DNA of 64,000 nucleotides from Tetradesmus obliquus. Taxonomy: Eukaryota; Chlorophyta; Chlorophyceae; Sphaeropleales; Scenedesmaceae. The position numbers and the translations under genes are program-made. Positions 1-64,000 of this stretch are shown piece by piece. How positions within the stretch are numbered: the stretch's first letter is position 1; each line of letters opens with the position of its first letter. The stretch covers positions 546,501 to 610,500 of the forward strand of contig CP126205.1 of NCBI GenBank assembly GCA_030272155.1. The letters run 5' to 3'. The notes under the pieces are model-generated. The model was not told where the DNA came from and ran no database searches. It saw nothing but the letters and a program-made list of their open reading frames with translations.

Positions 1-373
1 ACTTGCCCTTACGCTGCCACCCACGTCACAGTTCGGGTCACCACGTGGCATGTAGCCGGGCATCAACTTAAAGAGTTCGCAACACTACATGCCTGGCGGA
101 CATGGCACACCAGGAAAGTCACCTCCCAGCTGGCAGCTGATTGCGCAGAGGCGCATGAGCCACCTTGCAAAAGCATTTAGTAAACTATATCACTAGTCTG
201 CTCATCTTGACAGCACTGCTGCCATTGTCTTGCCCTACCTTGTTTCACTAGTTTCTTCAAGAGGCCAAGAATCCCCTGGCCGCCAAACCCAACCCCATTG
301 CCCACGACCCTGCTTCGCAGCATCTACACAGCTGCAAGCACGGCCGTCCATCCTACGCCGCATCCCTTGCCCC
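1..373. other. 3' flank of the sugar transporter gene
   Basis: No gene is recognised here. The stretch lies immediately downstream of the stop codon of the minus-strand transporter at 374 and presumably contains its 3' untranslated region. No TTACA (a minus-strand TGTAA polyadenylation signal) was seen, so the transcript end cannot be placed. Short open frames on the plus strand have no family resemblance and overlap the antisense of the transporter's last exon. Confidence 0.5.
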
Positions 374-2304
374 TCACGACTTGACGTCCTTCTCCCGAGG
401 CGTGTGGCTGTCCGGCTGCTGCTCCCCCACTGTGCGTGGCAGCTTTGGCGGCTTCTCCCTGAGGGGAGCTTGCTGGAACAGCGAGCCGCCAGCCAGGCCT
501 AGCACCAGGAAGGCTAGCTGCACCGGTGATGCATGCTGGTCCCAAATGAGCAGGTTGAGCACTACTGAGCCCAGCTTGCACACCACGCCCACCACCACGC
601 CAGCCGTGGCTGACACATTGCTGCGCATCAGGTAGCCTGCGCAGCACAGCAAGGGCGACATGTTGAGATGCAGCCCTGAGCATGTTCCTGCAAGCGACTG
701 GAGAGTGCTGGACTGAGCAAGTGCAACTGGCTGCGACGCTGGCACATCACAGGCAATGAAGCTGGCGGTCAAATTCGCCGCACTCCACACATCAAACAGT
801 CTAACATGATGTACTGCTGTGTCATCAGCATGTGCACCGCCCCGCACACAGGCCCTGCCTGGCAGCACCTACCTGCATGACTCATGCACACGCCCACAGC
901 GCACGACAGGCACAGCAGGAACAGCTGAGCGTGCGTGAAGTGTGTCTGCTGCAGCAGCTGGTGCTCTGTGCGGCACAGCGGGAACACCACCAGCAGTGCC
1001 AGGCCTGACAGCAGGTTGGTGTAGTACACACGGCCCCAGTTGCTCATGTGCACTGTGTCGCACACGTGCTTCACGTAGCACGCCTCAAACAAGAAGAAGA
1101 TGTACCTGCACAGCAGCAGGGGCAGCACGCAGGGCAGCCGTGAGCAGCCTGGCTGGCTGAGATGTGCACACTGATGGCGAGGGGCAAGGCAGCTCAGCAG
1201 CTGCTTGCAAATCTGGTGATGCGCAACATTCACGCGCTGCTGCAGTACGGCAAGTCAAGCACAGCCAGGTCGACGCCGGGTAAACAAGCAGTGCCAGCGC
1301 CAATGGTTGCTGCTGCTCACCACACACACAGCCAGGTGTATGCCTCCAGCTTGAAGCCCTGGTCGTAGTAGGTATAGCCAGAGCAGGACAGGATGAGCAG
1401 CAGGATGCTGAAGATGCTGCGGCCGCCCGGCAGCTTGCGCCCCAGGAACAGGTAGTCAAACACGGACAGCACGAGTGGCGTGGAGGACCGGAAGGTGATG
1501 AAGGTCTCCACGTTGCTGTACACCAGCACCTTGATGTTGGCTGCGCGCGCATGATTGTTTGCAGAGAGTTTGCAGGAAACGGATGACGGTGAGAGTTTGC
1601 AGGAAATGCCCTATATCCACGCTGTTGCCAGTCTATAATGAACACGGAAGCCCCAGCAAACTGGCCACACAATCAGCATAGACAAGAGGAGAGCATGGTG
1701 TTCTTGCCACCAAGGTGACGTTTGCGGGAAGTGAATATACGGCGTAAAAGCATGCAAAGTGGCATGCGCGGGTTCTGCTGTTTGCCAGCACTGCCAAGCC
1801 AGGCAGTTGCAGCTATTGCTACAGCTGCGACTATGGTATTGCTGGCATATGTAGGTACATGGTGCTGGTGTATGCAGCTGCGTGTCCCATCATTGCTGCT
1901 GATGAAACAGTAAACAAGCAGCACTCACCAAACACAGTGCCCAGGAAACCGACAATGATCAGCAAGAAGGGCCGCACAAGCCGCCACTGCAGTTTCTCTG
2001 CATCCAGCGTTCCCGCGATGGTGAGGAACTTGACAGAGCCTGCTGCAAACAGCAGCTGCATTACCAGGATGAACACTGGCGCCCTCAGGTTGCTCACAGC
2101 GACCTTGTTGATGACGATAAGGGTGCTGGAGCAGAAACCATAGTAGAAAAGAATGAGTGGAATCTTCCACGTTTGCAGGAAATGGCCCCATGTGGGCTGC
2201 CCTGGCTGTGGCTTGCTGGAGGGCAGCCAGCGCAGCAAGCTCGACTCCTGCTGCTGGTGCTGCTGTGGCAGCAACGGCTCCTCCTCGCCTGGCGTTGCCG
2301 CCAT
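374..2304 (-). CDS. Golgi GDP-sugar transporter, GONST3/GGLT1-like
   Basis: Four exons on the minus strand: 2304-1929, 1540-1321, 1105-873 and 675-374. Phases match at each junction and give 376 residues, close to the roughly 370 of plant GONST3. The family (drug/metabolite transporter superfamily, nucleotide-sugar branch) exchanges GDP-linked sugars across the Golgi membrane; plant GONST3/GGLT1 carries GDP-L-galactose. Seen directly: about ten hydrophobic segments; VETFITFRSSTPLVLSVFD in exon 2; AYTWLCVWYIFFLFEACYVK across exons 2 and 3; SATAGVVVGVVCKLGSVVLN and LLIWDQHASP in the last exon, matching the plant SATGFTVLGIVNKLLTVVIN and LMVWDKHST blocks. The chosen start is the first in-frame ATG, before a cytosolic acidic di-leucine-like stretch (GEEEPLL); an in-frame stop lies further upstream. 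The exact sugar is inferred only. No exon echoes were noticed in its introns. Confidence 0.85.
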
Positions 2305-4186
2305 GCTACTGCTGTAGAAGTCTCCTGTTGCTCCTGTGCTGCTGCTGGAGCCACCTGCCTCCAAGTCCAGCTGCTCGCCACAGCTGTTGCCACTGCCAGC
2401 AGTTGGCAGGGCTTCTGGCTGGGACCTGCTGTGCTGCCACAAGGATGCCAGCACTGCTTATCTAGCTAAACATCTCTATAATAAATAACCATGCAAACGA
2501 ACGATTGCTGCAAGGGCGGGAAGCCAAGTCAAGCGATCAGGCGACAAGCTGGAGCACGACAGCAAAAGGCTGGCGAAACCAGAACGTGCTCGGTAGTAAG
2601 TCAGAGTCAAAATGATGTGATTTTATATCGCGTAAATACGAATCTGTCAAAGCATTCGCAGAGAGCACAAGAGAAGTTCAATCGCAGTAGACTGCAGGCA
2701 GCGGGCAAATTAACTGCGGGTCTAATACATTCACAGTTTAGATGACCGGAACTATGATCAGTGGCGCTTGAAGTAAACTTGCACCACTGTCACCTGCATT
2801 ATAACCAGCTTGTACGTCTGTGCTCAGCAGCAGTGCTGCTGTCACGCAGCCCGTGCAGCACATGGTCTCAACGTGTCTGCTGTTCTTCTGTATGTGTTGT
2901 GTATGTGTTGTGTATGCGTGTCTCGGCCTGCCTGTCGAAGCTGTCCGACAGTTGACGTGGGATCCTGCAAGCCCTGCTTGTGGCACATTGGATGCCATCA
3001 TGCGGCATGCACTGAAGCTATGGACGCAGGAACTCTTGCTGTTAAGATGCCTAGCTGTGGAACGGGCCACTTAGTCGCATTGAAATTTTTATCAAACCTT
3101 GCTTGATGCACAACCAAGCTTGTGCGAGGCACCACTTTCCTGCTTGCTGCCCTGCTATCATCAAGTGCCACCCCATTGTGCATAAATAGCCTGATAGCCA
3201 GTACAGTCAAGAAGTTCAGTCGATGTTGTTTGCGAGTTACCATCGTGCACGCACCCATGGCATCCTCACGCGCTGCTCTGTGCCGTTAGGGGTGCACCCC
3301 AGCGGCTTCACGTGAAGGTCAGGCTGACCATCAGGACTGAGCATATGCTTGCCACAAGCCTCAGAAGGGGTAAATAGTATGACAATGGCTGGATGTGCCG
3401 ATGGCAAGCTGCAGTAAGGCAGGCCAGTGTGCCATTGCTGCACCGGGCTCTGAAGGCTTCAGCATGGCATGCGTGATGCAAACTTTGCCTTGAAGGCCTG
3501 TCACACAGTGTGTGCATGCCATTCAGCCGCTGAAGCACCATTGCGTCCACAAAGGCCTTAGCAACTGATGTCTTTTTGTCTGCTTATGAGGGCTTGCTCG
3601 GCATGCCAAGTGAACTTGCCACTTGTCATGAGCTGGCGTCAACCCGCAAAGCTGACATGTGTTAGGGTTGTTGCCGTGGCTCCTGCATTTTCACGTTCCA
3701 ATCGCAAGGTTGTGCAGTGATCGCATACTTAAAAACGCCAGATGCTTCGCCTGAAGAGCCACTATATCTTGCGAGCTGTGGGATCATTACCTTGGGTAGT
3801 GTCCACGAACGCCTGCTGCAGGTACTGCACATCAACATTTGATAGATTGATAAACTTGAAGTGTTCTGTTACATGTTCGCTTCCGATTGCGAACGCATGA
3901 TAAGCAGCCAGCAACATGAAATGCCTTGGGCAGTAGTACTGCTTTGACGACTGCTGTTCAGTCAGGTGTCTGTTGCAGCGGCCATGCAGTCGAGCAGCTG
4001 CGCAGCGTGTTCGAGATGGCAAGAAAAACACCGTCTGCTTGAAACTTTGGGGCAGCATGGAGAGCAGCAGCAGCAGCAGCAGCAGGGACATTGGGTGTCG
4101 CTATTGCAGCAAGGAGTGAAACTCAAGCTCACAGCTGTGACTGATCAGTCACAGCACTTGACCATGGCTGCAGGCACTTTTGGTTT
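2305..4186. other. Divergent intergenic region, transporter / rhodanese
   Basis: About 1.9 kb between two divergently transcribed genes, so it should carry both promoters and 5' untranslated regions. The first 150 bases are CTG/CAG-rich and antisense to the transporter's untranslated leader; an in-frame stop there excludes a longer N-terminus. From 2490 to 3760 the composition is less repetitive and no open frame has recognisable content. Around 4057-4086 there is a short AGC run. An upstream exon of the rhodanese gene may lie here, but none could be supported. Confidence 0.5.
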
Positions 4187-4792
4187 GTGGGTCCTACCGC
4201 CATGGCTGATGTCAAACATGTGAGCACACCATGCTCGTCCCAGGCCACAGATCTGCCCTTGTCATTGCAGCCACGCACTGTGTTGGCAACAGCAGTGCAG
4301 CTGGCAGTTCCTGCCGGGGGATACAACGTGCATTGCTCATCAGCCGTGCAGCCAAGCCCTGCCTGTTGCAGCAACCAAACACCTGGCACTTGTTGCATGC
4401 AGGTGCCTCCCACAGAGGCTGCAGAGCTGCTGAAAACCGGCTACACTTACCTAGACGTCCGGTGAGCAACAGCAGCTTGCGGTATGCTTTCTGGCACTCG
4501 TTGCATTCATCCTTGCGAGCAAAATCACATGCTATTTACCCAAAATCAGTGCTTGGCACATTTGCAACAGCACAATACATCTGCACAGCCAGCATGTACG
4601 GCGCGCAGCACAGTATGCTTGCACAGCGTGTTTGTGTTTGTGGTGACATGCCATGTACATCAGCCGTGTGTCGAAAAGCACAATGTGTTTGTGCCACGCG
4701 CTGCTGCAGTACGCCGGAGGAGTTTGCTGCCGGCCATGCGGAGGGCGCAGTCAACATCCCCTTCATGCTCAGCAAGCCAGAAGGTGACCAGC

Positions 4793-4829
<37 letters not shown>

Positions 4830-5823
4830 CATCAGCAGCAGCAGCAGCAGCGGCGGCGACAGCAGCATGTTGTTTATGCCAGAGTTAGCACCTACAGCAG
4901 CTGCAGCAACTGCAGTGCACTGCTTGCAGCACAGCTGGGCCGGGAAGAGCTCTGGACGGTTGGCCCGCAGGCTGTACTGGCATCCCTGCTGTGTCAAGCT
5001 GCAAACAGGGATGCTATACAGGCCTAGCCCAGTCCAGGTGACTCAACTGCTGCTGGATCTGGCGTTGCTGCCGCTGCCATGTCTTGACTGCTGGCTGTTC
5101 CTGCTGCTGCCGCCAGGCATGGTGCCCAATGCAGAGTTTGTGCAGCAGGTCAAGCAGCACTTCCCAAACCAGGACCATCCAATGGTTGTGGTGAGTGCAT
5201 GTGTCATGCAGCAGCTGCTGCAGGGCTGCAAGCCTTGGTGTGCTGCAGCTATGCTTGCAGCGTGGTTGAGTGCTCCTGCAGTTGGTTGGTTCGTCTTGCC
5301 AATACTCTCAAACAAAACAACGTTGTCATCTGCTTCAGCTTGTGGTGACATTCTACGAAAAGACTAGGTGGCTGCAGGCTGCTGTCCACATGATGCTACA
5401 TGCTGCGCACACCAGCTGCTAGTTGTGCTAGCCTACAGGGTGCTGCCTGACTGGCGCATTAATCTCCACTTCGCGCTGCTGTGCTGTGCAGGGCTGCAAG
5501 GCTGGCCCCAGGTCCACGCGAGCCTGCGCAGCACTGGCACAGGTGGGATGATGCGCTGCTGCTTGCGATCCTTATGATGCAGGGTTGCTTGGAGCCTTTG
5601 CTGCATGTGCTTAGTTGCAAGGTGATTAAGTGGTAGTGGTGTTCGGGTGTTTGTCACGGTACATGTTGTACAGTACATGTTGCTATTGACTTTGCCGCTA
5701 CCGCTGCTGCTGCTGCCGCCACTGCTGCTGCTGCTGTTGCCGCTGCAGGACTACACGAGCCTGGTGATGAATGCAACAGGCTGGGACGGCTGGGTGGCAG
5801 CCAGCCTGCCAGCAGCCAAGTGA
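4187..5823 (+). CDS. Single-domain rhodanese (sulfurtransferase), probably plastidic
   Basis: Exons 4187-4461, 4710-4783, 5117-5190, 5492-5542 and 5749-5823; phases agree at all four junctions. Rhodaneses move a sulfane sulfur from a donor to a thiol through a cysteine persulfide. Seen directly: VPPTEAAELLKTGYTYLDVR at the end of exon 1, TPEEFAAGHAEGAVNIPF in exon 2, then the active-site loop GCKAGPRS in exon 4 with the catalytic Cys, and a C-terminal GWDGWVAASLP that replaces the usual GGYxAWxxxGLP. This order is that of plant single-domain sulfurtransferases. The N-terminal segment before VPP is Ser/Thr/Ala-rich and could be a transit peptide, but TGCATGCAG precedes GTGCCTCCC and could instead be an acceptor (exon start about 4404), so the start at 4187 is weak. 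Intron 1 sequence between 4796 and 4860 is AGC-rich. A short partial copy of exon 4 with its acceptor lies near 5208-5240. Confidence 0.78.
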
Positions 5824-6147
5824 AGCAGCGCTGCTAGCGCTGTGTTGAACCGATCGCTACTATAGTACTGTTCTTGTGTGCCCAGAGTGGCTTGAAAGTC
5901 CCTTTTCGGAGCGTGATGCCCTGCTTCCTGCATGTTTGGCGGCAACAGTATATTGTAGTATGTACTGCCACAGCATTGAGCAAAGTGTATTGTGACTACA
6001 GCACGGTGCTAGCTAGCTATCGCAGACACTGCTTGTCAGCTGCAATGCATGCGATACACTTGTACACGATGCACTTGTACAAGCATTGCCTCAAAGTTGC
6101 AGCAAACTGGATTTAGCAGATGATGCCTGTTGGCCTCCACCAAACAT

Positions 6148-6152
6148 TGTAA
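6148..6152 (+). terminator. Candidate TGTAA polyadenylation signal, rhodanese
   Basis: TGTAA, the usual polyadenylation signal of chlorophyte nuclear genes, occurs about 325 bases after the rhodanese stop codon. Placement by motif only. Confidence 0.35.
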
Positions 6153-6968
6153 CAAGTTAATTACAACGCCAGGGCATGCAGGTTGATCTGTTAACAGCTG
6201 AGTGGACAGGCTCATGCAGCATCTCGTAGGGCCCAATACAAACAGTGCCCAAAAGTGGCATGGAGCCCTGCCTGCGAGTACAACCGACGCGCATGTGCAC
6301 TGCAGCAACAGCACTGCCGCCAACGGCAGTATACGTGCTTCCCACCCGTGAAAGGCCCAGGCGTCATGACCTGAACAACACAGCAGAAACACCAAACTCG
6401 TATGAGGCACAATCCTGCTGCTGCTCCATGCATGTACCTCTGTCCAAACTGTGCAACGCTCTTGGCACCGCCTTTACAGCAGGTGGCAAGGGCTGGGGCT
6501 GCACTGGCCCAGCAAGCTGTACACACCAACATGACGGAGCCCATCAATTGGCTTCAAGGGGCATGCCCGCAACCATAATCTCTGCGCGCACCACTGACAT
6601 TCGCGCAACGTCCCAAGCGCTGAGCGCCACAACCCTCACCCCCACTGCAGACCATCCATGCCTGTTTCCTTGATACGGAGATGTTTCCGCCGCTACTGCT
6701 GCCACAGCCGCTGCAAGCAGCCCTGCTCCTGCTCCTGTCTGGCCTCCTTACTCCTGGTGCAGCTCCTATTCCCTTCGATGCCCTGCTGCTGCCATGCCAG
6801 CGGCTCCCACTTGTGACACACTGCTGCATCACTCCTGCCCCTTGCATCACTCCTGCCACTTGTGCAGCTCCATGCCCTCAGACCCTTCTTCCTCTACAAC
6901 CCAGGGTTCACACATCCCTGAAAACACACAACCCCACCTTTCAGCGCCAGAGCCAGCTTCAGCCCTGC

Positions 6969-6973
6969 TTACA
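6969..6973 (-). terminator. Candidate TGTAA polyadenylation signal, SGT1
   Basis: TTACA on the plus strand reads TGTAA on the minus strand, about 47 bases after the SGT1 stop codon. It would give a very short 3' untranslated region. Confidence 0.4.
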
Positions 6974-7019
6974 TGTTGTAGAATGAAAACTCTCCCTTTA
7001 CAACCCTAAACTCTCCCCC

Positions 7020-10000
7020 CTACTCCTGCCACTTGTGCAGCTCCATGCCCTCGGGCGGCGTGCAGTCAATCTTCTTGGCGCCCACGTCCTTCCAGTTGGT
7101 GGACAGCACCGTGCCGTTGCTCTCCACAAAGCTCTTCATCATGGCACGCCGCGTGTCCTCGTCACCCTGCAGCAACATGGTACACCGGGCGATGCTGTTA
7201 CTATATTGGTGCTGATCATGTGCATGCATGCAGCAGTGAGTTGCTCTCCACGAAGCTCTTCATCATGGCGCGCCGCATGTCCTCGTCACCCTGCAGCAGC
7301 ACAGAAAAAAGCGGCGCTGTCACTACATTTGTGCTCATCATGTGCATGCATACAGCAGTGGGTTGCTCTCCACCAAGCTCTTCATCATAGCGCGCCGCGT
7401 GTCCTGGTCACCCTGCAGCGGCACACATAGAGAAACTTGACGGTGTTACTACATGTAGTGACATTTGATGCTTGCAGCAGCGGGTGTGCCGCGTGTCCGA
7501 GTCACCCTGCAGCAGCCCAGCACACCAGGCAGCGCTGAGACCATCTTTGTGGAGATCGCGCGCAAGCATGCAGCAGTGGGTTACTCTCCACGTATTTCTT
7601 CATCATGCCGCGCCGCGTGTCCTCGTCACCCTGCAACAGTGCAGCACATAAGGCCACGCTGTTGTGTGAAGCCATGTGTGAAGACGATGATCGTGCATGC
7701 AGCACTGAGTGTACGCATGCCCCTGCGCAGGTGCGCCAGCTGCACGTGCAGCAGGTGGAATGTACAACGGAAGCAGTGCTAATGCGACACCACGGGTCAT
7801 CCCCCCCATGCCAGCTGACGCCTCCATAACACGACGGCAGCTCCACCAGGGCCCTGCCGCCCTGCAACATGCTGGCGCACGTGCAGCAGGTGGAACCACC
7901 AAAAGCACAAAAATAAACCAAAAACACGTGTGCGCCCCTTCCGCCCTCACCGCCCCGGCGCGCCATCTGAGGCACACTCACGACAACAGCCCTGGGAGGG
8001 CCCCTGATGCGCACAGCTCAACAAAGTATCGCCAATCAAGCCATGGCAGTAACGCCGATGCTGCGCGCACCTGTGAGAAGATCTTCTTGAAGAATGCCCC
8101 CAGCGGGTCGGCATCGTCCAGCTCGCCCTTCTCCTCCAGCTCCTTCACCTCAGCTGCAGCAGGGCAGGACAGCCAACCAACCGAACAAGACTTCAGTAGA
8201 TATGTTGGTCAGCCATCGTCCAGCTTTCTCTTCTCCTTCAGCTCCTTCACCGCAGCTGCAGCAGCACAGGACAGCCAGACAGTCAAATATAACTGTTCAG
8301 TCAGCAAACTATGTTAGCCAGCCATCGTCCAGCTCGCCCTCCTCCTCCAGCTCCTTCACCTCGGCTGCAGCAGCAGGCAGGACAGCCGGACAATTGGCCG
8401 ATCAGTCGGTCATCATCGTTGTCAGTCAATATCAGTCGGTCATTATCGTTGTCAGTCAATATCAGTCGGTCATTATCGTTGTCAGTCAATATCAGTCGGT
8501 CATTATCGTTGTCAGTCAATATCAGTCGGTCATTATCGTTGTCAGTCAATATCAGTCGGCTGCAACAGTGGTGAGCTGGCTCACAGGCAGGGTGACATGC
8601 AACAGTGGTGAGCTGGCTCACAGGCAGGGTGACATGCAATGTGAACAAGGGTCGGCATCATCCAGCTATCCCTTTTCCTCCAGCTCCTTCACCTCAGCTG
8701 CAGCAAGCACGAAAGCCAGCTATCAATCAATCAATCAATTACACAAACAAAGCATGATGAGTGCGGTGCCATGCCAGCAACGCAAGCAGAGCGTCATGTA
8801 CTTCATACAAGGCACACAAGCAAATATGGGAGTCTACATGCGATTGCGTACTGCTAAACCAAGCAGCTGCCACACCCTGCAAAACAACCCACACACCTAC
8901 ACGCCATGCTGTGGCTGTTGACAACAAGCTGATGAACGATACATGCCCACACAACACAAACAGCTGCCCAGCGGCACTCATGTAAAACAAAGTGCACTGC
9001 TTGATGCCCAGCACCCACCTTCCACCTTGTCCCAGTTGCGTGTAGGCTTGCTGCTAGGGTAGGCGCGCGAAGGGCCCTGCTCAGGCGCCGCTGCTGCTGC
9101 TGCTGCTGCCACGCCTGCTGCTGCTGGGCCTACTGCGCCCTTCTCCAGGCTGCGCCAGTTGAGCCCTGGCTGCGCCTTGAGCAGGCTCACCTCCAGCTTC
9201 GTCTTGAGCACCTCAGCCTTCACGCTGCCTGCATGAGCATGCGGAAGAGAGCCAGGCGGCGACATGCGAAACATGCTGCGTGAACGGACCAACCATCGCA
9301 CCAAGAGCGCAATGCACAGCAGCACTTTAAGTTGATGTACATTGTAGGTTCCGGCTGTCGGGTGAGCCGCTCAGCTAGGCTCGTTGCCACTGCGTGACCC
9401 AGCCACTTGCTGATCGTAACAAATAGCAGGCCCGGCAGCTCAGAACAGCTCGGAGGCTATCCACCCCTGCGCTCATGGCGATACTTGCAATACCCAACAT
9501 GCTCCAGACACCGCACGCAGACATGGCAGCAACCTGCACTGGCAGGCGCAGCCACACATGCGCAGCAGCAGCAGCTGCATCCCCGACCTCAAAAAGAGCT
9601 CACCTGGCGCCACCTTGGAGAACAGGTCAAACTCCAGCACAAAGTCCTCATCATCAGCTCCCTGCTGCTGCTCAGCCTGGCCGCTGCTGCTGCTGGCTCC
9701 TGCTGCTGCTGCTGCTGCTGCTGCTGGCTGTGCTGCGATGGTGATCTTCAGCTTGTCATCTTCCCCTTCCAGCTGCACTGCCACTGCATCTTTCGGCAGG
9801 TTCTTGGCATACACGTCGATGACAACCTTGCTGCCAATCTGATACCACTGGTGCCTGCAGGAGACAGCGAACAAGACCATACGGCTGCAATGTGTTAACA
9901 ACCATAACACCGTATCACCAAAGTGAGCATGTATGCGGGTGCTGCCATACAAGGCGCTAAGCAGCTGCTGCTGACTATGAGCGGCAGTCATGGTACGGAG

Positions 10001-11125
10001 CACTGCAGCCCCACTGGCAAGCCACACCCCATAACACACATACACACACAGCGCGATGCTGTGTGGCTGCCTCCATGCCCAGCGCAGAACAATGCACAGC
10101 ATGCTGCTGCTGCTGCTGCTGTTGAAAGTTTTGCGTGTTACCTGTATCTGCCAGTGAAGGCTTCAACAGCAGCAGGCGCCAGCAACCTAGCGCTGTCTGC
10201 TGCGGCTGCTACAGCTGATGTAGATGCTGTTGCAGCAGGTGCTGCTGTTGCTGCTGGTGACGGAGTTGATGTAGGTGCTGCTGCTGCTGCTGGTGCTGCT
10301 GCTGGCTTGGATGGTGCTGCTGCTGGTGCGCCGGCATCTTGCAGCTCCCCTGTACAGGCCAAGCATAAGAAAGATGAAGTGATTAATACTACCAGATGTG
10401 TATGCGCCAACTGCACAATGAAAAATAATGCTAGAACACCAGAGCATAAGGCCGCTTACACCACCAGGGCTGCATGCTGTTTTGAATGTGGTGCACTGCT
10501 GTTGGCCTAAAACAAAGTCAGCGCAGGTCCTGGTTGTGCTGTGGCCAGCCAGATGGCGTGCTTCCTGCAGTGCACGCAGCTGCCAGCGTCTATCTCAAAA
10601 GCACTCACCATCTAGCTCTGCTTGGCACCTCTTGATCCAGGTGCGAAACTTGGTCATGTCAGGTGCCAGCTGCTGCCCCTGCTGAAAGCACTGCAGTGCT
10701 GTCTCATACTCCTCCAAGTGGAAGCATGCCGTCCTGCAAGAGAAAATAACAATGCTGGTATCAAGATCAGCAAGTTCTGAACCGTTTGCAGCAAGCAACA
10801 TCCTTGCATACCCACCCCTTGCGCAGGAAGGCCTTGGCATTGCTGCTGTCCAGCTCTATGGCCTTGCTGGCGTCCTGCGCTGCCTCCATGAACTTCTCGA
10901 GCTCAATGTTGGCATTTGAACGGGCCTCATAAACAGCTGACGAGGGCTCCAGCTCCAGCGCCTGCAAGCATTCGCCATGCATAAGCTTGGCAAGGCTTGT
11001 AGTGCTGATGCGCCCAGCCAGCACCTAGGCTGCAGGAGACGTGCCTGTGTGTAATGCTTCACTGCTGCGTCAAAATCCTCGTCTACAAAGGCGCGATCGC
11101 CCGCTGCGATGTGCTCCTGCGCCAT
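7020..11125 (-). CDS. SGT1: Co-chaperone SGT1 (TPR-CS-SGS)
   Basis: Eight exons on the minus strand: 11125-11045, 10961-10816, 10733-10609, 10349-10142, 9854-9604, 9228-9019, 8153-8071 and 7166-7020, encoding 416 residues. SGT1 works with HSP90 and SCF ubiquitin ligases, and in plants it stabilises immune receptors. Seen: three TPR-like helical repeats (residues 1-117) with ALELEPSSAVYEARSNANIE; an Ala/Pro linker (to about 187); a CS domain starting HQWYQIGSKVVIDVYAKNLP, carrying an Ala/Ser/Gln insertion between strands and finishing with VEVLKTKLEVSLL-like sequence (here AEVLKTKLEVSLLKAQPGLN); and a C-terminal SGS domain with AYPSSKPTRNWDKVE, DADPLGAFFKKIF, MMKSFVESNGTVLSTNW and PPEGMELHKW, almost identical to plants. 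Intron 1 uses a GC donor (CAG|GCACGT). Introns 6 and 7 hold partial copies of the next exon. Confidence 0.95.
7231..7640 (-). repeat. Four partial copies of SGT1 exon 8 start
   Basis: In SGT1 intron 7, four blocks (about 7231-7297, 7356-7418, 7486-7516, 7576-7640) repeat the start of exon 8 with its CTGCAG acceptor. In SGT1 sense they read variants of GDEDTRRAMMKSFVESN (for example GDEDTRRGMMKKYVESNPLL). Each stops before the conserved GTVLSTNW segment and none has a donor, so they look like decayed 5' exon copies. Confidence 0.85.
8206..8710 (-). repeat. Three partial copies of SGT1 exon 7 start
   Basis: In SGT1 intron 6, blocks near 8211-8265, 8322-8377 and 8653-8707 copy the first 45-50 bases of exon 7 (AEVKELEEKGELDDA in protein) with the CTGCAG acceptor. 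One copy contains an in-frame stop after EEK. The DPLGAFFKKIF part is present only in the intact exon at 8071-8153. Confidence 0.85.
8401..8550. repeat. 30-bp minisatellite, five perfect-length copies
   Basis: Five head-to-tail 30-base units starting ATCAGTCGGTCATTATCGTT, nearly identical (the first has one difference), lie in SGT1 intron 6 between exon echoes. A partial sixth unit follows, then two copies of a 37-base unit (about 8562-8635). There are no unique spacers. Confidence 0.95.
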
Positions 11126-13478
11126 AGCAGTGCTTCCACTGTTCCTAGAACTTTCTGCACTACGTTGCGTGGGTTGCAAGGTCGGACACACGCTTATTTC
11201 ACGACGATTTAGTGTGCCAAAGTTTTGCAGCTGCGAACCGTCTGCGTTCACACCCATCAGAAGCCAAAGCGCACAAATTATGACAGCGTCAGACACTGAG
11301 GTCTCGGGCCTGAACTTCTTGGTGTTAAGTATGGCCAGCAAACGTTGTGCATGGCAATAACATCCTTTCTTGAGCACAGTTGATGCTGCCTTTCTCATGC
11401 CTTTATCTGCAGCTTTGTGTAGGGACGCCTGCCAACATCTCTGTGCAGCACACCCATGTGCGTCCGGCCACCGCATATGCTGGGGGCACGTTGTTCCTGA
11501 CAGTTCATGGCACAATCTTGTTGGTGACCAACGGGTTGCCATAGTGTCTTGCTGAATGTGTTATTAGTTACAGCTGTGCCAACTTCTGGCATCCGAGCTT
11601 TTGCAGCACAAGATGTTGAACCAGCATCCCAGCTGCAGCCATGAATCAGGTATCTAGCAACCAGGCAGCAGCAATGTCTACGGCTGGTTGGCAATCCAAA
11701 AATCAAAGAACCAACAGGCTAAGCAGCAACCGCCAGTGACACCGTCATAGGTGTGCATGATTAACAACGCACAGAGCTGAGCTGCATGTCAAGGCCGCTC
11801 GACAGGCTTGCCAGTATTGTTGTAGCTGTTCTGGGCACTGCGTACTCAGCAGGTGCAAGTCATGCAGACCCCTGAGCAAGATCCTTCTGCCACAGCACTG
11901 ACCATCTCAGGCTATACAGCACAATTGCTCTGCCAACGCATGCGCTTTCATACCCTAGAAAAAACAAGCGGGCATCAGCTGGCGGCAGCTTCATGGCCTA
12001 CACACCAACCTCTCATGTTGGTACACAATAACAGCAAAGCTTGGTCATTGCACCATATGACACCAGCAATTGACCAGTTACTGACATTCACAAGCACAGA
12101 GCGTTGTGAACAACATGGCCGTGACATCAAGCCACTGTTTGAGTACACAATTATTTGGCTGCGGAACATCCTTGTCCAGACTGCCTGCAGTCACTAAGTA
12201 ATGCTGGCAGCAGTGCTGCAAAGACTGTGATCCTTGCCTAACCCACAAGAAACATGATTGTCAGCTCCAGCACAAATGGTGTGCGTACCTTTAGTATAGA
12301 CGTCAACAGTAACACATCAGCTGCACCAACACTACAGTATGTGATAGAAGCAGTAAAACACGCAAGTCAGCCTGCACTACTAGTAGCAGCCATTTGAAAA
12401 GTCACTTACTGACACACAACAAGCACGGAGCATGAAATCAGAGCAACAAGCATGTGCGGCAGTGGGCATACCGCTGGCAGCTGGGATGCTTCACCTTCAA
12501 GCCTTTCAACACCACACAACTGCCAGGGCAAAAAGCGGGAATGATACAGGACGGTAGCCCTGACAAGAGTAGGGTAGACACACCTGCCGACAGCTGTGAC
12601 AATGCTACACAGATGCCACAGTTATTACTGGTGGCTGGGCTGCCAACATATCGACACAACCGTTGCAATGAGGCCAACACAGGATGTGCCTCACGCAGCG
12701 CAAGTGTCAGCCCAAGTGCTTGAGCATACAATGTGCAGTGGCAGGCAAGCATGCATGCAGCCACCAACACTGCAATAATCAAGATGCATCAGCGGGGCAC
12801 TCTTTCAAGCCCATACCTGTTAACAGGCACTCCAAGCAAACGGAGAGCACTCTAGAAAACCATCTCTGCACCTGCTGCTGTCCTCAGTACGTGTGTCACT
12901 GGCTGTGTGCCACTGCTGGTGTACCACAGGCCGCCATACCAAAGAAAAACAGACGAAGAAAGTCAATTCCAGCAATCGTAAGCACATGCCACAGGCTTGA
13001 CGGCTCGCCGTAGCATTGGCTGTTGCCAAAGACAGAATCACAGGCGTTTAGGGCGCAATCGGACCTGGTAGAAGAACCATTCTACCTGAGCATGCTTGTA
13101 GCAGAACGCATGTCATGATGATAACCAGCTACAAGTAATACATCCCAGAAGCAGCAAGGGCGGTAGCCGATGACTGGCAGCTGCAAGGATTATGGTACAA
13201 CAGATGTGAATGATGCTACACACCAGAATGCATGGCTGTTAGCTGCCTCAAAAGAGGCCCCTCATGAAAGCAGACACCAGTGCTGTAGCCACAGACTTAT
13301 TGCAGCACCCCCGCACCAGCGCTGGCCACATACCTGCAACCAGCATACACACAGTGCATATCCAGCATGCCATACACACGCTGCTCATCATCAAACCAAC
13401 TGTATTGTGAACCTGCCACTACGATCATCATTGGAGTGTAGACAGTATCTGTCAGACACCAGGAGCTGCTGATGATGC
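11126..13478. other. Intergenic region, SGT1 promoter side / ODC 3' side
   Basis: About 2.35 kb. The left part should be the SGT1 promoter and leader (minus-strand gene starting at 11125), the right part the ODC 3' untranslated region. Open frames on both strands were read and none has recognisable content; composition is less CTG-rich than in introns. Nothing else is supported here. Confidence 0.5.
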
Positions 13479-16400
13479 CTATTCTGCCTTGCAGGCCGCC
13501 TCTGGCCCGCACTCCCCCTCCTCACTCTCCTCCTCGCTTTCCTCCTCCTCCACGTCACTCTCCTCGCTCTCCTCTGCGTCATCCACTGCCTGCCCGCTGA
13601 ACACGAAGAACTTGGTGGGGTTAGTCATGGCGATGCCGTTGAAGTCGCACGCACCAGCCACCTGCAGACAGGGCAGAGCAGCATACAATCAGTGCACAGC
13701 ACAGGCGCAGTGACCAACCCTATCATTGTACTGCCATTCTGCATGCAGTTTGTTCAGCGCTGTATCTGCGTAACTGAAGTGCTGAACACACCGCTCCTAC
13801 TACAGCATGTCACGCACATGTTTGCCAGCAACACAAGTGTCTCACCGTGTACGCGCCCACGTTGCAGAACATGAGGAAGTCGCCGTTGCGCAGCTCGGGC
13901 AGCTGCACGTCCTTGTACACATAGTCAGCGCTGTCGCAGGTAGGGCCCCAAAGCGTGGACTTAAACGTCTTGCCAGCGCCCTGCTGCTCCTCCTGCTCCT
14001 CTGCCACCTCTGGCAGCAGCGGGGAGCGCAGCACCAGTGGCTGCGGCTTCTGGTCGTCGTATAGGATGCAGTTGAAGCTGCCGTACAGGCCGTCAGTGAG
14101 CCAGTAGTCCTTGTGCACTACGCCAGAGGGAGTGGGCCTGCATGCACGAAAAGGTGCAGCACGCAGGGCACAGCACATCATGACTATTTGCTGGGCACTT
14201 GTTTACAGCGGCAGCAAGTTTGGTGAGCTGCAATGGCTAGCAGGCCGGCAAGCTGCGCACAAAAGTCAGCGGCAACATCAAAACACATGATGTATGCTTG
14301 CGGCGATGTACAGTATTATAAGCATAGTAACCGACTCCAGCGCCCATGTAACACATGCACCTTGGCCTGCCCACCCACCTGTCGCGCTTGCCGTACACAG
14401 GCACAATCAGCGCCGCGCTGGTCTCAGCAAAGTAGCGGCCGGGCTCCGCGATGACGCGCACGCCGCTCTCTGCAGGGAAGTGCTCGCCAATGGCTGTGTT
14501 GATGGTGCGCGCGATGTCGCCGAACTGCACATGCCCGTGCCCGTCAAAGTGCCCAGTGAAGCCGCCGCCGATGTCCAGCAGCCGCATCTCGTGGCCCAGC
14601 TCCGCGCCGATGTCAAACACGTTGCGCGCAGTGGCGATGGCAGCGCTGTACGCACCCAGGTTCTTGCAGCCGGAGCCCACGTGGAAGGACACGCCCACCA
14701 CAGCCAGGTTGAGCGCTGCTGCTGAAGCCAGCAGCTTGCGCGCGTCCTCGGGGTTGGCACCGTACTTGAGGCCCAGGGGGCAGCGTGCCTGGGGGTGGGA
14801 TGAGCACAGATATGTGTGGCAGGCAGTAGGTAGGTGCGTCAGGAAGAGTTTGCTTGTGAGGCGGCCTTGAGCGAGAGGACAGCATCAGGCAGAAGGTAAG
14901 CAAGTCACAACAACCGCTGTGCCAAACTGCCACTTTCTGCAGTGCAGAACAGCAGCGATGACACAAACTTGCAGGAGCAGTACAGCACAATCAACAGCAT
15001 AACCAGACACATACCTCCGGGTCATCGCAGCGGATGCGCAGCACCAGCTGGATGCCTGGGTAGGCGCCTGCAATCTTGGTCAGCTCGCTCTCAGTGTCGA
15101 ATGTGGTCAGGGACACTCCCGTGTCGCGCGCGTAGCGCAGGTCGCACGGCCGCTTGCAGGGGTGTGCGAAGATCACTTGGTCTGTGTAGCAGCACAGAGT
15201 GTGGCAGAGGAGGCGGAAAATTGAAGGGCACAATGAAAATAGCAGTCAGCAATCTCAGCATTGTAAGGAGCACCATGCATACCTTAGCTGCTTCCTGCAC
15301 AGTCCCAGACTTCAAGGCACAGCGCGCTTGGCCAGCATCAGCAAAATGCACAGTCATGGAGGAACAGTAGCTCCACTCACCCTTAGGCACGCCCATCTGC
15401 GCCACTGCCTCCAGCTCTGCCTTGGATGCGCAGTCAAAGCCAGCCCCCAGGGCAGCCAGCAACTTCATCAGCGCTGGCTCTGGGTTGCACTGCGACAGCA
15501 ACAGAAAGACGGTGGTGCAGGCATTAGCAGATAGTCAAATGGCGGTTGTACATACTTGGGAAGACTTGTGCAATGCCTGCTGCTGGCTGCACTTCCAACA
15601 ACACAGGACACAGTTGTGCCTGATTTCAAACCCTGCTGATGCACACCTTAACAGCGTAGAAGGGCTGCACACGCGGCAGCGCTGCCCGCCACGCCCTGAA
15701 CAGGCGGGTTGTGTTGCCCAGGTCGTAGATGTATGTGGTGTCGTCCAGATCGTGCTGCTCAATCAGCGCTGCTGCCTGCGCCGCCAGGCCGCGTGGGCCA
15801 CCGGTGACCAGGCGCTTGGTGCGGTGCTCTGCCAGCACGGCAGCAGCACGTGCAGAGCCAGTGCACTGCAGATGCGGGCAGGAAAACACGGCAGGTGTTC
15901 AGGCAGCTTCATGGGCTACCAGCTAGTATGGGCTTTGCTTAGCCTGTCTGCTGCGTTGATATAGCTGCTTACCACAGCACAGCCAGTCCTCAAGTGCGAC
16001 CATTGCATCTTTGACAGCAGATCCACATATTAGGGTCGCAGCACTGGTAGCTTGCATGCACTAGCGGCGGCCCATCTGTCTTTGTCTCACGTACATAAGG
16101 CATCCAGCCTGCAGAGAAAAGTGCTGCTGCTGTTGCTGCCACTGCTGCTGCGCACCTTGTACTGCCAGGAGTTCTTCACAATGGCATTTGCCTCGCGCAG
16201 CTTGGCGAGGCGCTCAGGGGAGCAGTTGGTGGCGCTCGGGGAGCGAGGCACCAAGAGCTGCAAGCGCAGCACAGTGAGATGGAAGATGTGCACGGCAGCG
16301 GACGACCCAAGAACTTATCAGATGTCATAGCGTGCATGGCTGTCTATTAGGAGGCTGGAACACCGCTGTCGTACTACCAGTTGCAAGCCAGTGGCAATGG

Positions 16401-16702
16401 CAACTGCTGGCGTTGCTACTGCTGGTGCTGGTGATTGGCTGAGGACTGGTGCCAGCGTCAGGTGGCTGATAACGCACCTGCTTCTTAGCAGCGCTTGCTT
16501 TGGTGGCAGGCACCTTGCCGGCTTGGCAGGCCGGTGGCGCCTGGGGCTTGCTGAAGGATCCCTCACGGAATGCAATGCGGCATGCACCATCAAGGAGTGC
16601 ATCCAGGTTGCCAGAGCAGAGCTGGTCCAGCTGAGACAGCTCCAGGCTTGGTGCTGGGGCCATCTCCACGGGCTTCGGGCTCAGGATACGTGTCGATGCC
16701 AT
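13479..16702 (-). CDS. ODC: Ornithine decarboxylase
   Basis: Eight exons on the minus strand: 16702-16478, 16257-16156, 15865-15647, 15489-15381, 15181-15015, 14788-14379, 14137-13846 and 13661-13479; 568 residues. It is the PLP enzyme that makes putrescine from ornithine, the entry step of polyamine synthesis. Seen: PFYAVKCN with the PLP lysine (about residue 182) split over an exon junction, PCKRPCDLRYA, FHVGSGC (His about 310), LLDIGGGFTGHF, VIAEPGRYFAET (about 389), WGPTCDSADYVYKDV with the catalytic Cys (about 478), and GDFLMFCNVGAYTVAGACDF. These are the hallmarks of eukaryotic ODC rather than of arginine or diaminopimelate decarboxylase. The protein exceeds the usual 430-460 residues because of a roughly 110-residue N-terminal extension and an acidic Glu/Asp/Ser tail ending in GPEAACKAE. 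The start is the ATG of exon 1. No exon echoes were noticed in its introns. Confidence 0.95.
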
Positions 16703-18608
16703 GGCTGCGGGGTTGCCTGGCTGTTCTCACGCAGTAGATGTCCTGCAGGGCACAGCGTTGGCACGGTGTAGTAGGGTTGACAAAAGCCCACTAGCCCAAG
16801 ACGTTGGCCCATCAAAGTAGACAGCAGCAATTACAGTCACATCACATGCATATAGTGCTTTGCTGCTATATCAACAGCACCCTGCGCAAAGCCTGCTGGT
16901 TAAGAGTGGCTGCGACAATCCGCCCAGTCTAGCAGCAGCACTGCCAGAAGTCAACTGTGCTTGACCCAGCTGCACCTCGACCTATGTGATGGTCCAAGCT
17001 GCAGCAATAGCTTCATGAAATGCAAAGAAATCGACGGAAGCGTGCAACCAGCTTTGTGTGCGCTTGCTGGCTGCTTCCCGCTTCTGCCCAGCAGTGCTGT
17101 TCTGGCGCTCACGAAGCTGCAGCGGCCGCTGCTGGCTGGCAAACAAGTACAATGCACACATTGGCATTGGCAACTATTATATATATCAAACAGCTCGTCC
17201 AGTTTTCGCCACAGCACCTCCACCAACCTGAGGACGCTGGAACAGGAGACTTGGTGGTCTCTGGCGCTGCTTATAAGCAGACTGGGCCCGCTCCCCTTTC
17301 CGCCTTTTCTTTTAGGCCTGTCAGCACGACGTGGGCTCTGTGTAGAAGTGGCTAGCTCTCTGCCGGAACAAACTTCAAAATGGTCAAAACGAGGCGCACG
17401 TTGAAGGAAGAAAATCAAGAACAAGAATTGATGATACTAAATCAAGTGGAACTTGCGCTTATGTGGTGCATGCGTGTGTCCTGCCTGTGGCTTAGTGTGA
17501 TAGTACTAATGCGAAGCTGCACTGCGGCACTGTCACGCCTTTCCGTGAGAAAGCACTCAATCCCTACACGGGTTGAAATAAATTTCCACATATCCAAAAA
17601 TGAAAGTTTTGCACAAGTTTGCCGTGCTCCCCAGCCAGTGGCCTACCCGCGCAGTGCTCTTCACAGTGGCCTTCGGGCAGGACGTTCGCAGCCGTTGGAG
17701 CTGCCGAAGAGTGCTATGACTGTCGTAGTATAGGGTCTCATAACAAACATCTTTGGATGCATGTGATATTAGAATTCCGCTCTGAACTCCAGCCGGCCAT
17801 CATTGCCAGCTGGCACAGTACTGCAGTTGACAAGGACTGACTGGCAAAATCAGCTGCCGTCAGCTGCACGAACTGATGACCAGTATACACGCTCACAGGG
17901 AACCCTTGTGCCTATTTGTGTACAGGGCCACTGCGGACACATCACCAAGAAGTCGACCAATGAGCAAAAAAGACTAGCGGCGATGGCATCACTGCTAGTG
18001 ACTGCAGCCTTGACTGGCACAGTTGCGCTGGGGTGCGCCACACAACAAGCACATCAGGGTAGTAATACGTATGACCAGGCCCCATAGCCGCAACACCACA
18101 ATGTTGCGCACAATCTGTAACCATGACACAAGCAGCCTGTGCACATGAAGTGAAGCGCAACAGCCAGCTCAGTAGCTGCAGGCGCTACTGGTGCCAAGCA
18201 CGCATGCTGCAAACTCTGCAAGCCCTGATTGCTGTCCCTGTTCTGTTCCACAGTTCTTAGGTCGCATGTGTTGGAGTGCTGAGGTCGGTACAAACAGCTT
18301 CATATGATACAAAACAATGGCCCAGACAGGCGTAGAAGACACTGCAGGCATGCAGTCAAGCATGCAAGATACAGCTTAACGATATCAAGGCATCATGGTC
18401 ATCTCTCATTTCTTCATCCCCTGCGCTTCATCAGCAGCACATGCTGCAGCAGCCCCTTGATGCGCTGGTGTACCCTGCACAGCAACGACACGCCAAGGTG
18501 GATCAGTGCACGTGCTTTGCAGTGTGTAGCATTGCTGGCCAGGACTACCACTGCGTGCATTGCAGCAAGCTGTAACACTAATGTGCATCTTTGGCTATAA
18601 TGTTGCGC
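16703..18608. other. Intergenic region, ODC promoter side / LRR gene 3' side
   Basis: About 1.9 kb. It should hold the ODC promoter and leader and the 3' untranslated region of the LRR gene. A plus-strand ATG at 17380 opens a Lys/Glu-rich stretch (MVKTRRTLKEENQEQELMI) followed by a possible donor, which could be the first exon of something unrecognised, but no continuation was found. A minus-strand frame at 17180-17280 reads helix-like sequence with no recognisable family. Confidence 0.4.
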
Positions 18609-19565
18609 TCACCCTCTGTTGTGCCAGGCCAGTTTCTGCGCCATCTGTGCCAAATCCCTAGGCACTGCCTCATTGCCCTGCAGCAGCTTGAGGCTGGTGC
18701 AGCTGGTGTTGTGCTGCATGGCAGTGGCTAGCGCCATGGCACCTGGCGGCCCAATGGCGTTGTGCTGCAGCCAAAGCCGGCGAAGCTGCGTGTTGCTACT
18801 CAGACTGGACGCAAGCGCAATTGCGCCATCGTCGCCTGCACACAGCAGCAGGAAGGGTATTGACATGGCGGCAGCAGCAAATCGCCGTTGCAAGACAAAG
18901 CTTGCCATGCATGCAGTGCCACTACAGTATGATTGCACCTTGTGAAGTTAAGCAACAGGAACAGACCTGAGCATTTGCCTGCACCTGCAAACAGATGTGC
19001 ACAGTAACCGCATACAGACATGGGTGCAGCAAGCAATTCTCTGCGCAGAATTGTGATGTTCTCATGCATTTTGCCTCTTGACTGTAATTGAGCCATTGCG
19101 CACGCCACCCACCTATCTGGTTGTGCTGCAGGCACATCACCCGCATCTTGCTGCTGCCCCAGCTGCGCTCCCGCAGCAGCCGTGCCAGTGCCCGCGCCCC
19201 AATGTCTTCGACAGCATTGTGTGACAGGTCCAGCAGCACAACGCTGCTGTTCACCATCAGCGCATCAACAAGATCAACCACAGCCTGGTCATCAAGCCCC
19301 ACCCCTACCAGTTCCAGCCGTGTTATGTGCGGGCTTATGTACAGCACAGCACCAATGCTTCTGCAGCAGCCTGCCGGCAGCTGCGTGTGCTGCAACCGAA
19401 GGGTTTGCTGCGCAATTTTTGTGCTGCTGTTAGGCCTGCTGCTGCGCCTGACTGCAGCAGCAGCTGCTTCAGCGCTGTTGCTGCAGCTGAGGGATCTGCT
19501 ACTGGTAGCACCCGCTGCAGCTGCATTATCCTCTATTTGTGAAGGTTGTAAGCTGCTTTGCAACA

Positions 19566-19600
<35 letters not shown>

Positions 19601-22597
19601 TGCTGCTTGGTGCACTTCCGGTGTCTTTGCCATACTGGGCTTCCGCTAGCTGCTCTGCTGCTGTCACAGCATAGCTGGCTGCCACTGCTGCTCCTGCTCA
19701 GTGGGCTAGGGCTGACTGCTCGACTGCCCCCGCCGCTGCTCAGGATAAGCACTTCAGACATCTGCCTGCGGACCACATCAGCACCCCAGCACGCTTGCTG
19801 CCTCTCTGCACTGCTGCAGCCAGCACCATCACAGCTAGCACCTGCAGAGCCGCAGCGCCGCCTGCCTCCTTTTGCATTCCTGCGGCCACCAGCTGTACTG
19901 CTGCTGTTGTAAGCGCCGCCATTGTTGCTGCTGTTGCCGGTGGTGTCTGCTTGTGAGCCCCGTCGGGAGGTCTCCCTGCTGCCCTCAAGCACAACACCAA
20001 GAGCAGCAGCCAGCACAGGCGCAGCCTCTGGACCTGCTATGCTCTGCAGCTGCTCCTCAGTGATGCGCCGCAGCTGCTGCTGGTAGCTGGCACTGCTGCT
20101 ATAATGCCCCAAGTGACTGCTGCCCTCTGCTGCCTCCAGGGCTGCGGCGGTGCTGCTTGTTGCGGATGGCATGCTGTGCACAAACTCCAGCAAGCTGCTG
20201 CAGCCAGAGCTCGGCATGCGGGCTAGGCTGTCATCTGACAGGTCCACAGTGCTGCTGCCATCATGTGACATGTCAAATGGCAGCATCGGGCTGCCTGCTA
20301 CTGCTGTGGAGTGGGTGGGGCTGGAGCCAGCTGATGGGGATGGATGGGCCACTGGCGCAATCTGTACAGAGAAAGGCAGCCATAAGTGAAGAAAGATTCA
20401 AATCAAGTGGCTGTGAGCTGTTTCTGCTGGCAGTTGATGCTAGTGGAGCACAGCGACTGTTGCTTGTAGATTGTATCTAGCACTATAAATATGGCTAACG
20501 TGCTGCTGCAACTATTGCATGTGAGACATTGCAGGCAAGTTACTGCGTCCTGTATCAAGACCATTCACAATGCTGTGCTGGCAGCACTGCCGGTCGCATC
20601 AGCTGCTGCTGCTGCTGCTGCTGCCAATGCTGCATCTCACCGGCATGTAGAATTCATCATCCTCTTGGTCAGCCGCCTCAGCAATCGCCTCCAGCCCAGC
20701 AGCAGCCACACCATGCGCACAGGGCGCCTGCTCCACGCCCGACTGTGCTGCTGCTGCTTTCCCCTGCAATTGCTGCTTGCAGGAACCTGCTGGAGCTAAC
20801 TGCTGTGCACTAGCTATTGAGGAGCCGCCGCTGAGCAGCAGCATGCAGCATGGCTGCCCCTCTGATGAGCCTGTGTGCACGCTTCGCGCCTGCTGTGGCG
20901 AGTCGTACTCCTGCACCTCCTGGCGGTGCATGAGCTGCAGCAGCGCTGCCAGCAGTGAAATGTGGTGTGCTTGCCTGTGTGCCAGCAGCACCTTGAGCTG
21001 CTCTGCCCTGCCCAGCATGGCTGCTGCTTCCGATTGCCATTCCTGCAGCAACAGCAGCAGCACAGAACACAAGCAGCCTGCCTCAGCCGACATGATTTGC
21101 ATCGCTGGTGCTGTTGGCGCACCTGCAACATTCGCAGCTGTTTTGCCCTCTCCTGCTGCAGTTACGGCAGCTGCTGGTCAGGGACTAGCAGCCCGCGTGA
21201 TGGGCCGTATGCTGGCAGCCTACAGCGCAGCCTCCACCAGCTTTGCTCTCCATCTGTAGCACCACTGCAGTGAGTCGTAACAGCCGTTGCTAGACAGCCC
21301 TGCCTACCTGCCACATTTTGCTGCAGCTGCTGCACCCACCTGGCCAAGCAGGAAGCTGTGACCCTGCACCAGCACCAGGCCCTGCCGCACTACATCACAC
21401 AGCTGCTGCAGCACCTCAGCGCTGCATGACCCTGTCAGCCTGGGGCACAGCTGCGCAGCCTGCAGACAAGGCAGCAGAGGCAGCAGCAGCAGCGATTGTG
21501 TGACGAAGGCTGCACAGAGGTTGTCATTTGCTGGTCATCCAGATGTGTGCGATCATTTCCTGCAAACAAGCAAAACTGCTGTGCATCAAGCTGCTGCTGA
21601 GTTCTGTGGTGCTGAACAGCCGCGGGTCATTGCAGGAGATCGCTGCATGCTAACCAGGCATATTATTGTGCACTCCTTACTGCAACTTACATAGCTGCGG
21701 AACGTGGCCACCACACGCATCTGTTGCTCAGGAAGCACCAGCTTGCTGCTGCCAATGCTGTTGCCGCCACTGCCGCTGATGCTGCTGCCTGTGCAGTAGC
21801 TGCTCCACGTGTGGGTGGTGCTTGCTCCAGTAGTCTGCAAGGAGGCACCAGCAACACTCTACTGAAGGTGCATGTTCTGTTTTGGGCGTTCCTGCAAACA
21901 GATACTTGGCAACTACCTGCAACTGCTGATGCTGCTCAAAAGCAGCTGTTACAGTCAGCAGCATGCATGCATGCATGCAATGGAGACTGCAACCTTCCAC
22001 AACATGATGAGTCGCCTGTCAATCACAGCATCGATTGCTGCCATGGCTGTGGTGCAAATTGCGAGTCTTACCTGCTGCCGCTGCTGCTGCAGCTGCTTCC
22101 CAAGCTCTAGCGTAGCATCCAAGCGCCGTTGGTAGTGGCTCAGCAAGTCATCAGCTGTAAAGAAAGCTTCGATTGGCCCCAGGCAGCTGACCCTGCTCAG
22201 CAGCTGCAGCGCATCCTCAAGGCATTGCCGCACATGCCGCAGCAGCTCTTCCTGCAAGCAGATGCATCGGGAGCAGCAGATGACCAGCATCTCTGTGATT
22301 GGCAAGGTGCTCGTGGTGCAGAACTGCACATGCAGGCTGGCAGTTGCGTCATGGAGCCCTCCGTTGGATAGGTATGAGTGGCACTGTGCGACTCTGCAGA
22401 GCGCGTGCAGCAGCGTACAGAGCCATGTCGAAGCAGCTGTGCACATCGCGCACCTGCTGCAGCTGTACAGCCTCCAGCATAAGGCGCTGGCATGCGTGAA
22501 GCAGCGCTGCATTAAAGCTTGCTGGTGCTTTTGATCCGTCCTGGCAGTCCAGCAGCGCTGAAAAGAGATCCCTGCAGAGCTGCAGCTGGGACTCCAT
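18609..22597 (-). CDS. LRR protein, ribonuclease-inhibitor type, with long low-complexity middle
   Basis: Seven exons on the minus strand: 22597-22385, 22251-22072, 21834-21691, 21459-21340, 21042-20641, 20361-19113 and 18835-18609; phases agree, giving 844 residues. The C-terminal 150 residues carry about four leucine-rich repeats: ITRLELVGVGLDDQAVVDLV, VVLLDLSHNAVEDIGARALA, MRVMCLQHNQIGDDGAIALA (spanning the last intron) and LRRLWLQHNAIGPPGAMALA. These fit the RI-like LRR consensus, a protein-interaction surface. The first 300 residues are mostly helical, with no domain I can name (MESQLQLCRDLFSALLDCQD; HYQRRLDATLELGKQLQQQR). The middle is Ser/Gln/Ala-rich with a Gln run near 19565-19600. 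The start is the first ATG in the 5' exon; the GTG further upstream is not a plausible start. Function is unknown. The donor of exon 1 is less certain than the others. Confidence 0.7.
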
Positions 22598-23809
22598 GCT
22601 GCCTGCTGCTGTTGCAGCCACCTCTACTGCATGCTATTTTACTTCAGAAGCATACAAGCCACAGGCTCATGACAAAAAAGGTGCCATATACGCTTTCTCG
22701 ATACCGTGCTGGGTGCAGAGCATAAATCCTTGCTCGTGGGCTGCAGCAGTGCACTTCACGCACGTGCGCGCGTAAATGTCATGCATAAGCAGTGCTGCTT
22801 TTGAACTGATGCACCTGAACGGAAAACCAGAGCACAACTGTACAATAGCGCGTAAGGCTTCAGTAGCTCTTGACATGACAGACATCAACCATGCGGACAA
22901 GTGGGTTTGCTGTCCGTAGCAGCAAGGCACATTGATGTCCAACGCTGACTTGGCTCTACACGTGTCTGCAAAAACTGCTTTGTTACGATTCATTGTTGGG
23001 TTCAACTGTCACCTCTCGTTGGGCGGCCCGCCCGCCACCCATTCAGCGAGTGTACTGCCTGCAGCAGTACCGGAGTGCTGATCCATCACACCCACTGGCG
23101 CCTCCCAAACGCCTGTTATACTGCCACGCGGGTGCTCAACAGGGATTGCATTGGTTGCTGTGCAGGGCAGATTTGACCATGTCATCATCAACTCGACAAA
23201 TCACGGGTGCCCCCCACCGTGGGTGACCTGGTGCATGCCCGCCGGGCCCACGGCGTGCCTCGCGGCTGTCTATGAACAAAGCATGCAAGTTGGTGTAGCA
23301 GAGCCAAAGGACTTCACATGAAATGTTGCATTGTTGCTGACTGAATTCGCCTCTGAGTGTCAGGCTCCCCTCAAAACCAACAACAACAGGCCAACCAGAT
23401 GGCAGATGATTGTCTGCCCTTCCAACATGCCCCATTGCAACTGCAACCTTGCCTGCTGGGCCCACCTTATCGTCATACGAGGTCTTACCAAGCAAGTCAA
23501 ACACAAACAGGGCGCGCCTTTTTTTTGACAATCACGCTGTCACCTGCCAGCCACTCAAAGGGGAGCACAGGTGTCCCAAGTGGGGCAATTGGTGCTGTCC
23601 TGTCACTGACACCGACATGTTCTACAACACATCATGAAGCACGCTGCATCACGCTACTCCATGTAGTTTACAGACTTCATTGTTTAGGTCGATCGCACCT
23701 ACAACACAGCTCCACACCCTCTTGCAAACTTCAGGTCACTCACCGCCTCACACCGAGCGAGAACTGGCCTGCCAGCTTAGCTTCATTGCAGCAGACGAAC
23801 AAACTCATT
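22598..23809. other. Divergent intergenic region, LRR gene / TIC20
   Basis: About 1.2 kb between divergent genes, so it should contain both promoters. A minus-strand open frame (about 23136-23531, no ATG start) reads non-repetitive, protein-like sequence including GPAGKVAVAMGHVGRADNH and SGWPVVVGFEGSL, and a second frame continues to 23009. I recognise no family; it could be a relic coding fragment or chance. Confidence 0.4.
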
Positions 23810-25977
23810 ATGGCTCTTCTAAGCAGTTCGTGTGGTCTGGGAGTGTCCATGCAGCGCAGTAGCCAAGCACATAGACCTCTGCTGCCCTCAGCACTGCGGC
23901 ATGCACAGTTCCGTCAATCAGCCCCCTGTATGTGCCCACAGCAGCAGCAAAACGGACAACGGGCGGTGCAAGCAGCAGCTTACCAGTTCAAGCAAGGGCC
24001 TGATGTGCCAGAGCGGGCGATTGCAGCGCTGCCATACCTACTGCCGCTGCTGGATGCGCTGCCATATGGTGGGTTCCACAGGCTGTGGTGCATGTACACG
24101 TCGCTTTTTTCTGTGGTCCCCTAAGTCTTCAGACGGGTAGCAGGCTGCGTTGTGTGGTGTTGTGTGGTGCAATGATGGCACTTCATCCTTGACATGCACC
24201 TACTTGTGGCACCTGCCAAGCAGATTACAGCAACAGCGTGTGCACGTGTGGCCTCCCTGTAATTGCGTAGTAAGCTTGCTTGAGGGGTTGTATGCATCAC
24301 GGGGCAGCTGTTCTGACCGCCAAGGGTGTGTAGAAGCCAGCAGCTGCATGGCTACAGCAGGATGGCCACAGGCACACCCTGTGCAGCGCACAGCTGGTGC
24401 TGTCTAGCATTGCCACATTTTGCTCCCATCCTTGCCCCACAGCTGCCACGCGTATGCTTGCTCAGTGAGGCTGTTGTGGCTGTGCAACTGGCTGCTGCCT
24501 CGCCGGTGTGTCTGCTGTGCTGCAGGGCGCTACGTGTTCCTGCAGTTTCCATTTATTGCAAGGGCCATGGCTCCGCTGGCGCCCGTGGCCTACCTGTACA
24601 ACAGCGTGCCATTCCTGCCGTGAGCACCTGCGACTTGCTGCTGCTGCTGCTGCTGCTGAGTTGTTAGACCTAATGATAAGTAGCAGCATTTGCCTCTGTC
24701 CGTCAGGCTCTGGCAGCATCCTGCAAAGCAAATGCCTGAAACAAGCGACGGCAATGACGCCTGAGAAGTGATTGCAGCCAGCGACCGGCTGCAGGATTGA
24801 TGGCAGCAGACGGCAGCAGCAGCAGCAGGCAACTGCCAGCATTGCCGCAGTGTGGCTGCAACACATACCTGCCGCCTTCACACATGCTGCATCCCCAGTT
24901 TGGCTCACCACACAGCTGCTGCTGCTGCTGCTGCTGCTGCCGCAGGTTTATCCTGTTCATCGGCGTGTACTCCTTCATCGTGAACAACCAGAGCATGGGC
25001 CGCTTCATCCGCTACAACGCCATGCAGGCGGTGCTGCTGGACATCCTGCTCATGTGAGCACAGCAAGCAAGCCTTCAAGCCAGCCAGCCAGCCAGGCAGC
25101 CAGCCAGCCAGCCAGCCAGCCAGCCTCCTTGATTGTGTGTTTGGCATGTTTGCAGCCAAGCATTTAGCAGTGCATTTACCGCAACAACCACAGCACACAT
25201 CGCTTGTTGTCGCTACTTTGAGGCTTTTTTTGATCAGCGGCAGCTCCCACACAACTCATCTTTCACGAGCCTGCGACTCATCATCATGCTGCACATCAGC
25301 AGCCACGCCTGCTTCTACTGCTGACCTCACGCTCTCGCTGCATGCCCCTGCCCCTGCTGCCAGCCCGATAAACGCATTGTTCCTTACAGCGTCCCTTTGG
25401 TGCTGATGAGCAGCGTGCTGCGCTTTAGCAGCTGCACCTGAGCTTCATCTGCTGACGCTCTCGCTGCATGCCTTTGCTGCTGCCTTTTGAACTTCCTTGC
25501 AGCATCCCCTCGGTGCTGATGAGCAGCGTGCTGCGGCCCCCCGAGGGAGGCGTGGCGCTGCAGCTGTACGAGCAGGGGCTCAACACCATCTTCCTGTTCG
25601 TGGCTGTCAGCGTGGCGTACGGCATGGTGCGGCGCCCATTGAACACTAAGCTGCATTTCCTAGTCGCCGTTGACCGTGACTGCAGCACACTGTATATCAC
25701 ATGCATGTGCCGCGCCCTTGGTGTGTTCTACAATGTTTGGGGGACATCTGTCTTGCTTCTACTACACCAGTACACGCTCGGGTTTTGTTCGGTCCATGTA
25801 AGAAATACGCAATGCCAGGTGCTGCGGCTGACATATGACCTTGCCTGTGCTGCCTCTTGCTGTGCTGCCTGCTGTCGCCTGCAGGGCTCCTGTGCTGTTG
25901 GCCAGACGCCGCGCCTCCCGCTGGTTGCCGATGCAGCATCCAAGCAGCTGGGGGGTGACGGCCCATCAGGCCTGTGA
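23810..25977 (+). CDS. TIC20: TIC20, inner-envelope chloroplast protein import component
   Basis: Five exons: 23810-24068, 24526-24619, 24946-25053, 25503-25626 and 25885-25977; 225 residues with every phase consistent. TIC20 is a four-span inner-envelope protein of the import translocon. Seen: an N-terminal Ser/Arg/Ala-rich transit-peptide-like segment (about 1-65, from MALLSSSCGLGVSMQRSSQA), then PERAIAALPYLLPLLDALPY, FLQFPFIARAMAPLAPVAYL, VPFLPFILFIGVYSFIVNN, FIRYNAMQAVLLDILL and QGLNTIFLFVAVSVAYG, ending with GQTPRLPLVADAASKQL, close to the family's PxIPxVSxAA end. The start is the ATG that leaves a normal transit peptide; the frame stays open upstream but without family resemblance. Intron 3 carries a CAGC repeat and an echo of exon 4. 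Confidence 0.9.
25078..25125. repeat. CAGC tandem repeat
   Basis: About eleven imperfect CAGC units in TIC20 intron 3, just after the donor. Confidence 0.85.
25381..25431 (+). repeat. Echo of TIC20 exon 4 start
   Basis: About 45 bases repeat the acceptor and start of TIC20 exon 4 (CCCTTTGGTGCTGATGAGCA, against CCCCTCGGTGCTGATGAGCA in the exon). The copy diverges after GCGTGCTGCG and has no donor. The flanking CTCTCGCTGCATGCC sequence is duplicated too (about 25331 and 25457). Confidence 0.85.
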
Positions 25978-26568
25978 GTTACTGCGGCACCATATTGCCG
26001 CAACACAGCAGACGAAAGCAATACTGTTGCCAAGAGAAACCTGCTGTTGGGTTCGGCAGCAGCAGCTGTTATTGAGCAAGGCGGACGTGCGCATGATGCA
26101 GCGACGTGGCTGGAAAACGCAGCGCATCTCAGAGGGCTTTTTCAGCACCACAAAGCGGTTTTGTCAGGAATGCATGATGGCCTGCTGAGGCTGCTCCAGA
26201 TATCTTGATGCTACTTGAATCATCATCAGCATACGAACATCAAACAAGGTGATGATTTGAGGTGACTGTGCCAGCAACCAAGGCATTCTGTGAGGGCGTG
26301 CCTGCAACGGGTTGCGGGTGCAACATGGTTGTTTCCAGAGAGCTTGCAAGGCTGCGTGTTTGTGTGTAGATGAGGGAATCAAGTGCTGTTGCTGTTTTGG
26401 TGTTTGGACTGATTATGGCTTATGCACTGCAGCATGAGCACAGCTGCAGCTGGTGCAGATAGTGAGCATGAGTGCATATGCATGTGAGTGTTGTCAGCAG
26501 CGGTGTTACGACAGCGACCTGGCTTGTTGTGGTCCTTGATCGAGCATCTGCCTGGTTGTTTGTAAGAA

Positions 26569-26608
<40 letters not shown>

Positions 26609-27516
26609 GCAGCGTTGGTGCTATCTGCTGTTGCGTGATGTGTGGTGGGCACCAACCCTACTAGGGCTGCAACCCTGCAGCCTGAGCAGGATTTATTTTA
26701 GCGTTTCAAGTGGTGAAGTTGTTATAAGTCCGGCTGATGAAGTGATGTCTGATACTGATGTATTCTTGAGCCGCCGTTGCTACTTGCAGTTTGTTGCTTC
26801 GGCAACCATGCACTGCGGTTCAAGCAGCCATGGTGGCCTCTAGGGGGGACCACTTGAATGCCATGTGAGTATGCACTATGTTGCATTATGCTCTGCAAAC
26901 TGTGCTTACATGCCTATGCAAGCTTTTTACTGCAGGCTCTCAGAACGGTGCCAGAGCACTGCTGGGCTGCAGGTTGGTGTCTGGCTGGTGCAAGTGTGAG
27001 TGTTCTTGAAGAATACGTGATTTGACGGGAGTGCTCTCGTATGGGTGTTTTGGTTGGATTGGCACCTCCATGACAGTGTAATCGCGACCCTCACGTGATC
27101 GATTGAGCTCCAATGTTTGACCTGGCTCAGCAAACCACAACGAGCCCCCAGCTCGAAGGCTGTTTTCTTGTTTTCTGAACGTCGTGTCGGTATCAACTGT
27201 TTTTTAGATAACCTCGTGGGTTCAAATATCAAGGAACCGTTCACGTTGATGGCATCATCTCGCGAGACGTCCGCTTCTGGTCCCTCTCCTGGCTGCTAGT
27301 CAATGTTATAATATAGTCAAATACGAAACACTCTTCGTGGATTTTAGGTGAGATGCTAAACTCGTCTGATACGCCGAAGCAGCATCAGCAGCACTGTGTT
27401 AGCAGGGGTTGCAGCTGGGGACGCTGACACCACCACTCCTGCAGGCGAGGTTCCTTGATGATTACGTGTTATGTATACATTCCTTTTTGTCGTTGCCTTG
27501 CAGCCCGCTCCATGCA
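25978..27516. other. Intergenic region, TIC20 / lipase
   Basis: About 1.5 kb. It should contain the TIC20 3' untranslated region and the lipase promoter and leader. A CAG run lies at about 26567-26612. A minus-strand frame (about 26940-27160, no ATG) reads non-repetitive sequence including LWFAEPGQTLELNRSREGRD and VKSRILQEH. It is not recognised but unlike the surrounding low-complexity DNA. Confidence 0.4.
26571..26575 (+). terminator. Candidate TGTAA polyadenylation signal, TIC20
   Basis: TGTAA occurs about 595 bases after the TIC20 stop codon; it is the first one noticed downstream on that strand. Motif only. Confidence 0.3.
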
Positions 27517-27800
27517 ATGAGTGGCACGCAGCCCGGCAGCAATGGCGGCACCAGTACGCAGCAGGACCAGCAGGGAACACACAGCAGCCAGGACCCAGGC
27601 GCTCAGCATAATGCCAGCAGCAGCAGCACCAACAGCAACGGCACCAGTCCCAGCTCAAGTGCTGAGCCGGTTCGGCATGCCAAGCTGAACAAGGAGCAGC
27701 CACAGCAGCAAAAGCAGCAGCAGCGGCATACAGCGGCCGTATCGCCCTTCACTGGCAGCAGCTTGCCTGTTGAACCCCAGCTTGAGCAGCACAAGCCAGC

Positions 27801-27854
<54 letters not shown>

Positions 27855-27906
27855 CTTGCATCACTCTGCAGCAGCCAGCAGCGTCTCTAATGCTGCAACG
27901 CACCCA

Positions 27907-27937
<31 letters not shown>

Positions 27938-27965
27938 AGCCCTCGGGCAGCAGCGACAAACCTCC

Positions 27966-28001
<36 letters not shown>

Positions 28002-31000
28002 ACCACCTGGATCAGCAGCCGCTGCACTACCCACCAGCAACTTGGGCGAAGTCTCGCCCGCCTACCAGCTGCTGCGCATGGAGTGCATCAGCCAGACAGA
28101 AACACGGCGGCTGCTGGCCCTGCTAGATGTGGCCTGGCGCCTGTCAGCAGCAGGGTTCATAGCCTACTTGGTGCTGCGCTTCCAGCCACTGCCACACAGC
28201 AGCATCGGCAGCACTGGCGGCGGCAGCAGCGGCGCCACATGGTTCTTCTGCTCCACGCATTTCTCCACAGTGAACCTAGTAGTGGCAGCAGTGCTGCTGC
28301 CGTGTGCTGCAGCCATGCTCGTGTGGATGGCTTTCCGCTGCATCGATAGCTTGGCGAGCCACAAGCTGTGGTCACGGCGGCGGCGGCGTGTTGTTATTCT
28401 GCACGGGCTGCAGCTTGTGGCTGCTGCTGTGGGCATGGCATGTTATTTAATTAGTAACGCGCTTGTTATTTCAGAGCTGAGCTGCGGCCTGCGCAGCATA
28501 CGGCGTGCAATCTACTGGCTGGCGTTTGTGCGATGGTGTGGCTGGAATACTACTTTCTTGTTAATAACGATGCGCGCACACAGCACGATGATTGTGCCGC
28601 AGACCGCAGCAGCAGCAAGCCTGCGGCAGCTGCTGCTGCTGGGGCTGGGCCTGCAAGGCGGCTTGGAGCGAGCCCAGCAGCTGCAGCAGGTAGAAGTACA
28701 GCAGCAGCAACAAAACAATCAGCAGCAGCAGCAGGGGCGTGGCAGGAGGTGGCAGGCAGGGCGGGTAGGCAGCAGGAAGAAGCCTCCTGCTGACTTGCTG
28801 GTGCTGGATTTGCCGTGGCTGGTGCACTGGCCCAAGTTTGTGCTGTGGTGCCTCTTCCAGAGCTGCCACCTGGCACTGGCCATCATAGAGAGCACTGCAG
28901 CAGAAGGTGCGCTGGCTGATCTGATCAGCCATGAGTCATGATGTTGTGCACTGTTCGGTGTTCGTTGCGTTATATCATTGTCTCGTAACGTTGCATTCCT
29001 GGGACAGTCACACAGCTGCAGGTGAGCAATGCATGGGGAGCTGCAAAACTCGTAGGCTCATGCACGAATCACTACACTGATTGAGCTGCCACCTGGCGCT
29101 GGCCATCATAGAGAGCACTGCAGCAGAAGGTGCGCTGGCTGATCATCATGTGCAACTGTGCTCTGTTCGTTTTTTGTTATCTTTCTGTCTTTGTTTTGAA
29201 CTGCCTTCGTCCCTGGGACGGTCACGCAGGCGCTGTGGTGGCGCTGCTTGCATCTGAGCTGGCGCTGGCACTGGCCTGTTATGTCCTTGTGCGTTGTCAA
29301 AAGACTAGTCATATCTCGAATACCACCCACTGCATAGCCATATTGAGTGTCTCTGCCTGTTGCTTGCTGCATTGTACAACACAGGCGCCTGCACCCCGCT
29401 GGCCCGCAGCTGCGACCTTCTCGTATGCACGCCGCCGCCTGCTGTCGTGGCGCTGCTTGCATCTGAGCTGGCACTGGCGCTGGCGCTGGCCTTTTCGTTT
29501 ATGGGCTTGCCAACAAACCAGTTGCCATCAGTACAAGTCTTGCCTGTTGCTCAAACGTACTCAGTGTCGCTGCCTGCTGCCTGCTGCCTTCTGAAACACA
29601 GGCGCCTGCACACTGCTGGCCCGCAGCTGTGACCTTCTCGTATGCACACCGCCACCTGCTGTCGTGGCGCTGCTTGCGCCTGAGCTGGCGCTGGCGCTGA
29701 CCTGTAGTGTTGTCCGAATCTGTGTGAAAACAAGTTTCTAACCAAGCTTTGGCCTGCTGCACAGCCATACCAAGTGTCGCTGCCTGTTGCTTGCTGCATT
29801 TTTAAACACAGGCGCCTGCACCCCGCTGGCGCGCAGCTGTGACTTGCTGGTGTGCACGCCACAGCCGGCTTTAGTAGGCCTGCTGGACTCTGAGCTGGCG
29901 CTGGCGCTGGCCATTTTCAATCCACAGTGAAACCTGAGTTATGCCTGCTGCACCTCCGTAATGCGTGTTGCTGCCTGCTGCAAACCCAACCCAACATACC
30001 AGGCGCCTGCACCCCGCTGGCCCGCAGCTGTGACCTGCTGGTGTGCACGCCGCCCCCTGCTGTGGTGGCGCTGCTGGCATCCGAGCTGGGCTGTAGTGTT
30101 GTTTGAATCCGTGTGAAAACCAGTTTTTACCAAACTTTGGCGTGCTGCACAATCATATTGTGCCGCTGCCTGCTGCCTGCTGCATTGTGACACAGGTGCC
30201 TGCACCCCACTGGCCCGCAGCTGCGACCTGCTGGTGTGCACGCCGCCCCCTGCTGTGGTGGCGCTGCTTGCATCTGAGCTGGCGCTGGCGCTGACTTATT
30301 ACGGAGGCTGGGTGTGGCTCATGTCGCGCAGCGGGCGGCTGCTGCGGCTGCGGCCGTGGCAGCAGTACCGCACAGCAAACACCATCTTCAGGCTGGAGGT
30401 GGGGTTTTTGGAATTTTGTGGTATGTCAGGCGCTTTTAGTGTCAGCAGCAGTCAGTGCCTTGGCGGCATGCTGCACTCGAAATACTGTTCAGTGAAGTAG
30501 TATGCGCGGGTGAAGCTGGTCAAACCGCAGAGCTGCCGAGCTGCAACAGGAAAGCTTTAAAAGCTTTCTGCAAGGTTTGGCAGTTGCTGGATGCTGCAGG
30601 AAACAAGGCGCTGACAAGCAGCCACGTACACTGTTTGTGGCATGTCACCAAAATCCGCCAGTGGAAATCGCAGAGCCAAAGCATCATACTGACATCAACC
30701 TGCGCCTGATCCACGCCTGCTGCTGCTGCTGCTGCTGCCGCTGCTGCTGCTGCCGTCATTAGCGCCGGCTGGGTATATGGGCGTACAGCCTGATCGTGCT
30801 GGCCAGCGTCATCTTCTGGTTCGCCAGCCTCTCCGACTGCAGCAGGGCGGCCTTCCAGTACCACGGACTGCCCACAACAGAGGTGCGGCTGTTCACTGCG
30901 TTGAGCGATGCGTCTGTATGTTGCATTTGGTGGGGAGAATCAGCTGCCATGTGTGTGGAACACGCCCTTAGCAGGGCCGCCTTCCAGTACCACGGACTGC

Positions 31001-32383
31001 CCACAACAGAGGTGCGGGCAGTGCTTGTAGCATGTGTAAAACGGGCAGCCTAGCTTTCTATGCTGCGTACATCATTGCACTCCCGCGCAAATCATGTGGT
31101 GCATCATCTCCATCATCGACGCCGCCGGTGAAACTTATACAAGCTGATGCATCTAGCTGCTTCCTATCATGCTGCTGTTCAACCTTGCCCTGCAGATCAT
31201 GTGGTGCGTCATCTCCGTCATCGGAGCCGCCATGGCGCAGCCACACAACCCGCACCAGGCCAACCCAAAGCTCGTGACAGCGCGGCAGCAGTTTGCCTGG
31301 ACGGAGGCGGGCCTGGAGGGAGCGATACAGGTGGGTGTTTGTGCGTGTGTGGGCGGTGGTGGTGGTGGTGGTGGTGGTGGTGGTGGTGGTGGTGGTGGTG
31401 GGCAGCAGCAGCAGCAGCAGCGGCAGCAATCTAGCGCTGTTTAGTTGCACCAGGCCACCCCCAAGCTCGTCACGGCAAGGCAGCAGTTCGCATGGACAAA
31501 GGCAGGCCTGGAGGGAGCGATACAGGGGGGCGTTTGACAGTGGGTGGCAGCAGCAGCTATGCCGCACTGTGTTGGAGCACCCTGCTAGTATTGTTTGCGC
31601 ACAGGTTTGGCTGCATCTTTGTGCACAGTCACGGCTGCAGCACACATGCCGCAGCTGCTGAGGCTGCCAAGCCTGTGGGCTGAAACCTTTGTTTACGCTG
31701 TTGCTGTGCAGGCGCGCAACGCTGCCGCGCGTGGCCGCCTAAACAAGGAACCATGTTCTGCTGTGGTGTCTGCCTGTTGGTGTGCATCTTTTGAAGCTCC
31801 TGAGGCCAAGCTTGCTGATCACCCGGTGATGGACTTGCATACACTGCTCTTGTTGCACTGCCTTCCTGCAGGCGCGCAATGCCGCTGCGCGTGGCCGCCT
31901 GGACAAGGAGCCCATGTTCTGCTTTGAGAGCGCTGTCAAGCTCTTCTTCTGGAGCTGCCTGGCCTACGAGGACTACGAGGGGGTGAGTCTTAGGTGGTGC
32001 GTAATTAGAGGATAGTTACATGTGGGCCCTGGCACCATCTTGGATGGTATGAGCCACAACAGGTTGAACACAGATCTGAGACCAGAAAAGGAGAGTGCAC
32101 CGTAGAACGCACCGTTTTGAGGCTTGTTTGGGGGTCAACCGCCGTGTAATGCTCACTACGGTTGCGGCAGGCGACTGCAGCACATGAGCTCTGGAGCTGC
32201 CTGGCCTACGGGGACTACGAGGGGTTGAGGGGGTTTCAGCATGCCATAAAACCTGCAATCAGTGAGGCAAATGCTCTCTAAGGCAGGGATGGTAGTTCTG
32301 CTCGGCGTACGAGGGGGTTCGGAATGCAGCCAGCATACAGTTCAGGCTTCAATCTGTGCGAAAATGGTTTTAAAACAGAACTG

Positions 32384-32445
<62 letters not shown>

Positions 32446-33573
32446 GCACAGGCGCGTGGCACCGCTCCCGGGACTGCCGCTGCAGTGCCTGAGGGGGAGC
32501 TGGAGCAGCTCATGAAGGCGCTCAGCCTGTACAACCTGCAGGTGCACAAGGTGCGCGGCGTTTGCAGCAAAACTGCAGCCTATCCACTGAAGACAGTTCG
32601 CTGTGCATACTGTCTGTTCTGTCAGCCGTTGACCACATGCTTGGTGCGTGTCTGTGTGGGTCCTCTGCAAGCCTCCTTGAATTGGCTCTGTTTGAACAAA
32701 GCGCCTGCTTATGGTTTCTTGCGTTCATGCTGCATGCTGCATGATTCTTTCTGGCTCCCAAGCACCCACTTGGTCTAAACTGTATGCCACCCCTACCCAC
32801 GCACTTGCATTTGATGCCTGATCTTTTCTGATGTGCTAAATGCGATAAACAACAACACAACTGCAACCATGCAGGTGCTGTATGACAGTGACGGCGAGCT
32901 CAAGGTGTACCTGTGCACCATGCTGCATGCTCGATGTCTGTATTGGGTGGTTCTAATTGCATTCCCTCATCATGTTTTGTATGCTGCACCTGCAGGTGCT
33001 GTATGACAGTGACGGCGAGCTTAAGGTGTACCTGGCCTGGTCACCCACCACGGTGCTGGTATGCTTCAGGGGCAGCACCACGGCAGCAAACTGGGTGGCG
33101 GATGCTATGGTGAGCCTGCTCCGTACTGGCGGTGTAACTAGTTTCTGCAGCTCCTTCACTGCTGTTGATGCATGGCAGCACCACAGCAGCCCCTAGGTGG
33201 CGACGCCACCGTGAGATGGCTTTGTAAAAGCACTGCAACTAGTTTGCGGCAGCTCCGGCACAGCTTTGCAGTTGTTGCTGGTGTGCTTCAGGGGCAGCAC
33301 CATGGCAGCCAACTGGGTGGCAGATGCCATGGTGAGCACACAGCAGCAGGAACTGCAAGCTTTGGCCCTGCTGCTAGTGCGTTACTGCAACGCTGATTGT
33401 GCTTGGCAATGCGGGTGGCACATGCCATGGTGAGGGTAGAGCAGAACCTAAGCTGCACTGCATTGCTGAGCCGCTGATGCACGCTGTGGAGGCTTCTCTA
33501 TGCAGCACTGCCCTGCCTGGTCGTGCGGATGTGTGCCGTAATCTTGGGGGTGTGCTCATGCAACACTGAGATA

Positions 33574-33629
<56 letters not shown>

Positions 33630-36600
33630 CGTGCCGAGCAGCTGTGGCGCTCCGCGCACCCAGGCATGCAGCTACAGCACAAGCAGGCCTCGCACTTTGG
33701 GGCAGCCAAGATACACAGCGGCTTCTTGAGGTGAGCCCTTGCACAATGCCGGCCTCCACAGTAGCCGCAGTAGCAAATAGCGTGCGCTGATGCGGTGTTG
33801 TGCCTGGAAATCAACATGGTGCCAAGGCAGTAATAATCCGTGCCTGGCCACACATGCACGTTTTGCCACTCGTGCCTTGGCGGTGGTTTGGGGGCAGCGG
33901 CTTCAAAGTGTCCACACGCTGCTGTTGCCTGCTGCTGCTGCTGTTGCTGCTGCCAACATACAACTGCATCTTGCAGGTGCTGAGCGGCTCTGGGCTTGAC
34001 ACAAAGGTGCTGGGCATGCTTGACTGCATGCCTACTGCTGTTGCTGCTGACAGCTGCATGCATTTCTTTGCTCTCTGCGCTCTGCAGGTGCTGGAGCGGC
34101 ACTGGGCTTGACAGCAAGGTGCTGGGCATGCTTGGTTGCATCCTCACACAAGCTGCTGCTTCTGCTGCATGTTGATTAACATTTTTTGGTACTCCGCAGG
34201 TGCTGGAGCGGCACTGGGCTTGACAGCAAGGTGCTGGGCATGCTTGCCAGCCTGGTGGACACGGCCCTGGACAGGAGCAAGCTCAAGATCTACCTCACAG
34301 GTGTGTCAGTGGTGTGCAGCTTATCCTCCAACGTTGAGCTGCGGCTGTAGCTGTGTGGTAATGCTTGCCAAGTACAATGTTGCTTACCAGTGGCAGCTGC
34401 AGGCCTCTCGCTAGGCGGTGCTGTACATGTGGCCACGCTGGCCGCATATGAACTGCTCTATCTGCACCATGTGCTGGGGTGTAGCTAAGTCAAGTGTGTG
34501 CTGGCCGTCTGCAGGCCACTCGCTAGGTGGTGCTGTAGCCACGCTGGCTGCCTACGGCCTGCTTTGTGTGCACCTTCTGCTGCGGTATAACTCAATCCAG
34601 TGTGTGCTGGCTGCCTTGCAGGCCACTCGCTGGGCGGTGCTGTGGCCACGCTGGCTGCCTACGACCTGCTCAAAAAGTACAAAGGGGTGCTGGACCCGCT
34701 GAGGCAGGTGGGGCTGGCCTGCTACTGCTGCTGTTGCTGCTGCTGCTGCTGTTGATTTACGACCTGCTCAAAAGTACAAGGGGAGTGCTGGACCCGCTGC
34801 GACAGGTGGGGCCACAGCTCTTCTTATGTACATCACATGTGCAGCAGGTTGCCTTCTTAGTAGCTAGGCAGCCAGACATGCCGCGGCGCCTACAGCCTGC
34901 TGCTGCTGCGGCGGCGGCTGCGGCTGCTGCTTTTACACCCGCTCAGTGCTTTGGCGGGCGTTGCACCAATAGGGCTGTAGGTTATGTGGATGTTGCAGAA
35001 GTTGGTGCTTACTGGGAAAATGCAATTTTGTTGTGCCTCTCCCCCATGTGCCTCTCCAATTCCTGCAGGTCAGCGTGTACACCTTTGGCGCGCCCCGGGC
35101 GGGCAACCACGCGTTTGCGCGCGCCTACGAGGCGGCAGTGCCTGACACCTGGCACGTCATCAACGACCAGGTGCGCCTCGGGCTGCTGCTTTGTGTAACA
35201 ATTTGTTGCTGTATGTTACATCTGCTGTTACATTTGCTGTCACGTTACGTACATTACATTTGCTGTCTACTGCAACTTGTGTTTCTTTGTTTGGGTGAGA
35301 CTATAGAAACTGCTGTGCCCGACACCTGGCACGTCATCAACGACCAGGTGGGTGGGTTGGTGCTGCTGTGCGTCGCGTCATGCTATTTTATGTTTGGTTA
35401 TCTTATGTTGTGTTACATCTGCTGTTTGTGATGGGTATGGCTGATTGTTGGTTGTGGCTGGTGCAGCTGTGGTAAGTGCTGGTTGGGGCTGCTGCAGAAC
35501 CTGCTGCGAGTATGATGAGTGCTTGGTTGTTGGCTGTCACGAGGTCTTCATGTTTTTTAAATGATTGTTATGCACATCAAGTATTAAAATCTGAGCAGTT
35601 CTAGTAGGAGGCCAATCTTGATTTGTGTGTGGCAGCGCGCCACCCGGCTCCTACTAGTGCACGCCTGTGGATGTGAGCATGCAGGTGTGGCGCCGCACCT
35701 CAAATCAGTGACTTGTGCATGTGGGGAGGTCTGCATGTATGTAGATTGATTGTTTAAATTCCAAACACCCACATTTGAGCAGTTCTAGAAGTAGACCAAT
35801 TTTGATTTGTGCGTGGCAGCGCGTCACCTGTGGCTTCAGCCAGTGCACGTCTGTGGATGTGAGCATGCAAGTGTGGCGCCGTGCCTCAAATCAGTGACTT
35901 GTGGATCTGAGGAGGTCTGCATGTATGTAATTGTTTAGCTTCCAAACACCCGCATCTGAGCAGTTCTAGTAGGAGACCAATTGTGATTTGTGTGCGGCAG
36001 CGCATCACCTGGCTCCGCCCAGTGCACACCCGTGGATGTGAGCCACAAAGGTGCGGCGCTGCGCCTCAATTCAGTGACTTGTGGATGTGAGGAGGTCTGC
36101 ATGTATATATTTCAAAACACCCACATCTGAGTAGTTCTAGTAGGAGACCAATTTTGATTCATGTGCGGCAGCGCATCACCTGGCTCCGCCCAGTGCACGC
36201 CCGTGGATGTGAGCCACAAAGGTGCGGCGCTGCGCCTCAATTCAGTGACTTGTGGATGTGAGGAGGTCTGCATGTATATATTTCAAAACACCCACATCTG
36301 AGCAGTTCTAGTAGGAGACCAATTTTGATTCATGTGCGGCAGCGCATCACCTTGCTCCGCCCAGTGCACGCCTGTGGATGTGAGCCACAAAGTTGCAGCG
36401 CTGCGCCTCAATTCAGTGACTTGTGGATGTGAGGAGGTCTGCATGTATTTATTTCAACTTTTTGAATTCCAAACACCCACATCTGAGCAGTTCTAGAAGT
36501 AGACCAATTTTGATTTGTGTGCGGCAGCGCATCACCCGGCTCCGCCCAGTGCATGCCTGTGGATGTGAGCCACAAAGGTTCGGCGCTGCGCCTCAATTCA

Positions 36601-39600
36601 GTGACTTGTGGATGTGGGGAGGTCTGCATGTATGTATTTGAATTGTTTAAATTCCAAACACCCACATCTGAGCAGTTTTAGTAGGAGACCAATTTTGATT
36701 TGTGTGCGGCAGCGCATCACCTGGCTCCGCCCAGTGCACGCCCGTGGATGTGAGCCACAAAGGTGCGGCGCCGCGCCTCAATGCAGTGACTTGTGGATGT
36801 GAGGAGGTCTGCATGTATATATTTTAATTGTTTAAATTCCAAACACCCGCATCTGAGCAGTTCTAGAAGTAGACCAATTTTACTTTGTGTGCGGCAGCGC
36901 ATCACCCAGCTCCGGCCAGTGCACGCCTGTGGATGTGAGCATGCAGTTGTGGGGCCGCACCTCAAATCAATGCCTTAAGGTTTGTGTGGAGTTCTGAATG
37001 TATGTATTTTTATTGTATAATTTACCAACACCCACATCTGAGTAGTTCTAGAAGTATACCCATTTTAATTTGTGTGTGGCAGCGCATCACCCGGCTCCGG
37101 CCAGTGCACGCATGTGGATGTGAGCATGCAAGTGTGGCGCCGCACCTCAAATCAATGCCTTAAGATTTTTGGGGAGTTCTGCATGTATGTATATTGATTG
37201 TTTCATTTACAAACACCCACATCTGAGCAGTTCTAGAAGTAGACCAATTTTGATTTGTGTGTGGCAGCGCATCATCCGGCTCCGGACAGTGCACGCCCGT
37301 GGATCCGAGCTTCCATGTGCGTTGCTTGATGTTCTCCTTTTGCCCAAATGCCACGCTGCTGAAGTGCCAGCAGTACATGCTGCTACTGAGCTGCTGCACA
37401 TTGGGTGGAATGTCGACGTTTCGCTGCTCTGCCTGTCTTTAGCCTGTTGTCTTGGCTGCCTTGGCTGGCTTCCTGCAGGACACCGGTGCCGTGTGCTGTA
37501 ACACCTGTCACAAAGCATACACCCCACCCGCAATCTACTGCTTCACAGCAAGGCTTCAACTGTGCTGCTGCCTCCTGGCTGTTTTTCTGGCTGCCTTGCT
37601 GCAGGACACCGTGCCGCGTGGTGGCAAATTCATATCTGCCTACAAGCGCAACGGGCAGCGCGTGATCATGAACAAGGCGGGAGACCTGGTGGTGAGAGCA
37701 GGGCGACAGCGGCAGGAACTGGCAGCAGCAGTCTTTGTTAGTGTCTGTGTCTGGGGTGGGATGGGTTAGCAGGAGCTGGGTTTTGAATGCGTCTAGTGCT
37801 GATCTTTGCGGCTTTGTGCCGCTGCTGCTACTGCTGCTGCGCCAGGTGCGCCCCATTCCGCTTGAGTCCAGCATGCTGCAGGCGCCCCTGGGCAGCAACC
37901 CCATCCACCACCTGCTGGCCTCATACCAGGTGAGAGGCCAGCTGGTTGTGTGAAACAGCGGCAAAGGACCAGTCAGCCGCTCATGCATGCTTGTACTACT
38001 AGTACTATTGCATAGTATGCACTGCAGGCAGGCAAAGCATGGCATGTACTTGCATGATGTCGTCTCCATCCACCACCTGCTGGCCTCATACCAGGTAGGT
38101 TGCTGCTATTTGGATAGGGAAAGCAGCAGTCAGCTGCTGATGCATCCATGTATGCAGGCAGGCAGAGCATGGCATGTACATGCAAGATGTGTTGTCTGCA
38201 TCCACCACCTGCTGGCTGCAATGCCAGGTGGGAGGGCAGGGGCAGCCAGCCAGCTGGCTGGTTGGCCAGACTCGCAGGCAGATTGAGGCACTATACAGGC
38301 AGGATGTTGCTGGATGTGATTAGGATGAATTGTACAGAGCAGTATTACACACATAAGTTGCTGTGTGTTGCTGATGTCTGCCTGCTGCACTGCCACACTG
38401 CTTGCATGCTTGCCTCACTGCTGCGGCGCTGGGCCAGCTGGATGCACTCCTTCCCTCTTGCCGCCACAAGAGACTGATGCTTGCTGAGGTTGTTTCACCT
38501 GCTGCTTGCACCTGCAGGCCTCGCTGACTGCTGTGGCGCTGGGCCGGTTTGATGCTGTGTGCCACCGCTGTGTCTGCATGTTGCAGCGCCGCACAAAGTC
38601 TCGCTTGTTTCTGGTTGCCCCTGCAGGCCTCGCTGACTGCTGTGGCGCTGAACCAGCTAGATGCGCTCAAGGGGCTGCCATGCTGCCCTGTAGTCTGTGC
38701 CACGATGGACAGTGTCGCTGACCTGCCCCTGCCTGCCCTCCTGCCCCTGCAGGCCTCGCTTACTGCAGTGGCGCTGCGCCAGCTGGATGCGCTCACACCC
38801 ACGCACACACACACACACACACATAAGACACTGATGTGTGTTGCTGCTGCTCACCTGCTGTTTTCTTGTCTGTTTGGCTGCTGCCATCAGGCCTCGCTGA
38901 CTGCGGTGGCGCTGGGCCAGCTTGATGCGCTCAAGGGGCTGCCGGGCGGCTCTGAGGGGCTGCTAGACCTGGTGCGACACTGCCCACTCGTGGCCGAGGT
39001 GAGAGTGGCGTTGTGTTATGTTATACTGTTGTTCTATTGCTTGAGGGGCAAGCCGAGGCTGCTGACGCATCGTGAAGCGAGTGCATCGGCTCGTAGTTGT
39101 ACCTGACTGTGTTGCAGCTGTTTGTATGTTGCTGCAAGTAATTGCTGTTGGCCAGGGGTACAGCATGTTGTGCCAGCTGCCGGGTGGCTCTGAGGGGCTG
39201 CCTGACCTGGTGCGGTGCTGCCCACTCGTGGCCGAGGTGCGCAACAGCAGTATACATTCTCCCTTCTGGCGGTGGTGCAAGTGAGAGGATGGCGTCAACG
39301 GCTTGCGCATGCCATTTTTAGAGTGCAGTCACATCATGCAGCATGTGCAGCGCATTGTGTTGTAGTTGTAGCCCGCATTTGCATCAGTTTTACGGCAGCC
39401 AAGTGAAGTGGCGGCTCCCAGGGCCTGCTGCACCTGGTGCAACACTGCCCCCTTTGGCCGAGGTGGGTTGAACGTTGTATTACCTGGTCGGTAAGCAGTC
39501 AGCCTAAACGGTGCCGTTGTAAGCACACATAGCACAACTGTTATTGCAGTATCTGCTCATTGGAGTGTAGATCTTGCTGGCTTTGGTGCTGTCATGCCGC

Positions 39601-39961
39601 CGCTGCCTGCTGCCGCTCCCAAACCATGTTCTGCTAGCGCAAAGGTGTTAGCCTCATCACCTGGTCAGGCCAGCTGCTGTGAGCAAGACAGCTTGACAGC
39701 ACATGGTGTTTTCCTTGCTGCGCTGCCGCTGCAGAGCATTGATCGCCATGGTGACAGGGCCAACCTGATTCACCTGCCTGGGCAGCTGCTTTGAGCATCA
39801 CATCCTAACAGCGCACACTGTTCTGCTCTTTGTGCTGCTGCTGATGTGCTGCTGCTGCAGAGCATGTACCGCTACGGTGACAGGGCCAACCTCATCACCT
39901 GGCTAGGCAGCCGGGTGCTGTACACCCTCAACAGCAGGGCACCCATATACGCTTCTGCTTC

Positions 39962-40037
<76 letters not shown>

Positions 40038-40155
40038 GCTGCCACTGCAGAGCACGTACCGCTACGGCGACAGGGCCAACCTCATCACCTGGCTAGGCAT
40101 GGCGCACCAGTTGTTTAATGATCCGCTAATTGTTTTGCTGCTTTGCCGCTTTGTC

Positions 40156-40197
<42 letters not shown>

Positions 40198-40840
40198 CCT
40201 GCAGAGCATGTACCGCTACGGTGACAGGGCCAACCTGATCACCTGGCTGGGCAGCCGGGTGCTCTACACACTCAACAGCAGGGCACCCAGGGAAGCCCTC
40301 ACCCTGCGGCGGCTCATCGCAGCAAATGCAGCCAACACACTCGGCGCAGATGAAGAGGGAGGTGGGGGTGGCAGCAGTGGGGGTGGTAATGGGCATGCGG
40401 CAGGATTGGGAGGTGAGAAGGGGCATCGCAGAGCGGTTCAGAAGTGGGTGAAACGGCGGCGGGAGAGGGCAGCGCAGGCAGCAGCAGCGCGCCAGGCAGC
40501 CCTGCAACAGCAGCAGCAGCAGCAGGGTGAGGGGGACATTGAGATGGGGATAGGAGGAGCAGCAGCAGCAGGGAATGCAGCTGCAGGTCTGGGCAGGAAG
40601 GGTTCTATGGCACTGAGCCGTGCTGTGTCAGGCAGGCTTGCGCTGGCAGGGAGCGGGCTGGGGGGGCTGTGGCGTACGCTGACTCTGCAGGGGGAGCTGC
40701 CGCGGCAGCAGCAGCAGCAGTTGAGCTTGCCGCAGGAGCAGCAGCAGCAGCACCACCAGCAGCAACAGGAGCAGGAGCATGGCGTGCTGTCAGAGGAGCA
40801 ACAGGAGCCAGTGCAGGGGCACAGCACACATGGCTGGCAC

Positions 40841-40895
<55 letters not shown>

Positions 40896-43198
40896 GGTAC
40901 ATCACACATGGCTGGCACCAGCAGCAGCAGCGGAGGCAGGCCCTGCCCACCATACCATCAGTGGGTGGGGACCTTGAGGCTGGCGCAAGCAGCAGCACCA
41001 GCAGCAGTGCAGTGCCAAGCAGGAGCACCAGCTTCGGGACAGCAGCAACACATGCCCCTGCTGTTAATGCAGTACCGGCTGCTTTGACAGCTGGCAGCAG
41101 CAGCAGCAGTAGTGCAGTGCCAAGCAGGAGCACTAGCTCTGCTCCTGCTGTTACTGCAGTACCGGCTGCTTTGACAGCTGGCAGCAGCAGCAGCAGCAGT
41201 GCAGTGCCAAGCAGGAGCACCAGCTCTGCTGCTGCTGTTACTGCAGTACCGGCTGCTTTGACAGCTGGCAGCAGCAGCAGCAGCAGTGCAGTGCCAAGCA
41301 GGAGCACCAGCTCTGCTGCTGCTGCTCCTGCAGTACCGGCTGCTCTGACATCTGGCAGCAGCAGCAGCAGCAGCACTGCTGCTGCTGCTGCTGGTCAGGA
41401 TGCCCGCAGCTTAGCCCATGCAGCTTTTGCCACCATGCCATCCATCACAATGAGAGCTGCAGCAGCAGGAGCAGAAGCAGCCGGCCAAGCCAGGGACAGG
41501 CAGCAGCAGCTGGCAGTCCCCTCAGCAGAAGGTCCCTTTCATGCTGCTGCTGTGGAGCGCCTGAGGGTCTCGCAGCAGCAAGCTGCGTCAGACAGGGTTG
41601 ATGCACTGCCTAAGCCCTTTTCTTACCTGGTAGGGTTCTTCACTGGCGTGCCGAGTGAGGCCCAGCCAGTCAACACACAAGAAGCAGCGGCAGCAGCAGC
41701 AGGATCAGCGGCTGCGGCAGCAGCAGGTCATGTGACAGGCGGTGGGGCGCACTGGGATCATCACGGGTCGGTGAAATGCATGGAAGCAGACTTCAGTGGT
41801 GGCAGCGGCAGCAGCAGCAGCAGCAGCAGCAGGCCAGTGGTACACCCTCAGGATGCTGGTAGAGAGGGCAGGGCTGCAGGGCGGCTAGAGACGCAGCAGC
41901 CGCCAGCCACACCCACTTCCCCATTCAGCAATGCAGCAGCAGCAACACCTGTGGTTGTGGACTTGGGTGTCAAAAGCAGCAGCAGCGGTAGCAGCAGCAG
42001 CAGCAGCAGCAGCCAGAAGCCGCCCGTTTCACCAACACCGAGCAGTCCCTTTGCAGCCCACGCCCAACACAGCAACAGCAGCAGCAGCACCACAAGGCCA
42101 GCGAGCCCCTTCAGCGCTGCTGCCATTGCTGCTGCTGTTGGCAGCAGCAGCAGCAGCACCACAAGGCCGGTGAGCCCCTTCAGTGCTGCTGCTGCTGGCG
42201 GCAGCAGTGGCGGCGGTGATGAGCTTAAACAGAGGCCCGTTAGCCCCTTCAGTGCTGCTGCTGCTGCTGCTGCTGCTGGTGGCGGCTCACTATCAGCCTG
42301 GGCAGAGGAAGGCTCACCAGCAACAGAAGATGCAGCAGCAGCAGCAGCAGCACTGAGCACCTCACCTGCTGCAGCACCAGCTGCTGCAATGCAAGAGGCA
42401 GCAACGCCAGCTGCAGCAGCAGCCGCAGCTGCCTTTGGCGCAAGCGCTGCCTCCTCACCACCACCACCCCCACCACCATCAGCTGCAGTGACCTCAGCAC
42501 TGCTAGAGGCAGCTGCAGCAGCAGGCAGCTTGAGCAGCACTGCCAGTTTGGCCCTAGCACTTGACAGGCTACAATATGAGGGCCCAATGATGTCCAGGGG
42601 TCCTTCGCTGCTGCTGCAGCCGGCACACTCAGCACCGCAAGCTTTACTAAACCCTGCTGCTGTGCTGTCCGGCATAGTGCAGCCAGAAGATGAGCAGGGC
42701 AGTCAGCTGGAGGGGCTGATTCCAGCAGCAGCAGCGGCACTGGGGTTGGGTGGGGTGAGTGAGAGTGGTACAGCAGCAGGGCATAAGGTGAAGACTAGGT
42801 GGAGGGGGCTGCTGGGGATGGCTGGGGTGAAGAAGGCAGGGGATGCGAATGCAGGCACAGCAGCAGATGCAGCGGACGCCGGCACTGGCAGCAGTGCAGG
42901 GCGCGATCGGCAGAAGATTGCTGGAAGTGCTGGCAGCGCTGGCAGCAGCAGCAGCAGCGGCTGGAGGCATGCACTGCGCCACCCCAGGCACCACAAAAGG
43001 AGCGGCAGCAGCAGCAGCGGCGGCTCGGCAGCAGCAGCAGCAGCGGCTGATGATGCTGACTCAGCACTGAACCAGCGGCATGTGTTGAGCTTGGATGTGC
43101 GGCGGCTGTCACTTGCAGATCCGCTGTCATCTGGGCTGACAGCTGCTGCTGCAATGCAGACGCAGGTGCACCTGCCAGTGCTGGCAGAGGATGTGTAG
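27517..43198 (+). CDS. Multi-span membrane class 3 lipase with long disordered tail
   Basis: Fifteen exons: 27517-28906, 30196-30398, 30763-30882, 31196-31330, 31872-31982, 32452-32550, 32996-33109, 33639-33730, 34200-34300, 34622-34707, 35069-35170, 37605-37691, 37846-37929, 38891-38998 and 40205-43198; 1941 residues, phases consistent. The N-terminus is Gln/Ser/Ala-rich with polyQ, followed by six or seven membrane segments (such as LQLVAAAVGMACYLISNALV and AYSLIVLASVIFWFASL). The Lipase_3 fold follows: VLVCFRGSTTAANWVADAM, IHSGFL, GHSLGGAVATLAAY with nucleophile Ser about 791, VYTFGAPRAGNHAFA, INDQDTVPRGG with probable catalytic Asp about 852, and NPIHHLLASY with catalytic His about 901-902. 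Such enzymes hydrolyse acylglycerols or galactolipids; the substrate is not known. The last exon alone encodes about 1000 residues of Ser/Ala/Gln-rich disorder. Membrane spans plus Lipase_3 recall diacylglycerol lipases, but sequence similarity to them is limited. The acceptor of exon 8 is the least certain. Confidence 0.85.
29085..30120 (+). repeat. Echoes of lipase exons 1 (end) and 2 (start)
   Basis: In lipase intron 1, 29085-29150 copies the end of exon 1 with its donor. About five partial copies of the exon 2 start follow at about 29228-29280, 29385-29492, 29601-29700, 29804-29912 and 29997-30090, most preceded by ACACAG or CCAG acceptors. They encode variants of ACTPLARSCDLLVCTPPPAV and ALLASELALA. 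Only the copy at 30196 continues into the membrane segment TYYGGWVWLM and a donor. Confidence 0.88.
30972..31764 (+). repeat. Echoes of lipase exons 3, 4 and 5
   Basis: 30972-31020 copies the end of exon 3 with donor (AFQYHGLPTTE). 31090-31136 copies the start of exon 4. 31446-31537 copies the end of exon 4 (PKLVTARQQFAW-like). 31704-31764 copies the start of exon 5 with its acceptor. A further copy of the exon 5 end lies at 32187-32228. Upstream-type copies lack donors and downstream-type copies lack acceptors. Confidence 0.85.
31348..31400. repeat. GGT trinucleotide array
   Basis: About sixteen GGT units in lipase intron 4, immediately downstream of the exon 4 donor, followed by a short CAG run. 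Confidence 0.95.
32384..32443. repeat. CTG trinucleotide array before a splice acceptor
   Basis: About twenty CTG units end eight bases before the acceptor of lipase exon 6 (TGCACAG|GCGCG) and occupy the polypyrimidine-tract position. Confidence 0.95.
32870..33432 (+). repeat. Echoes flanking lipase exon 7
   Basis: 32870-32912 copies acceptor and start of exon 7 (VLYDSDGELKVYL). 33275-33345 copies its end with donor (VCFRGSTMAANWVADAM). 33408-33432 is a shorter copy of the end. The intact exon is 32996-33109. Confidence 0.88.
33574..33628. repeat. CTG trinucleotide array before a splice acceptor
   Basis: About eighteen GCT/CTG units directly before the putative acceptor (GTGCCGAG or GAGCAG) of lipase exon 8. 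Confidence 0.95.
33970..34812 (+). repeat. Echoes of lipase exons 9 and 10 (nucleophile elbow)
   Basis: Two copies of the exon 9 start with CAG acceptor lie at 33972-34020 and 34084-34133, before the intact exon at 34200. Two copies of the exon 10 start, which encodes GHSLGGAVATLAAY, lie at 34400-34458 and 34511-34566 before the intact exon at 34622. One copy of the exon 10 end with donor lies at 34757-34812. The copies therefore include extra nucleophile-elbow motifs that should not be in the mature mRNA. Confidence 0.9.
35308..35352 (+). repeat. Echo of lipase exon 11 end
   Basis: About 40 bases copy the end of exon 11 with its donor (VPDTWHVINDQ then GTGGGT), about 140 bases downstream of the intact exon end. 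Confidence 0.85.
35585..37310. repeat. Satellite-like tandem array, ten units of 171-185 bp
   Basis: Within lipase intron 11, ten head-to-tail units each contain CTGAGCAGTTCTAG, CCAATTTTGATTTGTGTG, GGCAGCGCATCACC, CAGTGCACGC, GTGGATGTGAGC and GAGGTCTGCATGTATGTA. The GAGCAG (or GAGTAG) anchors fall at 35593, 35777, 35958, 36129, 36300, 36485, 36670, 36855, 37040 and 37225, so the last six units are exactly 185 bp apart while two central units are 171 bp. The array has no coding potential and no flanking terminal repeats were seen. Confidence 0.95.
37474..37502 (+). repeat. Echo of lipase exon 12 start
   Basis: CTGCAG plus about 12-20 bases of the exon 12 start (GACACCG) are copied about 127 bases upstream of the intact exon at 37605. 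Confidence 0.7.
38060..38232 (+). repeat. Two echoes of lipase exon 13 end
   Basis: Blocks at about 38064-38100 and 38194-38232 copy the end of exon 13 (IHHLLASYQ) with a GT donor. Both include the catalytic histidine motif. Confidence 0.85.
38408..39470 (+). repeat. Echoes around lipase exon 14
   Basis: Upstream copies of the exon start (ASLTAVALGQLDAL) lie at about 38408-38449, 38511-38560, 38622-38680 and 38747-38796, three of them with a CTGCAG acceptor. Downstream copies of the exon end with donor (LPGGSEGLLDLVRHCPLVAE) lie at 39170-39240 and 39406-39466. The intact exon is 38891-38998. A short AC run sits at 38803-38824. Confidence 0.9.
39728..40103 (+). repeat. Three echoes of lipase exon 15 start, with CTG arrays
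   Basis: Copies at about 39728-39790, 39854-39950 and 40044-40103 repeat the CTGCAG acceptor and start of exon 15 (MYRYGDRANLITWLGSRVLY). The second runs for about 90 bases in frame but has no donor. CTG arrays at 39967-40040 and 40157-40195 lie between copies and before the real acceptor. Confidence 0.9.
40985..41370 (+). repeat. Coding repeats in the lipase tail
   Basis: Four imperfect repeats of about 29 residues, each built from SAVPSRSTSS, VPAALTAG and a Ser run, are encoded here. Further on (41900-42270) five SPF motifs occur in similar settings (TSPFS, SSPFA, ASPFS, VSPFS, VSPFS). Confidence 0.9.
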
Positions 43199-44494
43199 CA
43201 GCGTGCAGCAGGGCTGCTGTGAGATTTTGCTTGCATGATGCAATGACATAATCCTCTATGGTTGGCGACATGCCTGCCAGTGATGGCAGAGGATGCCTAG
43301 CGGTGATCAACATGCGTGGTGTGAGGTGCAGCATGACTCAGTTTGTTGAACTTGAATGGCAGGTGGCATGCAGTTACAATACAAGTCAGACAGCAGCATC
43401 GCGCAGCATGCACTACTGGTGCAGCAGGGCTACATTCGCTTGGCAAGCTTGGCACCGATTTGTATGTACTGCCATTGCCAGGGCTGGCAGAGGATGCCCA
43501 GCAGTGACTGCATTTGTGCTAGGTGCAGCATCATGCTAGCAGTCCATCTGCTGGCAGATGATCCCTAGCAGTGTGTATTAGGCTCGCTGTCAAGTGCGGT
43601 GCAGTAGAGTTCGGCCCTTTGGCTGCGCGCAGTTAACTGAATGGTCGATAAGAAGTCACTTCTTGTGTGAGTGCTGAGCAGCATGCTCCACTCTCTGAGT
43701 CAAGCACGCCTCATGTTACATGTTTAGGACCCTGATAATTGTGTCGTGGTTTATGTGCTTATAGTCTTTGTTCCGGCCTGTACTTGACACGCATGGCAGG
43801 TCAGCTGCAGTGCAAAATGCTGCATGCATGCATATATGGCTGCATGCATGCATATATGGCTACCCGCATGCTCGCCACGTGTCACTTACACATGTATGCT
43901 GAGTACTTTTGTCGTGTCTCAAGTAATTGTTGGGTAAATTTAAATTAAGTTGCGTGTTATACCAAGTGTTTCCGCCGGCACAACGTCCACACGACCCCAC
44001 GTCTCGAGCAGTTCATGATCAGGCGCGAAGTTTATTGCTGCCGTGATCGTTGCGTGCTGCCCTCATACTGACGTTGAGCTGCCACAAAGTTCACTCAGTA
44101 CAGTTTTAAAGTGTGGCATACGCATCAAGTGCTCCCTTGCCTAATATCGCTGATCTTTGTGCTGAGACCCAACCCGAACACGCCAACCCCGCTTTCCTCA
44201 CAAAACATCAAGGATGATTCCCCCGATGATTTTTGTAACTTTATACAAGTGATTCTGAATTCGTCGTGCAGCTCGTTGTTTGGTCGGCGTTGATAAACTC
44301 GGCACGAACAAGGCTTATCCGTGCCCAGCGCTGCCACCCAGCGGTTTGACACCTAACCCCATTTGCTGGTTGCAAAGTAAGCACGCATACAGATTCTTGT
44401 GATCTGAAGTTTTTAGGTGGCCTTGGCAGGTCTATCAATCGGCGCACCTGTTGCAGGCCATGGCCAGTAGCAGTAGCACCAGCAGCTGCTCTAG
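43199..44494. other. Intergenic region, lipase / TPR-SEL1-MYND
   Basis: About 1.3 kb. It should contain the lipase 3' untranslated region and the next gene's promoter and first exon, which could not be located. A 21-base unit containing TGCATGCATGCATATATGGC is duplicated at about 43820-43862. TGTAA at 44234-44238 is the first polyadenylation-like motif noticed after the lipase. A Ser-rich frame starting at an ATG at 44460 overlaps the next gene in a different frame. Confidence 0.45.
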
Positions 44495-46700
44495 AGCAGA
44501 TCTGCTGAGCAGCACAACCCCGAAGGCAGCGAGGCATTTCAACGAAGAGATTACGACACCGCCTACAGATGCTACAGCAGGGCTATCAAGGCGGATCCTG
44601 CCGTGCTCAAGTACTGGACAAACCGTGCCAACACACTGTTCAAGTAAGCTGCACTCGCTGACAGCAACAGATACACATGCAGCACATCTGACAGCGTAAG
44701 GCACGGGCGCAGAAGTGAACAATCATGCTGCCAGCACCTGCCCCACCATGAGTGACACTGGGACCCTGTCAATGCACTGCTGCTGCCCCTGCCGTTGCTG
44801 CTGCTACCCTGCAGGCTGGGCCGCACGCGCCAGGTCATTGATGACGCAGACGCTGCCATCAAGGCAGACCCCAGCTGGATGAAGGGCTACTACTTCAGGT
44901 GCGGCAAGCAATAGCAGTCAGAGCACTCGAGGGCGTTCCGTTTCATCCTGTTGGATCCTGGCACGTGACACACATAGATCCCCCAGACCAAAGTATTGGG
45001 CGCGCAGCATTCACACACCATCGGCTGCTAACATGTAGAACTGTCGTGGCCGCTGCCATTGCACCTGCTGCTGCTGCTGCTGCAGGGGCGTGGCGCATGA
45101 GAAGCTGGGCAACCTGGATCAGGCAGTGGCAGCGCTGCAGCAGGCGGCAGAGCTGCAGCCGGATGACGCAGGCGTCACCGCTGCACTCAACAGGTGCGGC
45201 GGGTGCCGCAGAATTGAGCTCGTAAAAGTTGGTGACAGGTGGTTTTCCACCTCAAGTTTGTGCGTCAGTGAAATGAAGGCTGCAGGACGCTGCGGCACCT
45301 GGAGTTATGCAAGCCGTTTGTCTCCTTGTCCTTCTTCAATTTAGCATGGAAGAGCATGGGCTTCGACAGGCCTGCTTCTACTGTGTAGGACTTGCAGTTA
45401 CAGCCGCGACTCTCAAGCAGTTGCTTGACTTTGCTGCGAACTAGGCAATCAAAACTTCCTGTTCTGTTGCCCCGCAGGTGCCTGGAGGCCACGGACGCTG
45501 CCAGGCGCAGCTACACGGCTGCCTCAAGCAGCAGCTTCCACAACGACCCTGCCAGGTCAGCAGCACAGCTGCAGCAGAGGTCATGAGACATACATTCAAT
45601 TACACAAGTTGTCAATCAGATTTTGAAATATTGAGATTGATACAGCAGGATTGCATGCCAGCTGCTTGTTTGCAGGAGAGCAACATTGATATACGCTCTA
45701 TTCATTTGCCCGTATGCTGGTTGATGTTTTTCAGGTCAGCAGCGCGGCTGCAGCGGGGCCTGGCAGGCCTCAGCAGCAGCAGCCGCCTCACCCCACAGCA
45801 GCTGCAGCAGGCACAAAAGTTTGGCAAGGCACATTCCCTTGTCGTGCAGGCAGACAAGGCCCGCTACAGCAGCCCTCCTGACCTGGCGGCAGCAGCAGCG
45901 CTGTACAAGCGGGCTGCGGAGCTGGGCAGTGCCTCGGGGCAGTTTATTTATGCGCAGATGATACAGCACAGGCAGGTGGATGAGCCAGTGGCTGCTGCCA
46001 TGCCGTGGCTGCTGAAAGCGGCTGGCCAGGAGCCGGTGCTGCCATACATGCCAGGATGCCCCAACATTGGGGTTGTGGAGGCCTGGGCGATGCTGGGAGA
46101 CATGTACAGGTTAGGGGCTGAATGTTTTGTGCTAGGTGGCATGTACAGGCAAAGGGCAGCATGATGTGTGCCAAGTCTGCCATACACACCAGGATGCCCT
46201 AACAGTGGAGTGGTGGAGGCCTGGGCAATGCTGGGTGACATGTACAGGTGAGGGGCTACTGGCTTGTGGTGCATGGAACTGTGGCTGTGCACTTAGTTGT
46301 GGATGTGGCACCAATCTGGATGCGGCTAGGATGATTTGCACTGGACTACAGAACACACATGTCAGTGTCAGGTCTAGTGGCTGCTGCCATGCCGTGGCTT
46401 TTGAAGGCTGCTGGCCAGGAGCCAGTGCTGTCATATATGCCAGGATGCCCAAACATCGGGGTTGTGGAGTCCTGGGCGATGCTGGGAGACATGTACAGGT
46501 GCGGGCTGCCAGCTGGCTGTGTGCAGTTGGTGTTTGATACATGCGCCGTTGGCGTGCATGTTGCCGTCAATGTGTTGCTGACCTGCACTACTGCTGGACT
46601 GCTGTTCACCTGGCTATTATCAAGCTGTGACCTGCTGTTCTCCATTTCTGCTGCCGGCACCACGCCACCAAAGTTGCTCCTGCGGTTGCTGCTGACGCTT

Positions 46701-46737
<37 letters not shown>

Positions 46738-48478
46738 ACAGGGATGGCCTCACAGGCCATACACCGAACCCCGCTGAAGCCATGCGCTGGTACCTCAAGG
46801 CAGCAGCACCACCACACAGCAGTGCCCTGGCCCAAAACAACATCGGACGAGCCTACCAGGCTGGCAACGGCGTGCCAGCAGATGCAGCAGCGGCAGCAAG
46901 CTGGTATAAGAAGGCAGCAGACCAGGGATATGGTGTGGCTGAGTTCAACCTCGCAGCCCTGCTGCATAGCGGTGCACCTGGTGTGCCGCTGGATTATGCA
47001 GCTGCATTGGATCTGGCACAGAGGGCTGAGCAGCATGGGGTGGCTGAGGCTGCAGCGCTGGTTGTGGATCTGGAGCCGAGCTGTGCTGCTGCTGCTGCCA
47101 AGCTGCGGGCACTGGCTGAGTCTGGCAGCCCTGCGGGGTGCCTCATGCTGGCACGGGCATACCATGATGGCCTGCACGGCTGCGAGAAGTGAGTGCGGTG
47201 ATGCGGCTGCGATGGCGCAAGTGTGCTTTCGGGGTGGGGAGTTGCCGTGACCTGCATGGCCTGACGCACAAGTTTCAATGCGTGCGTGCCGCCCTTCAGT
47301 TGAAGAGTTGTGCAACAACAGCTGCCTTGCCTGCAGCACAGTCAGGCCTGCCCTCTGCAGCTGACGCCATGCCTGCTGATGTCAATGACCAGTGACAACG
47401 TCACAGTGTGTGCCTAAAAAAATGCTTGCTGGCATGTGCTGCCTGCTCATGACTTCAGGGACCTGAAGGCCGCGCACAAGTGGCTGCTGGCAGCAGCAGC
47501 AGGCAAGCTGCCAGAGGCGCAGCTGCTGCTGGGCATGGCGTACAAGGCTGGGCAGTGGGGCTGCGAGGCGTCACCGCTGAAGGCTGTGAGCTTCATTGAG
47601 AAGGCGGCACACCAGGGCATGGCTGAGGCACAGCTGGAGGCAGCACGCTGCCACATGTGAGCGCACAACTCAGCGATTGCTGTTTGCAATCCTTGATGCT
47701 CAAGCTGTACATCTGTACCACGGCACCCACCTGCGTGCCCGGCACCACTGGTAGTATGATGATGGTATTGGCAGTAGCTGGGGTAGCAGCAGCCGCAGAA
47801 GCAGCAGCCATAGCGGCGCAGCTGTTGCCACCAGGAGCTTCATTGAGAAGGCGGCTCACTAGGGCCTGGCTGAGGCACAGCTGGAGGCGGCGCACTGCCA
47901 CATGTGAGCGCACAAATCTACTGATTGCTATTTGCAATCTTTGATGCTCAAGCTGTACATCTGTACCACGGCACCCAGATGTATACCCTGCACTGCTGGT
48001 AGTAAACTGGTGGTGCTGGCAGTAGCTGGGGTAGCAGCAGCAGTGGCAGAAGCAGCAGCCATAATAGCGCAGCTGTCCACATCAGGATGAGCATGCATTG
48101 CCAGTCAGACGCAGAGCTGTGCATGCAGCCTTATGGTGCCGCTGTCACTGTCGCTGCTGCTGCCGCTGCTGCTGCTGCTGCCTTGCAGGCTGGGAGTCGA
48201 CACCAAGGTGGACGTTGCCAAGGCTCAGCATTGGGCTATGCAAGCAACAAATTTTACCATTCATGCTGCTGTTGCTGCTGCCTTGCAGGCTGGGTCGACA
48301 CCAAGGTGGACGTCGCCAAGGCGCAGCATTGGGCTGCACAGGCAGCAGCACATATGACATCATGCTGCTCCTGCCACTGCTGCTGCTGCCTTGCAGGATG
48401 GGAGTCGGCACCAAGGGGGACGTTGCCAAGGCGCAGCACTGGGCTGCACAGGCAACACCACATATGACATCATGCTGC

Positions 48479-48511
<33 letters not shown>

Positions 48512-49127
48512 CTCACAGGATGGGAGTCGGCACCAAGGTAGATGTGGTCAAGGCGCAGCACTGGGCTTCACATGCAGCAGCGCAGGGCAGCAGTGAGGCA
48601 GCAGAGCTGCTGCGGTCCCTTGAGAGCAGCAGCGGCAAGCAGTGGGCCAAGACGGTCAAGGAGGCAAAGGCGGCATGCGTGCCACAGGGCGGGGCAGGGT
48701 CTGGTGCTGCAGGTCGGTTGGGTGGGTAGGCAGCACAACCAGGCATATGTGTGCCAGATAGTGTGCTTCAAGTTGCAGAAGCTATGCAGGGCTAGTGCTG
48801 TTGGTGAGTTGGCAGGCTGTTACTGAGCTGGGCTGGTTGGCAGGCATGCCAAATGGTGTGACAGGCGCTGGTGCTGCAGGTGAAGGCTGGGTGGTTTGTG
48901 TGGAATGGTAGCACAGTGATCAGCTTGGCCGGGTGGCAAACAGGCATGCGTCAATCAGCGTGCTGCAGATAGGCAGGGACTGATGCTGCTTGTCGGCTAG
49001 GCAGCAGGATGCTTAGCTGGGCTGCTTGGCGGCCAGGCCTGCGCCAGACAGCATGCTACTGCTGTATGTTGAGAGCTTCGACTCTGCTGCTACATAGTAT
49101 ACTGTTGATGCAACATCTGCGCTTGTC

Positions 49128-49159
<32 letters not shown>

Positions 49160-52100
49160 CCCGGGCAGGGGCCACGCTGGAGGGCCTGCTGGGCAGCTCT
49201 GCTGCTGGCGGCATCCCTGAGGAGGTCAAGGACTGCATGAGGTGAGGGGTTGCATGATGACAGAGGGCTGTTGTGGCTGGCTTGCAAGTGGACCTGCTTG
49301 CTGTGACTGCATGATGCGCACCTTTGCACCAGTTTTGGTAGCATGCATGCTGCTGGCAGCATCCCTGGGGAGGCAAAGGACTGCATGAGGTAAGGCGCTG
49401 TGCAAGCGGGCAGTGAGCGTGATCTTTGTGTGAGCCGCACTTGTATTCAACCTCAACACTGCTTGAGGTGAGACGCTGTGCACGGGGTTAATGATCATAG
49501 TAGTCTTCCTATAAACCATTACCTGTATTGTTGATCTTTCTACTGCTTGAGCTGAGGGCCGGACAAGCCGGCAGCAGCTCAAATGCCAAGCAGCCTCTGG
49601 GCAGCATGCAGTGCTCGCCAACATATAGTCAACGGCTTTGAAGCATGCATCCTGCAAAGCTGCAAAGCCGCAGTGGATTCATACGTGTGCGTTCTGAGCA
49701 GCTTGTGGCCTGACAGTGAGTAGGCTAGTATGACATGTGCCGGACTATTACATGCGTCCACAACCACGCAGCTGCTGCACAATGGCTGCAGGGAGCTGCT
49801 CAAGCTGCATGAGGGATGCCGCCAACCCTGCCAGTGCCTTCAGCAGAAGCGCGGCTGGCCCCGCCGGCTGGCCTGATCGCTTCCCGCTGGAGCAGCTGCT
49901 GCAGTACAGCCACAGTGAGGCAGTACAGCCGTACATCCAGGCCAAGATGTTGCAGTACACAGGGCTGGAGCTGTGCTTGGAGCGGGGCCAGCACCAGCTG
50001 GGCTACCAGGCACTGGCGCGCGGCTATGCACTCTTCCACAGGTGATGGATGCTGATGTACAATGCATGTAGACGGCCGGAAGCTGTTGGATGTGTGTGCT
50101 GCTAGCTGCCGTATCAGCTTGCCTGCACTATCTGAGCTCGCCATAAAACTGTCCTGCCGCCGCTGCTGCCGCCCACCGGCCATGTGGCATTCAAATATGT
50201 TGTGATGCACCTGCAGGGTCATGAAGCTGCCGTACGAGATGCTTGGTGACTTGGAGTCCCACCTAAGCCGCCCTGACGACGTTTCTGGATATTGTGTGCT
50301 GCCAGCTGCAGTGCGAACCTGCCATCACATGAGCTCGCGGCAACAATGTCCTGCCGCCGCCACTGCCGCCTGCCTGCCATGTGGCATTCACATATGTTTG
50401 ACACCTGCAGGGTCATGAAGCTGCCATATGAGATGCTCGGTGACCTGGAGTCCCACCTAAGCCGCCACCCTGACGCCGTCTCTGGCTGTTGTGTGCTGCC
50501 AGCTGCAGTGCGCACCTGCCATCACATGAGCTCGCGGCAACATGCCGCCCCCGCTCCGCCCGCCTGCCATGTGCGGTTCACATCTGTCTTCACACCTGCA
50601 GGGTCATGATGCTGCCATATGAGATGCTGGGTGACCTGGAGGCCCACCTCAGCAGCCACCCTGACGACGTTTCTGGATATTGTGTGCTGCCAGCTGCATT
50701 GGGAACCAGCCTGGACCATCGCATGAGCTCGCTGCAACAATGTCCTGCCGCCGCCGCTCCGCCCGCCTGCCATGTGTGTGGTGTGTTCACATATGTTTTC
50801 ACGCCTGAAGAGTGATGAAGCTGCCATATGAGATGCTGGGTGACCTGGAGTCCCACATCAGCCGCCATCCTGACGATGTTTGTGCAGCGCTGGTGCACGC
50901 GATGGCAGCAGCAGGCAGCCGCGGCATGGCCTGGGCTGAGCGGCGACTGGGGCAGCTGCTGCCGCGCCTGCCGGCTGAGATGAAGCCGCATGTTCAGCTG
51001 ACGCGAGCCGAGCTGCGCATGTGGCCCCAGCTGGCCGACTATGCAGGTGCGTGGCGCAAGATGGATACATAGAGGGATTACACCAGTGTGTTCGTGCGGC
51101 TGCGCCGCGACAGGCCTGGTTATGCAGGTGTGTGTTGCAAGTTGCAGCGTGGCAGCTGGACCAGCTTTGTGTCTGAAAGCAGAGATGTGCATTTAGATAC
51201 GGCGGGCCAGGCAACCCCAGGAATGCGTCGTGAAGCTGCGTGCAAGCGGTGTGCGCATGCTTGCTGCTGACTCCTGCACTGCTACGTAGCAGCTGGAGGG
51301 GTTGCTGTGTTATGTTGACAAAGTGTTGCAATGTCACCTGGGCACCTCTGCTGCTGTTGCCGCAGGTGCAACTGCACACAGTGAGGCAGTGCTGCAGCTG
51401 CTGCCAGCCGACATTTCGAGACATCACATAAGCTCAAAATGTAAACACTCAAGATGTGCGCCTTTGCACTTGTCACTGCAGGTGCTATTGCGGACAGTGA
51501 GGCAGTGCTGCAGCTGCTGCCAGCCGACATCTCGAGACATCACATAAGCTCAAAATGTAAACACTCAAGATGTGCGCCTTTGCACTTGTCACTGCAGGTG
51601 CTATTGCGGACAGTGAGGCAGTGCTGCAGCTGCTGCCAGCCGACATTTCGAGACATCACACTGAACTCAAACCATTGACTCAAGATGTGCCGCTTTGCAC
51701 TTGTCACTGCAGGTGCTATTGTGGACAGTGAGGCAGTGCTGCAGCTGCTGCCAGGCAACATATCGAGGCATCACGTAAGCTCAAAGTGTAAACACTCAAG
51801 ATGTGCGCCTTTGCACTTGTCACTGCAGGTGCTATTGCGGACAGTGAGGCAGTGCTGCAGCTGCTGCCAGGCAACATGTCAAGGCATCACATTGAATTCA
51901 ACCCCGTTGACTCAATACACGTGCACCATTGACTTGTCGCCGCAGGTGCTGTTGCGGACAGCAAGGAGGTGCTGCAGCTGCTGCCAGGTGATCCAGATGC
52001 GCTGTACGTGCGTGCACTTGCAATGCAGCAGAGCCTTCCCCCCGCACGGCGCAGGGGTGCCGCCGCTGCAGCCAAGGCAGCAGAAGTGGAGGTAACGCTG

Positions 52101-52580
52101 CGTGCGTTCATTGCTGCTGCACCGCCTGAGCACTGCAAGCGGCCGCAGCGCTACTACACTCTGGCCTTCCAGCTGCTGTCTTCTGGTGAGAAAGAAAGGA
52201 CAGCAGCGGCAGCGGCAGCAGCAGCATTTCAGGAAGTGGAGGCTGTGTATGAGGCAGGACTTGCAGCAGAGGCAGATCTGCCTCCATTCTTCCTGCCGGT
52301 TGAGTGCGGGGTCAAGGACATTTTGGCACCCATGATGAAGGCACTGCGTGTGAAATACAGCAAGAAGGGAGCTGCAGCAGTGCCACAGCAAGACAACGGC
52401 AGGGCTGGCAGCAGCAGCAGCAGCGGTGGCAGCGGCACCAGCGGCAGCTGCTGTGACAGGTGTGGTGTGGCTGCTGCCAAGCTGATGAGGTGCAGCAGGT
52501 GCCAGCAGCGCTGCTTCTGCAGCAAGGCCTGCCAGGTGGAGGATTGGAAGGAGGGACATTCACGCACCTGTGGCAAGTAA
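44495..52580 (+). CDS. TPR-SEL1-MYND zinc-finger protein (5' end unresolved)
   Basis: Exons 44495-44643, 44815-44898, 45086-45193, 45478-45555, 45735-46109, 46742-47188, 47459-47656, 48519-48712, 49169-49241, 49814-50041, 50811-51046 and 51946-52580; 934 residues from the first supported codon. Seen: TPR repeats (EAFQRRDYDTAYRCYSRAIK, AHEKLGNLDQAVAALQQAAE); SEL1-like repeats (YKRAAELGSASGQFIYAQMI, SWYKKAADQGYGVAEFNLAA, AHKWLLAAAAGKLPEAQLLL); a helical region; and a C-terminal MYND finger with CDRCG, CSRCQQRCFCSKACQ and HSRTCG. MYND and TPR/SEL1 modules bind proteins, so a scaffold role is inferred. The frame also runs to a stop at 48729, but a donor at 48713 gives correct phase into 49169, and a copy of that boundary lies at about 48866-48885; I therefore join the halves. 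Weak points are the first exon (TAG stop just upstream) and non-canonical acceptors at 49814 (CATGAG) and 50811 (CTGAAG). Confidence 0.75.
45548..45770 (+). other. Intron apparently made by tandem duplication
   Basis: The donor side of intron 45556-45734 reads GCCAG|GTCAGCAGCACAGC and continues CTGCAGCAGAG. The acceptor side reads TTCAG|GTCAGCAGCGCGGC and continues CTGCAGCGGGG. Thus the first 27 or so bases of the intron duplicate the start of the next exon, with AGGT at both boundaries. Confidence 0.8.
46160..46503 (+). repeat. Two echoes of the exon 5 end (TPR-SEL1-MYND)
   Basis: 46165-46256 and 46364-46503 copy the end of exon 45735-46109 with donor (GVVEAWAMLGDMYR; the second copy also holds PWLLKAAGQEPVL and MPGCPN). 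They lack an upstream acceptor in correct phase. Confidence 0.88.
47588..48075 (+). repeat. Tandem duplication of exon end plus intron, about 250 bp
   Basis: The end of exon 47459-47656, its donor and over 100 bases of intron (TTGCAATCCTTGATGCTCAA, CTGTACATCTGTACCACGGC) are repeated about 250 bases downstream. The second exon piece carries an in-frame TAG (CACTAG for CACCAG), so it is not coding. Confidence 0.9.
48180..48460 (+). repeat. Three echoes of the exon 48519 start
   Basis: Copies at about 48181-48245, 48282-48345 and 48392-48455 repeat TTGCAG and the first 50-60 bases of the exon (GVDTKVDVAKAQHWA in protein). The intact exon starts at 48519 after CTCACAG. CTG runs precede each copy. 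Confidence 0.9.
49345..49392 (+). repeat. Echo of the exon 49169-49241 end
   Basis: GGCAGCATCCCTGGGGAGG through GACTGCATGAG and a GTAAGG donor copies the end of exon 49169-49241 about 150 bases downstream. Confidence 0.8.
50212..50720 (+). repeat. Three echoes of the exon 50811 start
   Basis: Copies beginning at about 50212, 50408 and 50597 contain CCTGCAG|GGTCATG, the start of the exon (VMKLPYEMLGDLESHLSRHP) and a shared 3' tail (TGTGTGCTGCCAGCTGCA). The units are about 190 bp long. Only the fourth copy at 50811 continues in frame (DDVCAALVHAM), and its own acceptor has decayed to CTGAAG. Confidence 0.9.
51360..51900 (+). repeat. Five tandem echoes of the last exon start, about 116 bp apart
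   Basis: Copies start at about 51366, 51482, 51600, 51716 and 51832, each with GCAG|GTGC and then AVLQLLPAD or AVLQLLPGN. A conserved spacer containing CACTCAAGATGTGCGCCTTT separates them. The intact exon starts at 51946 (GAVADSKEVLQLLPGDPDAL). Confidence 0.95.
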
Positions 52581-53878
52581 CTTTCTGCTGCAGCGCTGCC
52601 CATGCATATAACAATGTGCAATCACGTGCACGACAACCCCCGCTTTTTACTCGTTTTGTGACAGACTGGCTGTTGTCAGACTGGAAGGAGGGCCACGCAC
52701 GCACATGCGGCAAGTAAGCAGCGCTGCCAGTGCATACAACAAGGTGCAAACACGTGCACAACAACCACCGTTTTTGCTGGTTTAGTGATGGGCTGGCTGT
52801 TGTCAGACTGAAAGGAGGGGCACTCAAGCACCTGTGGCACGTGAGCTGCAGGGCCCTGTGCGCATCCATTGGTGGATTTGGCAGCCACTGTCTCCTGTGC
52901 GTCTGTGGTGTGAGGATGGCTGTTGTGAGCAGTGCACCATTGTGATGAGCATAAGCCGCTTATGCTAGCAGTGTACGCTACCGCGCTTGGGGCCATCAGC
53001 AGCAGCGCTGGCCTCATTTGAGGCCCGCTGTCGCCGTTGCACCGTGTTGGACAGCAAGGCCTGCCAGGTGGCTGACTGGAAGGAGGGCCACTCACGCACA
53101 TGTGGCAAGTGAGGCATGCGCTTGAACACGCTGCCCGTGCATATAACAAGGTGCAATCACGTGGACGACAACCACCGCTTTTCACTCGTTTGGTGATGGA
53201 CTTGCTGTTTCAGACTGAGAGGAGGGCCCCTCACGCACCTGTGGCAAGTGAGGCGGGCGCTGCCACACTTGATGATCGCCAACCATAGCTGCTACCGTAG
53301 CTGCGGCAGCGACTGCTTGCCTGTGCATGGTGTGGCAGGAGTTGCTGCAGCTGAGGCAGTTCATTACAGTGCGGTTTGGCCAGTAGTGCGCCCTTCTAAA
53401 CTGCTGGCATCAATCCTGGCAGATGGGCTACAGGCTTGTCTGCATTTGCGCAAGGGCTACCAAGGCATGCTGCATGCAGATACAAACGGCGGCACCACAA
53501 GCACTGCAAGCCCGAATGCCAGCAAATGCATGCTTGGAGGTATATTGTTGATTGTTCATGCGTAATCTCGGTCCTGCGCGACCTAGTGATACAGCTGACT
53601 CGTTCCCGCCCTCCAAGCGTCAATGACTGCTCGAATGCCAAGGTCAACTCAAAATACCAGAAGCCCACACAAGGTTACTAAACATGATCATAGATATATC
53701 GTGGGCGTCTCAGCTGTGTGTCTGCGATTTGTTTTATCGGAAGTACAGAAAACCGATTATTACGCTGCTACCGGGGCAGCAGGGCAGCCATTAATCGTCT
53801 TCACGTCTTTTTAGTACAAAAACAGACATAATTGGTGGAGCTGTAGTACGTGGCTGGTTTCTCGGCAATCGGCAGTAG
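52581..53878. other. Intergenic region with echoes of the MYND exon end
   Basis: About 1.3 kb between the TPR-SEL1-MYND stop and the GH3 start. Up to 53255 it is filled by four decayed copies of the end of the MYND exon plus adjacent 3' untranslated sequence (about 52670-52717, 52795-52845, 53060-53112, 53205-53252). Two still read WKEGH(A/S)RTCGK. The unit includes GTGCAATCACGTG and a TTTTACTCGTTT-like stretch. From 53260 to 53878 no gene is recognised; the GH3 promoter should lie there. Confidence 0.75.
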
Positions 53879-54299
53879 ATGGCAGTGCGGGGGCGGGGTG
53901 CTGCCTGCACCGCACCGCAGGCGTGCTGCTGTATACTGCTTTTGGTCGTTACTATGCTGGGCAATTTAGATGAAGCAAAAGGTACGGAAGCAGGGTATTA
54001 TGCACCCACGTGGCAGCAGCAGCAGTACTGTACATGCTCACATGTTTGCGTGTGCTTCTTCGTGCAGCAGCTTCAAAGCCAGGGCACGCCAAATCAGGTG
54101 TAGCAACAGTAACGGGCATTAAGCTGGCGAAGCAGCAAGCAGGACCAGCTGCAGCAGCAGGGGCAGCAGCCTCTGCAGGACAGACCCAGGTAGCCGCACC
54201 ACTCAAGCAGCAGCAGCAGCAGCAGCGCCCACCAGCAGGGGCATCATCACTGCGGATGCGTGGCGTGGGGGCTCTAGAGGCCTCTCAGCAGCAGCAGCA

Positions 54300-54341
<42 letters not shown>

Positions 54342-54491
54342 AGCCTGGCGAGACCAGCAGCTGCCACTGAATGACAGACTAGCTGACCTGGTTGGCAGCC
54401 TTACTACAGAGGAGAAGCTGTCACTGATGAACAACTACCAGCAGCCGGTGGAGCGGCTGGGGGTTGGAGGCTACCAGTTCTGGACAGGTGG

Positions 54492-54527
<36 letters not shown>

Positions 54528-57500
54528 TGCACACGTTATCTAGCTGGCTCCGCTGGCAGCTGACACACACAGGATTGTGTAGGCCACCTCTCGTAGCCAC
54601 GCATTGCGTGCACACCATCTGGCATGTAGGCTGTGCCGAGCCGGCACGATTTAAGGAGTTCTAGTTCCTTGCAGCGTGCCATGCTGCTGGGTTGACATAT
54701 GTTGAGCTGCAGCTGATGCTTCATGGTGCACCGCCGCTTCCAGCAACTGCACGGCGCAGCGTGGACTGATCTTCAAGCCATTGAAGCAGCTTTTCCATCT
54801 CACAGTCTGCCTGACCGCCCGCGCTTGCAACTGTGTTTCATTATGCGCTTTGGTGTGGCTGCATGTGCCGCCAGAGTGCCTGCACGGCCACCAGGAGCGT
54901 GTGTCTGTCTGTTGAACCAGCGCTGCCACCTGACGATTTGCTGGACCTTGAACGTGTATGCTCATTGCGTTTCCGTGTTTGTGTGGTACTGTGCGGTGTT
55001 GCAAAGTGCCTGCACGGCCACCAGGAGCGTGGCAGCGGTGCCATGTTTGCCTATGCATCAACCTGCTTATCGTTTTGCCTGTGTCTGCATGTGTCGGCAG
55101 AGTGCCTGCACGGCCACCAGGAGCGTGGCGCTGGTGCCGTGCCGACCATCTTCCCTCAGCCGCTGCTGCTGGCCAGCAGCTTTGATGACGCACTGGCCTG
55201 GCAGGTGTGGAGCAGTAGCTAACAACTCAAGCAACAGACCCTGCATGCTGTGTTGCTGGCTGCCTGCAGTGTAGTTAAGCTAGCTGCTGCGCTGCAGCTG
55301 CTCGTGGCATGCTCTTCTGTTAGTGTTAGTGTTTGTGTGTCATACCAGCTATATTTCAAGGACCTGACCAGCTGCAGCACCGACATAGGGTGACGCAATT
55401 CCAGCATTGCTTACGCATCACCAACTGGATGGGGGCTCGGGATGCTTGTCTGCATGCTCCAGTATTGAAAACTCCTCCAATGCCCGTCTTATGTCACCCT
55501 ATGCAGGTGTTCAACGCCATCTCTGATGAGCTGCGGGCAAAGGACAACGCAGAGTTTGCAAAGTCAGGCAACAGGAAGTGAGTACAAACAAACACCACCA
55601 CCAGCAGCAGCAGCAGCAGCTACGCAGTGACATTGGCAGCTGACGTACGTGAGCTGCCCTCAAGAAGCAGCCCAACCAGCAACAGCAGTTGCAGCTGCAA
55701 TGGCTACGCAACCCCAGTGCAGCCCTACACAGCTAGTATATGCCGCAGCACAGCTGAAGGCAGCTGCAATGCAGTGCAGCTCCAGCTCCCGCTCCCGAGC
55801 CATGCACTGCCAGCAGGGTCCAGCTCATGTAGTTCATAGAAACACCTGATAAACAACACGTGCTGCACCACTGCAGGGGCCTGGTGTGCTGGACGCCGCA
55901 TGTGAACATCTTCAAGGACCCTTGCTGGGGCCGCATGTGCACCTCAAGCCTAACCTAACCCAATGCACTGATTCCCGGTGTGCTGCACTGCAGGGGCTTG
56001 GTGTGCTGGATGCCTCAGGTGAACATATTCAAGGACCCGCCAACACTAACACTGAAACCGCTGCTAAAACCGCTGCATGCATAATTTTCGCTGCTGTGCA
56101 GGGGCCTGGTGTGCTGGACGCCGCACGTGAACATCTTCAAGGACCCTCGCTGGGGCCGCGGCAGTGAGACCTTCGGGGAGGACCCCGTGCTCACCAGCCG
56201 CATGGCGCTGCGCGTGGTGCAGGGGCTGCAGGGCAGCGACCCCGACTATAAGAAGGTGCGTGGGAGTAGGCTGGCCTGTGTTTTGGATGTTTGAAGGTGT
56301 TGATACTCTGCAGTTGTTGTGTAACTGGGCAGCCTGCAGGGCGGCAAGCCTGCCTGCTAGTTGGTATTTGGGTTGGCAGGCTGGCTGGCTGGCATTCGAC
56401 TCAAACAGCAAGGGGTTTACAGCCACACAAAGCAACAAACAGATGGCTGCACCCACACTATAATGCTTGCTGGGGCCATAGGCAGACACTGGAGCTGATG
56501 CATGCTACTGCTGCTGCGCTGCGCAATATTGTGTCAGGTTGTGGCCACCTGCAAGCACTTCCTGGGCTATGGGCTGGAGGGAGCGGAGGGCCACAGCAGG
56601 TGCGTGCTGCTGGCCCAATGTAGCAGGCGCATTGCAGCAGGCAGTGCAGTGAGCAGCACAGCGTGATCGGCAGCAGTGACCCAGCTAGTGCTGGTAGATT
56701 ACATGGTCATGGCGGCTGCTGCAAGCAGGTGCTTTCAGGAACGCACTGGTTGGATGAGTGCTGCCTTTCACTGCACATTGATTAGATCAGCGCAGCAGCT
56801 GGATGGCAACGCAGTTCATCCTTGCAGCTGAATCAAGCGCCGTCCGTCCTCATGTGTATTGTTGCTGCTGCTTTTGCTACAGGTACTCCCACAACATCGA
56901 CATCAGCCCGCAGGACCTGACAGACACCGACCTGCCTCCATTCAGGGCCTGCGTGCAGGTGCGACACAGCAGCAGCAGTGTGCATGACAGCTGCAGGTGT
57001 GGCTGTGCTGGAACATTGCATAGCAAACTTGGCGCAACACACAAGCTGTACTGCACAGTTTCTGCACGCAGTTGATGTTGTTCTGGCATTTTATGCGATA
57101 TGCAAATATGGCTGGCGTGCAGGGCTCTAGGCACTCTAGGCACACATTCTCTTATCACACTTGTGGCAGTTTGACCTGGCATGTGCTGTTTTGCACCAGC
57201 AACGGTTTTCATGTATGTGACTCTCCTCTGCAGGGTGCGGGTGCGCTAGGCATCATGTGCGCCTACAACGCAGTCAATGGCACGGCAAGCTGCGCCAGCG
57301 CGCCGCTGCTGCAGAAGCTGCTGCGGGGCAACATGGGCTTTGACGGCTACGTGGTGTCAGACTGGTGAGGCTTGCACAGCGTTGTCATGTTCCTCTGTGC
57401 TTCTACCCAAGTTTAATACACAACGGTAGTTCATAGGCGATGCTAGGGTCTCACTGGGTTCGCTGTCCGTCTGTGGGGCTGTTGGCGATGACTGCTCTAG

Positions 57501-60500
57501 GCAGTAGAGGACTGTGGGAACTGCAGTGCACTTTGTATCAGCAAAAGTACTGCAGCCACCATTGGCGGCTGCTGCGAGGCAACATGGGCTTTGACGGCTA
57601 CGTGGTGTCAGACTGGTGAGGCTGCTGCTTTGCTGGTGTTTTTCAGCCTATTCACCCACGTGCCTTGAGATGGTATGCATGTTTAGCTGCTGTAATCGCA
57701 TTGTGGCTGCTGTGTGGCAACATGGGCTTCGACGGCTGTGTGGTTGGACTAATGCGGCAGCACAGCACCACGCTTGATGTCTGTGTTTCCATATCTATCA
57801 AGACCAACATCAATGCACATCCAGCCATATCAATACATGACAGTGGTGCAAGTGCTGAGCTGCGGCTTGTTGTGCTTTTGGCCTTGACCTTTGCCATGTG
57901 GAGGGGGTGATGACTGACTGCTGCTTGTCCTGCTGCTGCTGCTGCTGTATCCACAACAACAGCAATGCCATTCAAGCGCTGGAGTGGGGCCACGAGGCCT
58001 ACCCCAGCATGCGTGACGCGTCCGCTGCTGCTGTCAAGGCCGGCGTGGACCTCTTCTGTGACAAGGCAGATCAGGTGGGCGGCGGGTGCCGTTGACTTGT
58101 GTGTGGCATGGGGACAATGCTTGCAGGCAGTGACTCAGTCAGACTTTGCTGTTGCTGCTGGCGCAGCCGGCGCTGGTCATAGCTGGTGCACCTGCACATG
58201 TACTGCATTCGTGCTAGAGCTGCTGCATGAGTCACCAGCTGCACACAGCTAGATAATGCTCAGCTGGAGCATTTTGCACCATGACGCAGTGTCACATTCT
58301 CTCATGCTTCGCTCCACACCAAACCGCCAGCAACCTCAATGATTTGCTGGCAATACCCGCCACATGCCATATATGCTGTGCTTCAACACCATTCTGCACT
58401 GCTCTTACCTGTGCTGCTCTGTCTTTCTTTCGTTTCTTGCTGCGCCGCAGCTCAAGCCCGCGATTGAGGCCGGGCTGCTCTCACCAGAAGACATCGATGC
58501 AGCCGTCAACCACGCGCTGGCAACTAACCCTGTCATACACTGTGCTGCACTGTTTGCCGTACGCAGCTCAAGCCCGCAATTGAGGCCGGGCTGCTCTCCT
58601 CAGCAGACATTGATGCAGCTGTCAACCGCACGCTAGCAGTGCGCTTCGCCACGGGCCAGTTTGATGCGCCCCAGGCCAACCCCTGGCGTGAGCTGCCACT
58701 GAGCACCGTGAATGGCCGCATGAGCAGGCTGCTAGCACGCAGCGTGGTGCAGAAGGGTGAGCGGGCACGGGTCAGATTGTGTGCAGACGCAGGGCACACT
58801 CCTCCGCACATTGTCAGATTGTGTGCAGACGCAATGCACACTCCTCCGCACATGAGCCAGGTTGATGAACCGTCTCCGTCAAGCACCCGCTGCTGCACAG
58901 TGACATGCTTGACCTGGTTGCGGCTGTGCGCTTTCTGAATATGCACACAGCTTTTGTGTGTATGTGGCATTCGACACCACAGTAATGCTGCTGCTTCCTG
59001 TTGTTTGGTACTACTGTTTCTGTCTGGTTTTTCATCGCAATCATTGTGCTGCTCTTGAACAAGGCCCCGCCAAATGCACGTTTGTTCCATGAGCTTGCAG
59101 CTCACTGTCTGTCCCATGCAACTTGCAGGCATTGTGCTGCTGAAGAACAAGGCCCCCGCAGGCGCCGACAAGCCGCTGCTGCCTCTGGACAAGGCCTCCC
59201 TCAAGAAGCTGTGCGTGCTGCCATGCTCATGCTTTCAAGTTCACTTTCTTTCCCATGCACCCCGCAGGCATCGTGCTGCTCAAGCGCAAGGTTTTTTCAC
59301 AGCAACATAAAAATGCGGCCATGCATTTGCCTGAATAAGCACTCTGTGTCACATGCAACCCGCAGGCATCGTGCTGCTGAAGAACAAGGCCCCCGCAGGC
59401 GCCGACAAGCCGCTGCTGCCTCTGGACAAGGCCTCCCTCAAGAAGCTGTGCGTGCTGGGGCCCCTGGCTAACTCGGCTGAGCACATGATGGGCAACTACT
59501 ACGGCAACTTTGATGCGGACATCGCAGCAACGCCGCTGCAGGGCATTCAAGAAGAGCTGGGTGAGTGCTGTTAAATAAGCAAGTGCGCGCTCGCTGTTTT
59601 GATTATCAAAGTCAGGTGGCTACAATTGCTGCGCTCTGCAAAGGATGCGGTCTTGGCGCTTCGCTTGTGCATGCTTGAAGCAAACATGTTGTGTGGGGCC
59701 GCTGGCCAACAGCGCACTGCACATGATGGGCAGCTATTATGGCAAGATTGATGCCGACATTGCAGCCACACCGCTGCAGGGCATCCAGGAGGAGCTGGGT
59801 GAGTGCTGTTGAGGTTGGTTGTTTTAATGGTTTAGTTTGTTATTTCATCGCTGACCTGTGCATGAGGCACTATCGTGGTGCTGTGCTTGCGCAAGCGTCA
59901 AGCACGAATGGTGTGTGGGGCCCCTGGCCGACAGCGGCGGAGCACATGATGGGCAACTATCACGGTAACTTTGCCGCGGAAGGGTGAGTGATGCGCTGTT
60001 GTGTGCTGTCTGCCCTGCATGTAACTGCAGCCTGTGTGCTGTGCCTGCACACGGCCACCTTGTCATGTCCAAATGCAGGGCATGGCGTAAAGCTCTGCTT
60101 GTGCTGCAACATCCGCTTACACCTATTTTCTTTCTCCTTGCTAGTCTCTGGTCTGCTGCCTGCCATGGCACCCCTCCTGATCCTGCTGTGGTGCTGCTGC
60201 AGCGGGCTCCGACGCAAATGTGGAGTATGCACCCTGTCCCATTATCTGACTGTGTCAGTAAACCTGCTGCTCCCGCTTTCTCCTGTTGCATTTCTTCTGC
60301 CTGCTTGTGTTGCTGCATTGCAGCGGGCTCCGGCGTCAAGGTGGAGTATGCTCAGGGCATGTGGTAGGTGTGGTGATTACTTTATACAAATGCCCTGACC
60401 CAACATTGTCTCTGCTTGCCACATCTCTCTGTGCTGCAGCGGGCTCTGGCGTGAAGGTGGAGTATGCGCAGGGCATGGACCTGATGGGGCAGATCCACTA

Positions 60501-63347
60501 CGACTGGCCCCTGGAGACGGCACTCAAGGTGAGCAATCGACCACCCGCTCACTTGCTTCATCGCTACATGCTGCACAACATGTTGTCTCTCTGCACGCCA
60601 ATCGTGCCATCGTGGCCTGAGTTTGCCAATTCACATTCAACTGCATCTCTTGTGTGGCTTCTGCAGGCGTGCAACGGCGCCGATGCAGCAATCGTCGTCA
60701 TCGGCAGCAGCATGATCGAAAACGAGAAGTCCGCGGACGGCTCGCTGCGCCCCGCACACGAAGGCGAAGGACTCGACCGCAACAACCTAGACGTTCCGGG
60801 CCGGCAGGCAGACCTTGTGCGAGCGCTGGCGCGCCGTGCTCCTGGCCTGCCTGTGGCTGTGGTGCTTTTTAATGGTGGCGGCTTAGATGTGGGCTGGATT
60901 GACCGCATGCCGGCGGTGTCTGCCATGATGGCTGCAGGCTTCCCTGGCCAGGTGAGAAGGCGGCAGGACTGTGCAGCGTTATTGCCGACGGCTGTCGCGT
61001 TTGTACCGGGTGCTGTGCGTAATAGCATGCTCTTTGCGATGTCATGTATGTGGTTTTTGTGTGTGCAACCGGCTTGCCGGTGGCTGTGGTGCTGTTCAAT
61101 GGTGGCGGGCTTGATGTGGGCTGGATCGACCGCATGCCGGCTGTGTCTGCCATGATGGCTGCAGGCTTCCCTGGCCAGGTGGACGGCTGGCAGGAGTGTA
61201 CACAGTTCATGCCCTGGCATGCACTACCGCTTTGTGGTGGTTTGAGCAGTTGCCAATGCAAATGCCTGCATAGTGTGCACGCTCTTAGAGGTGTCTTTGC
61301 ACTGTGGAGCATGCATGCATGTTCACCTGCACTGCATCTCACCTTCAGCCTTATCCACGCTGCGTCCCTGCAGGAGGGCGGGCGCGGCATTGCTGACGTG
61401 CTGTTTGGCCGTGTGAGCCCGTCAGGCCGCCTGCCATCACCTGGCACCACTCCAACAGCCACTTGTACATATGTGTGTTGTGCAGGCTCCTGGAGGTTGC
61501 TCGCCCCACGCCTGCAGCATGAAATTCAACACACAAGTTGGCTGTGTGTTGGACTATAACCTCGTGTGTTCCGTTGTTCTGCGAAACCGCATCTCTCTGT
61601 AACTGCAGGAGGGCGGCCGCGGCATTGCTGACGTGCTGTTTGGCCGCGTCAGCCCATCAGGCCGCCTGCCCATCACCTGGCACCACTCCAACTACACCTA
61701 CCGCGTGTCGCCGCTGGACCTGCGCATGCGGCCAGACGCGGCCAGCGGCCACCCAGGCAGGAGCTACAGGTGAACTGCTGCTGCTGCTGCTGCTGCTGCT
61801 GCCTCTACTGCAATCACTGAGCATTGCATGATCAAGGCCTGCTGGCGTCATTGTTGGTGCAGCTGGCGGCGATGCTGCTGCTGGTGCCGTGTGTTGTCAG
61901 CATACACAAAGACCGTACTGCAAACTGCATGATAGTGTGTCCCCCCTGGACCTGCGCATGCGCCCAGACGCGGCCAGCGGCCACAGGGCAGGAGCTACAG
62001 GTGAGCTGCTGCTGTTATCAGTACCATTGGTTATCATTGCATGATCAAAGCCTGCTGAAGTCCGTCTGCTGTGAGCCACACAGCGTCCTCACAGCAGACG
62101 GCATAATCGTGTGTCGCCCCTGGACCTGCGCATGCGCCCAGACGCCGCCAGCGGCCACCCGGGCAGGAGCTACACGTGATTTCAGCGGTGCTGCTTGCTG
62201 CTACTGCTGATACTTTGGCATCTTGCTTATGCGCAAACATGAACACCACAATTTGAACTGCTTCCCAGTGCGTTGGCTCCTGATGCTCATACAAGTCCAC
62301 CGGAGGTTTCAGAGAGCCAAACACTGTGCAAGTAGGCCACCGCGGGATTGATGGCTGCGCTGCTGCTGCACTCCTTATCAAACACCTTTTTGCACATGTC
62401 TGTGTCGGCGCAATCCTTTGTGCTGTAACCCTTCGGCTACGGCCTCTCCTACACACCTGCTGACAGTACTACTGCTTGGTGATGCTGCTGCTGCTGCTGC
62501 TGCTAATGCTGCCGCCACGTGCTGTGCAGGTTTGTGTCGGATCCCTCCTTTGTGCTATACCCCTTTGGCTATGGCCTCTCCTACAGCAGCTTTGCCTACA
62601 GCGACCTGGCGCTGCTCAAAAACGAAGAAAACGGCTGTGTCAACGTGGGCACGGAGCCGGCCTTCTGCTTCAGAATGACTGTTACTAACAGCGGCAGCGC
62701 TGCGGGGGAGCACTCCGTGCCGCTGTTCCTCTCACACGAGCTGGCACGGGTGAGTGTGCAGGAGAGGGTGCCTGTGCTTTTGAGTGACTCACTCATGATG
62801 TGCTTGCCAGCATCACGTGGGTGTTGGTTGCAGTCAGACCACTGCTGTTCCTGTCACATGAGCTGGCACGGGTGAGTGTGCAGAGGAGGTTGCGCGTGGC
62901 TGTTTATTTGCTGTTTAATCCAGCGTTGCCCAAGTAGATGTGGGTACGGCACTGCCAGCTGCATATGCTCCGGATGGTGGACATGCATTGCAGCCGCACT
63001 CTAGCAGTCCGCAACGCGTGAAATGCTGCTTCTACAACACCTGCCGGCACGCTGTTGCAACAACAACTGCCTTCTCTGCCTTGCAGGGCAAGGACGGCTA
63101 CCCGCTGCAGTCGCTGCGCGCCTTCAAGCGCACCAAACTGCTGGAGCCAGGGGCCTGGGAAACACTCGAAATGCTGCTCAGCCAGTCTGACTTTGTCATG
63201 CCGAGGCCCTCTGATGGAATGAATGCGCTGCACCTGGGCCCCTGGAAGTTCACTGTGGGAAGTTTCGAGGGCGCGGCGGGAACTGGGGGACAGGTGGGAA
63301 GTATGCCGTCAGCCAGCTTGAGTGCTGAGGTGACACTGCCTTACTGA
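53879..63347 (+). CDS. Secreted family 3 glycoside hydrolase, beta-xylosidase/glucosidase-like
   Basis: Sixteen exons: 53879-53981, 54068-54487, 55101-55204, 55507-55577, 56102-56255, 56538-56599, 56883-56958, 57234-57364, 57963-58074, 58567-58756, 59366-59560, 60440-60528, 60667-60951, 61609-61769, 62530-62749 and 63087-63347; 877 residues, all phases consistent. GH3 enzymes remove terminal beta-linked sugars with retention. Seen: a signal peptide ([13 protein letters not shown]), a polyQ linker, [82 protein letters not shown] with nucleophile Asp about 373, [74 protein letters not shown] and a C-terminal fibronectin III-like domain. SDC rather than SDW, and the GRQ..LV segment, favour the plant beta-xylosidase branch; the substrate is an inference. 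Nearly every intron holds echoes of its flanking exons. Confidence 0.93.
54862..55060 (+). repeat. Echoes of GH3 exon 3 start
   Basis: Two copies of AGTGCCTGCACGGCCACCAG plus GAGCGT, at about 54870-54905 and 55002-55045, precede the intact exon at 55101 ([12 protein letters not shown]). Confidence 0.88.
55870..56036 (+). repeat. Two echoes of GH3 exon 5 start
   Basis: Copies with CTGCAG acceptor at about 55871-55935 and 55988-56038 repeat [15 protein letters not shown] with decay ([18 protein letters not shown]). The intact exon starts at 56102. Units are about 115 bp apart. Confidence 0.9.
57565..57752 (+). repeat. Two echoes of GH3 exon 8 end (nucleophile region)
   Basis: 57575-57622 copies [15 protein letters not shown] with donor; 57709-57752 is a more decayed copy. 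Both are downstream of the intact exon 57234-57364 and would duplicate the catalytic Asp segment if exonised. Confidence 0.9.
58449..58566 (+). repeat. Echo of GH3 exon 10 start
   Basis: CGCCGCAG plus about 80 bases copy the start of exon 10 ([20 protein letters not shown]), ending just before the intact exon at 58567. It lacks the RFATGQFD continuation. Confidence 0.9.
59085..59990 (+). repeat. Echoes on both sides of GH3 exon 11
   Basis: Upstream: 59125-59222 is an almost perfect 90-base copy of the exon start with acceptor ([20 protein letters not shown]), and 59262-59292 is a short one. Downstream: 59693-59808 copies the end with donor ([21 protein letters not shown], [10 protein letters not shown]), and 59915-59985 is a shorter copy. 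The intact exon is 59366-59560. Confidence 0.92.
60195..60362 (+). repeat. Two echoes of GH3 exon 12 start
   Basis: CTGCAG or TTGCAG plus CGGGCTCCG and following bases, at about 60196-60232 and 60320-60362, copy the start of exon 60440-60528 ([12 protein letters not shown]). Confidence 0.88.
61062..61455 (+). repeat. Echoes of GH3 exon 13 end and exon 14 start
   Basis: 61066-61184 copies the last 115 bases of exon 13 with donor ([20 protein letters not shown]). 61368-61455 copies the acceptor and start of exon 14 ([20 protein letters not shown]), with a one-base loss that breaks the frame before the TW motif. Confidence 0.92.
61940..62455 (+). repeat. Echoes of GH3 exon 14 end and exon 15 start
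   Basis: 61944-62005 and 62117-62180 copy the end of exon 14 ([12 protein letters not shown] and RSY) with GT donors. 62405-62452 copies part of exon 15 (SFVL, then a stop, PFGYGLSY). 62832-62880 copies the end of exon 15 with donor (FLSHELAR). Confidence 0.9.
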
Positions 63348-64000
63348 AGTGTGATTAACGTGGCACAGATATGCATCACGGCAGCTCAGCAGGTCAAGAC
63401 TGAGCTGAAAAGTGATGAATTGTTTTGTGTCGCACAGTTGTGGAGGTGGCAGGCTGATGCAGCGCTAGCAGCACACTGCAACATGTGGTGCTGGGTTCGG
63501 CACTGCTGTATTGTGATAGCAAGGGAGCACTGGAAACAGCGGCAGGCCATGGTTAGCGCAGAGGTAGAGAACTGCAAAAGCCTAGTATGGTAGAGTCAGA
63601 AGGCTGCTGACTGCTCTATGGTGATTGAAGCAGGGTCCCATGACCTGTGAACGCACAGCCACCGCCAAGCAAGCTGCAGCTTCTAGCAGCGCTGGGGACG
63701 CGACGTCTGTTGGTGGGTTTGGGATGCTTCGTGTTCGTCACTTGGATCACAGTGGTTTGCACTGCTGCATTGTTGGCGGCATGCCAAGAGATTGCTTAGG
63801 GCTAAAACATAATATAGCATCAGGGGTCGAGAGCTTGAAGCAGAACACAACAGCCTGTGTTGTGCAGCTGGTCACTGGCACATCTGCTGGCTGGTTGACG
63901 GCTGTGTTGTTTCATGTACTTCTTTGCGTTATTCATAGCAAGCAGACTGCAGTGTAGCCTGCAGCACTTCTCAGCAGTCGCAGTAGGAGAGGAACGCACT
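63348..64000. other. 3' flank of the GH3 gene
   Basis: About 650 bases after the GH3 stop with no recognised gene. No TGTAA signal was noticed. The 3' untranslated region presumably occupies the first part. Confidence 0.45.

Follow-up and report, generated by a model that had tools for sequence, protein, structure and literature searches.

The window, a stretch of 64,000 nucleotides of Tetradesmus obliquus DNA, carries genes for SGT1 and ODC on the minus strand as well as TIC20, a lipase, SEL1-TPR-MYND (hereafter SEL1-MYND) and GH3, all modelled by hand. These models gave open, family-like proteins, with introns of the GT-AG type plus one GC-AG intron. The GH3 query (647 residues) matched a Scenedesmus sp. 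NREL 46B-D3 protein at 88% identity over 100% of its length, and this alignment contained no repeated segment. The analysis covered the window and a further 250 kb of the same genome; the splice-score, pyrimidine-tract, hidden-junction, spacing-frame, bootstrap and broken-copy tests used the window and the first 200 kb, and the last 50 kb (block B5) was added later. A gene finder was trained on the window, and its gene models in the 250-kb sample are unchecked. Its first model was used for the copy census because self-training cost exact exons, whose number in the window fell from 57–58 of 63 (neighbouring settings) to 49 of 63. Exons and their partial copies are listed in Table 1.

Table 1. 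Exons of five genes and their partial copies (positions within the window; span includes exon and copies unless only a copy is given)
Exon	Copies	Span	Strand	Basis
SGT1 exon 8 (7020-7166)	3 start+acceptor copies in upstream intron: 7240-7290, 7352-7412, 7580-7630	7020..7630	-	exon probe; tandem period 122 bp
SGT1 exon 8	end copy, 31 bp, 100% identical to 7022-7052, past stop codon, no splice junction	6849..6879	-	repeat search
SGT1 exon 7 (8071-8153)	3 start copies: 8207-8255, 8323-8362, 8649-8697	8071..8697	-	exon probe; period 102 bp
TIC20 exon 4 (25503-25626)	1 start copy: 25392-25422	25392..25626	+	exon probe
Lipase exon 1 (27517-28906)	end copy 29083-29129 + 15 bp intron	27517..29129	+	exon probe
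Lipase exon 2 (30196-30398)	copies 29387-29482, 29604-29701, 29814-29909, 30005-30093; internal piece 29232-29281	29232..30398	+	exon probe
Lipase exon 3 (30763-30882)	end copy 30970-31011	30763..31011	+	exon probe
Lipase exon 4 (31196-31330)	start copy 31091-31126; end copy 31447-31525	31091..31525	+	exon probe
Lipase exon 5 (31872-31982)	start copy 31712-31765; end copy 32190-32224	31712..32224	+	exon probe
Lipase exon 7 (32996-33109)	start copy 32875-32913; end copy 33276-33331	32875..33331	+	exon probe
Lipase exon 9 (34200-34300)	start copies 33977-34030, 34088-34134 (47/47 identical, spacer unlike)	33977..34300	+	exon probe
Lipase exon 10 (34622-34707)	start copies 34403-34458, 34515-34563; end copy 34758-34805	34403..34805	+	exon probe
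Lipase exon 11 (35069-35170)	end copy 35312-35347	35069..35347	+	exon probe
Lipase exon 13 (37846-37929)	end copy 38066-38094	37846..38094	+	exon probe
Lipase exon 14 (38891-38998)	start copies 38414-38449, 38518-38555, 38627-38690, 38753-38795; end copies 39176-39236, 39410-39462	38414..39462	+	exon probe
Lipase exon 15 (40205-43198)	start copies 39735-39786, 39861-39945, 40051-40099	39735..43325	+	exon probe
Lipase exon 15	43273-43325, a 77% copy of stop-codon-spanning 43171-43223	39735..43325	+	repeat search
SEL1-MYND exon 5 (45735-46109)	end copies 46177-46247, 46376-46498	45735..46498	+	exon probe
SEL1-MYND exon 7 (47459-47656)	end copy 47835-47903 with in-frame stop	47459..47903	+	exon probe
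SEL1-MYND exon 8 (48519-48712)	start copies 48191-48237, 48294-48352, 48397-48457	48191..48712	+	exon probe
SEL1-MYND exon 9 (49169-49241)	end copy 49348-49389	49169..49389	+	exon probe
SEL1-MYND exon 11 (50811-51046)	start copies 50218-50287, 50412-50475, 50603-50675	50218..51046	+	exon probe; period 197 bp
SEL1-MYND exon 12 (51946-52580)	start copies 51378-51407, 51482-51523, 51598-51639, 51713-51755, 51829-51871	51378..52580	+	exon probe; period 116 bp x 5.4
SEL1-MYND exon 12	exon end + post-stop DNA repeated: 52679-52849, 53052-53265	52520..53265	+	repeat search
GH3 exon 2 (55101-55204)	start copies 54875-54901, 55005-55045	54875..55204	+	exon probe
GH3 exon 4 (56102-56255)	start copies 55877-55934 (97%), 55994-56038 (89%)	55877..56255	+	exon probe
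GH3 exon 7 (57234-57364)	end copies 57568-57615 (98%), 57706-57744	57234..57744	+	exon probe
GH3 exon 9 (58567-58756)	start copy 58451-58522	58451..58756	+	exon probe
GH3 exon 10 (59366-59560)	start copy 59129-59220 (99%); end copies 59694-59798, 59916-59980	59129..59980	+	exon probe
GH3 exon 11 (60440-60528)	start copy 60324-60361	60324..60528	+	exon probe
GH3 exon 12 (60667-60951)	end copy 61063-61178	60667..61178	+	exon probe
GH3 exon 13 (61609-61769)	start copy 61374-61456; end copies 61937-62000, 62108-62174	61374..62174	+	exon probe
GH3 exon 14 (62530-62749)	start copy 62398-62453; end copy 62844-62871	62398..62871	+	exon probe

An all-against-all search of the window with a strict low-complexity filter yielded 99 direct and no inverted repeat pairs of at least 30 bp. 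Partners were never more than 2 kb apart, and all pairs lay in or within 800 bp of five genes (lipase 47, GH3 22, SEL1-MYND 19, SGT1 10, TIC20 1); a purely intronic satellite accounted for about one tenth of them. With a looser filter, 118 direct and two inverted pairs were found. Intron sequence shared between genes, as expected of introner-like elements, was not seen in the window: no strict-filter pair was separated by more than 2 kb, and the nine of the 118 looser direct pairs that were, like the two inverted ones, were CTG/CAG-rich. Exon probes detected 68 partial exon copies in adjacent introns of the five genes, 46 upstream and 22 downstream. The preliminary description had counted more than 50 in the same genes, and copies are indeed present in all five, although TIC20 holds just one. 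Other probe thresholds gave 66 copies occupying 29 of the 57 introns in the window, and the further 250 kb contained 43 copies in 26 of 180 introns. Exon-start probes run against randomly chosen introns from other genes, at most two, had no match.

We found that 102 of 109 copies (window plus 250 kb) reached the splice junction, compared with 5.0 expected if they were placed anywhere in the exon. Those in upstream introns were exon starts in 54 of 57 cases and those in downstream introns were exon ends in 48 of 52, as the preliminary description had stated. AG was retained in 52 of 54 exon-start copies and GT in 35 of 48 exon-end copies. Copy length was 27–123 nt in the window and 27–203 nt with the 250-kb sample included; no whole-exon copy was present among the 109. 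Copies differed from their exons by 0–21%, with codon structure and varied lengths, which speaks against the near-identical collapsed or duplicated blocks of an assembly artefact. The occurrence of exon-edge copies in introns is confirmed.

Tandem arrays with periods of about 100–140 bp were present both in the window and in the sampled genome, and 58 of 102 neighbour spacings fell within 95–145 bp, in agreement with the recurrent short tandem duplication proposed earlier. Insertions in rice, described by Vaughn and Bennetzen in 2014, reportedly reflect short tandem duplication from break repair. Intron length was about 299 bp plus about 158 bp per copy, with a median of 506 bp for introns with copies versus 256 bp for those without. 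Complete units were seen for only 5 of 91 copies; a few young arrays repeat the intron part at similar identity, and one young array in sample block B1 has 4.6 units of 118 bp at 98%. The existence of complete young units indicates that copies begin as plain tandem repeats. Because just the inner copy stays joined to the exon, a duplication crossing an acceptor leaves only an exon start upstream and one crossing a donor only an exon end downstream. The orientation rule can thus arise from the geometry of tandem duplication, and no targeting is needed.

In the preliminary description the exon-intron boundary itself was taken as the duplicated unit. A duplication process specific to splice junctions, for example one tied to splicing or transcription, would fit the 12 of 25 arrays of all ages that span a junction (3.9 expected), although this set, which leaves out the three arrays of block B5, includes a window picked for the feature that holds 7 of the 12, and outside it 5 of 14 arrays are junction-spanning. 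However, among eight arrays with at least 90% match, two spanned a junction versus 1.2 expected at random, which is no clear excess; the others were intergenic (4 versus 3.2, one of them inside a gene according to a second gene prediction), exon/intergenic (1 versus 0.2) or exonic (1 versus 1.7), with none within introns (1.7 expected). Besides, three genes have copies of their terminal exon end 3' of the stop codon, a place that has no splice junction, and exon-only arrays exist, all five with a period divisible by three. Junction targeting was rejected as the source of the pattern, and we regard such a process as very unlikely. Rather, these three observations suggest that duplications can originate at any place and persist wherever they do not harm the mRNA, birth at random places being suggested by small numbers (eight young arrays).

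Most of the putative decoy acceptors on copies are intact at the sequence level. Their scores were similar to those of real acceptors (9.38 versus 9.35), which upholds, for acceptors, the earlier claim of a decoy splice-site load at the sequence level, and the tract before them was pyrimidine-rich (0.66 versus 0.49 at other intron AGs). Upstream copies had been said to lack donors and downstream copies to lack acceptors; the former proved correct, with a donor-like site at the broken end of 2 of 51 upstream copies (null 15.6%, below chance), whereas acceptor-like sites on downstream copies (8 of 40, null 21%) were at chance level. One explanation is that the copies are functional half-exons that enter some mRNA isoform, with splice sites in use and selection at the protein level. 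The retained AGs, the real-looking acceptors, a deficit of in-frame stops in window copies (3 versus 9.3 expected) and a dN/dS of about 0.25 for copy differences are all consistent with this idea, but upstream copies have no partner donor and the donors of downstream copies are weak (4.44 versus 9.49 for real donors). A hidden intron inside the copied segment, joining copy and exon halves, was rejected because AGGT was not enriched (10 of 91 copies versus 52 of 347 control segments), and so was in-frame inclusion of copy plus spacer, as spacings of 98 copies showed no multiple-of-three bias (37/34/27 modulo 3). Furthermore, 17 of 91 copies are frameshifted yet keep much of the bias (dN/dS 0.37 versus 0.22 for the rest), and GH3 copies alter several residues invariant across three aligned orthologues. 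In total, 24 of 91 copies are broken, whether by frameshift, stop or loss of a splice site (dN/dS 0.31, against 0.23 in the 67 intact copies). Since a second splice site is rare and a quarter are broken, the copies do not count as exons in their own right, and we consider functional half-exons unlikely.

The exon parts of copies are conserved far above the spacers and show coding-type differences, a feature that the preliminary description omits. Mean identity was 0.908 for exon parts and 0.628 for flanks (null 0.54/0.52), the flank figures covering the 40–45 bp beside the splice consensus because the unit may be half the exon distance near 235 bp. Flanks were above null at p<0.05 in 33 of 102 copies, and in 19 of 58 with an exon part at least 90% identical. 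The repeats are direct, adjacent and on the same strand across exon and intron, as in junction-crossing tandem duplication, but repetition of the whole unit at similar identity was not general, flanks not being above null in 69 of 102. Plain neutral tandem duplication, in which the intronic copy merely decays and the orientation rule is pure geometry, accounts for orientation, spacing, the survival filter and young complete units. In a matched neutral simulation (5% of exon amino-acid changes accepted, 57% transitions, 15% indels in flanks), however, flank identity was 0.88 instead of the observed 0.63, and the third-position ratio was 1.60 (1.43–1.85) compared with 3.21 observed (mismatches of 118/92/336 by codon position, about 2,040 sites each). 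The bias also showed when two intronic copies were compared with each other (63/63/186, 53 non-independent pairs). Plain neutral decay is already contradicted by these data and appears improbable.

Bootstrapping over families gave a third-position ratio of 3.32 (2.55–4.37) for all copies and 2.89 (1.91–4.71) for the 200-kb sample alone. Base and CpG mutability, derived from two non-coding arrays, was equal across codon positions, which gives no support to base composition as the cause of the third-position excess. In the window, dN/dS was 0.11 below 9% divergence and about 0.3 above. Among 20 amino-acid differences in GH3 polarised with P0001, 17 fell on the copy, 2 on the exon and 1 was ambiguous; nothing in the copies points to strict coding constraint at present. 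In 17 families with at least two copies, 126 private changes were found in one copy and 23 in the exon (14 shared changes were set aside), and a model of frozen copies with only the exon changing was rejected. Conflict with a single tree was found for 8 of 21 informative site pairs, and in 3 of the 5 families that could be tested among 11 with at least three copies. Close orthologues of the lipase or SEL1-MYND were searched for polarising and none was found. Among the best candidates scored, no GH3 paralogue was present in the genome and the SGT1 exon probe matched its own locus only. A paralogue was rejected as template on this evidence, and the template would therefore be this locus or its alleles.

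Another possibility is that exchange or deletion returns changes from untranslated copies to the exon frequently enough for selection to act against bad ones. This would explain why dead copies have a codon bias and why it weakens with divergence; on the other hand, exchange faster than drift would, by our estimate, hold copies well under a synonymous divergence of 0.2 unless the population is hyperdiverse, and there is little chance that this explanation is correct.

The best explanation, to which we give about an even chance, combines tandem duplication, a survival filter and re-copying of exon edges while spacers drift. Short tandem duplications, with a unit of typically about 100–140 bp, would arise anywhere in the genome. 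Those wholly within an exon would persist only when in frame, and those crossing a junction would be harmless, since only the inner copy remains joined to the rest of the exon, and would pile up in introns, making them longer. In most units the spacer part would drift to noise, whereas the exon edge and adjoining splice site may be overwritten repeatedly from the working exon via gene conversion or unequal exchange. The other allele is probably among the partners in this exchange, since synonymous sites account for most of the differences that separate copies from the local exon and from one another. Conversion from the own exon with neutral copies predicts a ratio of at most about 1.6, so an outside template or real constraint would be needed. 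A relative was reported as likely diploid with separate haplotype contigs in the available part of its description (PMC7955037). Several observations argue against re-copying. The allelic synonymous divergence needed is about 0.2, which is very high, and the flanks of two alleles that far apart should still partly align, but most do not. Flank-similar copies carry equal codon bias (dN/dS 0.25 versus 0.27 for others), so the classes are not cleanly separate, and the weaker bias of frameshifted copies is also predicted by present constraint. The unit size of about 118 bp is given no cause by this explanation.

A broader, rather doubtful proposal is that introns keep a lasting reservoir of untranslated exon edges and that these exchange sequence with the population's working exons across alleles, so that protein-level selection reaches untranslated DNA. 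If true, past alleles could be read from the intron copies, which would also supply the gene with synonymous and, occasionally, amino-acid changes. More generally, introns can lengthen in steps of about 120–160 bp by ordinary tandem duplication, which suggests why repeats appear junction-seeking though selection alone can sort them. The codon-biased divergence of seemingly untranslated fragments is a puzzle for which inter-allelic exchange, hidden isoforms or exchange load may be responsible. Judged from the predicted sites, strong decoy acceptors beside real ones could make a natural test bed for splice-site choice, and automatic gene models in these algae may adopt decoy exon starts.

Exons that are mutually exclusive or tandemly duplicated are complete, keep an open frame and carry a splice site at either end. 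The copies resemble them in that exon sequence is repeated within introns, but none of the 109 is whole, donors on upstream copies are rare and about a quarter of the copies are broken. In concerted evolution and gene-conversion cassettes, silent copies are kept close to a working copy. A similar likeness to the working copy was seen here, but the units are exon edges inside the same gene, and in most of them similarity ends near the splice site. Among the matches listed, nothing in the open literature describes exon-edge copies in introns; introns go unmentioned in the main texts of two papers, one on a relative's genome and the other a comparative study of the order. Small tandem duplications by Pol alpha-primase fill-in are likewise short, adjoining and direct, but the available part of that report (PMC8355091) covers duplication formation and sizes <100 bp, whereas the spacing here is about 118 bp and upkeep is exon-limited. 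A close parallel is the potato RdRp gene, in which, according to the portion of the report available, a single tandem duplication gave rise to a new intron whose donor came from the exon segment that had been copied (Ma, Lan and Niu 2016, PMC4974935). In both systems a boundary-crossing tandem duplication repeats the exon start with splice signals. Unlike that single case, scores of copies occur here per few hundred kb, mostly without donors, and the exon part is conserved beyond the spacer. As for new introns, none was seen with one possible exception, which lies between SEL1-MYND exons 9 and 10.

Exon probes detected 68 partial copies of exon edges in adjacent introns of the window (66 copies, in 29 of 57 introns, under other thresholds), in line with the more than 50 counted in five genes (SGT1, TIC20, lipase, SEL1-TPR-MYND, here SEL1-MYND, and GH3) in the preliminary description. 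Under strict low-complexity filtering, the window contained only direct local repeats, at most 2 kb apart and within or beside these genes; a looser filter added nine distant and two inverted pairs, which were CTG/CAG-rich. No exon-start probe matched when set against randomly chosen introns (two at most) from other genes. The analysis also covered another 250 kb of the same genome, drawn from five further contigs; genes there were predicted by a simple gene finder that had been trained on the window and, at neighbouring settings, recovered 57–58 of the window's 63 exons exactly (in-sample). In this sample, 26 of 180 introns, belonging to 11 of 39 genes, contained a total of 43 copies; thus, copies are abundant in the window but not confined to it. 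The distance between neighbouring copies was 95–145 bp in 58 of 102 cases and 195–260 bp in another 25. Introns with copies had a median length of 506 bp versus 256 bp for those without, a gain of ~158 bp per copy.

We found that 102 of 109 copies reached the near splice junction, against an expectation of 5.0 for segments copied from arbitrary positions in the exon. Upstream copies were of exon starts in 54 of 57 cases and downstream copies of exon ends in 48 of 52, which is the rule previously proposed, and these copies were not placed at random relative to junctions. This pattern is what tandem duplication and selection would produce, because only a copy still joined to the remaining exon leaves the message intact. 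Short tandem duplications would be born anywhere, and those across junctions would be retained by selection. Break repair is known to yield small tandem duplications (PMC8355091); PMC4974935 reports one tandem duplication spanning an intron-exon boundary in potato, where it created a new intron. Among the matches listed, we found no description of a genome-wide pattern of exon-edge copies in the open-access literature.

Our data favour sorting by selection over targeting of junctions, because the placement of young arrays (tandem repeats with at least 90% match) was about as random placement predicts, in a small comparison (n = 8) in which one "intergenic" array falls inside a gene in a second gene prediction; because exon-only arrays had periods of 87, 69, 63, 72 and 60, each divisible by three (5 of 5); and because terminal exon ends in SGT1, lipase and SEL1-MYND were copied past the stop codon, a place without any splice junction. 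The stop codon itself lay inside the repeat in lipase and SEL1-MYND. Spacings of junction copies, modulo 3, were 37/34/27. Among all 25 arrays, 12 lay at junctions versus 3.9 expected, with 7 of the 12 from the window, itself picked for them, and 5 of 14 outside it. Of the recurrent duplication at splice junctions suggested earlier, tandem duplication therefore stands, while targeting of junctions is not supported by the young arrays and terminal exons.

Upstream copies retained their AG in 52 of 54 cases, and downstream copies retained their GT in 35 of 48. Copy acceptors scored on par with real ones, and their tract was more pyrimidine-rich than at other intron AGs (0.66 vs 0.49), to which CTG-repeat composition may contribute; copy donors were weaker than real donors (4.44 vs 9.49). 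Upstream copies, described earlier as lacking donors, had a donor-like site at their broken end less often than chance predicts (2 of 51 vs 15.6%), which suggests that a copy capable of serving as a complete exon is selected against.

In a neutral intronic copy, flank divergence is expected to be at most about twice that of the copied exon part. Mean identity was 0.908 in the exon part and 0.628 in the flank, where the null is 0.54 on the acceptor side and 0.52 on the donor side; 33 of 102 flanks were above null. Since neutral simulation matched to the observed mismatches gave a flank identity of 0.88, plain neutral decay does not account for the observed contrast. For example, some copies of lipase exon 9 and GH3 exon 7 had 97–100% exon identity, yet their flanks were no better than null. 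A few young arrays were complete repeats, spacer included (97–99%), and therefore the spacer was there at birth and lost afterwards.

Copy-exon mismatches at codon positions 1, 2 and 3 numbered 118, 92 and 336 (~2,040 sites each), a ratio of 3.21 against 1.60 (1.43–1.85) in neutral simulation. The ratio was 3.32 (2.55–4.37) in a bootstrap of 56 families before the last 50 kb joined, and 2.89 (1.91–4.71) in the 200 kb sample alone; dN/dS values (window 0.23, sample 0.33) pointed the same way. Base composition was apparently not the cause, and the bias also appeared between two intronic copies compared directly. Frameshifts occurred in 17 of 91 copies, and 24 of 91 were visibly broken in some way, with the bulk of the bias retained. 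Of 20 GH3 amino-acid differences, 17 were assigned to the copy and 2 to the exon, with 1 ambiguous; several hit residues identical across all three aligned orthologues. The copies do not resemble coding sequence in active use, and we give lower probability to their being functional half-exons. Because the codon bias nevertheless persists, they resemble snapshots, recently taken, of coding sequence that departs from today's local exon chiefly at synonymous sites. Spacers would drift, and the exon edge with its splice site would be overwritten from working exons by an exchange that we infer. Other alleles are likely among the templates, because the own exon as sole source would yield a codon ratio of ~1.6. 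Of 21 site pairs, drawn from 5 of 11 families, 8 were incompatible with a single tree, which is consistent with exchange; the allelic divergence that exchange requires, ~0.2, is high. A relative is reported to be likely diploid, with separate haplotype contigs (PMC7955037). The alternative that copies pass changes back into the exon so frequently that harmful changes in the copies are selected against also appears less probable than overwriting from working exons.

The window (C15:546501-610500; genome 104.7 Mb, 17 contigs; GC ~57%) gave clean proteins from hand-built models of SGT1, an ornithine decarboxylase-like gene, TIC20, lipase, SEL1-TPR-MYND and GH3, with the SEL1-MYND first exon, TIC20 start and GH3 first small exon provisional. 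The closest match of the GH3 protein was from Scenedesmus sp. NREL 46B-D3 (88% identity). Individual features are listed below. The minisatellite amid SGT1 exon 7 copies places several repeat types in one intron, and the nine bases flanking the SEL1-MYND intron are as expected of a new intron born by tandem duplication.

Coordinates of individual features in the window
Feature	Position	Observation
SGT1 minisatellite	8401-8559	30 bp x 5.3, 99% match
SGT1 intron 1 donor	11039-11044	Apparently GC (GCACGT)
Ornithine decarboxylase-like gene	13530-16702	7 introns, median 220 bp, 0 copies; neighbours full of copies
Lipase satellite	35589-37304	185 bp x 9.5, entirely inside one intron
Lipase exon 15 repeat	41053-41373	87 bp x 3.7, in frame; encodes serine/alanine-rich 29-residue repeat
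SEL1-MYND exon 9 end	49233-49241	CTGCATGAG, before intron between exons 9 and 10
SEL1-MYND, just before exon 10 acceptor	49805-49813	CTGCATGAG repeated
GH3 exon 10 start copy	59129-59220	Stops at exon position 92
GH3 exon 10 end copies	59694-59980	Start at ~90; the two kinds thus meet at one point within the exon
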